A DNA stretch of 64,000 nt from Heterotrichella gracilis (taxonomy: Eukaryota; Sar; Xanthophyceae; Tribonematales; Xanthonemataceae). Below the pieces are notes generated by a model that did no database searches, was not told the DNA's origin, and saw only the letters and a program-made list of their open reading frames with translations. Where the stretch lies: assembly GCA_032358255.1 (NCBI GenBank), contig JAULBX010004221.1, positions 1 to 64,000 on the forward strand, given 5' to 3'. This document shows positions 1-64,000 of this stretch, piece by piece; position 1 is the first letter of the stretch, and every line of letters starts with the position of its first letter. The position numbers and the translations under genes are program-made.

Positions 1-102
1 CCGGCTCTGTTTTCCCACAGGACTCCCTGCTGATGGTGGGTCCCTATGGGGATTGGCTGTCCTACCCCTGCCACCCCACCACCCACCACGCCCCCCCGAT
101 AG

Positions 103-3100
103 ACGGCCGGCGCCCCCTCCCCCCCACCCGCGCCATTGGCCAAGGGGGGCATCCCCGGTGCTGAAGACAAGGGCAAGGGGACGAAAAGGGTCCGCCTGGT
201 GGAGGACGATGGGAGGGATGATGACCTGCTGATCAGCAAATCAGCTGGCAGATCGGGTCTGATCGAGACGGATCGGGACCGCATGATCAGGCTGGTGCGC
301 ATGATCGTCATACGACATGCGACCGGGGTTGAATTACACATCAGTAAATCACATGATCAGGGGTTTTGTGTGATTGTTTGATCACAGTTGATCGCTCGAA
401 TCATTGGCATCCAATTGGAATACATAGTAGCAGGGGCATCTGCTTTGCCTGGAGGGGATAAGGTTTGTATCTGATATTGGGATGTAGGGTGGATGACTGG
501 CACACACACCCTCTTTAGAAATATGCAGCTAATTACGTAAGTGAGTACTCATGCTTCCCCTGCTGCGCCTAGGGTATGATCACCCCCTTTGCCAGCCTGG
601 AGGGTTTTGAGCGCAAGATGACCAGTGGGAGCGGAAGGGGAGGGGAGGGAACCGGCGCAGCGGCGGTGGTGGGGGCGGGGCGGAGCAGTGGCGGTGGGGG
701 TGCATCGACCTCAGGTGGGGTGGTGGGTGGTGGGCGGTGGTGGAAATTGGGGGGTTTGTCTCACAAAATGTTATTGTGTGGGGGGGAGGGATGCACATCC
801 AATGATCTATTTCATCACCTGGCTTGGCTCTGCCCAGTTGCCAATGGGGCTTACAAACTGCGGCGGCATTTCTATCACTATCGTGTTATCCTGTTATTCA
901 TGGCTCAACACATCTCTTCCTTGTCCAAATGGCCTCCACCTCGCATCTGCGCACCCCACCATCCCCGCAAATTTGAAGCGACATCCCCATTTCCTCCCCA
1001 CCAAGGTCGCCCCCTTGCGCCCCCCTTTGCCCGCCTAGCCCAAAGGGTGCAGTCCCAACAATCCTCCCGTCCCCGCGCAATTGAGCTGGCGCACGGGGAT
1101 GCGCCCCGTCCTCAACGCACTGCGGCAAAAATTGGGGAGACCTTTTGGCGGCAGGCCACATCGGGGTTTGCCGACAAGATCCGGCCTGCTAAGAAGCAAC
1201 CCAGGCACAGAACGCTAGTCAGGCGCAGTGGGGGGAAGAAGGCAAAGGATAAAATGTAGGTGGAAATGAATATGGGTGTCTCTTCCCAAATGAGAAATAT
1301 GAGACCCTAATTGCCAAGAGATTCCTTTTTCAAACCCCTTGTGATCAGAGTGCTCATAACCAGCAGCAATGGGTACACCAGCAGCAATCATGGTGCTCAT
1401 AACCAGCAGCAATTATATACCTCTATAAATCCTTCTTCAAATGGCACCCTTGCCCAAATCCTAAGACCGTAACCCCTCTTGCTCCAGGAAAAAGCCCTTG
1501 GCAGATCCTTCTGACAGTCCCCCTACATCCCCTGACGCTGACTCGCCTAGCGAGGGTTCCGACTACCGAGAACCGGATAGGAGCGAGGGGAGTGGGGAGG
1601 AAGAGGATGGGGGTTCGTCATCGTCTGGTGGTGCTGATTGGCGGGAGGAGTATGACGATGCTGATGAGGACCGGTTCAGGAGGAGGCTGGAGGAGGAGGT
1701 GGAGGGGGAGGGCCTGGAGGGTAAGTTTGGGTGCGAAAGGGACATATGAGTTTGTGAGGATCTGGTTGCAAAAGGGGCAGAGATTTAAGGGGGCATTTGC
1801 ATTCACTGCCGTATTACGCCTGTCTGGGGATAGGCAGCGTACTGAGATGTTTTTTAATGTTCTGCTTAACCTAATTTGTACTTATATTTCTCAGGGGGTG
1901 ACTATGAAGATGTGGAGGAGGCAGGGGATGTGGTGTACGACGGGGGCTACACAATACCCGCCCGCCTGCATGCCCGCCTGTTTGACTACCAGCAGACCGG
2001 GGTCAAGTGGATGTGGGAGCTGCACAACCAGCGGGCAGGGGGCATCATAGGCGACGAAATGGGGCTGGGGAAGACGATACAGGTGGATGTGGCAGGGTGC
2101 TCGGGATGTGTATGTTGCAAAAACCCTGGCTAGGGTTCCTCAAGTGCCCTCTGTGAAAGAGCACTAGGAGCCATCAGAATTGGTGCAGGCAATGCCAGGA
2201 CAGACGGAGTGGCGCAGTCTGATGCAAGTCTGCCTGCTCATTTGGCTGTGCTGCTAGAATGCAATGATCATGTTTTCCCAGTTTCTTAGAACGCATTCTG
2301 GTAAAATAATTTTCTGGAAAACACTCCCTCCATGTTCTCAGGTCACTGCTTTCTTGGGCGGCCTGCACCACAGCGGTCGCTTCCGCCCCTCGCTCATCGT
2401 GTGCCCAGCCACGGTCCTGCGCCAGTGGCTGCAGGAGCTGCGCAAGTGGTGGCCCAAGTTCAGGGTGGTGGTGCTGCACGAGAGCATGGCCAGGGGGGGA
2501 GAGAAGATGTCAAAGAGGTGGGGTTAGGAGGGGGTGCTGTCCCTTCTGCATCTGATGCGTACATCTCCTCTGAAAACCTTGACGTCACAGCATCATTGCT
2601 GATAAGCTGCCTCTTTTGCTCCATAACGCATGCATGCCCCCTCACACGGGCCTGGCAGTCTGCACAATGCCAAGGTCATCTTACCCTCAATATCTTCCAA
2701 CATTTCATCTTCTCCACCCAGCTCACCACACACTCCAATCCCCACCCATGCCCGCCCTTTCCCTCCCCGCAGCGAGCTTGTGCGCATTGTATCTCGCTCC
2801 CCTGACGGCATCCTGCTGACCTCCTACGACCAGCTTCGATTACAACGCGCCCTGCTGCTGCCCATCCACTGGGGATACGTGGTGCTGGACGAGGGACACA
2901 AGATTCGAAATCCGGACGCGGAAATTACGCTGGTGGCAAAACAGCTGCAGACCCAACATAGGTAAGTTTGGACCCTAGGTTGGGCTCAAGGGTTTTCACA
3001 GCAGTACGTATGCCTAGCATGCACTTCTTCATCCATTTATTTATCGTGATGTTGGTAACTTGAATGTGGGTATCATGGGACAGGGCCTTGAGATTTTCGT

Positions 3101-6100
3101 GGTAGGGATGTTTGAGCCATCCATGAAATATAGAAGGGGATCAATAGGGTGTATGTAATGATGATTTCTACCACTGTCTGTCATTGGAACATCACCAGGA
3201 ACGTCACAAACACCTACGCATTTCTCCCTGCAGCATGTAGGTGTCGCTACATCTTGCTGGGGGGAAAGTTGTAGGTGTTTGTGACGTCTCTGGTGATGCC
3301 CCAATGGCAGACAGTGGTAGTCTTCAGTCGGTTACCCAATCCTGTGTGTTTCCAGGATCATCATGTCCGGCTCCCCCATACAGAACAGGCTGCTGGAGCT
3401 GTGGTCCCACTTTGATTTCGTAATCCCAGTAAAATAATTTTGTCACATATTGATTTATTTTATTTACTTATTTCTGCCCCCAGGATCATCATGTCCGGGT
3501 CGCCCATCCAGAACCGGCTGCTGGAGCTGTGGTCCCTCTTTGATTTTGTATTCCCAGGGAAATTGGGCACCCTCCCCGTTTTCCAGACCCAGTTTGCGTT
3601 GCCCATCCAAATCGGGGGGTACGCAAATGCCAGCGCAATGCAGGTAAGGCAGGGAGTATACTACTCGACAAGTAGATCATGCATGTATTGGATGGAGCAC
3701 TATGGTGCACAGTAGCATGCCAATTGGTCGAAACCAACTGCGTCAAGCACGTTGATGCTCATTTGCATGAAAATCATTCACCGCAATCATCCACAATTTG
3801 TGATAAATCCAATTACCCTGACTCCTTGAACCTTTTTTGGCCAGGTGTCCACTGCCTACAAGTGCGCCGTCATCCTGCGTGACCTCATCAGCCCATACCT
3901 GCTCAGGAGGAGGAAGGCGGACGTGGCGGCAAACCTGCCAAAGAAAACGGAGCAGGTGGGTGCGGGGCGGGGGTTTCGCGTTTGAGGTTATGGCTTATAG
4001 GTAGGGTTTGGGGTTAGGGCTTAGAGCAGGGTTAGCGTGCACAGAGGTGCGTACTTACCCTCGTCAACCTTTACCGTTCCAGTTTCCTTTTGCAGGCCAG
4101 CGCTGGTTGAGGAGAATGAAAACAATGGTCTTGCCTAATATCTGAGCCGCCTCGCCATGACCTCCCACGACTTTACCCTTACCCCAACCCCAAACAGTAC
4201 CTTTGCCTTGACTCACCCCTGCCGTAACCCTTGTGTAGGTTTTGTTTTGCAAGCTGACCCCAGACCAGCGCAGCTTGTACGCATCCTACCTGGCATCGGA
4301 GGAGGTGGCGGGGATCCTGGCGGGGGCAAGGAACGCACTGGCGGGGATTGACATTTTGAGAAAGGTGAGCAGGCAAACCGCTGGTGGTTTTGGTTCAAGT
4401 GTGAGTCGGCAGCAGAATGTCACCACGTGTGTCCTGGGGGCTGAAAGGGATTTGTGCGGGGCTTGTTGCAATTGATCGGGTGTATGCAGCATGGAGTGGC
4501 CAGCTTGCTACATATTTTTGTGCATGCAGGCGCATTACATGAAGTCTCATCTTTGTACATGTGGGCGCATTTATGCAATCAGGCCTTGAAAACTACACTC
4601 CTCCCACTCCTCACCCCCCCCTCTCCCACCAGGTATGCAATCATCCCGACCTGCTCCAGCGCGCCACCTGGGAGGGCAGCGGGGACTACGGCCAGGTGGA
4701 GCGCTCCGGCAAGATGGTGGTGCTGGCCAAGGTGCTGCAACACTGGAGGGAGCAGGGGCACAGGTGGGGGGTGATGTTGATTGTGACGTACTGGTGTTCA
4801 GGGATTAGGGTTTGTTGATTGTGCTGGCCAAGGTGCTGCAGCACTGGAGGGAGCAGGGGCACAGGTGGGGGGTGGGGGGCGGGGGGGGATGGTGCGGGAT
4901 GTGTTGGGTTTGTTGATTGTGATGTAGCGGTGCTGCGGCACTGGATAGGGCAGGGACATTGGTGTTGGGAGTGGTGGAATGGGGGAAGAGAGGTTTATCT
5001 TGGGGTGGTGGGGGAGAGTTGTCAGCCAAAATCCAAATAATTGAATAGTGTTTTGTATCTTCATCAACATATTTACACTTGCAGGGCCCTTGTCTTCACC
5101 CAGACGCAGCAAATGCTGGACATTCTGGAGACTTATGCGCGTGCCCAGGGCTACCCCTACCACCGGATGGATGGTTGCACCCCCATCGGCCAGCGATCCC
5201 GTCTGATCGACGATTTCAACAACAACGAAAAGATGTTCCTTTTTCTGCTGACCACGCGCGTGGGGGGCCTGGGCGTGAATTTGACGGGTGCCAATCGGGT
5301 GGTGCTTTATGACCCCGATTGGAACCCTTCCACGGATGTGCAGGTGGGTGGGGTGACAGGGGTTGGATGGGTGTGCTGGTGACTGAACATCATGATTTTC
5401 TTGCAAAATTGATGAAGGTGCATGACATGCTGCTGCGTGGCATTGCATGGGGCTGCATTGGGGATGTAAAATCCCTCAGTGGGATGAGCACACTGACAAA
5501 AACCCCTTGCAAACTTCTTACTCGAATTGGCGCATAGGTTTGCACGTCGGCCAAGATCAAATTTTAGCAGAAACCCTTACTCAGACTTTGCCCTGCAGGC
5601 TCGTGAGCGCGCCTGGCGCATTGGCCAGCTTCGCGAGGTGACCGTGTACCGCCTCATCACCTCAGGCACCATTGAGGAGAAGGTGTACCACAGGCAGATA
5701 TACAAGCACTTCCTCACAGACAAGGTGGGTTCTAGGGTCCTGATAAGCCTGCTCCAATCTCTCATGCAACACTCACCCAACCACCCACTTACACGCACTG
5801 CATGCATGCATGTATGCTGCGAAGCTGAACGCATTTGGGATTCTGAACACCCAAAAACCCTACTGACTACCCTCAAAACCCTTGTGTAGGTTTTGCGTGA
5901 CCCCCGCCAGCGCCGCTTCTTCCAAGCCAGGGACATGCATGACCTCTTTACCCTGGGGGATGAGTATGCGGATGCCTCGGAAACAGCCGCCATTTTTGCT
6001 GGGCTCGGGACTGAGATCGACCACCAGCAAGCAGATGGGGGCGCGCCGGCGTCAAGGGGCGGGGTGGGGGGTGCAGGTGGGTGATGGCGGGGTGGGTGGT

Positions 6101-8578
6101 TGGGGGTGGGATGCTCTTTTGCGGGTGGTGCCCATTATGTTGTATTTATTATCATTTCACATCTTCGTCATTGTTGTTTTGCAATTACGTACGGTCCAGC
6201 AATTCAATGTACAGCAGATGCTCCGTCACTCAAACTCCCATTATCGCTGCCCTCCCAGACACAGATGAACACACAATTTCAACCTAGCCTTCCATGTGCA
6301 GGTCCCAGTCGCACCCCTCGTCGAGTCCGGTCAGAAGCCGGCGTCCCCTCCTCGTCTGGCACCATTCCTCCCCCTGACGACGCCTCTGGGGATGAAGCAC
6401 CTGCAAACGGGGATGGTGGCGACTCGCGCATTCTCAAGGAATTGTTCGAGGGCAACGGTGTGATGGGTGCGATCGATCACAACAAGGTAGAACCCTAAAT
6501 TTTAAACCCTAAACCCTAACCCCGTGGCGCTCTTGGACTGGTGTACCCCAGAACAGCAATCTGGAATGCCCCTCACATTTCTCGAATGTATGACCCCGCA
6601 TGCTAGCCCTCATCACCCACAATTCACCACAACCCATCAAAACTTACCCTTTACAACCAAGCCCTTCATATTGAGACAAGGTACCCTCGCCACCTCGAAC
6701 AGCTACCAAGGATCGATTACCAGCCACATGAGGACTTCTATGCAGCTGGACCACTCATAATGCCCCCTTCTATACATAACACCCCCACCACCTACCACCC
6801 ACTACCCCTTACAGGTGGAGGGCGCCAACGACAGCTCTGGGAGGGGTGTGGAGGCGGAGGCGGCCAGGGTAGCTGCACGGGCTGCAGATGCGCTGCGCAG
6901 GTCTAGGCAGGAGTGCCAGCGGGCGCCTGTCAACACACCCACGTGGACGGGGCGCAGCGGGGCAGCAGGTGGGGTGTGATCCTGTGTGTTTTAGGGTAAT
7001 GTTGGCATGTTGAGGGCTTCTAGAGCGGGTTTGTCAACTTGTGAATGCGTGTATGTTTATAATTGGTTTGGGTTCTTGAGTATGTTTAGGGTTTGTGGAA
7101 ATATCTTGCGCCCAAATTGCTTAAACAGTCACGATCAACCCACGCAGCGGTAGCAGTCACATACTTTTAGTACCACCCCTAAATCTTAAAAACCCTACAC
7201 ACCACCACCAGCACCCACAGCCACCCGTTATAAGTCCCCTTCCCCTTTCCCCACAACAGGCGCCCCACGCTTTGGCGCGCGTGCCAACCCGCTGCTGCGC
7301 ACCACAGCCGCACCCACGGCGGCACCTGGAGGAGGGGGGGGAGTGGGGGCTGCGCGCTTTGGCTCTGGGGTAGTGGCCGGCACCAGTGGGGGGGCAGGTG
7401 GGTGCTGGGGGAGGGGCAGGTGTCTTCACCGTCGTGTTTATTAATTGTATTCAGAAACGCCATATATGGCATTTCGGTGTCAAAGGGTTGATGAATTTAC
7501 ATGTATTTGTAGTGTCCGTGCAACGTATTGCGCATGTACCTTAGTGTTGTTCGCACAAGCATACACATCCCTTCTCCCCATCCCCCCCCTTACCTCACCC
7601 CCGCCATCCACCCCGCAGCCCCCCGCTCCTCCGACCTCCTGGCACACATGCGGGCGCGCGCTGACAGGGCGGCTACCGACGCAGGGGAAGGGGATACACA
7701 GGAGGTAATGGGGAGGGGGGGGGTATGGGGTGGAAAAGGGGGCCCGGGGAGCGGGGAGGAGTGGGGTGGAATGGAATGGCATGGCATGGGAATGGAACGG
7801 AATGGGAAGGGACGAGAATGGCATGGGAACTGAATGGAACATAATGGAATGAGGTGGGATTGGAGCGCCTCGAGGACGTGAAAAGGGTGGTGGGGTGGAG
7901 TAGAATGGTGTGGAGGCGCCCACTGCTGCCTGGTAAGTGCTGCCATCATCCTTAAGGGATGGTCCTTCTATTTCCAACAGGTAAATTGTGGTGGCAGTAT
8001 GTCAACTCACAGGGTTCCCACGTGATGGTCAGCTCAACCCTTAAAATAGGCCCTGGTCATGTTCTCCCCAATTCAACCTGTGCCGTCACCTCTTCCAGGT
8101 GGTGGACGCGTCAGGCATGATGGCCAAGATCGTTTCCTTCATTGAGTCCAAGGGGGGGAGCGCTAAGTCAAACGACCTGGTGGCGCACTTCCAAGAAGAG
8201 GTAGGGGTGGAGCTAGGGTTTGGCTAGGGTTTGGGTTCCAAAGGCGGTATGTGCCAAATCAAACTCTCTGTGTCCCTGTGAAGAGGAGGCAGGGTGTGGG
8301 CAAGGGTTCTTGCTTGGGGTTGTCTGTATCACCTGGTGGCCGTTTCCTTTGAGGAGGGTTTTGGGTTGAGGGTTTATGGTTTCTGGGTTTCCTCAGCTGC
8401 GGGGTGTATACCATTCCCCCGATGGTTGCAACAAGGTCTTGTTCCCCTTACGCAGGTGGGTGACCGCCACATGGCGCTGTTCAAGCAGGTGTTGCGCCAG
8501 GTGGCGGCGCTGCAGCGCGCGCAAGGGGGGGGCAAGGAGTGGGTACTCGTGGGGGAGTTCAGCAACGGGGGGCGATAG
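103..8578 (+). CDS. ERCC6: CSB/ERCC6-type SNF2 family DNA-dependent ATPase (transcription-coupled repair), 5' end unresolved
   Basis: CSB/Rad26 proteins are nuclear SNF2 translocases that remodel stalled RNA polymerase II and start transcription-coupled excision repair. About 18 exons can be joined in frame. The conserved pre-ATPase motif [13 protein letters not shown] is read across the splice 294/573, followed by an acidic stretch (1488-1720). ATPase motifs: [11 protein letters not shown] (1894-2082), [12 protein letters not shown] (2342-2517), [10 protein letters not shown] (2773-2961), [18 protein letters not shown] (3484-3643), LLRRRKADV (3845-3955), VCNHPDLL (4633-4763), then [17 protein letters not shown] (5085-5343) and RAWRIGQ (5599-5724). 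The C-terminal part (5890-8578) has the CSB-like [11 protein letters not shown] and [10 protein letters not shown] elements and a short final exon ending in TAG at 8576-8578. The reading frame opens after a stop at 100-102; the true start is not visible and may lie upstream. The exons around 640-1260 are not resolved. Family assignment is very secure. Confidence 0.93.
3168..3320. repeat. Long imperfect foldback (hairpin) inside a CSB intron
   Basis: Positions 3168-3217 and 3271-3320 are inverted copies of each other over about 50 bp with roughly 10% mismatches. The intervening 53 bp also pair partly (around 3218-3240 with 3250-3270), so nearly the whole 153 bp can fold back. It lies between the DEGH exon and the SGSP exon. 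It could be a MITE-like element or a small-RNA precursor; neither is shown. Confidence 0.75.
3356..3428 (+). repeat. Duplicated copy of the 5' part of the CSB 'SGSPIQN' exon
   Basis: This segment repeats positions 3484-3557, the start of the true exon, about 128 bp upstream. It is preceded by its own pyrimidine-AG acceptor (3354-3355). Its reading frame still encodes [17 protein letters not shown], and several differences fall at third codon positions. The copy breaks off soon after and has no downstream half. It is probably an intronic partial exon duplication; use as an alternative exon would truncate the ATPase. Confidence 0.8.
4714..4975 (+). repeat. Tandem repeat of about 100 bp containing copies of a CSB exon 3' end
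   Basis: The exon end at about 4714-4763 with its donor (ctggccaaggtgctgcaaca...) recurs at about 4819-4866 almost unchanged, and again, much decayed, at about 4918-4967. The period is near 100 bp. The first extra copy keeps the exon end followed by a GT. These are intronic echoes of an exon-intron border. Confidence 0.8.
6491..6523. repeat. CCCTAAA telomere-like motif cluster in a CSB intron
   Basis: Four CCCTAA-type motifs lie just after the donor at 6487. Similar clusters occur at 11962-12012, 13552-13582, 19471-19506 and 20528-20548. They are short and interstitial; they do not mark a chromosome end. Confidence 0.8.
7766..7852. repeat. GGAAT-type simple repeat
   Basis: A degenerate array of GGAATGG/GGCATGG pentamer-like units lies in the CSB intron that follows the exon ending at 7704. 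Confidence 0.7.
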
Positions 8579-9929
8579 CAGACGGGGGGGTGGGGGAGGG
8601 GGGAGAGGAGTGGGTATCATGGCCACTCCTCCATCAAAAGTAGGAGTTGTGCAGCGGTAGAAGGGGGGGAAGTGAGAGGGGAAAATGAACATGCTTGTTC
8701 CGCATTGGTAGGGGGTGGGGTAGGTGGTAGGAGGAGAGGGTGGCACCACTACTGGTGTGATTGGTGTGTGTGTGGCACCGGGTCACCCACCGTGGGGAAG
8801 GGTAAAAGACAAGTCACGCGTCCCGCATGCGTCGGGACATGACTGCTAAATGCGCAAGCAATGGTCTTCAGTCAATGGGGTAGAAACCACAAGTCGGGGG
8901 GGGCCGCACATGGCGCCACATTGGTGCACATTGCACTACGTGACAATCATTCAATGGTGACAGTGACTCAATGGTTTAGCCCGGCCCGGGTTTTTTCAAC
9001 TTCAAGTTGTTACAATTTATGCCACATTCAATTTGAGGTTTTTGCTAGCACGAGCGACTCCAGTAGGTTCCGAAAACTTTGCCCGGAAACGGTTTTTTAA
9101 TATTAAAATATTCGAGGGGGTCTCGCAAATGTGCAACATTTCCGGAATGTAGAGGGAGCAGTATTAGGTCCCGTGACCCAACGCACCCATAACTTCAGCT
9201 TGTCCGACCGCAACACCCAAGTCAATAAATAGCGAACGACTTTCCCGCGCGCGCACTGCTGCCTCTGCCCTGAGGTTTATCCCCCTTGTGAAAACAAACG
9301 GGGAAGAACCACAGGCGGGCAATTAAAATACAATATTTTAATGTGCACGAAGAGGCAGTAGTAGGGGAAAAATTTATTGTCAGTGACTGTAATCTGAAAG
9401 CCCTTCCAAGACCTGGCAAATGCCGTCAAACCTTGGCCACAACCACGCTGTGATGGGGTTTTGGCAAGAGTGACTCTGTGACTCCGCCAGCGGCTGCTTA
9501 TAATCTGATTGATGACGTTGTGGGTCCAGGATGGTCCCGCTTCACGGCGTCGCCAGACAGAGCCCACCTCACCTGAGGTGAAAAGCCCTGGCTGTCTTGT
9601 CAGCGCACTGTCAGCAGCCAGCGGCAGTGCATAGTAATAACAAAACTCCGCCAAGTTACAGACGTTACGAGCTGAACATAGTTTCAATTTTATGAATCCA
9701 AAAAACAGAATCGCGCGCAGAGCTATGACTCATAGCTTCAAGCTTCAGCAAGCTAGCGATTAGAATAAGTTAAAGCAACAACTTGGGTAGCCTCGCAATG
9801 GGCTACTTCAACATGTAGACAACGCAAGGCAAATCATTCCGCTCTACTAGTGGGGGGGCACCACTACATGAAAGTTCCAGGGTACTGGTTATTTACCCCA
9901 CAATAGGGTTCTGCTGGGACCGGGGCTGT
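8579..9929. other. Intergenic region between two convergent genes
   Basis: No gene is recognised here. The region is the shared 3' side of CSB (+) and the CHRD gene (-). A TTACA at 9656-9660 (TGTAA on the minus strand, the usual green-algal polyadenylation signal) lies about 270 nt past the CHRD stop; the motif is short enough to occur by chance. Confidence 0.5.
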
Positions 9930-11087
9930 CTACAGCTCCCCCCTGATCTCCCCCGCAGGGTAGGTGGTGGTGTGCAGGTTCACGTACGCCCGCTTCTCCC
10001 GCAGCGCCAGGGCAAAGGTCTGCATGCTGGTCACACCCACGGCGCCCCCGGTGAAGATGGGTGCGGTGATGTTCTTCTTGATCTTGATGTACTCCCAGCT
10101 CTGGGGGGGGGAGGAGGGCGCGCCGGGGGCGTTTGATGGGTACAGCCAGATGGCAACGGGGCCGTTGTTGCCCAGGGACACGCCGCTCTGCATGGGAGGG
10201 GGGTTAGGGTTAGCTATGGTTGAGGGAGAAGGGTTTGAGGGTTACGTGCCGATGAGGGGGGGCTTGTTGGTCAGAAGGGATTAGGATTACTAGGGTTCAG
10301 GGTTTCAGGGTTTGGGGAAGTACAGCCAGATGGCCACGGGCCCGGTGGTGCCAAGGGTGCCAGCTCTGCCGGGGAGCGGATTTGGGGTTAGTTAGGGTTC
10401 AGGGAGCAGGATTTGAGGGTAAATGCAGCTGACGGGGGGTCCTTCCCGCCTACCTGTTCAAAACCCTAACCTTGAAACCCTCTGCTGCCAACAGCTACGT
10501 TGCTGGTTAGCAATCTGGTATATGCAGACAGAGCATGCGCACCATGTTTCTACTGATGGCGCTGCACCTCGCAGTGCAAGGTTGTGGTACGGCTCTGTTG
10601 TCAGCATATGCTAGTGGGTTAGGGTTTAGGGGTGAAGTGGTTAGGGTTGACCATGGAGCGGTTGCAGAACTTATACCAGCTAGCTAGGTGAGCGCCAACG
10701 ACCCTTTGCAACTAGGTCAACTCAGCAACTGGTACACATAGTGGGCTGGGTTTTGTCAGGGTTTTGTTGTCCCCACGTACGTACCGAGACAACGTGGATG
10801 TGAGCCATGGTCCACAGGTTGAGGTTGTTGACCACGAACTCGTACGCGATCCAGTTGCTCTCCAGGTCGTACGTCAGTTTGAAGGTGCCGTTGGCCACGC
10901 TGGCGGGACCAGTGAGCTTGGTAGTGTAGCTCTTCTTGACGGGGAGGGGGCTGGGTGGTGGTGGTGGGTGGGGTGGGCGGGGGGGTGGGCTGGGGGACTT
11001 CAGCGGCTTGGCGGCGGCCACGGGGGACAGCACGGCTGCCAGAAGCAGGAGGGCGAGGGCGGGGAGCATGGCGGCGGCGCGTGCCAT
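9930..11087 (-). CDS. Secreted CHRD-domain protein with Ser/Pro-rich linker (about 186 aa)
   Basis: Two exons join in phase 0: 10785-11087 and 9930-10187. The protein starts with MARAAAMLPALALLLLAAV, a clear signal peptide, followed by a linker rich in SPPP and PPPP units of the kind that is hydroxyproline-glycosylated in algal walls. A single CHRD domain follows (about residues 52-186), first found in chordin and common in bacterial and algal extracellular proteins. It shows the typical MAHIHVVS... start and the ending AYVNLHTTTYPAGEIRGEL. ATG at 11085-11087 was chosen because it precedes the signal peptide; an internal Met six codons later would also work. Its substrate or partner is unknown; a wall or matrix role is inferred from the signal peptide and linker only. 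The single intron carries an echo of the second exon. Confidence 0.85.
10321..10372 (-). repeat. Intronic echo of the start of CHRD exon 2
   Basis: The stretch from 10321 repeats the 5' part of exon 2 (10141-10187, beginning tacagccagatggcaacggg on the plus strand) with substitutions. It lies about 180 bp upstream in the transcript, within the intron 10188-10784. Confidence 0.7.
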
Positions 11088-12274
11088 CGTGGGTGGCTTC
11101 TGCGGGCGGTGGATGGGGGTGAGATTCTTGAGGTTCAAAACGTGGCATCTGTACCGATGTGGCCTGTACCATGTGGCCTGTACTTCAGATACCGATCCTT
11201 GAGCAAATAGTGGTTTGGCAAAATAAACGCGCCTCAAACGAGCTGGTGCATTACTTAAGTAGAGGTCGGGTCCCTGACGGGCGGTTTGCGCGAGTGCGCT
11301 GCAGTGCAATGCGAGTTAGCTGAACCGGTCGGACATGAATATGAGTCACCTCGTCGCTGCTTGGTTATGGTGCGGGGTGCATTGACGTCTTGAACAGCGC
11401 TGCAACGAAGGTTCAAACCAAATAACAAATAAAAGGCGACAATGCTCCACGTCTGCGGACCTGCGGTTGCGAGCCTATCCAAAAGGCCACTGGGCTAGAT
11501 AGGATAAGAATATGCCCCACCGCATGTGTGCCAGTAGCTACCACCCTTGCACTGCCGTCACACACACAACACCCGCTCCCACCCTATTCAAGCGAGTATC
11601 TAGACCTATTACACCTGGGGTGTAAATTTGCAAGTGGTGGACGCAAGGAGGAAAAAAGTCCAACACAGGTATCTGTATTGTGCGTACCTGATTGGCTGGT
11701 ACTGCTCGATGCTGTGATGGCAAACACACACGAGCAAGCCTCCTCGTGATACCGTACGGGCTGTCTTGTGGTGCACACAAGCGGAGCAGTGAGACGAGCA
11801 CACCGGGTTGAAGATATGCTGCAAGCTTTGAAGAGGTGACTGTATCATATGCGCTGTCTGCAATGCAGTCCTGTTTTGACTGATGAAAAGGCCTGTTCGA
11901 CCATCTGTGGTTGCAAATTGCCACCTCATTATGAAGACACGTCATCCCAAACCCAAAAATTGAACCCTAAACCCTACCCTCGAAACCAAGAAGCAGGGTA
12001 ACCCTAAACCCCAATGGTTCCTTTGTGTGTGTGTGTGCAGGTGCTATACATCAATGTAATGGGTGGCCGTGTGCGGTGCGTGCTTAGGCATTGCATTTAA
12101 CACACTCCCAGTGGACACCACAACAACACCTGCAAAGCTTCAAAGTCAATTGGCCCAATATGATTACAAAAAAATAGAGACAGGCATCATCGCGGGGGGC
12201 AATCTCCTACACTACAGGCATTGCGTCATCTGCTTGTGGGTTGCAGCAGTGCCCTGTGCATGTGACCAGCACCT
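11088..12274. other. Upstream region of the CHRD gene; no gene seen
   Basis: The promoter of the minus-strand CHRD gene must lie just above 11087, but no convincing element is visible. A CCCTAAA-like cluster occurs at 11962-12012. Open frames here look random. Confidence 0.4.
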
Positions 12275-12967
12275 GTGATAACATGGTGCACTCGAGTGCA
12301 TCAACATCCTGAACTGCACCGCCTCACTTGGCACCCACCCCCAAAAATGTTCAGTGAACCCCCACATGTAAGGCGTCAGCTACTGTTCTTTCCCTACAGG
12401 TATACCTGCTGCTACTGTCTGTCTGTGAATACCAACTGCACAGGTCGCTACCCAAATTATTATGCCACAATACGCACCCCCATCTGCACATGTGGCCCCC
12501 ATGTGAACCAGCCACAGCCACACCTCACCTACGCCGTACATTGCTGCGGCATCACACCACTTCCTATTTATGGAGGGCCCAAGTTCCCCGGTCGCAAATT
12601 GGAAAACAACGCATGCATCACAAATACAATCCGCATACCCAACCACCGTGTTGCCTACTTACTGAGTCAGAGGTTTCAACCAGTACTAGCCCTTTTCAAC
12701 CTGAGCGGCAACACAGTCAGTGCAACGTTTACCATGCCACAGGCCCACCCGCCATCCTGCCCTACAACCACTCCTCCCACCCGGTGCGTGGACATGACCT
12801 CCCCTCCTCACGCCCCCTTCCTGTTAACCCCCTGGCCCCCACCGCTGCCCCGCACACCCGTCCCCGGCCGCGCACCCCCCCCACCCCCCACCGCACGCCC
12901 AACAAAACCCCCACCAGCCGGACTCCCCTGGGGCATCCCCCCACCACACCCGGCCTGGGCACCATAG
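12275..12967 (+). CDS. Doubtful proline-rich open frame (230 codons)
   Basis: An open frame with a Cys- and Tyr-containing N-terminal half and a C-terminal half dominated by PPP, TPP and PAP runs. It loosely recalls algal wall proteins with hydroxyproline-rich tails, but I recognise no domain and see no signal peptide at its start. The Pro-rich end lies antisense to the Gly-rich last exon of the kinase gene (12808-13195) and may be only its shadow. The first half (about 12400-12760) is not explained by that. Treat as hypothetical. Confidence 0.15.
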   Translation: MITWCTRVHQHPELHRLTWHPPPKMFSEPPHVRRQLLFFPYRYTCCYCLSVNTNCTGRYPNYYATIRTPICTCGPHVNQPQPHLTYAVHCCGITPLPIYGGPKFPGRKLENNACITNTIRIPNHRVAYLLSQRFQPVLALFNLSGNTVSATFTMPQAHPPSCPTTTPPTRCVDMTSPPHAPFLLTPWPPPLPRTPVPGRAPPPPPTARPTKPPPAGLPWGIPPPHPAWAP

Positions 12968-15900
12968 GTTGCATCCGCATACAAGTGGATGGGCTGCAGG
13001 GACTTGGATTTGACGGGAAAGGAGGGCGGCCTGGAAGATGACGTGAAGCTGGCGCTGGATTGGTGCACCGCGCCGCTGGGCAGCCGGGCGTTTTCCGCTG
13101 GCGCCGCTGACATGGGCCGGGATGCCGATGCGGGGGAGGTCCCGCCCGCTACCGCTGCACCGCCTGCGGCGCCCCGCCCGGGCGCCTTTTTTGCCCTGAA
13201 AGATGGCGAAACGAGACAATGATCAAACAAACATGCAGCCTGTTCTTGCACAAGTGAGTTGCAAACAGAAAGACATTGCTCTCTTTCCCCACCGATTCCC
13301 CCACCTGAGTGATGGCGAAAAGGCGCCGCCAAAGTGCATGGGCTTGGCGGGGGAGGCGCTGGATTCATCGCCAGGGCCAGCCAGAACCACCCCAGCGGGA
13401 AACGCTGGCGGCGCATGCCGCTCCTGCACACACTTAACCTCAAAAACCTAAGAAAACATGGCAGGAAAGCTGTAAAATTAGAAGCAAACAAGGCTTTTGC
13501 CTGGCTGCCTGTCCACAAACAGAATGCGAAGAGGATTGCGTCACCACCTTGTTTAGGGTTTAGGACTTAGGGTTTAGGGTTCACTGTGGTGCGTACCTGT
13601 GGATGACCAAACTTCACACTCTTCTTGGCGCGGGCAGCAGCGGTGGATGCCATTACACCCCCCTTGCTTGCGGCGGATTGCGGGCGGGAGGAATGGCCCC
13701 ACCCCCCTTCGCGGCCCCCAGATGTGCTTGATGCACCCCCAGCCGCAGCCGCAGCCGCAGCCGCAGCCCCAGCCGGATCCAGGTGCATGGGGCTGAAGGC
13801 CTCCACCAGCGCCTGCTGTTCCTGGTGTCGTGATAGAAAAACAATGGTTTAATTATAAACCAAGCAAAGAAATACATAAATTGTTAGCTGAATGCCTCCA
13901 CCAGTGCATTTGATATTGGTACGATACTTTTATGGGGGGAAATGTTCCTTAATCCATAGGCCACTGGATCATTGAATGGATTACGTGGGAGTGGATAAAT
14001 GCAATTCAAATACATAAAACAAATATACTTCAACAACACAAACCACCATGTAATATACAGGGTACACAGCCTGACCAGGCGCTGTGGTAAAAAGGAAGCT
14101 GGCAGAGAGAAGCCATTGTCCACCTGCCCCCCCACTATTGCCCCTATTATTATTACCTGATACGGCGACCCCTGCCCAGCCCCCAGCACAGCATCGCCGC
14201 CACCCCTTCCATGTTGGTGATGCGCGTTGTCACCCCCGCGCATCCCCACCCCCCCTTGCTCCCCCCCAGACGCAAAAAGGCTCCTGCGGGCTGGTTGGCC
14301 CACAGAGGGGGTGGCGTGATATCCCCCCGCGTCTGCCAGCGGAAGTTGGGGGGCCACCGCGGGGGATCCACTGGGTCCCAGCAGCAGCTGGTGGTGGTCC
14401 TCTGGGGATGGCTGTGCGCTCTCGACGTGCAGCCGGGATTTGCCGCGCGAGGGCGTCTTCAGCTGGCGCGCCTGGGTGAAAACTCAAACAATCACGTACG
14501 TGATGAGCAATGATGCAGGTGAGAGGGGCATTTGGTGCGCAAGGGAGTAATGAGCTTGCGGGCAATAGACAAAAACGACAAGCAAATTGTTACCACAATG
14601 AGAATCTTCTTGGAAAACAAATTTCTCCACAGAATAGGACAACAGCTAGCAATGATATGACTTTGACAATCAGATACTATTGGTGTGCAGCCTCAACAGA
14701 TGCATTGCAGAGGCCGATGCTTGAAAACAGGGGTTCCTGTCCGTTCCGTCTCCCACCTTTTCGGCGGATGGCATCATGAGTTGGCGCACAGCAGCACCCG
14801 CCTGCTGCAACAAACCGCTGAACCCCGACTGCTGATGGTGCTGGGGGGATTCCTCAAACACCTCCTCACCCTCCCCCTGGTCCCCGCACATGTCCTCATC
14901 CCCGTTGCCATCCCCGCTGTGCACCTGCATAGGCAGGGGCGCCACCGTCTGCATCCACCCCCGTTATACGCTTTTAGGGTTTGGGGTTTGCTTGTGACAT
15001 GCCATCACGCAACCAGGTGCTTTCTATTGCATCGCTCTCCTCTGGGCCACGCATGCAGTTACAGGCACAAAGCCCCCAACAGTCACTCACCCACCACGCG
15101 CACATGTTGAGGCGGGGTCGCCGCCAAAATGTACATTATCTACTACAAATTGTACCATGCTCCCCCTGGGTGCGCACGCAGTCAAAAAGAAACAATTATC
15201 CCAACAGCCAGGCATACACCACCTAATTGGATTTACCTGTCCAGGCGGCGACTCCCCCTCTTCCGCCTGCATGTCCTCCCCATCTCCCTCCCCCTCCCCT
15301 GCCTCCCCCCCATGGTACGCGGGGATGCCCCACGGCAAGGAGCCCTGACGATCCCCAGAGGTCATGTGCTGCAGTCCCGGGGATGGTGAATAGCTGGATG
15401 GCTGGGCAGAGATGTCTGCTTTGTCCAATGGTCCTGCACATCCCGCAAACTGGGCTTGGCCGCAGCAGCAGGACGTGTACGCTGCGGCATGCGGCGTAGG
15501 GTTTTGTGTGCAGGGTCTAGGGAATGCGGTTTGAAGTGTAGGGGTTAGGCTTGTCTGCAGCAAGCAGGAGGTGAACGCTGCGGCATGCACGGTAGGGTTT
15601 TGATGTGTAGGGTTTAGGGTATCATAGCGTAGAATCTAGGGCAAAGGACTTTCAAGCACAGTCTTTTAACTTCTGAACAAGTTGTGCAGGTGGGCAGCTG
15701 GAAAAGGGTTTTTAAAGGGTTCAGGTTCATGGCCTCAGGGTTCTGCGACTGGGTTTGTGGTGTGGTAGCCCTGCACATCGCAACCCACCCACTCCCCCCC
15801 ACCCCCCCACCTCCCACCCCCCCCACCACCCACCTTTGGCCAGTCCATACACCGGCTGGACCCCATCCACCGCAGTCTTGACCTTTTTCGCGGGTGCGGG

Positions 15901-18807
15901 CCGCGCCAGCGTCACATACGCGGTGGCGCCATGCACCACCCCACCCGCAGCCACCCCCCCCTCCCCTTCTGCCCCCTGGTGGCGCACAAACCCCTCCCCC
16001 CGGTTGGTGTTGCGCATGGAGGGGCGGTGGGCGTGGTCAGGGGAGCCCCCACCGGTGGTTTGGCCTGTCAGGCCGTGGGTGTTGATGGCGGGTGTGGAGG
16101 GGCGGCGGGCGTGGAGGACGATCCATGGGTGCCGCAGGAGGTCCTTCATGCTGGGGCGCTTGCGGGCCGCCTGCATGGGCAGTATGTAATGATTTGCATT
16201 CATATTCAAGGCTTCATGTGCCAATTTTGGTGATTCTGGGGCGCTCAATGGCCGCCTGAACATTTACATACAGGTGGGTTAGGTTTTAGGGTTTTCAGTG
16301 ATCCATGGGGCGGAGGAGGTCCTTGATGCTGGGGCGCTTGCGGGCCGCCTGCATGGCCAAATTTTAAATCTTTTAACTCCTATAGAAGGTCTTGATGTGC
16401 CACTTTTGCGCTTATCGTGTTGCTGAGGCACTTGAGGGCCACCGGCGCAGGCAACGGCGTATCTGGACATTTGCATCACAGGTTGGTTAGGTTTTAGGGT
16501 TTTCAATGATCCATGGGTGGCGCAGCAGGTCATTGATGCCGGGGCGCTTGCAGACCGCCTGCACACGCTTGAGAAATCCATTTCCGTGCACCTTGTCGAC
16601 CGTTGTAAAGAATGGTCATGTTTGGGCGCTTGTGAGTCACTCACATTGCTACCCACTCATATTGGAAAGCCATCGGTGACACGTTGACCTGTGGTCACCT
16701 TGGTTACCAGTTTTGTGCACATCCCATCCCCACATCCAGCCCCGCCCCGCCCCAGGCCACCCCACACCACCCACCATCACCACCACCACCAGACGCCACC
16801 CCACCTTTGCCAGCGCCGTCGTCACAAAGTCGCAGCTGGCCTCGGTGAGCCAAGGGGGAAAACTGGGTCGCTTGTGCATGATGTGGTCGTAGGTCTCCTC
16901 ACGCGTCTCGTGCTCAAAGGGGGGGTGGCCAACAGTGAGCTCGTATGCCAGCACCCCACAGGCCCAGGTGTCAACGCTGGCGGTGTAGCCCAGAAGGATC
17001 TTGTCCTGCAAGTGGGGGTGGAATTTAGAGTCCCAAGTTTGGAAGGTTATTTTTTTTTTGGGTTTTTAGCGATCAGGGTTTAGGGACTAGGATGCAGGTG
17101 TAGGGTTTGGGCGGGGCCACGGTTAGCGTGTATGCCAGCACCCCACAGGCCCATGTGTCCACACTGGCAGTGTAACCGAGAAGGATTTTGTCCTGCATTT
17201 TAGGGTGAAAATGCATTTTGAGGTCTGCCACTTGAGGATTTCTAGGGTTTTGGCACTCAAATTTCAGGGTTATTATACATTTAGGACAGCCCATGGCATA
17301 TGCCAGGGCGCCGTCCCTCATTAAGTGGAACAGCCTGACAGCGGCGACCTTGACATGAAAACAGTTAGGTTTTTAAACCTGGACCTTAAACCCTAGACAG
17401 TTCCCCTTGCCTTGTTTTCCTCCGGGAAGCTCTTCTCTGGGCACACCAGCACCTCGGGCGCCATGTAATCCAGGGTCCCCGCGCGCGTCACTGGGCGCTC
17501 CTCATTCACATTGATGGACAGGCCAAAATCAGCAATCTTGACGATTTTGTCGGCGGTCAGCAGGATATTCTCGGGCTTGATGTCCCGGTGGATGATCCCC
17601 AGGGTGTGGAGGTAGGCCACTGCGGAGAGGAAGGGGGCGAGGATGTCCCGGCACACGCGCCGCTCCTTGAACTGGCCCCCGCACCGCTTCAGCTCCTCGT
17701 ACAAATCCCCCCCTGCATCAGATAATTAGCTACATGATTACATACCCTGGTGACCATGCACGGTGTAAGCTTCTGCTGGGCCAGGTGAGGTTGTGCTATG
17801 GTAGCTGGTATTCCAATCAATATTCAGGTGATCAGGAAGTCCTGGCACATGCGCCGCTTCAGCTAATCGTACAAATTCCCCTTGCGCAAAGTGAACAATT
17901 GCGGGGGCGTTCCCTTCTGACAAGAATTCCACAGCCTCAATTTTGCACCTTGATCATGAAGGGGTGCAGGTTATCACACGAGCACAAGCGCTGTTTACTT
18001 TACTTGAGTTTTACTAATTACATGTATCTTCATTTATTTGAGTTCAGTACCTGCCGCGTACTCCTGCACCAGGTACACGTTGCTCTCGTCCTCAAATGCC
18101 GCATACAGGTCGATGATGTTCTCGTGGTCAAGTGCGCTGTGCAGCCGGATCTCCCGGGCAACCTGAGCCAGGGAAACCAAGAATGACTGTTTCAAAGCTT
18201 CCTACCTAGTTCCCCTCTGCAACCATGATGGGGTGAGGCATACCCAAACATGCTGATCAGGCTTCAAAGCTGGAATGCACATTCTTAATGGCAACAAGAC
18301 CGCATAAGACAGTGTCAACCTCCGCATCGATGCGTTGGAATCGGTTCAATTGGACTCAGGAATATCTGTATGCAGCAGCTATGAATGGCTTCCTTGTTCA
18401 GTTTGATAGCCTGCGCTTGAGGTAGTACTTGAGTGCCACCTGTTTAGGGTTCATGATTAAGAATTCATGGTTTAATTGGGTTCAGGGTGGTGGGTTTTAC
18501 CTGGAACCAGTTGAGGTTTGACAGCTTGTGCTTACGGCAGTACTCTGCTGCCACCCTATTAGGGTTTAGGGTTCACCAAACGGTAGACATGAGCTTGCAG
18601 CTTGCACCAATACTCCACTGCCACCTGCTTGGTATTCATTGTTGACGGTTTCCAGAACTCACCTGGTACCAGTTGAGGTTTGACAGCTTGCGCTTGCGGT
18701 AGTACTTGAGCGCCACCTTGGCGCCCGACAGCTTGCAGGATGCACAGTACAGCACAGAGGCCTTGCCCCGGTACAGCTGCTTGTGCAGCTCGAAATCGCT
18801 GACTGAC
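12808..18807 (-). CDS. CALK-like (aurora-like) Ser/Thr protein kinase with long low-complexity C-terminal region; first exon unresolved
   Basis: Eleven exons join in frame: 18663-18807, 18051-18162, 17411-17712, 16805-17005, 15834-16170, 15237-15415 (possibly from 15481), 14757-14948, 14157-14471, 13597-13821, 13305-13423 and 12808-13195. Kinase landmarks in order: LYRGKAS loop, VALKYY lysine, [60 protein letters not shown] and [12 protein letters not shown]. This order and wording match CALK, the Chlamydomonas aurora-like kinase involved in flagellar length and disassembly; the cellular role here is inferred from that. After the kinase domain come over 450 residues of Ser/Gly/Pro/Ala-rich sequence, acidic around 14757-15415, with a poly-Ala run. 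The intron after 17411 begins with GC (AAG|GCAAGG). The reading starts within the glycine-loop exon; an N-terminal exon must lie above 18807. Confidence 0.9.
13552..13582. repeat. TTTAGGG cluster next to a kinase donor site
   Basis: Three TTTAGGG-like motifs lie in the intron directly after the donor at 13595-13596. In the transcript they read CCCTAAA. Confidence 0.8.
13738..13772. repeat. GCC-type trinucleotide run encoding poly-Ala
   Basis: About nine repeats of ccgcag/gcagcc on the plus strand encode an alanine run in the kinase exon 13597-13821. Such a run is prone to length variation. Confidence 0.85.
13886..13912 (-). repeat. Short intronic echo of the start of kinase exon 13597-13821
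   Basis: gctgaatgcctccaccagtg at 13889 copies gctgaaggcctccaccagcg (about 13793-13812) in the adjacent intron, with two mismatches over 20 bases. Confidence 0.55.
15461..15620. repeat. Direct tandem duplication upstream of kinase exon 15237-15415
   Basis: A unit of about 60 bp at 15461-15522 recurs at 15557-15619 (shared core gctgcggcatgc, then gtagggtttt). Each unit contains an AG acceptor followed by the same open frame, so the nearer one may be the real exon start (15481) and the farther one its echo. Confidence 0.65.
16304..16562 (-). repeat. Two or more intronic echoes of the start of kinase exon 15834-16170
   Basis: The acceptor and exon start encoding [17 protein letters not shown] (16120-16173) are copied at about 16304-16356 and 16508-16562, with a more decayed trace near 16424-16460. 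The first copy keeps the acceptor and most of the frame. All lie in the preceding intron. Confidence 0.8.
17112..17200 (-). repeat. Intronic echo of the start of kinase exon 16805-17005
   Basis: The exon start encoding [21 protein letters not shown] (16945-17005) is repeated at about 17135-17196, including the tgcag acceptor. The frame still reads [21 protein letters not shown] and then diverges. Confidence 0.85.
18404..18632 (-). repeat. Three intronic echoes of the 3' end of the kinase ATP-lysine exon
   Basis: The end of exon 18663-18807 (frame ...[18 protein letters not shown]) is echoed at about 18585-18632, 18499-18556 and 18404-18443. The middle copy keeps the donor and an open frame reading [14 protein letters not shown], but the position matching the lysine of VALK reads Glu. 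The copies lie in the following intron. Confidence 0.8.
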
Positions 18808-20821
18808 CTGCAGCAAACACATGCACAGGGTGAAGTACCACCAACTTTGGCACAATACGCCTAGGTTCGCAGCCATATCCTAACCCCTGTAGAAGGGTTC
18901 GCCAGCCTCCTGCCTTTAGGGGAGGCTATGCTTGCGTGCAGGGTTGCAGTCGCTGACTAGCCTGCACCGTGCAGGATGCAAGAAGGCATGCTGGGGTCCT
19001 CGCGTGGCGTGGCTTACATGCACTGTGGAGCTGCTGGATGCGCAGGGTCCACCAGGGTCGGTTCCAGAGCATGGCTGTTTAGGGTTCAGGGTCTAGGTTT
19101 GCGAGGTTGACACAGATGCATACGCGGGCCAGGGCAAGGCTGGCTGGCAAAAGGCTTGAGCGGGGGCAAACTGCTGATCTGGATTTCTGGAATTATGCAG
19201 CTGGCTAACTGCAGCAATATGGGTGTATGCAAGGATGAAGTTCAAATTCTCAGGCGCGCACCAGGGCCTGTTGCGCAGCATGGCTGTTGGGCAGGAGCGG
19301 TTGACGCAGATGGTGCGTGGTGCGCATGGCCCCCTCTGCAGCTCAAACTCCATGACTGGTAGGGCCACATCGGTGTCATCGGGTGCTGCCATTTACCAGC
19401 CTGCGCACAGAAAGGTGGGGCAGGGTTTCAGCAATCGGTTTAGGGTTTACCTTTGGCGCCAGGTTGAGGCAGGGTTTAGGGTTAGGGTTTAGGGGTAGGG
19501 TTTAGACTAGGCTCGTTCCAAGATCCCTTGACCTTGATCTCAAACTTTTGCGTGTTTATGCAAGCCTGCCTGCAGGGACTGGTTGGCAGTATGCTGTACG
19601 CAGTGCAAGGGTGCCTGCTCACTGGTTGGGCTACTGGAGGGCATGTATGTGACAATCGAGTTTGAATCCCCGATATGGTGCATGTGGCAGCTGACTAGGA
19701 GTGGGAACCTGCAAAGACAGAGGATGCAAAGGGGTGCAGCTGCAGGGTTGTGACAGTGGGTGCTTAGAGCTGCAGTAAGTTCTTATTGGTGCGTGTGCAT
19801 GCATCTGTTGGCTCCATACAGTGGTGTGCACACTGACTGCTGTTGTGGACTACAGGTACATCAAAAGCAGTAGAAGTGAACCCTATGCTAGTCGTCTGGG
19901 TAATGCAGTGATAAAGCCTTGCGAGTATCCTATCCTCCTATAAGAATGGATGAAAGGTACAACACCTGGATGATATCGTTGGATGGGAGCTGCAAACGGG
20001 AGGCAGCTACGCACCGATATGCAGTGTGAGGAGTTTTACAGCAGGGGAGAATACCTGGAGATTGACAGGCATACGAGAAGGGATCCAGCGCGCGTCCAAA
20101 GGTTCTGCAGCGGTCCTGGAACCAACCGCTGGCTTGGAATCGTGCGCAGGGAACCCTAACCTCGTCGCAATTGCGACGTCAAGTCAAAAGGTAGGAAACG
20201 AAGGGAGGGCATATAGACTCTGAAACAACTGCTCTGAAGAAGAATGGAAAAAAGGACCGCGCTCGGGTATCTGCTCACGCTCTCTCTATCACCTATGTCG
20301 ATAATCCCTAGCACACATGTGGTGCTGCACATGCATGCCGTGTCCTGCATTCGTAGGGTGAACCTCAACGGAGTCACCCCCTCGAGTTGCAACACCAGCA
20401 ACCTGGTATGCCTGCTTAGAACCTGTTAACGTCAGCAATGTCAAGTTTATGACTAGGCAAAGAATGCTGAGGACTCGAAGTGACCTCCCCGCCACGAAGA
20501 CATTATTATACCCCTTGCCACACACATCCTAAACCCTACCCTAAACCTTTCGTGTGAGTTATCGTGTGATAGACCCTACACCCATTATCTGAGACTAAAG
20601 GATTGCATGAGCCAGTGCTGCAGTAACTGCCAGTCTATCCTGCAAATACATGAAGCACCTGTGCTGCCATAAATCGAAAAATAAACCAGCAAGAAAAACC
20701 AAAAGAGCGAAATCTTGCCCATCATAACCCAACAAGAAAAGGCGCACCCCCACAGTTCTTGTCCTGCGGCCTGGTTTGCACTCCCCTGCATACATGCTGT
20801 AATCCCCCTGTATGTGTTGCT
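18808..20821. other. Unresolved 5' part of the kinase gene and intergenic sequence
   Basis: The missing N-terminal kinase exon should lie here. The frame at 19268-19392 (MAAPDDTDVALPVMEFELQR...) and a stretch at about 19640-19706 between a good acceptor and donor look coding on the minus strand, but their phases do not fit the next exon. A partial echo of the former lies near 19031-19075. A TTTAGGG cluster occurs at 19471-19506. Nothing else is recognised up to the sirtuin stop. Confidence 0.4.
19471..19506. repeat. TTTAGGG telomere-like cluster
   Basis: Four to five TTTAGGG/TTAGGG units just above the kinase gene, interstitial. Confidence 0.8.
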
Positions 20822-23560
20822 CTACAGCGCAGACTGCTTTGCCGCATCGCCTGACACCAGGCGTTCAAGGTCATCCTCCCACCCCAGCAGTGCGCAGAGC
20901 TCCTCCACACCTGCGTAGACACAAACGTCCACCGCTTACTGTGCGCTTAAAAGCAGCCTGACGCTAATTGATGGGGGATCAGCCTTTTCAATGAGGTACT
21001 GACGTCTGCGTTCTTGCCGCACTTGCCGATAATCCAGGGTTTAGGGTTTAGGTACGTCTAGAGTTTAGCAGACGATGTCGTATGGGAATGACGGGGTGCC
21101 CATGAGATTCAGGCAAGCGAGTGGGCACCTTCACTTTCCCTGATGACTCAAAGAGGCACAGCATCAACCGCGTTGTGCACATGCAGCAACGCACCTTTGT
21201 CACAGTCCCCCAGATGCAGCGTATCGCGCCCGTTCCCAAACTCAAATCCGCCACCGCCCCCCATTCCCCTCCGCTTCTCCCCTGCCCTCTCCATGTTGAG
21301 CAGCAGCCGAGGCACATCGCTCCCCACATTCTCTGCACGAGTGGCATTGCAAGAGATATTGAGCGCATGTTCAACAGGGCATTTAACGGATATCAAGATC
21401 CAGTGTCTGCACAAGTGGAATAGGCGTGCGGCAGCAGTCCACACAATTCGCATGCACTCCACAGGTTCATACCACCAAACATGACACCCAGTTGCAAGTC
21501 AGCCTCACCACGTCTGATTATACCCATCAGTAATGCTGGAATGCATGTGATTAGCTCATGACTTTCCTGATTGCTTCCTTCCCCTGGGGCCCATGTGTAA
21601 TTGCTATGCCTCCTTATGCATGTCTTTGGCGTCTGTTTTTTTCCTAATTTACTTTTTCCTATTCTCCCCTTATTTGATTATGCTTGGTCATACCTATCAA
21701 TGATGCGAATGGCTGCACCACCAGAGATGTGCCCATCACAATGAGGAGGTCACATTTGGGGAAATCCACGGGCACCCCCTCCCAGAACCTCTCGGGCAGG
21801 TTCTCTCCAAAGAACACAATGGCAGGTTTGACCAGGCCCTTGCATTTCCTGCATCGGCAGATTGGGTCGTCCCCACCCAGGATGGCCTGCTTGACATACT
21901 CGGTGGTGTATGGCTCCTTGCACTTGATGCAGTGCGCAGCTGCGTGGGTGGAAGCAATGGATTGGTTGCATGCACTCATTTGCTCATGGCTCAGCCTGGA
22001 TTTGCCTGCCACTTGCATGCTCTCATATGCCCATATGCATGGCTCAGCCCCGAATTGTTCGCCATTTGCAAGGGGCATGAGGTAAGCATTGAGATGGTGC
22101 AAGCAGAGCAAGTCACTAGACTTGCCACTGATAAATGCCTACAGCCAATGTTGGCGTATGCATCGACCAGTGTTGGCCTCAGGCAGCAGCCCCGCTTTGT
22201 GCTCCAGTTTCTTCAGCATTATACATCAGGGGCTCCTGGCTAGGATTCCGATTCATGGTTTTCCTTACTCACAGTCAAAGTTCCCGTGCGCTGCGATGAT
22301 GGCCTCATGCGGCAGCCCCGCTTGGTGCTCCAGCGAGTCTATGTTCTGTGTGTAGCACCGCAGCAGCAGGCCCTTGTCATGCAGCAGCTTCATGAAGTAG
22401 TGGGTGCGCGTGGGCTTGAAGTTGCCTGGGAAAAGCTCCTGTGGGGGCAAATACAGCTGTCAGAATCCCCACACCATCTAGTCCGAGCTACCGCCTACGT
22501 AAAGAAAGTGAGCAGTGCATTGCTCATGATCCCAGCAATCGTCACAAGAGTCTTTGGCACAAAACGCATTCCTGAGTGGCATACCGCACCTTCTGAGCAA
22601 CGCTGGTGGCAAGACTACTTTTTAGGGTTCAAAGTTTAGGGTTAAGAACTAGGGTAACCTGGCACTGCTGCTGGAGTGCGCGTTGAACAAAAGCTATCCT
22701 GGACACAGCCGCTACTGGACCCCAGGGACACACCTTGGCTAGGGAGAAGAACGGCAGTGGGTTTCGCCGGAAGTACCCAATCTCAAACACAGCCTCTGGG
22801 GTGGGCAGCTTGTACTTCTGTAGATTTGAGTACAACCCAGTCCCTGGCGTCCGAAAGTCTGGAATGCCCGCGTTCACGCTGATGCCAGCCCCACACATGC
22901 ATAAAATGGACTTCACCCGGCCAGACTTTATGTGCGCTGCAATACCCTTCAGGTCACAGGTTGACAGCGTTACTCCTGTTTCTTTCTGCAAGGTGAAGGG
23001 CAGCGGACCCTGAGGAGATGGTTGTGGGCAGTGCAGGCACACCCTGTGGTCAGGTGCAGGGCAGGACAGCACAGGTTGTTGAGTGGGTGGCTGGGTGCGG
23101 GGCAAGATAGGAAAATCAGGAGCTGAAACTCACCTCTGTGACCAGGTTCAGAGACGCATTGAATATCTCAACGAGCTCCTCGAACTCATCATCCTGCGGT
23201 GAAGGTTATATCTTAAGCAGCTATTGGGCCTGGGCTTCTAACCCGACACACATAGTTAACAATGCATGCATGTTGCAATGCATGCATACCAATGCATGCA
23301 TATAACCCAAACGTACGGAAGACTCTGCAGCGGTGTCGTGGTCCTCCTCCTTTTCAAGCACAGCATCGTCTGACTTCGAAACTGATGTGGGCGAAGCATC
23401 TCTTGGTGTAGAATCGCTAGCAGCCGGCTCGTCGGCCACTGCTGTAGTGGGCAGGAATGTTGTGAGCACCATGCAATAGGTGGTAAGTTACGACTGGTAC
23501 CAGTAAGTCTTGGCTCAGATACATACCAGCAGCGCCTTGTATTTGGTTGCCGCCCACCAT
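20822..23560 (-). CDS. Class I sirtuin (SIR2 family NAD-dependent protein deacylase), about 377 aa
   Basis: Sirtuins remove acyl groups from lysines of histones and other proteins using NAD+. Eight exons join with consistent phases: 23527-23560, 23317-23441, 23134-23193, 22734-23009, 22273-22438, 21694-21939, 21195-21332 and 20822-20910 (TAG at 20822-20824). Landmarks: [28 protein letters not shown], the catalytic His in AAHGNFD, a zinc module of two Cys pairs (CIKC and CRKC), GENLPERFW and [14 protein letters not shown]. The C-terminus has PRLLLN and the LGDCDKG strand. The motif set resembles the SIRT2/SIRT3/Hst2 branch. The N-terminus (about 70 residues) is acidic and Ser-rich, without a clear targeting signal; compartment cannot be told. 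ATG at 23558-23560 gives an open start; no better one is seen. Confidence 0.95.
22166..22205 (-). repeat. Intronic echo of the end of sirtuin exon 5
   Basis: About 35 bp (gcagccccgctttgtgctcc on the plus strand) copy positions 22300-22335 of exon 22273-22438 with few changes, in the following intron. Confidence 0.7.
23261..23303. repeat. ATGCATGC short repeat
   Basis: Three aatgcatgcat units in the sirtuin intron after exon 2. They are self-complementary and may form small hairpins. Confidence 0.8.
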
Positions 23561-24333
23561 GCTGACGGGTTTGCGTGAGCTGCGCGCACAATCCTAGCTA
23601 CCGTCCTCCCAAACGGTGCCAAACCTGGCTACAGTCTCAAAAGTCTGTCCCAGAGGAGAATATAGGACTTTTGACAACCTTCGACGCAATCAGAGTGTAA
23701 GTTAACGGGTTAAGTCAGCACTGTAGACCTAGAACGTTGCCTATAGGCAATCTACAGGCCATCTATAGACGATGCCTGCTTGTTGGAACCCTAAACCCTA
23801 AAAACAGGTGCAATGTGACAACTGGTGGCAAGTAGTGGAAGAGGCAAGTGGGCACGCACCCATTATCGATTGCCTTAATAATTCGAGCCACAACAGGCCA
23901 GTGGCACAGAGTAGGTGGTGTCCTTTGAGACCTCTACAAGGATTAGGATGCAATAGTGGGCTGACAGGCGTCTTGCACAATGCCATATATGCCGCTGCCA
24001 AGTGAACAACAAAAAGAAGTACTATACAAGCAAACATGCCTGAATTGCAGAATTCGTAGAAAATCATGGTTCAGGTAAAAAGAGCAACAAAGGCGTGCGC
24101 CATATGGTGGGCAGGGCGCTTAACACGTTGAATATGCTGCCAAAAAACGCCTCGGCTAGGCTGCATCTTGATGATACAGAAGTGTACAAAGAATCCCGTT
24201 CACTGACTGTAATACATGGTACAAAATCAATCCCTTTGTTTGCTGTACAAGGTACAAAACAACCCAATAACCCAGCAAACCCAATACGGTGCCAGAATTG
24301 ACAGCCCCAAAGCACCCAATATGGGTGACCTGG
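23561..24333. other. Intergenic region, sirtuin promoter side
   Basis: The sequence lies between the sirtuin start and the stop of the next minus-strand gene. A CCCTAAA motif occurs near 23790. No gene or clear promoter element is seen. Confidence 0.5.
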
Positions 24334-27020
24334 CTAGGTTGCCCTGTCCCTGTTGCCTGTAGCACCCCCCTTGGCCTTTGGGTTGAACCTGTCTGACAGC
24401 CTCGAGGCAAAATCCTGAGAGGCATCGGTCCCCTCCGCACTGCCTGCCCAACTGGCCGCATACGCCTGCACACGAAACCAAGGTCAAAAACAGCAGCGCC
24501 TCCCGGTGCCCTCAGGGGTGCAGTGCATCTTGCGCTAGGGACGCGGCGCATAAAGAATGTATTGACATTCTATTAACTAAAAGTAGGCATTCTTATTTAT
24601 AACCCAACTCAGGAGTAAGGTTTATTTTGCTGCGGCGCAAGCAGGGATGTTTAATATATTCCAGGAAATTCCTGGAATATATATATTGACATCCCTAGCG
24701 CAACTTGATTGCGTTACTCTGCCAGTGCAGAGATGGTGGAGGCAGTGCCAGAACAGGGCTGGGTGGCGCCAGGCATGTCGACCAGATCTAGCCGGGCAAA
24801 TCGCACTGCCGGTTGCAGATTGGTGCCAGTATCGGTGCCAGTACCGGTACAGCCAGATTGGTACCGGTGGCACGCATGTGCCTACCCAACTGGTGTCCCC
24901 CCCCGCACACACTCTGTCCCCTACCATTAGTCTGTGTGCTGTTCTTATCTCCTGGTGTGATAAAAAGATCTGCTTCAAACCGTACTGGAGGAATGCAAAT
25001 GCCACCATGACGCGCATTTGCATTCCTAATGGGTGGCGCACCCTGGTGGCCGAGCCTCGTTTCGAAAATGGGTACCCCTTCTGGGAAGTCTGTCCACTGG
25101 TGCCCCCTCCAATGTAGAAAACCCGCTCACTGTGCCCCCCTATCAGAGGGTTTGAGGCGCTTGTTCGCACCTCAGCTCGAGCCTTGAACGGGTTGATCGC
25201 CCCCTTGATGGCGCCCGCAAGGGGCTGGGTCCACGCCTGCATGTGGTGCCGCACATCCTCCCCGCTGCGTATGCCCATGGACTGGAGAGCGTAGGTAGAC
25301 ACCACCGCCACACCCACCACCCCCAACAAAGATCCGTACACCAGCGCGCGCAGCCCTGCAATTAAAGGACAAATGTGGGCAGATCCACATGCAATGGGTA
25401 CCACTCCAATACGTCCCCGCCCTGGTTCCCCCTGTGCCCCCAACCAACCACCCTATAAACCAAGCTGGACACCAGCTTGCGCAGCCATGCGGCCGAAATC
25501 ATCATATGCAAGTCATCATATGCAAATCCCACCCATAAGCCTACCCACCACCCCATCACCACGATTCAGCTTCACCAATGGTCCCTCACCTGCAGCAAAG
25601 GACCTGTTGGCCACCTCCACTGCCTGCGGAGACATGCTGCTGCGGTATTGTTGGATCCCTTGCGGCGGCGCGTAATCCCCAAACCCGTAGCGGTTGCGCC
25701 CCAGGGACATGCGGGGTACGTGGCCAATGGCAGCGGTGGCGCCGTGGATGGATGACCCGTATTGGAGTCGCTCGGACTCAGTCAGCTCGGGTAGCGAGCC
25801 TTTGACCCGGCTGTAGGCAAGCTGTGCTCACTACTTGTTTTGTTTAAAATGCATTTACCCCTTTGATGGCCATTTGATTGAACAATGCAAGTCTTATATA
25901 TGTTTGTTGCCTTGCTTTATCGGCTCACGCAACTTTGTGGAGGTAAGGATCAGCCTATGCACGAGCACATGCGAGCAGAATTCATGCAGGGGTGGCACTG
26001 CGCCATGCACGCACGTTGTGTACTCCTGCCTGGCTGCTGCATCGGGATCATCCACCCTAGCCTGCTGCTGCAGCACCTCTGGGAGCACCTGCGCACCAAA
26101 CACACTGCGTGACCCATTTGCTCCCGAACGGTTAAAGGTTTTATTCAAGAAGTCGGGTTTGCTTGCTGCTGCACCACCCTACTTACGGGCCTTCGGAGGC
26201 CTAGGCGCATTAGGTCTTGGGTTAAGGGGGTTATTGGGTTCATAAGCTGATGGCAACGTCTCTGGCACCACCTGGTACAGAAGCCAAGTGCCTCTTCGCC
26301 TGTGCAATATCGTCAAGGCCCTAAACCCTAAAGCAGGGTTTTGGGTGGGAGCCCTAGTGTTTGATAACCCCAGTGCAGCGTGAAGCTACTGCACTCAGTG
26401 CAATGGTTTTGAGATGGTTTGAAGCACTCCCAATGGTGGTGTTGCTGTTGTGGTGCGCTGGCTGTCAATGGAAGGAATTGTCGGCCACCTACGCCACGAA
26501 AACTCCTTTACCAGTAAGCATTTGCTTGCATAACCCACAAAGTTAAAATTGAGTTGCAACCTCATATAAACGGTATTCTATGCAACCTTTAAAGGCACTC
26601 CTTTTCTGTTCCAGTCTGTGTCCAAACATCCCCCCATGACTCACCTCAAAGTTGTGCATACTGTCTTGGAAGCCCTGCTCTCGTTTGGGATGCAGCTTCT
26701 CACCCGGTTTCTTGGGCGGCAGCTTGCCCTCCTTCTCCAGCCTCTGCCGATGGCGCTGCAAGTCTGCCTCCTATACCATGTATGCATGCATTAGCGAATT
26801 GGACGCATGCATGCACTTGAAAACGTGCTGCCCAGGATAGGCAACAGCGTTCTTTGTGGAAAAAATAAATGCAAACTGATGCCGCTGCTGTAGTCCGCGA
26901 CATTTCCACAAGTTTAGACAAGGCGAGTCAAGCTTGCACGCACGGTGTAAGCCTGACCTGTTCCAACTTGAAGTATCCACTTTCTTGAGCCCGAGCATAG
27001 TTGCGGAGTATGTCTGCCAT
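24334..27020 (-). CDS. Protein of about 263 aa with one hydrophobic segment, TMEM242-like
   Basis: Six exons join with matching phases: 26958-27020, 26645-26770, 26024-26088, 25590-25810, 25171-25355 and 24334-24465 (TAG at 24334-24336). The N-terminal half is hydrophilic, with a basic stretch (RHRQRLEKEGKLPPKKPGEK). Near residue 160 comes the segment GLRALVYGSLLGVVGVAVVS, then ALQSMGIRSGEDVRHHMQ. That hydrophobic-plus-amphipathic pair resembles TMEM242, a small mitochondrial inner-membrane protein linked in animals to ATP synthase and complex I assembly. The match is by eye and covers only this part. The C-terminus is Ala/Ser-rich and ends GNRDRAT. The start ATG (27018-27020) opens with MADILRNYARAQESGYFKLE. 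Gene structure is well supported; function is tentative. Confidence 0.75.
24644..24695. repeat. Perfect palindrome with extended stem in intron 5 of the TMEM242-like gene
   Basis: Arms 24654-24667 and 24669-24682 are exact inverted copies (14 bp, one-base spacer). Farther out, gggatgt (24644-24650) pairs with acatccc (24689-24695). It looks like a small foldback element. Confidence 0.85.
24990..25026. repeat. 13-bp inverted repeat with 11-bp loop
   Basis: ggaatgcaaatgc (24990-25002) is inverted exactly at 25014-25026. It lies in the same intron as the palindrome at 24644-24695. Confidence 0.85.
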
Positions 27021-28346
27021 CGGCGGTCGCTGGCAGGCTGTGGGGTTGGTGCGCTGGGAGCGGGTTGCTGAGGAAAGGGCAGGACCCACCTTGACCTGGG
27101 TGTCTGGCTGCGAAGGAAACCCGTAAAATGCAATGGCTACACACCCTGTTACAAAGGCATATAATAGTTGAGGGCCACGACGATCAGTTACAGTCTTCAG
27201 GTGTCCCACACTCTGGATAAGCTTTCGAAAGTACGTGTGTCTTGGGGAAAACATCTGAACCACAAGAAACATGCATGCACCGAACCCTTCAATAGGGTTT
27301 ACTGTTAATAGATAGACATGGCAAAACTTTGCAGCTGCAAGTTAGGGACGGTAAGGCTCCTTAGCAGGTATGGTCGCCCTTCTCAACTTCCACTGCATGG
27401 TCTCGGGAGGGTTCCACTGGAGGGATAGGGAGATGTCGTGATCCACAGTTGGAGGATGCAAGGTGGGGGAACCTACCTAAAGCAAAATATTCCTCATATA
27501 TATCGTCACATATTTCTTACCGGCTAGTGCTGGATGGACCCTCTAGGGAACCCAAACCCCGCCCCCACACACCTGCCCCGCTGTCACATTTAATCGCAAT
27601 ATTCAGGTCCTACAACCCGCTCCACCCTTGAGGAATTGACAAGTGAAATCCTTGCAACAGTAAAGTCCTTGCAGTGGTGTCTTTCAACTCTTGCAAAAAA
27701 TTCAAATAGCATGAACGAGCTGCCTTGAAGCTAGTGCGTGTTGTGCAGCGAACAAGTGACACCACACAACTTTGTGGAGACGTGAGGAGGTCTGCGACTA
27801 CCACCATCTTGCGTGGTTGTCACCAACAAACCGCTGATCAATTCAAGGTGGCAATGGGTTGCCGGGTCTCCGAGACCAATCCACTTTATTCCAGTCCAGA
27901 TTCCTGCAGATTCAGGACGGTCATTGTGAGAAAGAGGACAATGCAGCCCATTTTATAATGCCAAAGCCAAAGTGGCCGCCCATGCATAGGTACAGCCAGA
28001 CGAGATGCACCCAACAAAATCCCGCACATATTACCAGGGCAGAGATACCTTCCACACACCCAGGCTATAACGTATGGGCAGTTTGACTTGCAAATGGTGA
28101 TTGTTTCTCTGTGCCACGAGCTTTAATACCATAAGCAAGGGTACAATTGCGGGGCTTTACAGCGCATAAGTTGATTCCCGTTGAGGAATCATGCGCCTTG
28201 GACCCGGACCGGAGGTATATGCTACAGTAATGGAGTGTCAAGCTCGTTACTCAGGCCCATCACTGGTCATGTGCATATGCGTATGTACCCATACCGCACC
28301 ACTTACACCACTTCACATCCATCTGTTATCCGCACGCTCAACCTAC
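27021..28346. other. Region between the TMEM242-like gene and the LRR exons
   Basis: The 3' end of the LRR gene, if it runs this far, is not recognisable. Frames here are short and unlike known domains. No transmembrane or kinase segment is seen. Confidence 0.4.
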
Positions 28347-31042
28347 CCTTGTTTCAATGCCGGAAATGCCTGCGCGCTGAGCCACTCTGCCGGCAGCTCT
28401 CCACCCAGCTTGTTGTACTGTAGTTCCCTGCAATGGGTGAATTAATTACAGTACAGGTGGGAATAGGCTTGTAATAGCAGTGTCGCTTACCACCAAGGCA
28501 TCCCCTTACAGCTTGCTTTGGGGATACAACAAGTGACCTGCGCATGACCGCCGCTGGCGATTGTGCGCACTAAACCCGCCGCGTGCAAAGGTGGAGCACA
28601 GAGTGCAGTTGAAGCACAGTCTGTCATCTGAGATGCAGCAGGGGAAGCATGTGCGTGATGAAAGTCCCTGTCAGGGCACAACAACCAGATTCAAGGTGCA
28701 TAAGAAAAACGCGCTGCTTTGTGGCGCACAATGCCCACTTCCGCATGGGCATGACGCAATGCATAAACTGAGCAAGTGCATGGCCCTACCCACAGATGTC
28801 AAGGTGCTAGCTATGCAGCGTTCATGCTCCTAGTCCCCAGTGCACCCCGAGCTAGTCATTGCCATGTATACATTGGGGTGCCCATCCCTCCCTAGCCACT
28901 TTATTCGCCCTCGTTTGCTCTAAAATACCAATGAGTTAGATTGTTCCTAATCATGGTCGCCCTTGCCTAACACGTGCAAAACCTCCATGCTTGGTACATT
29001 ATTTGTGACATGGGTTGGAACCCAAATTCTAATAATGCTGGACTTTTGTTTGGAACTTTAGATGATGCTGTACAATAGCGCACACGCCAACCATGTTCCC
29101 CAGGCTTCTAAAGTTTCTACTCAAACTTACAGAGTTTGTAACATTTGAAATGCCCCTGCATTGCCCCATGCTGATGGCAGCTCTCCACCAAGCCTGTTAT
29201 TGTCAAGGCGCCTGCAAATGTGTGGCAAGAGAGTGAGCAGGGGCACCTATTCCTTGATGTCAAGCCTGCAGTATATGCAGTGCTCCTTTGGCACTGCACA
29301 TGCTTTGCATGCTTGGTATGGGATAAGGGCCTCACAGCCCAGAGTATTGCAGGCAATGTTAGTGGAGTAACGTGCATTGAGTGCAAATCGAAAATATCTT
29401 TGCTCCGTGCACGATGTATGAAACACTTACAGGTACTGCAGCATTGGAAACGCCCCAACTGCACCCCACTCTGCTGGCAGCTCCCCAGTCAGCTTGTTGT
29501 TGGACAAAAACCTGCAGATGGGTGGCAAGAAAACGAGTACGGAAATCCATACATGCGGTATAATGGACATCGCAAATATACACAATAAGAAACATTATGC
29601 TGACAGTGTATGTACAATCCATCCTTGCAACATGCACAGGTGTAAACTTACAGCCTTTCCAACTTCGGGAACGCTCCTGCACTGCCCCACTCTGCTGGCA
29701 GCTCTCCTCTCAGATCGTTTCCCATCAGCCACCTGCGGATGGGTGTCAAAAAGCAAGTGCATACAACCTTAAATTTAAATAAACTAAAATACACGTGTAC
29801 TTAGGCACTTGCGTTCGTTAAGGGGAATTGGTTGCTTGCATGCTCACTATTTTCCCTATCATGGTGTACATCTTCATTATGGCCATGCATGCAGTGTAAC
29901 TACATTACAAATTGCTGTAACAACCACACAGAATTTGGCTGGAATCAGGTACTCACAACATTGGTCAGGAGAGTGTGGAAAGTTATGTTAATTTGTTCAT
30001 GACAATGATATGGACATTGTTACAGGCTGAGATATAAAGAATTAGCCTTACAGCGTCTTCAACTTTAAAAACGCTCCTGCATGGCCCCACTGGGTGGCAG
30101 CTCCCCACTCAGAGTTACATAATGGCCCCCGCTCAGCTGCCTGCAGATGGGTGGCAAACAACAAATGCGTACATGCGTACAAATATCTATGTGTGCTTGG
30201 ACCGTTGCGTTGGTTAAGGAAGAGGATATAGTAAAGATATAAGTGTTGCTCAGAGGGGGAATGGGTATGCCAGCTGTTTAGGATTGTCGTTTTGCAATAC
30301 TCTTTGGTATTTTTGGAATGCAAGCAGTGTTCTTGTATTGACAAAAAATCCATGCGTCCAATCCTACCTCAAAGTAGACTCCGTCTTTGTTTAGTTTTAT
30401 GTAGCTTTGGTACCGGTAGTTGATGTTCAGGGAGACAGCGGCATGCTCTGCTCATCTGTAAATAAAATAAATAAATAAATAAATATCTACGCAGCCTGTC
30501 CTTGAACAGGCCCGTTGGTTAAGGAAGAGGATTGAGCGAAGAAAAGGGCATTGCCCTTCTGTCCACTGTTTCCCCTACCATATTAGTTGGGTGCACTCCT
30601 TTAAGGTGTGGGAACACCAGGAGTGCAGGGTGGTAGGTTAACCTACACCCCGTCTCGATGTGTGCTGGTTGTTGCAGTGCATTTTGAAGCAATATATTTT
30701 GTGTAGCCATTTCTGCTCATCTGTACACATTGCCATTGCTGGCCCACCAATGTGTCCTCTTTGATGAGTGTATTGTAGGCTCTGATCTGAGAGGGTGATG
30801 CTGTTGCTGCAGCGCCTTTGGGTTTGAGCATGCAAGAAAACCATCAACGGCGACATATTTGTGGGCCAAACGGCGGCGGGTGGAGCGGATTATTGCCTAT
30901 CGTTACCTCCCTGCACAGGTTGAATCCTGGCAAGATGCATTCCAGGGCATCGTTCCCTCAACGATGTTAGTCAGATCAACAGAATCTGCGTGGCACAACG
31001 CCACATACAATCTGTTGGTGTTGTAGTCGGTGTTAACATGAT
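28347..31042 (-). CDS. Leucine-rich-repeat protein, exon fragments; ends unresolved
   Basis: Four exons of exactly 81 nt each encode one plant-type LRR of 27 residues in the same phase: 29652-29732 (NDLRGELPAEWGSAGAFPKL), 29431-29511 (NNKLTGELPAEWGAVGAFPM), 29131-29211 (NNRLGGELPSAWGNAGAFQM) and 28347-28427 (YNKLGGELPAEW...). LRRs of this form bind proteins or ligands, often outside the cell. Upstream frames at 30368-30455 (VSLNINYRYQSYIKLNKDG) and about 30907-31042 (YVALCHADSVDLTNIVEG) look coding and may form a Cys-containing ectodomain, but phases could not be linked. No signal peptide, membrane segment or kinase domain was found, so receptor status is open. Confidence 0.55.
30052..30140 (-). 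pseudogene. Frameshifted LRR exon
   Basis: An 89-nt exon-like unit with the same acceptor context and the same CT|GTAAG end as the 81-nt LRR exons. It has a 9-nt insertion and a 1-nt deletion in the GELPAEWG region, so the last third (WGHAGAFLKLKTL) is in another frame. Splicing it in would shift the frame. Confidence 0.6.
30458..30486. repeat. AAAT tetranucleotide microsatellite
   Basis: About six taaa/aaat units in an intron of the LRR locus. Confidence 0.85.
30488..30578 (-). repeat. Introner-like repeat, copy 1 (LRR locus)
   Basis: Read on the minus strand it begins with the donor GTAGGGGAAACAGTGGACAG, continues with GGGCAATGCCC, and ends near a small hairpin (cctgttcaaggacagg). Two related copies lie in PKS introns (57791-57884 and 58793-58887), in the same orientation and also starting at the 5' splice site. 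Decayed pieces lie near 29811-29876 and 30200-30235. Confidence 0.65.
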
Positions 31043-32319
31043 AACAAGGCTGGTTTCATTGGCAGCTGAATTAATGATGCACATCTTGATGCATCAAGTT
31101 GCACAAATTGAATTTGTGCTACGATCATTAGTAGAAATTCTAGCACATTCCTGGGAGGCCCATGATTACAATTAGTTGCATCCAGCCTTGATACCAGCTT
31201 GACGCCACTAGCTTAAGGCTTTGCCAATGACTGTATAGGCTTGCGGATTTGTTTTGTGCTCGATTATTTGCCTACATTACGCACGATCAGCTGCCATGCC
31301 TGACCCACTGCAAACCTGAAACCCTGTAGCTAATGACAAACCCCGACCCCCCTGTGTGCAGCCAGTGGGCCAAGGGACAATGTTGTGGGTCATAAGTTGA
31401 GCAAACCTTTGGCACAATCGCATCCGGTTGCTGTTTCGTACTCCCCTGTTATACATATACAACTCAAGGAGTATGATACAGCTGCAGAGTGCGACTGCGC
31501 CAAGGTCTTGTCCAGCTGATGACCCTCAATCTTGACCCTTGACCCTGATACTTTGGTGCGGTTGCTGGAAGAAGTCTTTGAAGATGGGAGCAGCTCCACG
31601 TGGTGGTACTGGAAACTCGTGTTCAACCGTGACGGCATGCGTGGCGGGTGCCAGAGCCACAGCCAGTTGTGGGTGTCAGCGCTACAATTTGGACTGGAAC
31701 CACTCCAACGCCAATGACCGGGATCATACCTGAACCTGGAGGGCGCAACTGCAAGGGATGGGTGGGGAAGTGGGAGCACGGTAGGCAGGAGGGGGGTGAA
31801 AGCAGTGGGAGGGGTGGGTGCGCAGTATGTGCAGGAGGCACCAGCTTGGGAGCAGCGCTGGACCAAATTGTCAATATGGACAAGCTGCTTCATGGTGTGA
31901 GCAATGTTTGAGCTATGGACAGTGCAATTTTATCAATTTTTCGAGGAATGTTTCTGTAGTACCTCAGGAAAGAATAGGAAAAGAAAGGTGATCTATGTTG
32001 TTAGTTACATGGCGCAGGCCTGACTGTCAGTGTGCAAGATCAGGTGTGCATTGTAACCGTATTGCACTGTCACAGAGCGACAACTAAGCTATGTATTTGA
32101 CCAAAAGTAGAGTGTGCCTCAGCAAATGCTTTGATCATGTAGTGACTACCTTCAGTAGTTGTCAATGTGCGGCACACGCACGGTGTCACAAATCAAACGT
32201 TTTTCCACCAAAAGACATATCTGCCTCCCATCACTACAACAATTCTTCAGCTAATTATCCCTAAACACCTAGAAATACCCATCCTTTGTAACTCGCTGAA
32301 CATGTTGGATATCTCCTCT
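31043..32319. other. Upstream part of the LRR locus and 3' flank of the PKS gene
   Basis: A minus-strand frame at about 31540-31740 contains several N-glycosylation sequons (NCS, NTS, NRT) and aromatic residues and could be an ectodomain exon of the LRR gene; a plus-strand frame overlaps it, so this is unsure. TTACA at 32005-32009 (TGTAA on the minus strand) lies about 310 nt past the PKS stop and could be its polyadenylation signal. Confidence 0.35.
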
Positions 32320-33800
32320 TCACATCTCTTGAATCCAGGTGTGCCCCCCCTGGGCCGCCCCAGAACCCCCCTCCTCAATCGCATCCAACAACTCCCCAGC
32401 AATCACATCCACCACCTCCCGGTAATGACTCGCCACCAAATAATGGTCCCCATCCACCTCCACGTTCCTGTACCCCCCCTGGGTGTACCCCACCCACTGT
32501 GGTATATTCCCCCTGGCAATGGTCCCATCCTGCAGCCCATCAAAGGACACTATAGGGATGCGAAGTGGCTCCGCCCGAGGGGTGTGCTTGTATTGCACCG
32601 CCATCATGATGTCGTTGACACCAATGGGGGCAATGCGCTGGAAGAGGCGGTCGCTGGCCTCCATCTGGTCCACGCCTGCAAATGCAAAATGTAAATTTTA
32701 TTAACGGAGCCAGGGTTAATACTATAAGCAGATAAAATTAAAGAAATGAAATGCAAATGACATTAACCAAGGAACGGAAACAATATTTGAGAATAACTGT
32801 AAAATGTAAATTGTTACAATTGTATAAGAGAGAACCACAGCCTATGACATCCAGCCAAAAAAGTCGTGCCTCGCCACAAGTTAATGGGGGAAGAGGTCAC
32901 TCTGTAAAGTGTCTCCAAATACAATTCTTCCGTTACCTGCAAAGTTTGCCTTTTTGAATGCATGCAGCAGCAGTTCGCGCGGCAGCTGCTTCCACTGGCT
33001 CAGCTTGGACATCACCTCATCTAGGGGGGGGGGCTCGCCCTCGCCTGTACATGGGATATTATACACATTTAAAATTACTTGCAAGGCATTATGAACATTC
33101 AAATGCTAGCTCAAAAATGGCAATATTAGAATGTATGCAGCATTCACAGCACTACATAAACATTCGAACCCCTGCCAGCTTCCCAGCCGCTTCCAGGGTT
33201 CATGGTAAAGGGGTTCCATGCGTCTCACCTATCTCCCTATCCATGTACAGCTTCATGACCGCCACAGCGTACAGGTGCGGGGGGGACACCGCAGCCAGGA
33301 AAATCCCCACAGGCGGCTTGTGCACCCCCCTTTCCACCACCCGGCACGCCACCTCATACCCCACAATGGCCCCCAAGCATGTTCCAAAAATGGCATAGGG
33401 GATATCATCCAGGGGGAGAGAGTCATGTAGGGCTTGTGCAAGGGAGTCAACGTCAGTCAGGGCGGGATATGACTGGCGCCGCCCCCGCCCAGGGATCTCT
33501 ACAGGACAGACTTGGATGCAGGGGGGCATAACCATGGCCCACCTGTGGGGAGGAACAGGGGGATGTCAGGAATATGTGAGTGGGTCGGGTTATAAATTAC
33601 ACAGGAACCTGCACGTGGCCTGGCATTACGCGAGTCCATCAACTCAGGTGCCAAGTACAAGCAAACAAGCTAAAGTGCTGGTGGTGTCATATGACTCTAT
33701 ACAAAGCTTGAAGGGCTGCGCACCGTGCAAACACGTTCTCCGAGATGCCGCCCGCATAGGGCAGGCAGAACAGGCGCATCTTGACACTGACTGGGGCAGG
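32320..33800 (-). other. PKS terminal thioesterase domain with Cys in the nucleophile motif
   Basis: Exons 33724-33944 (end), 33228-33542, 32937-33044 and 32320-32675 encode an alpha/beta-hydrolase TE of the GrsT-like family, which releases the finished chain. Landmarks: [20 protein letters not shown], the nucleophile loop [16 protein letters not shown], the candidate Asp in SFDGLQDG and the His in VDGDHYL. The nucleophile codon at 33377-33379 is TGC, so the usual GxSxG reads GTCLG. The rest of the fold and triad looks intact, so I expect an active Cys-type TE. Confidence 0.85.
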
Positions 33801-36800
33801 AGCAATCCATAGGCTGGTGGGGTGCAGAGCGCCATGGGCTCCACCCATACCCCCTACGCCATGCTGTTGCTGCTGCTTCTGGGCTATGTCCGCCACAATG
33901 AGGTTGATGGTGGCAGCCTGGGGCTGGTCCACTAAGATCATGACCTGCCGCACGGAGGGAATCTACTTCACAAAAAAATGTGAAAAACATGTCCAAATCT
34001 TATTTTCACCTATTTATTTAGGTACATTTATTTCTCAGCAGTCAGGTCAGGGTTTGGGTTGTTGTGGCGCATCAAAGCCAGGGTAGCCAACCTCTGTCCA
34101 AGGACAGGTTGCGTAGCCTTTTATTATTGCACACAAGTTTGGAAAATACATCTTAGCAATTCTATTAAGTTGAATGTATTAATATCCCTGTTTTTTTAAC
34201 CAGCCCTTTTATTATTTACCTGTAGTCCGGTCAGGTCCTGGACCTTGTGCCTCAGTTCCACTGAGGCCAGGGAGTCCAATCCCTGGGATGCCAGCGGCTG
34301 GTCGGGATCCACGTTTGGACCAACGATCTCCTCCACAATCTGCTTGATTGCAGCATCCAGATCAGACCTGGACATGCCTGGTGCCACTTGGCGCAACCCT
34401 GATGCCTCCTCAAGGTGCGATCCCAGGGAAATGCTGGGGTGGGTTGTGGTCCCCAGGAGATCGGCTTGGGGATAAGACAAGTCTCCCAGGAGTGGTTTCA
34501 GAATTGGGATTGTGAGGAGGGCCAGCGTCCAGTAGGTTGATGGGACTGCCGCCAGCACTGGTTGGGTCTGGGGGTGGATTGGTGGTGTGAGCAGTACGGA
34601 TATCACTCGAAGGCCCTCCTCTGGCTGCAGCATTCCCAGGGCTGCGCTGTCAGCTGCAGAAATTTTCTTCCCATGGGATGCCATTCCTGCGGCGGCAAAA
34701 AGTAAAAGATTATAAATGAAAACAATGTTTTAATTATTGAAAACATTCGGTGCCATTCTTGAATGCCATTTCTGCAGCATCTTGTCGGACAAAAATCAGA
34801 AAACGCAAAAATCAATTTGACCACAAGAAGCAAGTGTCAAAACATGAGATTGGGGTCTGGGTTGAATTTGCATAAGTTATGGTCACAATTTGGGTGTGCA
34901 AAATGCAGTCCTCACCAACAGTTGCCCATGCTCCCCATTGCACCGACACCACCGCACCCCCTTGCGATTGCATCTGCTCCGCCACAGCATCCAGCGCTGC
35001 ATTAGCTGCACAGTAGTTTGCGTGGTTCATGAAGCCGACTATGGCCGACAAAGATGAAAACACCACCATTCCTGCCAGGGGCGTGGTGCAGAATGCTGAC
35101 TGTAGCTCAGAGGCTGGTCCAAGCTTGGGAGAGAGCACGGCCATGATGGTTTTGGTGTGCTGCTTGAGGAATGGAGCCGCCACCTGGATGCCGGCAGCGT
35201 GGATGATATGCGATCCAACCTGCTGCAGGCATCCAAAGTTGGACAGGGACTGCTTGGTGTCGATGCCAGCTGTCACGTTGCTGCACTCAACCTCCACAAG
35301 GCTGCCGCTGTAACAGCAGTACAATAACGTGGCTGATGTAGCCGCTGAAAGCTTGCCATTCCGTCCAAGCAAGGTAGCGCCAGACGCCGCGTTTGTGAGT
35401 ATGGTGAAGACAGCTGAGAGCTGGCCTAACCCTGCTGTGCCACCGCTAACCAGCGCATTGCTGCAGGTCGCCGCCCTAGCTGCACCAAATTGTGCAGTGG
35501 TGGCAGTCGCCTGCTCAAGGGCTGTTTGAAGCAGTTGCTTGAATAACACACCACCCATGCCCTTCACCACGCTGTCTACTGATCCAGCAGAACCATCGTC
35601 TGCAACAGCAATGCTGTAGCTCCCTTGGGTGCCAGCTGTCAACATCAGGCTGGCATGACAGGTTGGCAGCTCAAGTGGGATCGACCTGAGTATCCCTGCT
35701 ATCACAGCGACTATGACTGGTGAAGTGGACGGCCCAGGGACATTGTTGCTGGGGACAGTGAATGCCACAGGTGATTTGGATTGGTTGTAACTGCTAGCCA
35801 TAGCTTGTGTAGTGCTCATGGCAGTGCGTACTGCAGCACTAATGAGGCTGTCATGCCTGCGAGCGATGCGGGTTATGGCTGGATTGGAATGCGCTTGCGT
35901 TGCCAGTCCCTGCTTGTATGCTTGCCAATCAGCAACGTACAGCTGCTGCTGACGTGATTGGACCCCTGACGCAGCTTCAGGCATACTGGTTGCGTGCTTA
36001 TCCAAATTGACAAGGCTCACACCCTGCGCCATGGACCAATCATGTCAACATCTCATAAAAATCTGCTCACATGTTTTGAATCAAGATATAATACACAATT
36101 TATTGCAGTGAATTATGCAACATATGTTGTTGACGTACACTAGCAGGCAATGGAACAACCATCTATGGAAAATTAAATAAGTGATTTTGCTTCTGAAGAA
36201 CCATTACCTCCATTGTCACGCTTCCAATATTACCAGCTGTAGATTTCATGGTCAAATCGTGCTTTCTATGGGCTGTGGGTCCTGCTGTTACCACAATTGA
36301 TGGACTTTGTACTGCCATGCTTGCAAACACACACTCTGCTTGTGCAATTGCCCATGCTGGTGGTGCCTTTTCCAACAAACTGGCCATGCTCACAGCTTGA
36401 GCTGTTGCAGTTGGAGGAAGGATATAGCCATCAACATGAGCATCCTCAACAAATCCAACTGCTTCAGGGGCAGGTTGTGCTGCCAGACTGAGGAATTGCA
36501 TACCAGCATAGCATGGCACGTGCTTGGTCAGTGTGCTGGTACCAATTGGCAAGTGTACTCTGGTGGCCAATGTGGATAGAAGTGTGGGCATCACACCGTT
36601 GACAATATGGGTACCAGACACATAGACTGAGCCTGTGCTGGTGATGCTGCAGTTCATGTGGAATGCAGTTATGTTGTGCAACACCATTGCAGGCCTCATT
36701 GTTGAGTTGACAATTGACCACTCCCCATCCGTTGCTTGCAGCCGAAGGGACTCAATCCCTACAGATAACCACAAGATATCCAGCAACCCGTATTCTGGTT

Positions 36801-39800
36801 GATGCCGTGTAGACAGCAAAACAAATAGCCAATGCAGTCTTTAAAAAAAACCGGAAAAAATCAGTACTACATAATATTAATGAAATACGTACATTTCATA
36901 TTTTAATTGGTTAATAGAAAATGTTCGATCCGCACCTGCCAATGCTGCCTCCATCCAGATTCCCGATGTCAAGCAGACATTTCCATTTCCAACACTGCAC
37001 TCCTGTAACCACGCAAACGCTGACCGCAATACCCTAGATGACAAGATGCACCCTCCTCTGGAGGCCTGGTGAACGTTTTCTGCAAGTCTCCTTGAGGGCC
37101 CCACAAAACACAACCTCTTATGCCTCCACAACAACTCCTGCACGTTGGTTACACATAATTGCAAATTGAAGCTAACAATATGTCGACATGTGCGAGCAAA
37201 ATAAAGCATTATATGGGACAAACCAGATTCTTTTAACAAATCACCATCCGTTTCCTGCAGCAGCTGCCCTACCTGATCCGTCATTTCCGGCGATCTGTAT
37301 ACATTGCTGACACTGACAGTAGCATGCGCGTTCACTCCACTCATGCCAAACGAGCTGCTGCCAGCAACGCTTGCTTGGTACTGCTGTGAGACCTGCCGAC
37401 CAATATGCTGCTGTCCACGCTTTGCTGACCAGGTGGAGAGAGCATGTTCCACGCGGGGATTGACAGTGCGCAGGTGCATCACCGGTGCAGCAATCACAGC
37501 CTGGAGACTCGCAGCTGCTGACAGCAGGCCTGTTGAACAAAAGTGGCAGGGTCAGGCTTTCTCAACTGTTACAATATGAGCACAAAACTATATACTTTAA
37601 AACTCAATAGAACCACCATGTAGCACATTCATACCTGTGAGCCCTGCAGTACCCTCTGTGTGGTTGTAGCATGACTTGGACGACAGCAAGCTGCTATCCA
37701 TCATATTCATGGTGGCAAGAGCGTTCCCTAGCGCACTGACCTCTATTGGGTCCCCCAAGGGGGTGCCTGCAACGGGGATCATGTTGCGTGTCAATCTCCT
37801 CAACAGCAGGGCATTTGGGTCCATTTAAAAGTCCAGCAGGGAGGTTCATCAGGAAGCCCCGTTTGCATTTGAAAAACACTGTGCCACATACAAGCAACAG
37901 CTTCCGACACCCACCTGTTCCATGAAGCGAGACAATGGCAATGCCTTCATTCTGCAGCTGCACTTCCTTCATTGTCTCCACAATGAGCGCTGTCTGTGAA
38001 GGCCCATTTGGTGCAGTCAGAGAGCTGCTGCGCCCATCCTGGTTCACAGCACTGCTCATAATGCACGGAAGGCCACTGGCTTCAGCGCTCCAGTCCATGT
38101 CTTGCAACATTACCACTACAAAACCCTCACCCCTTCCATACCCATCAGCTGTAGAGTCCAGCGTTTTGCACCGAGCGACTGAGGACAATGCCTGTGTATT
38201 TGAAACATGAAATGTTATAGTTATGTATCATATATTCACTTTTGTGCAAGCTCATAAGACAAGATCAAGCATTGCTCATGAAATGAAAAACAAATTCACT
38301 GCCATACAAGATACCCTATGGGCATGGCCATTGCATTGCATTGTTAGTTATTTTGCAAACCACAACTTTACCTGCAGCTGGCATACAGCTGTGGTAGTTC
38401 CAGCACTGATGATAGCATTGGCACCACTAGCGACTGAAATTCTTGTATCTTGTGCCTTTATTCCCTGCAATAAACAATGAAACTCAGCAACTGGTGCATT
38501 ACCACCCATAAGCTAATGGTCAACAATGAAAATAACAAAGCAGTTTGTTTTCATAAAAACAAAAAATGTACGCAGCCATGAACGCCATATATTTTACTGC
38601 TAACCAAAATTGTCACCTTTTGCGCTAGATGGACAGCCACCAAGGAAGAGGAGCATGCAGTGTCAGTGCTGATGCAAGGCCCTGTCATTCCAAAGGTGTA
38701 CGCCAGGCGGCCAACCATGAAGCTTGGCCCACTGCCTGTGATGGCCTGCGGCAGGATGTGGCCTGTGCTCTGCACCAGCAGGTCCATGTACTCGTGGTAC
38801 ATGCAGCCAACATAAACACCTGCAAACGCCACCATGGGGCATTCAGTGGGAAAGTAATTGGCAGCTATGCCCACTGGAGTTAGTGAACGATGAACGCATG
38901 GGTATGCGCTCTGCAAAGATGAGAGCAGCAGCAACTGCGGTATTGAAAGAAAAGTATAATTTGAATATAGATTTACCACATTCAGTAAATAAAATCTAAA
39001 TGCTTTGAATTTTGTTCGATTTCAGCAATTTGAAATGTATTTTTTAACCTCTATTTATTACAAACAACTCAATTATTTCAATACATTTTAATCTACTCGA
39101 ATAATGTATGTCATTTTGCTGTCACCATTCACATGTTTTTCTCCTTATTCTAGTGCAATGTGCAGTTTGCTCACCTGTTCCGCTCACGAAGCGAGAAAGA
39201 CTTATGCTGTCTGGCCCAGAAGCCAGTGCCGTGCAGGTCAACTCCAACAGTATCCTCTGCTGAGGGTCCAATGCTGCTGATTCAGCTATTGGCAGGGCAA
39301 ACATCTCGGGATCAAACATGTACACCCCTTGCACGTATGCCGCATGACGAGTATACATTGATTTGGTGGTTTGTACCGGGCTGGGATTGAAGTAGGCATC
39401 TATGTCCCATCGCTCCAAAGGTGTGATGCTGAGAAGCTCTGTGCTGCTGTGGGCAGATGACATAAAGCGCTGCATTGAGTCTGCCATTGGGTACCGGCAT
39501 GCAACTGCAGACACTGCTGCCACACGTTGTTCTGCATCTGCAATCGGATTAGACATCGTGATTTCCCACGCAGCACTGTATGGCTCCAGCTGAGCATTGG
39601 AAATGCTCTCCAGCACAGGCACTGGCTCCTTTGCAGCTGGTGACTGCTCGTGTATGTAGCCTGCCAGTGCGCCGATGCTTGGGTAATCAAATGCAACAGT
39701 TGATGGCAGATGGACACCAAATGCTCCCTCCAGCCTGTTACTGAGCTCCACAGTGCCAAGCGAGTCCAAGCCAGCAGCAAGCAGGGGATCGAAAGTGGAT

Positions 39801-42800
39801 ACCTGCAGCGAGAGAATCCTTTGAGTACGAACAATATTTGTTGAATTTGATCACCTTGCGCCAGGGTGAACTTAGCTGGGAAGAAAATTTATACGTACGA
39901 TGAACATTACATTCAAAAGTGAGACACAAAAACGTTGAGGCAGATTTTACACTAAAAATTGGTAATATCATTACTTAAACATTTTTTCCTGTAAATGCAA
40001 AAGTTTTAGGTATGGCTATTGCCATTCTTTGGTGGTTTATAAATAAATGGGTATTGATTGCATACCTTTGTCCCAAGCATGCTGTGGACGATGTCTCGGA
40101 CCTTCTCCAGCACTGACGTGTGCGAAACGCGTGCGTGCGCAGGGGTGTGTGAAGCCTCGGAGGGTTTGGAGTAGGCATAGTCCGTGGCTGGCTGTATCGG
40201 ACTGTGCTTTGGCGCTATGGCTTGCAGCAGGTATGGAGTTGTGGCAGAGCTGGCAAGCACAGTTGACCAGTTGAGAATGCTGAACACAATCTCGGGCTGG
40301 CAATCACACCGTGCGACCATGCATTGCTGGATCAGCTGGAGCCCCATGGAAGGTGGGATGAGTGTCAGTGCAGAGGCTTCCAGCTTTTCTTTGGTTCTGG
40401 AGTCCTTGACTGCCATACCCATTGCCCAGGGACCCCATTCAATGCTGGTTGCTGGCAATCCCTGGAGATGGAGCACGCTCACGAAATTGTCCAAGGCGGC
40501 GTTTGCTGCAGCATAGTTGAGCTGCCCAGCTGTTCCAAGCAGCGCTGCAATGGAGGAGTAGCAGGCTTGCCTGCTGATGGGCTGTGCGGTGCACAAGGAG
40601 TGCAGATTTTTGCACCCGTGCAGCTTGGGAGCTGCTGTTTTCCTGATCGAAGCTGGGCACTGCTTCGGCAACAATGCATCAGAAAGAATCCCAGCTGAAT
40701 GGAACACCTGGCTGAGGTGCTGGTTGCCCATTGTGCAATAGGCCATCCTGGAGTCTGCTGAACAGGCAGCGTTGCATTGTGTGTCAGCCCAGTATGCGTT
40801 GCTGTGGGACATAGACACACGGCTGCTGTGGGAAGTGCCAGCTGTTTGGAGGCCCAATTGTTGCAAGAGGGACATTGTGAGAGCACCAATGCCTGTTGCT
40901 CCTCCGCTTACCAATATTACCCCCTGGTGATTATGCAGCCAAACATTATGCGCATGACTGGTCAGGCCTGTGTCAACCACCAGCTGCGGCAGCATGACAA
41001 TCCTTCCCCATGCTAGGGTTTGGACTGCCTCGGATCCAACCCCAGGGCATGTGCTGGTGCTGTTTGGGTTTGCCAGTGAAGCTGACCAGGCGAGCTTGGG
41101 CTGCTCCTGCTTTGCAACCTTGACCAGGGTGGGCAGTGCAGCTGAGGAGTCACAGCTCAATATGCGGCCATTGCTGGAGGTTGCTGGTCCTCTGAAGTTG
41201 GTTGGGAACACATGGAGGGTAACCTCCTCGGTGCGTGTTGAGACCAGGCCCTGTAACAGCTCAAGGGAGTTTGATACCACCCGGCTGTGTCCCTGTGTCA
41301 AAGAAAGGCTGCAAATGACAGCATCCACAGCATCCAGCATTGACCATACGGCTGCAGAGCGAATGCTGGGGAGCAACTCTGCAACCGCACAAACCGACAT
41401 GGTGTTCCATTGTATGCAGTATGCTGGTTGCCGTTTGAATGCAGCTGCGTGGGGCTGCCTCACTGCCATTGATGGTGCTGCTGGGCGATGGTCGGACGAT
41501 GCAGATTTTGATTCAAGACCATACAGCCCAGCATTTTGCGACGAGCTACCATACACTGCATGGTCACTTGTTTGCGCTGACGTGTTGCTACTATGAACTG
41601 CCACAAACAGGGGTGGGTTGTGCACAGGGCGCGCAACATAAAATGCAGCTGCAGTTGGGACCCTGGGTGCAGATGCACTGCCTGCGCTGGATGACACTGC
41701 CATGCTGCAATGCATTGAAGCATCCACTACTGCTGGTGCAATAATGCAGGACGACGCATCACCGATTGGCTGTGCCAAGCCACCCACAATGCCTGCCGGT
41801 GGCTGTGAGCGCGTATTGAATGGCAGGAGAGTGGTCTGCTGTGGAATATGTGTTACTACAGCACGTGCATCTGCCATGGAAACAGCATTGGCCATGCACA
41901 GGAGTCTCGTTGTTGATTGTTGAGCAGAGAAGACATGCACCTTGACCAGGCCAGTTTGTTTTTCTTGTTCGGTGGTCAGCACCGTGGTGCCATCGAGATG
42001 TGCTGGTCCCGCAATGATGAAAGTTGACAGTGCAAGCTGCCTGTCTGAGGTGCTCAGAGAGACAGTGGCACCACTCATGACCTCCAGCATAGCTGCTGCT
42101 GGAAGCAACCTCTGCGATGACACCTGCCATGACCTCACAGATGTTATGACGAGTTTCCAGATATTTTTTCCTCATTATAAAATCCAACAAGTTGCAAGTA
42201 AGAAAAAAATGCAGTTTATTATATAGCAGCACAGGTATATCCATATTATAAATCCAACTAGTCCAACTAAACTGGCATTTATTCTTCCTACATACCTGGT
42301 GGTCGCAGAGGTAGGCCATCGTTGCTGTGTTGATGACGGATGTGAAAATGGACCTTTTGTGCTTGCTCTGCTCATAAATATGGATCATAGGATGCGGTGA
42401 CACGTTGCAGAAGTACCTCACCAAATACAGATGCAAGAAAGGACCCTGCAAGGACAATGTATAGTTTTATCTGGAGAGGGAAAGCAAGTGTGTAATAAGT
42501 ATTTCAATTAGTTGCATACTTTACATATTGGATAAATGTATTGATTTTGATTCGTCAATAAATTAAACTTATTAATTACTTTGTATTTATTATTAATTAA
42601 TCGTGTATTTGAAGCATATAAATCTGTCGTAATTTTCCAAGGAAATAAAAGCAACAAAATACCTGATTGGTAATATTTAAAGCTGAGGGACCATGTGCGG
42701 CATCTTGGAGCATCACATGCGCATTCACGCCACTCATGCCAAACGAGCTGGTGCCCGAAGCTAGTCCGGCAACATCACTGCGTGCAGCTGCCATTTGCCT

Positions 42801-45800
42801 CCCAGCCATTGCCTGAGGCGCACTGTTTCTCTGCCAGTCTGACAGGGATGTCCCCACCAATGGGTTGAGATGCCTCAAATTCACAATCGGTGGAATGGTC
42901 CCATGCAAGATGGATGCTATGGACAAGTTCATGCCAGTCAAACCAGCTGCGCCTTCCGTGTGACCATAGCAAGATTTGTTTGACATCAATGCAACCCTGG
43001 CATTCTTTCCATCTGAGCAACGCAGTGCTGAACCCAATGCATTCACTTCAATTGGATCGCCTAGGGAGGTTCCTGTACCGTGTACAGAAACAGACTCCAG
43101 GCAGTCTCCTGTTAAGCTGGACAATTTGAGAACCTGGCTGACCAGCTGAGTTTGAGCTTTGCCAGAGGGGGCAGTCAGCGCACTGGACTTTCCACCCTGG
43201 TTGGTTGCTGATCCGGCAAAGATGATGTCAAGGCCTGCCTGGGTGCTCCAACATTGCTTTGCCAGTAATACCACTGCCATACCTTCTCCCCTGCCATATC
43301 CATCTGCACTGCTGTCAAAGGATTTGCACCGCCCGTCGGCTGAAAGTGCTTGCAATTGGCATATTCCTGCATCCATGAAAGAATATGTCAGTTCCAATGC
43401 TTTGACACTGCATCATTGCCAGCCGTGCATCATTGCAGTTTCACATGTGTTAAGGGATCATCCAGACAGTTTTCTCCCAGCGTTGAGTGTGCACAGCACT
43501 ATAAAGAGTTTCACAACCTCCAGTCACGGATATTTACCTGCAGTGGTTTGAGGCAGTAGCATGAGATTGACACCCGCTGCCAACGATGTGTGGCACTCCC
43601 CATTGTGCAGCGCTGTGTGACCCAAGTGGCTTGCTACCAGTGAAGAAGAGCAAGCAGTGTCGGTGCTGATACACGGGCCATTGAAACCAAAAGCGAAGGA
43701 AATCCTGCCAACCATGTACGGCGGTCCATTTCCGATGAAGGCCTGATGGGGAAGCTGCATGCCATTGCCCGCCATAACATCCATGTACTCGTGGTACATG
43801 CACCCAACATACACTCCAGTGCTGCTGGCATCAGCTCCAGTTGCCAACGATGCTTTGCTTGATTGCAGGGCTTGCAAGCTGTGAATGAGGAGCTGGCGCT
43901 GTTGGGGATCAGTGGCACATGCATCACTGCTGGAGGCGTTGAAGAGCTGAATGTCAAAGAGCAACACATCTGGGCAGAACGCTGCAAAGCGCGTGTACAT
44001 CTGCAAGCTGCCATTTGGCACTGGGTTGTATATAGCATCAATGCTCCAGCGCTCCAGAGGCACCACCTGCTGCAGGTTGGCTCCGCTGCTTGCATTACCC
44101 CAGAAATGGCTGATCGTGGTGGCATCAGTCGGGTATGAGCAGGACACAGATGCAACAACTGTAGGAACATGTGATGTGGCTTGGGCATAGCCCTGCACTT
44201 GTTGATGTTGAGCACTTGGCAGCTGTTGCACTTCACTGGTGCTGGAGAGCATTGAGAAGTACTGAGCGAGCATGTTGATGCTGGGATAGTCGAAGACCAG
44301 GGAGCTTGGCAGGTTGACACCAAAGTGGGATGCAAGCTGGGACTGCAGCTCTGTGGCCATGATGGAGTCTACCCCTGCCTGCATGAGTGAAACCTCTTGC
44401 GCAATGCTTCTTCCAAGAAGGGCTGTCACAATTGCAGCAATAGATTCTGATGCAGATTGTGCAGCAGCTTCTGGTTGCAGATGGCGTGTTGTTGGCAAAC
44501 TGCTTTGGGTGCCCTGAGTTTGTGGAAGCGTGTTTTGGATGTAATCAGCAAGCTGCGTGATGGTTGGGCAGTCCCACACGACTGTGGAGGGCAGTTTGAG
44601 GGCAAATGCAGACTGGAGGTTTGCTTGCAATGCCGATGCACTGATTGAGTCCAGGCCTGCCTGCATGAAGGGCTGGTCTTGGGCAATGCTGTGGCCAAGT
44701 ACGTTGGACACCAAGCCAGCCACCTGCTCCACAGTTGATCTCAAGGATGGCATGGCTGATGGAGCAGCAAGTGCGTTTGCTTTTGCTGCTGTGGGGGCCT
44801 TGAATGCAAGGTCCATGAACAAAGGTGGAAGCTTGGCTGGCAATTTTGCACCATCAAATAGTGCAACAACCAGCTCAGCAGGGCTGTGCACTATGTTGCT
44901 ACCATACATCACTCTGCCCAGCGCCATCAGCCCAACTGCTGGGGCCAACAGTTCAAGACCTGCAGAGGAGTGGATTACTTGACACCCAATCCAAATTATA
45001 ATAGACCACAGCACATGCTCCTTGCAGGTAAAGCGTGATTGTCAAAGGCATTGCAAGGCAGAGGCAGATTTTGTGCTACAATACCTGCTGCCTTGAAGCT
45101 GGCTGATGCTTGTTGGTTTTTGGTTGCCATTCCTATACCCCACGGGCCCCAAAGTAAGCTGCAGCATGGAACTCCAGCTGACTGAAGTGCATTGCTGGCG
45201 CAATTGATGACCTGCAACAATCGCAAGTGAGTTATTTAACTCACTTTTAAATCTACATACTTTGCAGGTATAAATCGTTGATGTGTAGATGGACAATAAT
45301 GATGGCGATTGCCGACATCGTTGTTTCAGATTCAATTCTGTAACAAAGTTAATTCATGCAGCACAATGGATGTTTCTGGCAGTACAAAACCAACCTGATT
45401 TGCTGCGGCATAGTTTGCTTGGCCCTTTGATCCCAACAAAGCTGTGAGGGAAGAGAACAGGATAAATGATTGTATTGGCTTTTGCGCATTGGCTACTAGC
45501 AGCAAGCAGAGGCCTGTGTGCTTTGGCGCATAGCAGCTGCGAATGCGCATTGGGTTCTGCTGGGCAAGCCGAGCATCTGCCACCGTTCCAGCTGCATGCA
45601 GCATTGCAGCCCCTCCAATCCTTGCACAGCAAAGTACAGTGCCCAAGTATGCTGCATCAGCTTGCATGCTAATGTCAACCTTCATGACATCAACATTGGC
45701 TGCTGCAGGTGTGTGACTGATATTGTTGGACAATGAGGAAGCAGACCGGCCAACACCACAGACATTGCTGGAAGAATGTAAAGCTGCAAATGTAAGAGAG

Positions 45801-48800
45801 AGAATTCCAATGCCACCTGCAAATGGAGACAAAGACAATGCTCTTTAAATGGTACAAAAATGCACAATAGACAAGAGTGGAGAGGAAAATACAAATCACT
45901 TCAATGTAAGGAAACGTTGCATGAATTTAATTAGTTGTTAAATTACTAAATTACAATTATGTTATGTTAATTAATTGTTAAATTACTGAATTAAAAATAT
46001 TTGCTACTTTTAGAAGAAGAAAAAAAACGTTTAGCTTATATTTTGTGACGCTCGAAACAGCCAATAATCTGGCCAAGAACATCCTATTTTTGATGACATA
46101 CAATGTGTGCTATAAATGTGCCCTACCTGCTGCCCCTGTCGCTGCCACATTGGCCATTGAGGTCCTTCCTTGGGACACAATCTGTTGAGTCGCCAAGGTG
46201 ATGCATGGCTGGTACCAGGCGCAACCTCGCATTAGTGACCCAAACGCATCCTGCTGCTGGGCACTGTGGTAGTCAGATGCTGCCAGCGGGCTGATGTCGC
46301 TGCCAGAGATGCTGACCTGAAGCTCTTGAGCAGAGACACGCAGCAAACCCCACACACCAGATGATGCTATGCTGCCGCTCTTGGGTCCCGTCATATTACG
46401 AGAGTCAGCCAGGCAGCCAATCGTCACCAGCTCTACCTTTTCAGGATGACCAGCACCACAATCCTGCATTGCAAATCAAATATTCAAACTGGTTTTCACT
46501 AAAACAGTAGTTATAATAATGCCTGCTGCTTGTTACATTCTCCAAGACTCTTACTATGCTTTAATAATTCTAGGATGTGACATTTACAGTGTAAAAGCAA
46601 TCCAAAAGAAACGACAAATGTGTCACCTGAAGGAGTTGAATGGACAATATGGCCACTCTGACAGCTGGGTTGATTTGGCCATCTGGAGCAGGACAGAACA
46701 ATGCCGACACATAATTTATTGTAATTCTCCACCGCATCCCCAGGCGCGAACAGGATTTAGGCCCAGGATTGTTGTCCTCAGAAGCGGTTGCCATTGAGGA
46801 TGCTCGCCATTGCACTGTATAAGATGGTGGTGGAGACAGCTTTGTTTGCTGAAGTTGTGGTGTGGCAGGCGCTGGAATCCTGTGTGCCGAATGGAGGGAC
46901 TGGCTCTGGCCTATGGGCTTGAACCACATCCCTGTCAAGCCAAATGCTCTGGAAGACGTGTCCCCAGTGCTGTAAAAGTTCATCCTGCCAGCTTCGTCTC
47001 CCAGCGAGGGTTGTGCACCCACCCACCAGGACGAGCAGTGCTGAGATTGCACATGGAAAGCACCAACTTCAGCAGGCACAAGAGTGGCATTGGTCTTGCC
47101 AGCTGGATCTGCGTAGGTGAATGCAAGATGGGTGGTGCTATCAATGCCAGCCGGGTGGGCAGGGAATGTGCCAGGCTGGAATTCCCCGGGCAGGTGCACC
47201 TGTGCTGCTGGTCCGCATGGTCGATGTGTGCGGCCAGAGACAAGAGCTGTCCTGCCACCAACTGATGGACTGAACAAGATTGCCTTTGGGTCAATGCGTG
47301 TTGACGGCTGGCGCACAGGACCAACACATGCAGAAGCGTATGTGCGCGCCGGGGCAGATGCTGCAGCACATGAAGTGATGAGCATGCTGCCAGTGGATAG
47401 CACCATGTTGATGGTCACATTGAGCATGCGTTGCTGGTGCAGCTTCAATGGTGACTGGAACACAACAGCTTGGATGCAGCAGCTGGATGCAGAAGATCCC
47501 AATGCAGCTCCCATGTTTGACGAGGCTTCACCCATTGCTGACATCATGGCTGCTCCAGGTACGATGGCCTGGCTCTGGACCTGGTGATCCAGCACAAATG
47601 CATGGCGTGCTGCAGAAAGATGGCAGTGGAATGTGATCACAGATCGATGGAGCACATGCACGTGGCTGAGCGCCCAAGTGATTGGTCCACTGAACCAGAA
47701 CCTCTCGCGGACCGTAACCGCAGGCTGTGTGGCAGAGGTTTGCATGGGTTGCTGGCGCTGGTGAGCGAGGATGCAATGCGCATTGGTTCCTTGGAAAGCG
47801 AATGCACTGGCGCCTGCGTTGGGAGCAGAGGATGCTACAGCACCACTCCCATCTTGCTTTGCCAGGTGTGGCGGTGTGTATCCATTTGCACCATGTGAAG
47901 CTACCAGGCCGGCAACATATGGGTTGAGTGTCCTGAGTTGCATGAAGCCAAGGGAGGTCGAGTGGTGCATGATGTTGTGCAGGTGCAGCATACCAACTGC
48001 ACCTGCAGCAGGCTCAGCATGGCCCATCCTGCTCTTTGCTGCACTGTACCTCACGGCACCTGGACCCTGCAGCACAGCAGTTGCTGCGCTGACTTCAATC
48101 GGGTCCCCAAGGGGTGTCCCTGTGCCATGCATTTCCAGGACACCGATGCTCTCTGCAGGCTGGTTGGCAGACTGCAGGGCGGCTAGGATCACTCGTTGCT
48201 GGGAGGGCCCGTTGGGTGCTGTTAGGGAGCTTGATCGCCCATCCTGGTTGACGTAACTGCCAAGGACGACTGTCCCACTGGCATGGTCAGCAGCAGCGCT
48301 CAAATGCATCACAATGCAAGCTTCAGCCCTGCAGGTACACGCACTAGGTCAAAATAAATGGAAAGGAAGTCAAGTCCTGGCATCCACAATGCAGTGACAG
48401 TAAATAGTGGCTGTAATCTCAATTACCTTTTGATGACAGGAACGCACTTTACTGTGGTTAATGTGCAGGCTCACAAAACTTGTCTGGCTGTACTATTATA
48501 TTGCACAAAACTAACATGATCATTACCTTGTGTAACCATCAGCAGCCTCGTCCAGCGTCTTACACCGACCATCCGGAGACAGCATGCCAGCAACTTGCGC
48601 AGCCAGCATAGCAGTCTCAGACAGGATCAGGTTGACTGCGCCTGCCACTGCTGTGGACAGTTCAGCTATGCCCCAGCTGCGTGCGTGGTGCATTGCTACA
48701 AGTGCGGAAGAACAGGCTGTGTCCAGACTCACTGAGGGTCCAGAAAGGGCATAGATGTACGATATGCGGCCTGCTGCAACGCTGAATGGGGCACCGGTGG

Positions 48801-51800
48801 CTGAGTAGGGGCTGATGGACTTGCCACTAGATGCCACCAGGCTGCTGTACTCCATTTGCTGGATGCCAATGTACACTGCTGTTTTCTGTTCCGACGAATT
48901 GCGCAATGGCAAGTCGAGGGTGCCCTGCAGGAGTATTGGACGAGTTTCAGAGACGCACCATAATATTGAGCCACAGATGCACAAATACAGGAAAAATTGT
49001 AACAAAAAAAAATAGTGTAATATACAATAACGAGTCATTCAAACATTACAAACAAAAGTAAATTGTTTAATCAACTGACGAAAAACAAACAATTTATCAA
49101 TTTCAAACCAAGTAAATAAACCGCAAATACTTCCATACATGTACAATAACATTTAAAATTTAAGGAAAAAAGCAGATGCACAATTAAACTTAAAAGTAAA
49201 CTAACTTTAGGCTACCACCCAAGGTGCCAGACTTCCTCACCTCCAGCACAAGGCGTTGCTGTGGGTCCATAAAGCTTGCTTCCGCTGAGCTGATTGCAAA
49301 TAATTGCGCATCAAACATCCCAATATCCTCCACAATGAACCCACCAAACCTGGCTTTGGTTTGCATTGGTTGAGACATTGCACCGTCCAGATCCCATCTT
49401 GCAAAGGGCACAGCCACGATGCCTTCCTGACCACGTAGGCTGATTGAAGAGCGCTTCCCCACCTTCGATGAAATGACCACCTGCAGCATTGCACAGGGCG
49501 TGTCAACCAGATCACTGTGTCAGTCAAGAAACAGGTTCCATACCATGACGTACATGGAGAGGAACTAAACTACATGTATTCATAATTATGATCATGAGTG
49601 TTGCACCGGTGTCGCTGTTCTCTACCAAAGCGTACCTCCATGGTTGTGGCCTGTTGGTGTGTCCTGTGGGAAAACTGCACTGCCGCACTCAGAGAAACCT
49701 TGTCATCAAGCTTTGGTGCCAGCAGGCCTCCTATGTGATCTGCCAACTTTGCAACAGATGGATAATCGTAAACCAATGTGGCAGGGAGGCTGATGGCAAA
49801 CGCCAAGCCAATGCCATTTGCAATCTCAACAGCTGCCAGGGAGTCCACACTTTCAACTGCCAATTCATCTGCAACTTGCAAACATACACAACGTCAAATA
49901 TACTTTACAAACACGTGCTTCCTGGTTTATATATTAACACCCCCGATTATATACTCTATAACGTGTGCGCGCAATCCCTTGCATTTCCCTAAACCAATGC
50001 AAATGCGCTTCAGTTGAGGTTGCGCTGGGTCAGCGATGCAAAATGTGCTTACCTGCTTGTTGCACTTCAGTATGTGATGCAACAATCCCTCTTATTGTTG
50101 CTTCTAATGAACTGATGTCAACATGTTGCTGCGGTGCAGTGGTTTGAGAATCAGCTGCAGGGTTTGGATACGTTTCACTGCCAGACTTGTGAGTTGCAGA
50201 TGTGCTGCTTGGCACAGTAGTTAGCTGATCCAGGAAGTCCCATGAACCTCGTGCAGTATTGATCTTCTTGAAAACATGAACGTCAAGTTTTGCATATATA
50301 AGCTGGTCAGCATATCCTGCATATTCTGCTGCTTCCCACGCCTGAAAGAAGCGGACAATGGATAATTGTGTCAAATTGCACAAAATTATTCAGGGATGGT
50401 CAAGCACTCACTATTTTTTTTCAGGCTCCAACATGAAAACGCTGATACTCATATTGCTAAGCGTACTAGCATTTTAATTATGCTCAAGCATACCTGATTG
50501 GTTGCAAGCGGATGAATGCCAATCTTGGCCACAATGTCTGCAAAGTCTGCTGCCATCCCTGTGCCAGCAAAAGGACCAAACTGTATTGCAGTTGCGGGCC
50601 GACCAGCGTACTGCTGCTCTTTGGCAAACCCATCCAGATAGCTGTTTGCAACAGCATAGTGGCCCACTTTGGGTTGGCTCCAAACAGAGGAGATGGAGGA
50701 CAAGAAGAGCTGAGCGTTGACTGGCAGATGTGCTTGCAGTAGCAAGTGAGAGCCAACAACCTGCGGGCACATCAGCAATAGATCAAACAGAGTGCGAAGA
50801 TAAATATACTTTTAAAGCACTATAGACAGTAAGCGTCCAGGCAACAATATTTGACCAGCAATCGTACCTTTGGAGCTGCCACGCTCCACAACTTTTCATT
50901 TGTCATGCCAGCAAGCTCCTCTACACCAGTGAGACCTGCTGCTTGGACGCACAGATCGATGACCGGCAGTTCTTCCATCAACCAGTCAGCCAGCTGCCTG
51001 CAGGCCTGCGCATCTGCAACATCTAGTTGGCGAACAAAGACAGTGGTGCCCATTTCCTCAAGCTGCGTCAGCTGATCCGCTGTCAGAGTGGTACTCCGCG
51101 AGATGATGACGATACTTGTGAAGCCCTTGCCGCTGAGTGCCTTGCATATCTCCCAGCCAAGACCCTGTAGAAGAAAGGAATGGAATTGAGCAAGTTACAA
51201 TGCCTTGCATTTCAGCCTTCATTTGGACACACATAAAATCATCATCGCTTTCATACCAATTACCCACACATTTACCTTTGTCCCTCCAGTAACCAGCGCG
51301 ATTTTGGCTGTGGGCTGTGTTCGCAGCAAGGGAGTGCCTGCTTGATGCATCCTGAGGGTGTACTGTCTAGAGCCATGCAATGCAGTCACGTATGTTCCTG
51401 GTTGCATTAAAGTCTGGCACAGCGCTGACTTTGGCGGCTTCCCAGCTACATACACGATGCTGCCATACTTGCTGCGGGCTTCCATGTACAGCGTCTTTGT
51501 AAAACCTGCAGGTTTAGCTCCATTCTTTCTTGTGCTTCCCTTACGCAATACGTTTAAATTTGTAAATTAAATTCTAAATAAAAAAAAAAATCAAGAATGT
51601 ATGCACAAACTAAAATCAAATGGAACTAAAAGATCGAGTGTTCAAGCAATTTTACACATATATGATGGCAGTGATGTACTTTACCTGTGGCTGCATACTG
51701 TAAGGGCTCTGCCAAAAACTCAGAGTGCTGCATGTTGCTCACAGGCAGCACCATTGTAAATTTGTGTACGCCCGACCTCAAAAATGCACGGTACACAGAG

Positions 51801-54800
51801 GACCCAGCTGTGCTGCACAATGCATCCTTCAAACCTGCAAACAAGTAGTAAGATTTAATTCCCTCAGCAGTGTGAGTGGTTCCGCTCGTTACTATGGTAC
51901 ACGCTTTCAATGCACTCGCATACCAATGAGATAATTGTTGACATTTATTTTACGAGCTCACGCAGTGGTTCCCCACCTGATGTGCCATCTGTCTCTGGCG
52001 GTATATACACACAATTAACGTTGCTGGCAGTCTGTACAGTAGAGTGAAGCAGCAGCTCAAGTTGCTCTGCAGTGCTGCAGTGTATAGCCTGAGCATCATT
52101 GGGACTGGCGAAAGAAGGCTGCATTGTTTCCCCGGTGTAGACGATGTGTACCACTTGAATGTGATCCAGCCCTTCAGTATCAGGTGCGCAAAACGACCAA
52201 ATACTGCGAGAAGAGGACGACACCACCACCAGGATTGTGGGACTTACAACCATAAGCTGCACTGGACTGCTACCCACTGTGCTCACAGGATGCCATTGGC
52301 AGTTGAATGCTTCATTGCAGGTGGCTGCTGCAACACATGAAGCTGCAGGACTAATGAATTCACAACCAGACCAACTGTTGATGCATCCTTGTTTCAACGT
52401 GCTGTATGTTTGAGCTCCAGATTGACTCAAAACAATGTCCCTGGCTTGCAAGTCTGCCTGCTTGACAACTGCGCTGGCAACTGCCATCATGCACAACACA
52501 GTGGAATGGCCATTGGCATGTGCATGCAAGGCATTTTGAGCTTCCCACTCTGCTGCAAGAGCCATGCACTCTGCATCTGCATGCACCACCATGTGTGCAA
52601 TACCCTTCACAGTGATCTGCGGTCTCCAACTGCCAGCAACATTGTGTTGCGTAGGCTGAGCATGAAGCGTGGTATGTGGAGCAGAAGGTACAAAGCTGTT
52701 TTGGACCATTGCATCGGCAATACCGCCTGAAGGGCACTGCAGTGTGACAAGCCCTGAGCGCAGGCCGAGCTTGGCTATTGCTGAACTGGCTTGATAAGTG
52801 TTGTTGTTGCACACAAAGGCCCCAATGACTGCTGTGTCCTTGTCACTAGCACACTGATAAGCCGCTGCTGCCAGAATGCCGAAGCGCAGCGCGTTTGGCA
52901 TTGTGTCTGAACTACTAGTCCAGCAACTGTGGATGAAGGCAAGCTTTGGTTGAGACAGGTTGACCTCAAACCAGCAATCTGTGCCTGAGGTGGTGGTTGA
53001 TGGCAGCAGCGCATTGGGTGTAGGATATGGGCAGAAGTTGCTGCTCCTCAGGAGCATGCCCTTTCCAGCTGAGCCTTGAGACAGTGAACTAGCCTGAAGG
53101 GGCTGGGCAGCAATCAAGGCATGTGCATTGATGCCACTCATGCCAAACGAGCTTGTGCTAACTGCGCTGTGACTGCCCAGTGCATCAGTCAGTGCCCCAT
53201 GCTGCCTAGGCACAAGGATGCTCAGCTGTTTCTGCACTGCTGCCTCCTGTAGCGTGTTTCCAACCAGGTCATTGAGGATGCGCAGGTTGACAACTGGCGC
53301 AAATGCAACATTTCTGGCAGCTGCAGATGCCATGATGAGGCCAGCAAGGCCAGCTGCACCTTCCGTATGTCCGATGCATGACTTATTGGACAGTGCAACC
53401 ATCCGTGAGGACCCATGTTGTCTGCCATGCAGTGCGTTTGCAACAGCACTAGTCTCAATTGGGTCACCCAGTGCGGTTCCTGTTCCATGCATGGAAATTG
53501 CCAAAACCGTCAAGTTGGGTGAAGCGGCTTCAGCCCTGGAGAGTGCAGTTTTAATAAGTGCAGTTTGAGCTGGTCCACTAGGAGCTGTCAGTGCACTGGA
53601 CCTTCCACCTTGGTTGACAGCTGTGGAGAGGAGGCATAGCTCATGGCTTGAAGAGCCCTTTTGAATGACAATCACACAGCAACCCTCTCCCCTGCCATAG
53701 CCATCAGCACTGCTGTCGAATGTTTTGCATCTGCCATCAGCCGACAAAGCCTGCAAAATAAAAACAAAACATCATAATTGCAAGATTATAACATGTGTTC
53801 GGTAGCCACTAGAATTTTGCGCAGTCACATTAAATTAATAAAATAACAGTACAATTCTATAACATCACAACATAATTCTTTAATATTTAAGTTTCAGAAA
53901 AGTTTAAGAGTTGACACCGCAGCACTGCATACAGACATGTAGAGCACAAGTATGTCTGGAGAACCACACTGTACAGGCATATGTACACAGAAAAATATAT
54001 TATAAGGCTTAATCCCAATCTATTTTCCCCCAAAATGGTGTGCGTACCTGAAGCTGGCTGATGCCTGCAGTTGTCTGGGGCAAGAGCATCATATTCACAC
54101 CACCTGCTAGTCCAGCTTGCGCTTCATCTAGCAGAAGAGCTTGGTGTGCCATATGCGTGGCAATCAATGAGGAGGAACATGCGGTGTCGCTCCCCACACA
54201 TGGACCTTGGAGGTTGAACTGGTACGAGATACGACCTGCGATGTGTATATAATTAAGTAAGAAACAAAACAAAAACGTCACCAATGAAAATCTTGGAAAT
54301 AGATCTTGCAAAATGCATTTTGAAACAGAATCTCGACAGAAACGGAAGTAGGTAAATGCGCTGCCTCATCTTTATTATGAGAGCTGTGTTTGATAAAGAG
54401 TCTCTGAGATTCAGAGAGCAATGGAGTGCCAATTAATAAAAATAGAAATAAAACAAATTCATTGTGTATTTCTACCATACCTGCCATGTATGGAAGTCCA
54501 CTCCCAGTGAATGCTTGTGCAGGGATCTTGGCATTGTACGCAGATAAGATGCTGATGTACTCATGGTACATACAGCCAATGTACACTCCTGTGCTCTGCG
54601 TAGGCAGCGTGGCAACTTGCCCACTTGTGGCTGTGGCTGCTAGCTCCAACAACCACCTCTGCTGCGGGTCTGTTGCGGCTGCTTCTGATTCTGGAACCTT
54701 GAACAAAGCCGCATCAAATGAATACGGACTGGCGCAGAATGCACCAAATCTGGTACTCATCTTGGTCTCAGTTGGCATGGATACAGGGGAGTAATGTGCA

Positions 54801-57800
54801 TCAATGTCCCAGCGATGAAGGGAAACAACCGTTTGCACATTCTCTCCATGCATGAGTGCATCCCAGAAACCAGCATCTGAGTGTGATCCTGGATACCTGC
54901 AGCGCGCAAGAAAAATATAAATACCTGCAATGGTTTGGCAAGGATAAGGATAAAGAGTTCATAAAAATGGCCAATTTTATCATCCAAATGTGCGATCAAA
55001 TATAGAACATGGGTGGAGGAACACATTCAGATTGTGAGTGACAATTGCTCCATGATCACTTACCTGCTGGCAACAGAAGACACACTCGCGGTACTGACTG
55101 CAGATTGTGCGTTTAAAGTCGCATCCAATGCCGCAACCAGAGGCATGGTGGTTGTGTGCTGCAGCGATGGGATGCTGGAGAGGCGACCCTCAATGTTCTG
55201 ACTGATTGCCGCAATGGTAGGACAGTCAAACATGAGTGTTGCTGGGAAATCCATGAAAAACCTAGCGTGCAGCATGTTCTTCAAGTCTTCAGCAGCTATC
55301 GAGTCCAGTCCAGCTTCCATCAGAGGTTGGTCCATGGACACAGCAGTGCCAAGCAGCTGCTGCACGAGGCTTTGCACCTCAGGAGCTACACGTAGTTGTA
55401 CCTCTGGCCGATGCTGTGCCACTTGTGTGGCTGATCCAGCTGAGGCCACAAGGTGCTGAATATGTTGAGATATCTGTGCAATGGTGGGGTAGTCAAACAT
55501 GACCGTTGCAGGAAGTGCAACTGCAAATTTCTGCTGCAGCGTGTCTTTGAGCTCCACAGCGGATACTGAATCAATTCCAGACTGCATCAAGGGCTCATCC
55601 AGACCAACATCGCGCAGCGCAAAGCCTGCCACAATGCCCTGTACATCCTGCTGAATCCACAGAGGCATGGGCAAGGTTTGCGGTCCAGTTGCCACCTTTG
55701 GCTGAGCTTCTTCCGCTGCAATTGCTACCACCTTGGCCAATGGAAGGTCAAGCAGCGTCTTCAGCATGGCAGGCAGAGCTAGGTGGTTACCGGTGACATT
55801 GAAGGCAGCCACACATGCATGTTGCAGGCTTGGCAGTGCATGTAGCATGGTGTTGAAAATTGACAAGCCTGTTGCTGCACCCATGAGGCGTAACCCAGCA
55901 GCCTCCATGCCTTCCGCAATGCGCTGCGGCTGAGCCATACCGGTGGCCCAGGGACCCCACATGATGCTCATAACTGCCACTCCTTGGCTCTGCAGCTGGC
56001 TTCCCACAGCGTTAAGCACCTGGTTGGATGCACTGTACATGGCCTGCCCGGGCGTCCCAAGGAGGGCGGACAGTGATGAAAATAGCCACAAGGCGCATGC
56101 GTTGGAACGGGTTGCAGCTGCAGTAATGTTGCTGATGCCGCTGGCCTTGGGAGCCATGACCTGTATGAGGTCGGTGCGGGTCTGCTTTGCAATCAGGCTG
56201 TCACGGAGCACTCCAGCAGCATGCAGCAGGTGGCATCGGTCCTGGCGGGCGCACACCTGTGCATCTGATGGAATAGCCACATCAGTCTGGTGGATGGAGA
56301 TCGCTGCGGTTGGGTGCATGGTGGGTTGGATGCTTGCATGTGCGCTCCTGGAGAGCACATGGACTGTGACAAAGGTGGAAGCCCAACTGGTGAAGACGCC
56401 ACCCACTCCGCCACCGCCCCCTGTGATCCACATGCTGTGGGCGGCGGCTCCAGGCGCGCCAGGGCTACTACTACGCTGTTTGCGCGTGCCCATTGCTGGA
56501 TGTAGCGCTTGGATGAGCGTGGATGAACCGGCATCCATTGCAATCCCAGGGGTGCTGCTGGTGTGGGTTGGAAAGCTGCCGCCTGCATGACCTGGAGCAG
56601 CGCTGTCGAGCAGGGTCAATGCACCCACCATTGTGGGCTTTTCCTGCTGAGCTACGCCCCACACACCCATCACCATAGCCGCCTCCTGGCTGGATGGTGT
56701 CGGAGCACAGCTGGCAAAGGGGGAATATGCTACTGAGGCAAAACAAGGGGAAGTCACTGCGCGCACTTGCTGCAGCAGGCTGACCAGGGAGGCAGCCAAA
56801 TGTGGAGGGGAGGTCGTGGATAAAGCCACCTGGTGCCCATTGATCACCATGCAAGGCTGCTGGGGAGTGGGCGATGCTTGCAGCTGTGGTGCAATTCCGC
56901 TGGTCACCCACGTCAGCTGATATACAATGGGCAGCGCAGGCGCTGCTTCTGTGGGCGCTGTTGCTGTACCTGCGGAAGCAAAAAAGACGGGTTTATATAG
57001 TTATAGAAAGAATATCTAGCAAGCACCGGCTTGTGTCATATCATGGTGCTGTTGTCAAATACAAATGGCAAGTTAGCAACAAAACGAATTCAGGGGGATT
57101 ACTGTTAACTATTCAGACGACCACTGATCACTGGTTATTTGACCAGCTGTCTAGGTGCAGCAGAAGTATATTTACCTGTGATAACAGCAGTGGTTGTGTG
57201 TAAGACATGTGACCCCAGCTGTCGGTACACAAGTCCTCTGATTCCCATCACAGGTGCCCCTCCTGTTCCCAAGTTGAAATCAAAGCACGCTGCCTGCCTG
57301 TCGGGCAGCTGCGCACTGGCCGAATAGGTGTTGGCGCCACCCATGCTGGATGCGTGCATTTGGAAACTGCCAATTTCTGTTGGAACAGCTGTCACTGTAG
57401 CATGGCCATCCGCTGGGGAGCGGCTAGTGAAGACTATGCACAGCTGGGTGCAGTTGTCCACAATGGCTGGGTTGCAGTGGAACTGGCCCGGCTGCATATC
57501 AGGCAGCCTGCGCACAAGGCCGATGCATGCGCTGGGTGGTGTGGGTGTCGCACCCAGTACCCAAGCTGCATGCAGGCTATGAGAAGGCGGAGTGGCTGGT
57601 TGGAAGGTGTTGGCGCACAGAGCAAAGCTGCCTGCGATGTGCTTCCTGTGGCTTGGCATGCCTGTAAGAGATAACATAAACATAGTGTTAAATAAAATAG
57701 AATAAATATGTAAATATAGAAAGAGGTACTAAAAAAGAGCATAGTAATTGAATATAGACAACGCTAAAATTAATAGATTCACAAGCTAACGAAGCAGCCT

Positions 57801-60800
57801 GTTGTGGAACAGGGGGACACATATAAAAACCATGGGAGTGAATTATGACAAGGGCATTACCCTTTTGTTCACTATTTCCCTCACCTGTGGTGGAGGACTG
57901 CAGGCTGATGGACCCCCGCGAGACATCAAGGGAGGCACATGTGATCAGCTGCGCAGGGGAGGAGGACGGCACCACCATGGGGGCGGCGATACTGGCCCCG
58001 CTCAGGACGCACTGATTTGCCTCGCCCACCGAGCACGCGCCAGCTGCCGCCAGGGCCAGCTCAAACATTGCTGCCCCGGGGACCAATCGCCTGCCGCCCA
58101 CCTCGTGGTCTTGGAGGTAGGCTGTGGCGGGGCTGATGGTGCCGTGGATGGTGATGGTGGTGGTGTGGGCCACGGAGCATTGCTTGAGGAATGTGTGCAT
58201 GGGCACGTTGTACCAGTGGGTGGTTGGCTGGGCAAAGAGGATCCGTGCATGGCTGGAAGTGCGGGTTGAGTAGGGTGCGGCTCCTAGAATTGCATGTGCA
58301 TTCGTGCCCTGGAAAGCAAAGGCACTCACACCACCCACGGCTGAGGAGCCAAACCCAGGCATGGTGAACCCTGTCCCTTGGCGTGAAAAGTGCTGCCCCG
58401 CGGCAGCGGTATTGTGGCCCCCCTGCTGGCTGAAAACGCTAGCCACATGCGCGTTGACCGCTGTGAGGTGCCTGATTGGAGCAGACAGGCAGCTGGAAAA
58501 GGCACGGCTGAGGTTGGCAATCCCGATGGCCCCTGCTGCAGGCTCAGCATGCCCGACATGCGACTTGGTTGCGAAGAAACGCACGTGGGTGGACTGCGGC
58601 GGGCCGCGGAACACTGCTGCAGCTGCGCTGACCTCAATGGGGTCTCCCAGGGCAGTGCCTGTGTAATGCAATAATTAAAAAGTAAATTTATAATTGATAA
58701 TAAAATAGTAATTGATAAGAGTATTATTTGAAAAAACTTCAATGTACTATTGATAAATGAATACGTGCAACTGAAACGAATAAAAAATTAAATGCGTAAG
58801 CCGGCTGTCACGGTGCGGGTTGTGCGGGTTGAGGAAGACCAATCAGCCAAGAGGAAGGCATTGCCCGGCTGTCCTTTATTTCCCTACCTGTGCCGTGCAT
58901 CTCAAGAGCTTTCACTTGATGGGGTTGGACGGCTGCAGAGGCAAGGGCTTGACGGATGACGCGTTGCTGGGAGGGGCCATTGGGTGCGGTGAGGGAGCTT
59001 GAGCGTCCGTCCTGGTTGACGTGGGAGCCCAGGAGGATGAACCCTTGGGAGGATGTTGGTGTAGCGGTGGGTGAGGAGGAGCCTGGCTGCAGGTAGACCA
59101 TCAGGCATGCCTCGGCCCTGCAAGAATTGGAATGGTGAAGTGAGTTTACATAATTTATGAGGGGTGTGGCAAACAAATTTGGTGTTTCGTGGGTTAGATA
59201 TTTTCCAGGGATGTTTTTAGACCTTCAAGAGAGGCCAACCCCAGACTCGTGAATCTAGACACTATGAGGCCCTGGCAATGACCTATAACATACCAGGTAA
59301 AAATGGTACAAGTAAAAATAAAAGTACAAATTCAAATAGAAAAGATCAAAATATGGAGATAAATAAGTGTGCAAAAAATATTGTAATAAATATGAAATGG
59401 ATTAAAAATATATTTGAGGTTGTAATTAGAAAGGCCAAACCTCAAACAGTTGCGCACCCAAAATCGGCATCAGCCAGCATGGCCGTGACATACCTGACAT
59501 AGCCATCTGCCCTCTGGTCCAGCGTCTTGCACCTCCCGTCCATTGCCAGCATGCCTGCCACCTGGGTTGCAGTGGTGGTGCTCTCAGCCATGAGCACATT
59601 CACGCTGCCAGAAAATGCGCACAGCGCGCTGGAGACCACTGTCTGAGCTGCGGTGTGTGTGGCCACCAAGGCGGAGGAACAGGCTGTATCCATGCTCACT
59701 GCGGGCCCCTGGAAGCCAAAGCTGTAGGAGATCCGTCCAGCTGCCACGCTGAAGGGTGTGCCTGCCACCACGGTAAACATATGAGTTAGTACATCATTTC
59801 TTACATTTCTTCCTTATAATAAAAATAAGATATTGAAATATTTATGCACATTGAATATTGATATAATCATGCACATTGAATATTGATATATTCATGCACA
59901 TTCATATTGATATATTCATGCACATTCCTGCAATATGTTCATTTTGTGACTGTCAAAAAAATATTGTAATCATGTAAAATCTTATATGTCCCTACCTGTG
60001 GCTGAGAAGGAGCTGATCGAGGTGATGTGGGAGGCAGACAGGGTGACGTGCTCCTGCTGCTGGATGGTGACATATACTGCGTGGTCATGGTCGGCTGCGC
60101 GGCTGGCGGCGTTCACTGCAACGTATGTTGACAAGGACATCTGCAAACAACACAAAAGCACCCTGTGAAGTTAAGGCAAATCACTGTGTGTAAGTATCTT
60201 GTAAAATTGGTGCCTTGTTGTTGTATGCGCCTCTACCTATTCAGTTGCCCACGCAAGCATTGGTACTAACAGACTTTCACCTATATGCTTAAAATAAAGT
60301 TTCAGGTCAAACAGAACACATTGTTTTTTTACAAGTCATTACCTCAAGCAGGAGCCTTTGCTGGGGATCCATCAAGTGCGCCTCAGTGGAGGGAATACCA
60401 AACATATGGGCATCAAAAGACTCGATAGCCAGCATGAAGTTGGAAAACCTGAAATGAACGAACAATCTTTGCTTAAAAATGTGTTGTATCGGCATTATGG
60501 CAGAGATGAAAGTTAATAGAGAGGAACTTACCTGACTTTCATTTCTTTGAACAAGGGGTTGAAAGCCTCCAGATCCCATCGTGCAAAAGGCACAATGCTG
60601 ATTGCATCATCTGCAGTTGGTTGGCTTGAAACAACATTCCCATTGCTTGTGTGTCTGTCAAAAATCTGTGCCTGTGTGCAAGAACAGTTTCTATGTTGCA
60701 CTAAATAATTCCATTTGTTTATATTGAAAATAAATTGTATGGCAGCATAGAGTGAACTGGATATTATTATTAATGATTATTGAACAAGTGTTATATTAAC

Positions 60801-63800
60801 GACACGCAAAAAGAAGGACCAAAGCAATGCCTTGCCCAGGGATGTGGAAGCATTTTTGCACAAGCTTACCTGCACAATTGTGGTACCCACAGTAATAGAT
60901 GCACTGAGTGCGGCTGCCAGAGGTTGTACAACATTGCTGTGCTGCTGGTGAAGGGTGCTTATGGCCTCCGTTACAGCCTGGATGGATGGGTAGTCGTAGA
61001 ACAGTGTGGCTGGAAGCGTGAGGCCAAGGGCTTGCCCAATCCAGTTTGACAGCTCAACAGCACTCAGAGAGTCCACCTTGGAAATGTCAAAACCTTGCAC
61101 ATCACCCGTGATCTCGGCACACGCCCTTTCAACCACAGTCTGTATGTCCCTGTGGTTGAAAGCGTTGAGAGCTTTGGAACCGACTGGTGGTGAGACAGGG
61201 GTCAATGCAGAATCTGCCAAAGCAGCCGATTGGGAGACTGGTCGCTTGTCCAAGCGGTCAAGCAAGTCCCATTGGCCTCTTGCAGTGTTGACTGCCTTGA
61301 ACCGCTTGACATCCAACTTGACGTGGAGGCAATTGGCGACATTCCCTGGCTGGCTGATCAAGTGTTTCACCTGAACACATGAACAAACGGCGTCAAATAT
61401 CAATGCTTGACACTTAACATCCTCACAGCTAGTCACATATCCTGATTGTATTGCTGTGGGCATACCTGTTGTGGCTTAAAGGGGACTATACCCATTTGCT
61501 GTAGGGCTTCTTTGTAATCAGCGGCAAGTCCAACGCCTTCAAATGGCCCCAACTGCAAAGCCACGACTGGCATTCCAGACCCATGTGCGATGCTTGCAAT
61601 TCCATCAAGAATGCTGTTTGCAGCAGAGTAATGGCCCGCACCTGCAAAATGGAGGGAAGAATGTTTAAACATATGTAAAATATGTGCTAATATTTACTTG
61701 CTTCTCCTCAAAATGAAATGCCCTATCAATTAATAATTTCTGTGATTTAACATGTGGATACAACATATAAATATTGAAAATTATTTTGACTCATGCCAGC
61801 GGGGCGCCCCAATGGCTGATTATATATTCGATCTTCTGCAGAAATACCTATAATAGTACTATTCAAATTTTGATATGTCTACATAAAATATGATGTGTTT
61901 TGTATCACAAAAGATGTAATCTTACCCCACTGACTCCAGACAGCTGATGTTGACGACAGCAGCACATTGCTTTCTGTTGGGGGTAACTCCTCCAGGAAGG
62001 ACATTGCACCCACAGCCTGCGCACAGAAGAGGTATTGAGTAAACCCATAGATGAGTGTTATTTATTATTTCAATGTCCTCTGTATCAGTTTGTGTTGAAA
62101 ATGAGAGCAAATGCAGGATAGTGTCATGTACACAATGGGTCACCTTGGGTGCGCAGAAATAAAACTTTAAACCCAAAACCCCCATTAACTAGCCAGTGTC
62201 TCTCACCTTGGGTGCACAGACCCTCTGTAGGACCTCGGGCGTCATATCCTTGAGCTCATCATAGGCACTGATGCCAGCAGCGTGCACAAACTCCTGTATG
62301 TAGGGCAGGTTCTCACGTGCCCAGTCACACATTGCTTTGCATTGACGGGGATCAGATGCATCCCCACGCAAAACGTGGACTTCTGTCCCGGCTGAGGTCA
62401 ATTGGTTCAGTTCCTGCTCTGACAGACTTCCATTTCGGGATGTCAGCACCAATAGCTTGCATCCTAATTCTGCAGCTTGTTGAGCGTATTGCAGGCCAAG
62501 ACCCTGCAGAAAATTGCTATGATCAGCCAAGCAGCATACTAGGCTAGTAGCAAATCATAGTGAGCATGTGCAATCCTTGCCCAGATTTTCCACTCCAACA
62601 CCTACAAATTTTACAACAAGTACCATAAACGAATTATAATGAAAACTGTATTCCGCATTAAATACCACATAACAAACACCCCATTCCAATATGCTACAAT
62701 TATTATATTTCATCATCTTGTTGTACAGTATTTAAACACGTCACAGCTGAGCCTCACCTTGGTCCCGCCTGTTATCATGATGCTCTTTGCAGCGGGTTTG
62801 CGCCTGGCCTCCACCTGGCTACCTGCCTGAACCAGGCGCATGGCATATGTCCTGCCATGCTGATATGTCAGTGCATATGCGCTGCTGCTGTACATGCATT
62901 GCAACTCTGCAGGGCTCAGTTTAGCACCATTGGGTGGCAAGTAGATGCAAGGCCCATATGACGAGCGCTGCTCCAAAAATAATGTCTTGTGCAGACCTGT
63001 CAGCGCAGCAATTGGGGCATCACTCAATATTTTCCTTACATTTAGGAACAGGCTATTATCTTAGCAAGGCTGTCAAGCAAAAATGCGAAGATATTTACCC
63101 ACAATCGTATTGCCAGAATTCTTGAACAAGACATTTAAAGGTCACAGCGCATCAGTGAAAAACAAAATACTTCACAAGCTTATAAACTTGATGTATAGGT
63201 TAGTTATCAGGTACAGAAAATATGAGACGCACCCGATGCTGCGTTCAGAAAAGCTTGATTTCTTGTGCTACATGTACTACTGCCATCTGACATTGGATTG
63301 CAACGAGATATCAGACCCAATCTCATGGTTGCTGCGGGAGGTTTTGCAAAGCCATGCACGCCAGAAAGCAGGGCTAGTTCCGATAGGTTGCCTGCAAAAG
63401 AAACCAGTAGGCTTCAGCACCAATAAAATGCATCTGCGCCCAAAGTATATTATCAGTTCCCACCCATCCACCTATACTCACCCATGTTGTTTCTCTGCAG
63501 ATTGGATTGCACTGCCAAGCATCCTGTTGCATTTTTGCTCGCCACCAGTTGTAACAGACCCAATCCTGCATCTGCATTCTCATGGGCGTTGTGTCTCAGA
63601 AGTTCACCATTTATGGTCATTGCCTCTGGAGCAGGTTGCAAAGGGGTGCAATGGCTGATATCCACCACATCAGACAGCTGCACGTCAGAGCCATCGCTGC
63701 TGATGAAAAGCCATGATGATGGGCTGTCAGTTGCCGCCTTGAGGCTGACTGGAAGCCACTGGACCATGTAGTCTGAGTCTGCGCACTCAATGCTGTGGTA

Positions 63801-64000
63801 ATCATTGGTATGCAGACCTAGCAGCTGCAGGTATGACTGGCCTCCTGTGGAGGCGATGGCAGTCTGTTGCCCACATGCAAACCATGCCAAGGTGTCATGA
63901 GCTGCTATGGGATCTTTGGTTTTCAGGCACCCCAACGCTTGTGGCAGACTGCCAGTTATGAGGGCATGCAGCTGCAATTCAGACTCTGTAAAGCATGCCA
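32320..64000 (-). CDS. Giant modular type I polyketide synthase lacking AT domains (C-terminal part; 5' end beyond the window)
   Basis: Type I PKSs build polyketides on ACP domains by repeated condensation (KS) and reduction (KR, DH). The gene runs from the window edge, where the frame is still open, to TGA at 32320-32322. Its exons carry five complete KS domains, six KRs, eight ACPs and a terminal thioesterase. All five KSs keep Cys in DTACSS, His in (M/V/L)HGTG and His in the (G/N)HxEG(A/T)AG motif, so they look able to condense. All eight ACPs keep the DS(L/I/V) serine. No AT with a GHSxG motif, no ER and no methyltransferase was found, so extender units must be loaded in trans. Known algal giant PKSs, such as that of Chlamydomonas involved in zygospore maturation, are comparable. 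The product is unknown; KR and DH content predicts a partly reduced, hydroxylated or unsaturated chain. Introns are AT-rich. Confidence 0.96.
34220..39560 (-). other. PKS module 5 (type B, terminal): KS-(inactive DH)-KR-ACP
   Basis: [47 protein letters not shown] (Cys near 38655), SLHGTG and YNHTEGTAG (Asn in place of the usual Gly before His). The DH region (about 37250-36200) reads [10 protein letters not shown] where the HxxxGxxxxP motif should stand, so the catalytic His is lost. [22 protein letters not shown] and [10 protein letters not shown]. The ACP has [11 protein letters not shown] (Ser near 34271) and ends in exon 33724-33944. Confidence 0.85.
39640..44180 (-). other. PKS module 4 (type B): KS-DH-KR-ACP
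   Basis: [44 protein letters not shown] (Cys near 43651), [12 protein letters not shown] and YGHTEGAAG. In the DH the motif His is at an exon end (LCDHQ) and the next exon reads [11 protein letters not shown], so the motif glycine is changed; the second half has [20 protein letters not shown] and [11 protein letters not shown] single ACP is split by an intron, with [10 protein letters not shown] (Ser near 39765). Confidence 0.88.
44240..49480 (-). other. PKS module 3 (type A): KS-DH-KR-ACP-ACP
   Basis: [32 protein letters not shown] (Cys near 48712), [12 protein letters not shown] and MGHAEPAAG. In the DH the motif reads [11 protein letters not shown]: His and Pro kept, the glycine replaced by Ser; the second half keeps [28 protein letters not shown] and NYAAANQ. 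Tandem ACPs: [10 protein letters not shown] (Ser near 44639) and [10 protein letters not shown] (near 44368). Its layout equals module 1. Confidence 0.88.
49637..54897 (-). other. PKS module 2 (type B): KS-(DH-like)-KR-ACP
   Basis: [45 protein letters not shown] (Cys near 54179), [12 protein letters not shown] and IGHTEGAAG. The region after the KS (about 53050-51950) looks like a decayed DH fold: an H is followed by P at an off distance and the motif glycine is absent. KR exons around 51870-50490: [16 protein letters not shown] and [11 protein letters not shown] in exons 50050-50340 and 49637-49875 with [10 protein letters not shown]. This module should leave a hydroxyl group. Confidence 0.88.
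57791..57884 (-). repeat. Introner-like repeat, copy 2 (PKS intron)
   Basis: Begins at the donor after the DH exon 57885-58663 (gtgagggaaatagtgaacaa on the minus strand), contains gggtaatgcccttgtc and ends near the hairpin cctgttccacaacaggctgc. It matches copy 1 at 30488-30578 over its length. Confidence 0.7.
58793..58887 (-). repeat. Introner-like repeat, copy 3 (PKS intron)
   Basis: Begins at the donor after KS exon 58888-59118 (gtagggaaataaaggacagc on the minus strand), then gggcaatgcc and cttcctcaaccc, matching cttccttaacca of copy 1. The distal hairpin part (gtgacagccggct) is more diverged. Confidence 0.65.
59843..59927. repeat. Minisatellite of about 25 bp, four copies
   Basis: Units of the form atgcacattgaatattgata are repeated in tandem in the PKS intron between two KS1 exons. 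Confidence 0.85.
60870..64000 (-). other. PKS module 0 (partial): KR-ACP
   Basis: The KR structural part (YMVQWLP near the window edge) is followed by the catalytic KR in exons 63233-63391, 62758-62996 (ending ITGGTK, then GLGLQYAQQ after splicing), 62207-62504, 61926-62016 and 61466-61641. Catalytic residues: [13 protein letters not shown] and GHYSAANS. Exon 60870-61370 carries an ACP with [11 protein letters not shown]. The KS belonging to this module lies upstream of the window. The KR is of the same subtype as that of module 2. Confidence 0.9.

Follow-up and report, generated by a model that had tools for sequence, protein, structure and literature searches.

Decayed copies of exon edges and telomere repeats in introns of Heterotrichella gracilis

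Exon-edge copies in adjoining introns

Introns of H. gracilis often contain a decayed copy of the edge of the exon next to them, here called an echo, and such copies were found in 43 of the 300 usable introns, delimited with our own gene finder, in a main sample of 217 kb from eight contigs of the genome (0.3% of the 68.5-Mb assembly). The copies are probably the remains of local tandem duplications left by error-prone repair of staggered breaks, with the telomere machinery acting at the broken ends and splicing tolerating the result. Donor edges (25) and acceptor edges (21) are represented about equally in the main sample. A second set of 58 kb, selected for telomere repeats and comprising 74 introns, contains echoes in 16 of them, with none in 1,352 shuffled and 148 reverse-complement comparisons.

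The initial annotation had described echoes in at least four genes, in direct orientation and adjoining the parent edge, and had proposed that introns be compared with their flanking exons and with shuffled pairs. In the main sample, this comparison separates the two completely (43/300 against 0/11,418), extending the phenomenon beyond those genes; the absence of copies from reverse-complement comparisons (0/600) and from comparisons within the same gene between non-adjacent partners, two to three introns away (0/1,008), bears out the orientation and the adjacency. All controls pooled give 0/13,026.

The window, a stretch of 64,000 nucleotides, holds the features of Table 1, whose parent exons sit in Pfam-supported predictions (SNF2/helicase, CHRD, protein kinase and SIR2). 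Most of the places listed initially are strong direct repeats; the one at 13886 proved weak, and a third copy at 18592-18626, within the listed interval 18404-18632, scored only 23, which is not significant. The CSB match 4720-4886/4821-4985 comprises three copies, since the unit is shorter than the match, and the kinase match 16120-16353/16300-16563 likewise contains three. No exon-edge copy was found in the 78 introns of the region identified by Pfam as PKS, in agreement with the initial annotation, which had seen none there.

Table 1. Echoes, parent edges and a joint in the window
Gene	Position	Strand	Feature	Remarks
CSB/SNF2	3352..3435	+	Acceptor-edge echo in intron, CAG and ~80 nt of exon	Direct repeat with 3480-3563, 89% identity
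CSB/SNF2	3480..3563	+	Parent edge, exon 3484-3643	SNF2-related domain in protein
CSB/SNF2	4720..4763	+	Parent donor edge, exon 4633-4763	Direct repeat 4720-4886/4821-4985, 76% identity
CSB/SNF2	4821..4864	+	Donor-edge echo, donor GT retained	98% to parent edge
CSB/SNF2	4921..4985	+	Further decayed copy of the 4720 unit	Second period of the match
CHRD	10140..10187	-	Parent acceptor edge, exon 9933-10187	CHRD domain
CHRD	10263..10319	-	Telomere-like joint separating the copies
CHRD	10320..10439	-	Echo with intron flank	Direct repeat with 10140-10262, 78% identity; twin intron tails score 63
Kinase	13887..13907	-	Weak candidate echo, 21 nt	Score 32; shuffled maximum 38, 99th percentile 24
Kinase	15548..15622	-	Echo of edge of exon 15237-15481	Direct repeat with 15453-15525, 84% identity with intron flank; exon part alone scores 33
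Kinase	16120..16170	-	Parent acceptor edge, exon 15834-16170
Kinase	16300..16356	-	Echo B, acceptor edge
Kinase	16508..16563	-	Echo C, acceptor edge	87.5% to 16120-16175
Kinase	17109..17210	-	Echo of exon 16805-17005, acceptor edge	Direct repeat with 16921-17023, 82% identity
Kinase	~17842..17881	-	Echo of exon 17447-17712, acceptor edge	Score 45; absent from the initial list
Kinase	18401..18441	-	Donor-edge echo 1, exon 18663-18807	90% to 18661-18718
Kinase	18499..18544	-	Donor-edge echo 2, donor GT retained, telomere-like joint	91% to 18661-18718
Kinase	18661..18718	-	Parent donor edge, exon 18663-18807
Sirtuin	22171..22207	-	Echo of exon bases 24-61 nt from donor (gap 24)	Direct repeat with 22297-22333, 89% identity
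Sirtuin	22297..22333	-	Parent stretch, exon 22273-22438	SIR2 domain

Geometry and decay of the copies

The copies are parts of local direct duplications, mostly spaced 60-250 bp apart with peaks at 90-109 and 170-209 bp, and many units exceed 100 bp. Of 24 donor echoes, 13 show more homology beyond the splice site than chance would give, as do 10 of the 20 acceptor echoes, and in the three-copy introns of the kinase and CSB genes homology covers the whole unit; these direct, local copies reaching past the splice site uphold the initial suggestion of frequent tandem duplication across exon-intron borders. About one echo in two derives from a unit that takes in the splice site and adjoining intron sequence, and in these cases the intron must be older than the duplication. 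The data show no new intron arising from a duplication, as the initial annotation had thought possible. The intron half of the duplicated unit is recognisable above the 95th percentile of the null in only 24 of 51 cases; divergence of the exon part predicts more, and the copies are often non-adjacent. Inserted filler, faster decay of intron sequence or another route of origin could account for the non-adjacent copies and the poorly recognisable intron halves.

The spare copy decays like dead DNA, without coding constraint: mismatches between echo and parent occur at rates of 0.074, 0.078 and 0.166 at the first, second and third codon positions of the parent, and all 37 indels in echoes are frameshifting. 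Splice sites are nevertheless often retained, as had been claimed initially (counting by eye, 18 of the 24 donor echoes keep GT and 13 of the 20 acceptor echoes keep AG), and candidate decoy splice sites are physically present in the introns. Together with the 16 of 77 repeat clusters in which the gene finder called both copies exons, this retention is what would be expected if selection maintained echoes as functional exons, spare or alternative, or as regulated decoys in splicing. That explanation is very unlikely, because rates of about 1:1:2.2 over the three codon positions are what a dead copy would show against a constrained parent and the frameshifts show that the reading frame is not conserved in the copy. 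On the codon pattern, alternative exons, for which the initial annotation had considered echoes a possible source, were rejected. The gene finder called 3356-3400, inside the first CSB echo, as an exon. A comparison of polypyrimidine tracts between echo and parent acceptors comprised 12 cases only.

The same divergence bears on the possibility of an assembly artefact. Only two of 106 repeat pairs are at least 95% identical, so identical repeats may have been collapsed, but an artefact is hardly credible given that the other 104 pairs are below 95% identity, that divergence follows a codon-aware pattern, that the PKS region, on the same contig, has no echoes and that two bacterial-looking stretches of the assembly (20 kb each) contain one pair and none.

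Placement of the duplications

Duplication clusters are distributed as 57 at exon edges, four within introns only and two in intergenic DNA, against 17.5:15.7:12.5 under uniform placement; the second set gives 18:0:1, and the six Pfam-supported predictions give 23 edge clusters versus one intron-only cluster. A single cluster lies within exons only, versus about 22 from uniform placement scaled to the 57 edge clusters, which fits the break-repair reading. The ratios of edge to intron-only and intergenic clusters favour the proposal that exon-intron borders are true hotspots, at which breaks or template switches occur preferentially at splice sites and one end falls some 50 nt inside the exon, the causes offered being paused polymerase, R-loops or RNA-guided repair. 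The exon part is indeed 40-59 nt long in 23 of 48 echoes, but these lengths were measured on echoes detected through the exon part, which removes the shortest ones.

Much of the edge excess may be a matter of visibility, because only 11 of 51 intron halves of edge units, an internal control, are detected; an echo stays readable for longer than a duplication of intron sequence alone, which partly accounts for the prominence of exon echoes. If visibility is set at 0.1, the edge excess disappears (P = 0.21 and 0.24), whereas at a visibility of at least 0.2 it is not fully explained (P = 0.0026 and 0.035; 0.089 for the Pfam-supported genes). The strong edge hotspot indicated by early simulations was accordingly set aside. 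GC content as a cause of echoes was ruled out, since exon edges with an echo (0.628, n = 48) and without one (0.625, n = 360) do not differ, and this equality also speaks against the borders as hotspots. In favour of hotspots, paired sequence is not always erased outside exons: of 17 inverted repeats, three are separated pairs and 14 are hairpins, 68-81% identical and still visible in predicted introns (nine) and intergenic DNA (five), with no predicted exon touched by any of the 14. On balance, true border hotspots are possible but rather unlikely. The hairpins and inverted pairs also indicate that introns contain inverted duplications or small elements, which counts against error-prone break repair with tandem duplication as the main explanation, as do the non-adjacent copies, the poorly recognisable intron halves and the edge excess that persists at a visibility of at least 0.2.

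Telomere repeats, mechanism and known systems

Telomere repeats at the joints between copies are an addition to what the initial annotation had observed. In the main sample, telomere heptads occupy 387 bases at the joints (random mean 158, maximum 257), and in the second set 229 (random mean 128, maximum 196). Direct-repeat flanks enclose 46 of 147 interstitial telomeric clusters, as compared with 4 of 1,381 in the null and 0 of 147 for inverted flanks, and 41 of the 46 lie within 150 nt of an exon edge. In predicted introns the telomere word AAACCCTA reaches 1,598 per Mb, with 138 occurrences over 86,381 bases. Two findings weigh on the other side: heptads make up 20.4% of joints versus 14.8% of the parent's own intron flank, which is also rich in them, and once intron length is taken into account telomere words do not predict which introns hold an echo (the observed value is reached in 257 of 500 permutations).

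The spacers also speak to introners, mobile intron-making elements with long target duplications, which would leave the copy-spacer-copy layout seen in many cases. Matches are short both among the 37 spacers of at least 30 nt (at least 21 matches) and between 11 of these spacers and other places in the sample; the matches inspected are telomere-like, and no shared element was found in the sample; a mobile spacer element is thus unsupported here, and introners are a highly improbable source.

The preferred reading, repair of staggered breaks, may be set out as follows. A staggered DNA break would undergo error-prone repair and yield a short tandem duplication at the spacing given above, and telomerase may add TTTAGGG at the break ends before fill-in and end joining seal the joint. 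Of the two copies, one forms the predicted edge of the exon, and its partner decays in the intron next to it. Duplications at edges would be tolerated if splicing keeps the exon-side copy, while those internal to exons would be purged by selection. A more far-reaching version, which we consider doubtful, is that telomerase-assisted duplication repair prefers the borders of exons and introns while genes are being transcribed and is what mainly builds intron sequence, each intron being a layered series of break scars made of decayed exon edge and telomere repeats.

Among the routes by which introns are gained or enlarged, tandem duplication is a leading one with few documented cases, and telomerase action at internal breaks has mostly been inferred from rare mammalian loci. 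With a readable exon-edge copy in about one in seven tested introns and telomere words at the joints, both processes would become datable and testable at many loci. Paired-nick duplications in plants were reportedly described by Schiml in 2016, and duplication within genes and intron gain by Gao and Lynch in 2009. Like AGGT exonic duplications, echoes would arise by intragenic duplication with one copy spliced out; those duplications make new introns, whereas the echoes show none. In the potato RdRp gene, a tandem duplication over an intron-exon boundary yielded a new intron (PMC4974935), and as in H. gracilis the 3′ part of an intron and the 5′ part of the next exon were duplicated and the acceptor copied; that was one event, whereas H. 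gracilis has many decaying intron copies, of both edge types, with telomere repeats at joints. Fill-in by CST-Pol alpha at 3′ overhangs is described as producing small tandem duplications (PMC8355091), which resemble echoes in being short, direct and located at break ends, where the telomere fill-in complex may also have acted in H. gracilis; the passages cited describe no insertion of telomere repeats, and many units here exceed 100 bp. Mammalian interstitial telomeric repeats were inserted at double-strand breaks and likewise mark repair joints, with duplicated flanks at six of 130 loci in rodents and four of 25 in primates (PMC2246262), as opposed to the 46 of 147 clusters found here, nearly all close to an exon edge. 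For the telo boxes of Arabidopsis and rice, the cited text proposes the same type of origin, namely telomerase acting on free 3′ ends from transcription followed by error-prone repair (PMC3022908); there they are enriched in 5′UTRs, while in H. gracilis the telomere word lies at duplication joints, and its density in introns is about ten times that in Arabidopsis introns (150.7 per Mb in the same source).

Echoes in introns and their controls

Introns of H. gracilis carry decayed copies of the neighbouring exon edge ("echoes"; the copied edge is the "parent"), arising by local direct duplication that leaves one copy intronic. The initial annotation had listed such copies in introns of the CSB, CHRD, kinase and sirtuin genes; aligning the window against itself (E up to 0.001, copies no more than 3 kb apart) recovered the listed repeats at or near their positions, except for that at 13886, and found no further local direct repeats in 1-24 kb. 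The other self-matches of the window are between exons at 28-30 kb.

The window covers the initial 64 kb of C44, a contig of 138 kb in an assembly of 68.5 Mb and 903 contigs, from which 193 kb on ten contigs were additionally sampled. Stretches of C1 and C100 that look bacterial by eye (GC 0.36), and are probably bacterial contigs within the assembly, were left out of the counts, and the eight spans analysed total 217 kb with the window included. A splice-aware hidden Markov gene finder, seeded with the CSB exons and the PKS frames and then retrained, gave 31 predicted genes, 352 exons and 321 introns; the predictions contain errors, such as part of the CSB echo called as an exon. Six echo-carrying predictions have Pfam support: SNF2/helicase C, CHRD, a kinase joined to SIR2 (probably two genes fused by the gene finder), pyruvate kinase, a second kinase and an APH-family gene.

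After removal of predicted exons shorter than 25 nt, 300 introns had an exon on each side, and the 80 nt of either neighbouring exon that adjoin the intron were aligned to it. At a score of at least 40, echoes were present in 43/300 introns (25 donor and 21 acceptor edges), versus 0/11,418 shuffled exon-intron pairs (top score 38), the comparison that the initial annotation had proposed; reverse-complemented edges gave 0/600 and exon edges two to three introns distant 0/1,008. By region, introns with echoes numbered 8/41 in 0-24 kb of C44, 4/27 on C5, 0/18 on C200, 12/35 on C300, 1/22 on C400, 4/28 on C600, 9/16 on C800 and 5/35 on C20. The reported lack of echoes in the PKS held for all 78 introns at 24-84 kb of C44. 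In a second set, selected for the telomere word (loci around it on contig C2, 58 kb, 74 introns), 16/74 introns had an echo, with 0/1,352 shuffled pairs and 0/148 reverse complements.

Coordinates of echoes, repeats and other features (window positions unless a contig is named)
Feature	Position	Remarks
CSB intron hairpin	3168-3240/3247-3320	arms ~73 nt, 80% matching; just upstream of echo
Three-copy intron	4720, 4821, about 4921
Kinase echo	13886	weak, score 32
Three-copy intron	16120, 16300, 16508
Additional echo	17842-17881	absent from initial annotation
Third copy	near 18600	score 23, below significance
Run of mutually similar exons	28380-30180	leucine-rich-repeat-like by eye; called intergenic by gene finder
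Second hairpin	31367-31545
PKS	32323-64000, continuing to 84000	multi-exon prediction, tens of kb; ketoacyl synthase, ACP and dehydratase matches in two long open frames; introns telomere-poor; exon-edge GC 0.538 vs about 0.625 in echo-rich regions
Dense repeats	C300:20001-40000	39 direct pairs <=1 kb apart per 20 kb; 19 telomere heptads/kb
Candidate intron	C400:20001-40000, span positions 12753-13081	flanked by two copies of duplicated exon stretch; possibly created by duplication
Bacterial-looking stretch	C1:20001-40000	long open frames; Bacteroidota-like by eye
Bacterial-looking stretch	C100:20001-40000	long open frames

The duplicated unit, its decay and its visibility

Echoes are members of local direct repeats, of which the eight spans hold 108 pairs no more than 2 kb apart (five among leucine-rich-repeat-like exons), with spacing peaks at 90-109 and 170-209 bp. 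With 200-nt edges, the exon part measured 40-59 nt in 23 of 48 echo edges, a distribution that lacks the shortest parts because echoes are detected through them, and homology continued beyond the splice site above chance in 13/24 donor and 10/20 acceptor echoes. Because three separated inverted pairs and 14 hairpins (nine in predicted introns, five intergenic, none overlapping predicted exons) are also present, direct orientation is the rule only among exon-edge copies and does not hold for local repeats in general. Besides the two hairpins given in the table, a further 13 inverted repeats, either hairpins or separated pairs, lie in introns and intergenic DNA.

The intronic copy decays without coding constraint. 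Mismatches by parent codon position were 0.074, 0.078 and 0.166 in 47 echo edges (140-nt edges), where 37/37 indels were frameshifting and 4/703 codons were stops. That is what a copy free of constraint shows when compared with a parent under coding constraint. Both halves could be aligned in 24 pairs; their divergence per site was 0.098 in the exon part and 0.165 in the intron part, and gaps per site were 0.016 and 0.038, respectively.

Duplication clusters on the duplication-rich contigs comprised 57 edge, 4 intron-only, 2 intergenic, 1 exon-only and 10 mixed gene/intergenic (second set: 18 edge, 0 intron-only, 1 intergenic, 5 mixed). Uniform placement of 60,000 units gave 17,528 tolerated edge, 15,668 intron-only, 12,474 intergenic and 6,657 exon-only, the remainder being other classes; the edge to intron-only ratio was ~14 observed versus 0.6-0.9 simulated from exon-part divergence. 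Edges could be a true duplication hotspot, as hairpins of similar divergence remain visible in introns and intergenic DNA, although these may be small mobile elements of separate origin. The intron half of echo duplications, compared with its twin, passed the detection score in only 11/51 and the null 95th percentile in 24/51 (0.30-0.89 in simulations, varying with age), which weakens the case for a hotspot. At a visibility of 0.2 a modest edge excess remains (P 0.0026 and 0.035; 0.089 for Pfam-supported predictions), and at 0.1 it is gone (P 0.21 and 0.24). Visibility accounts for much, perhaps all, of the edge bias, and a hotspot is rather unlikely.

Telomere repeats at the joints

The assembly contains 5,629 copies of the 14-mer CCCTAAACCCTAAA, versus 5 of the word read backwards. 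Telomere heptads (TTTAGGG-type words) make up 10.7% of the intronic sequence within duplicated copies, 9.3% of that between copies and 2.0% of that in duplication-free introns, and ~0.3% of exon bases outside copies. They are concentrated at the joint between copies: the adjoining 40 nt held 387 heptad bases, whereas 300 random placements within the same introns averaged 158 and never exceeded 257 (second set: 229 versus a mean of 128 and a maximum of 196), and in gene sense CCCTAAA prevails (334 versus 53 bases). Heptads took up 20.4% of the sequence facing the joint, 14.8% of the intron flank belonging to the parent itself, 5.4% on the side away from the joint and 5.7% elsewhere; the richness of the parent flank suggests that some telomere DNA may predate duplication, inside the unit. 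Direct repeats flanked 46/147 interstitial telomeric clusters (null 4/1,381): 41/107 near edges, 4/21 deep in introns, 1/13 intergenic and 0/6 other; inverted flanks were found in 0/147. With length allowed for, telomere words had no effect as predictors of echoes (257/500 permutations reached the observed coefficient), which counts against a causal role.

None of the matches listed in the open-licence literature described exon-edge copies whose joints within introns carry telomere repeats. Break ends with 3′ overhangs might be filled in by CST-Pol alpha to give small tandem duplications, and telomere repeats might enter at breaks, at times with flanking duplication; fill-in, telomere insertion and telomerase may combine here as one pathway. 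Published work describes small tandem duplications from CST-Pol alpha fill-in of 3′ overhangs (PMC8355091), insertion of telomere repeats at breaks in mammals, sometimes with duplicated flanks (PMC2246262), and a proposal that plant telo boxes arose through telomerase acting where transcription had opened the DNA (PMC3022908).
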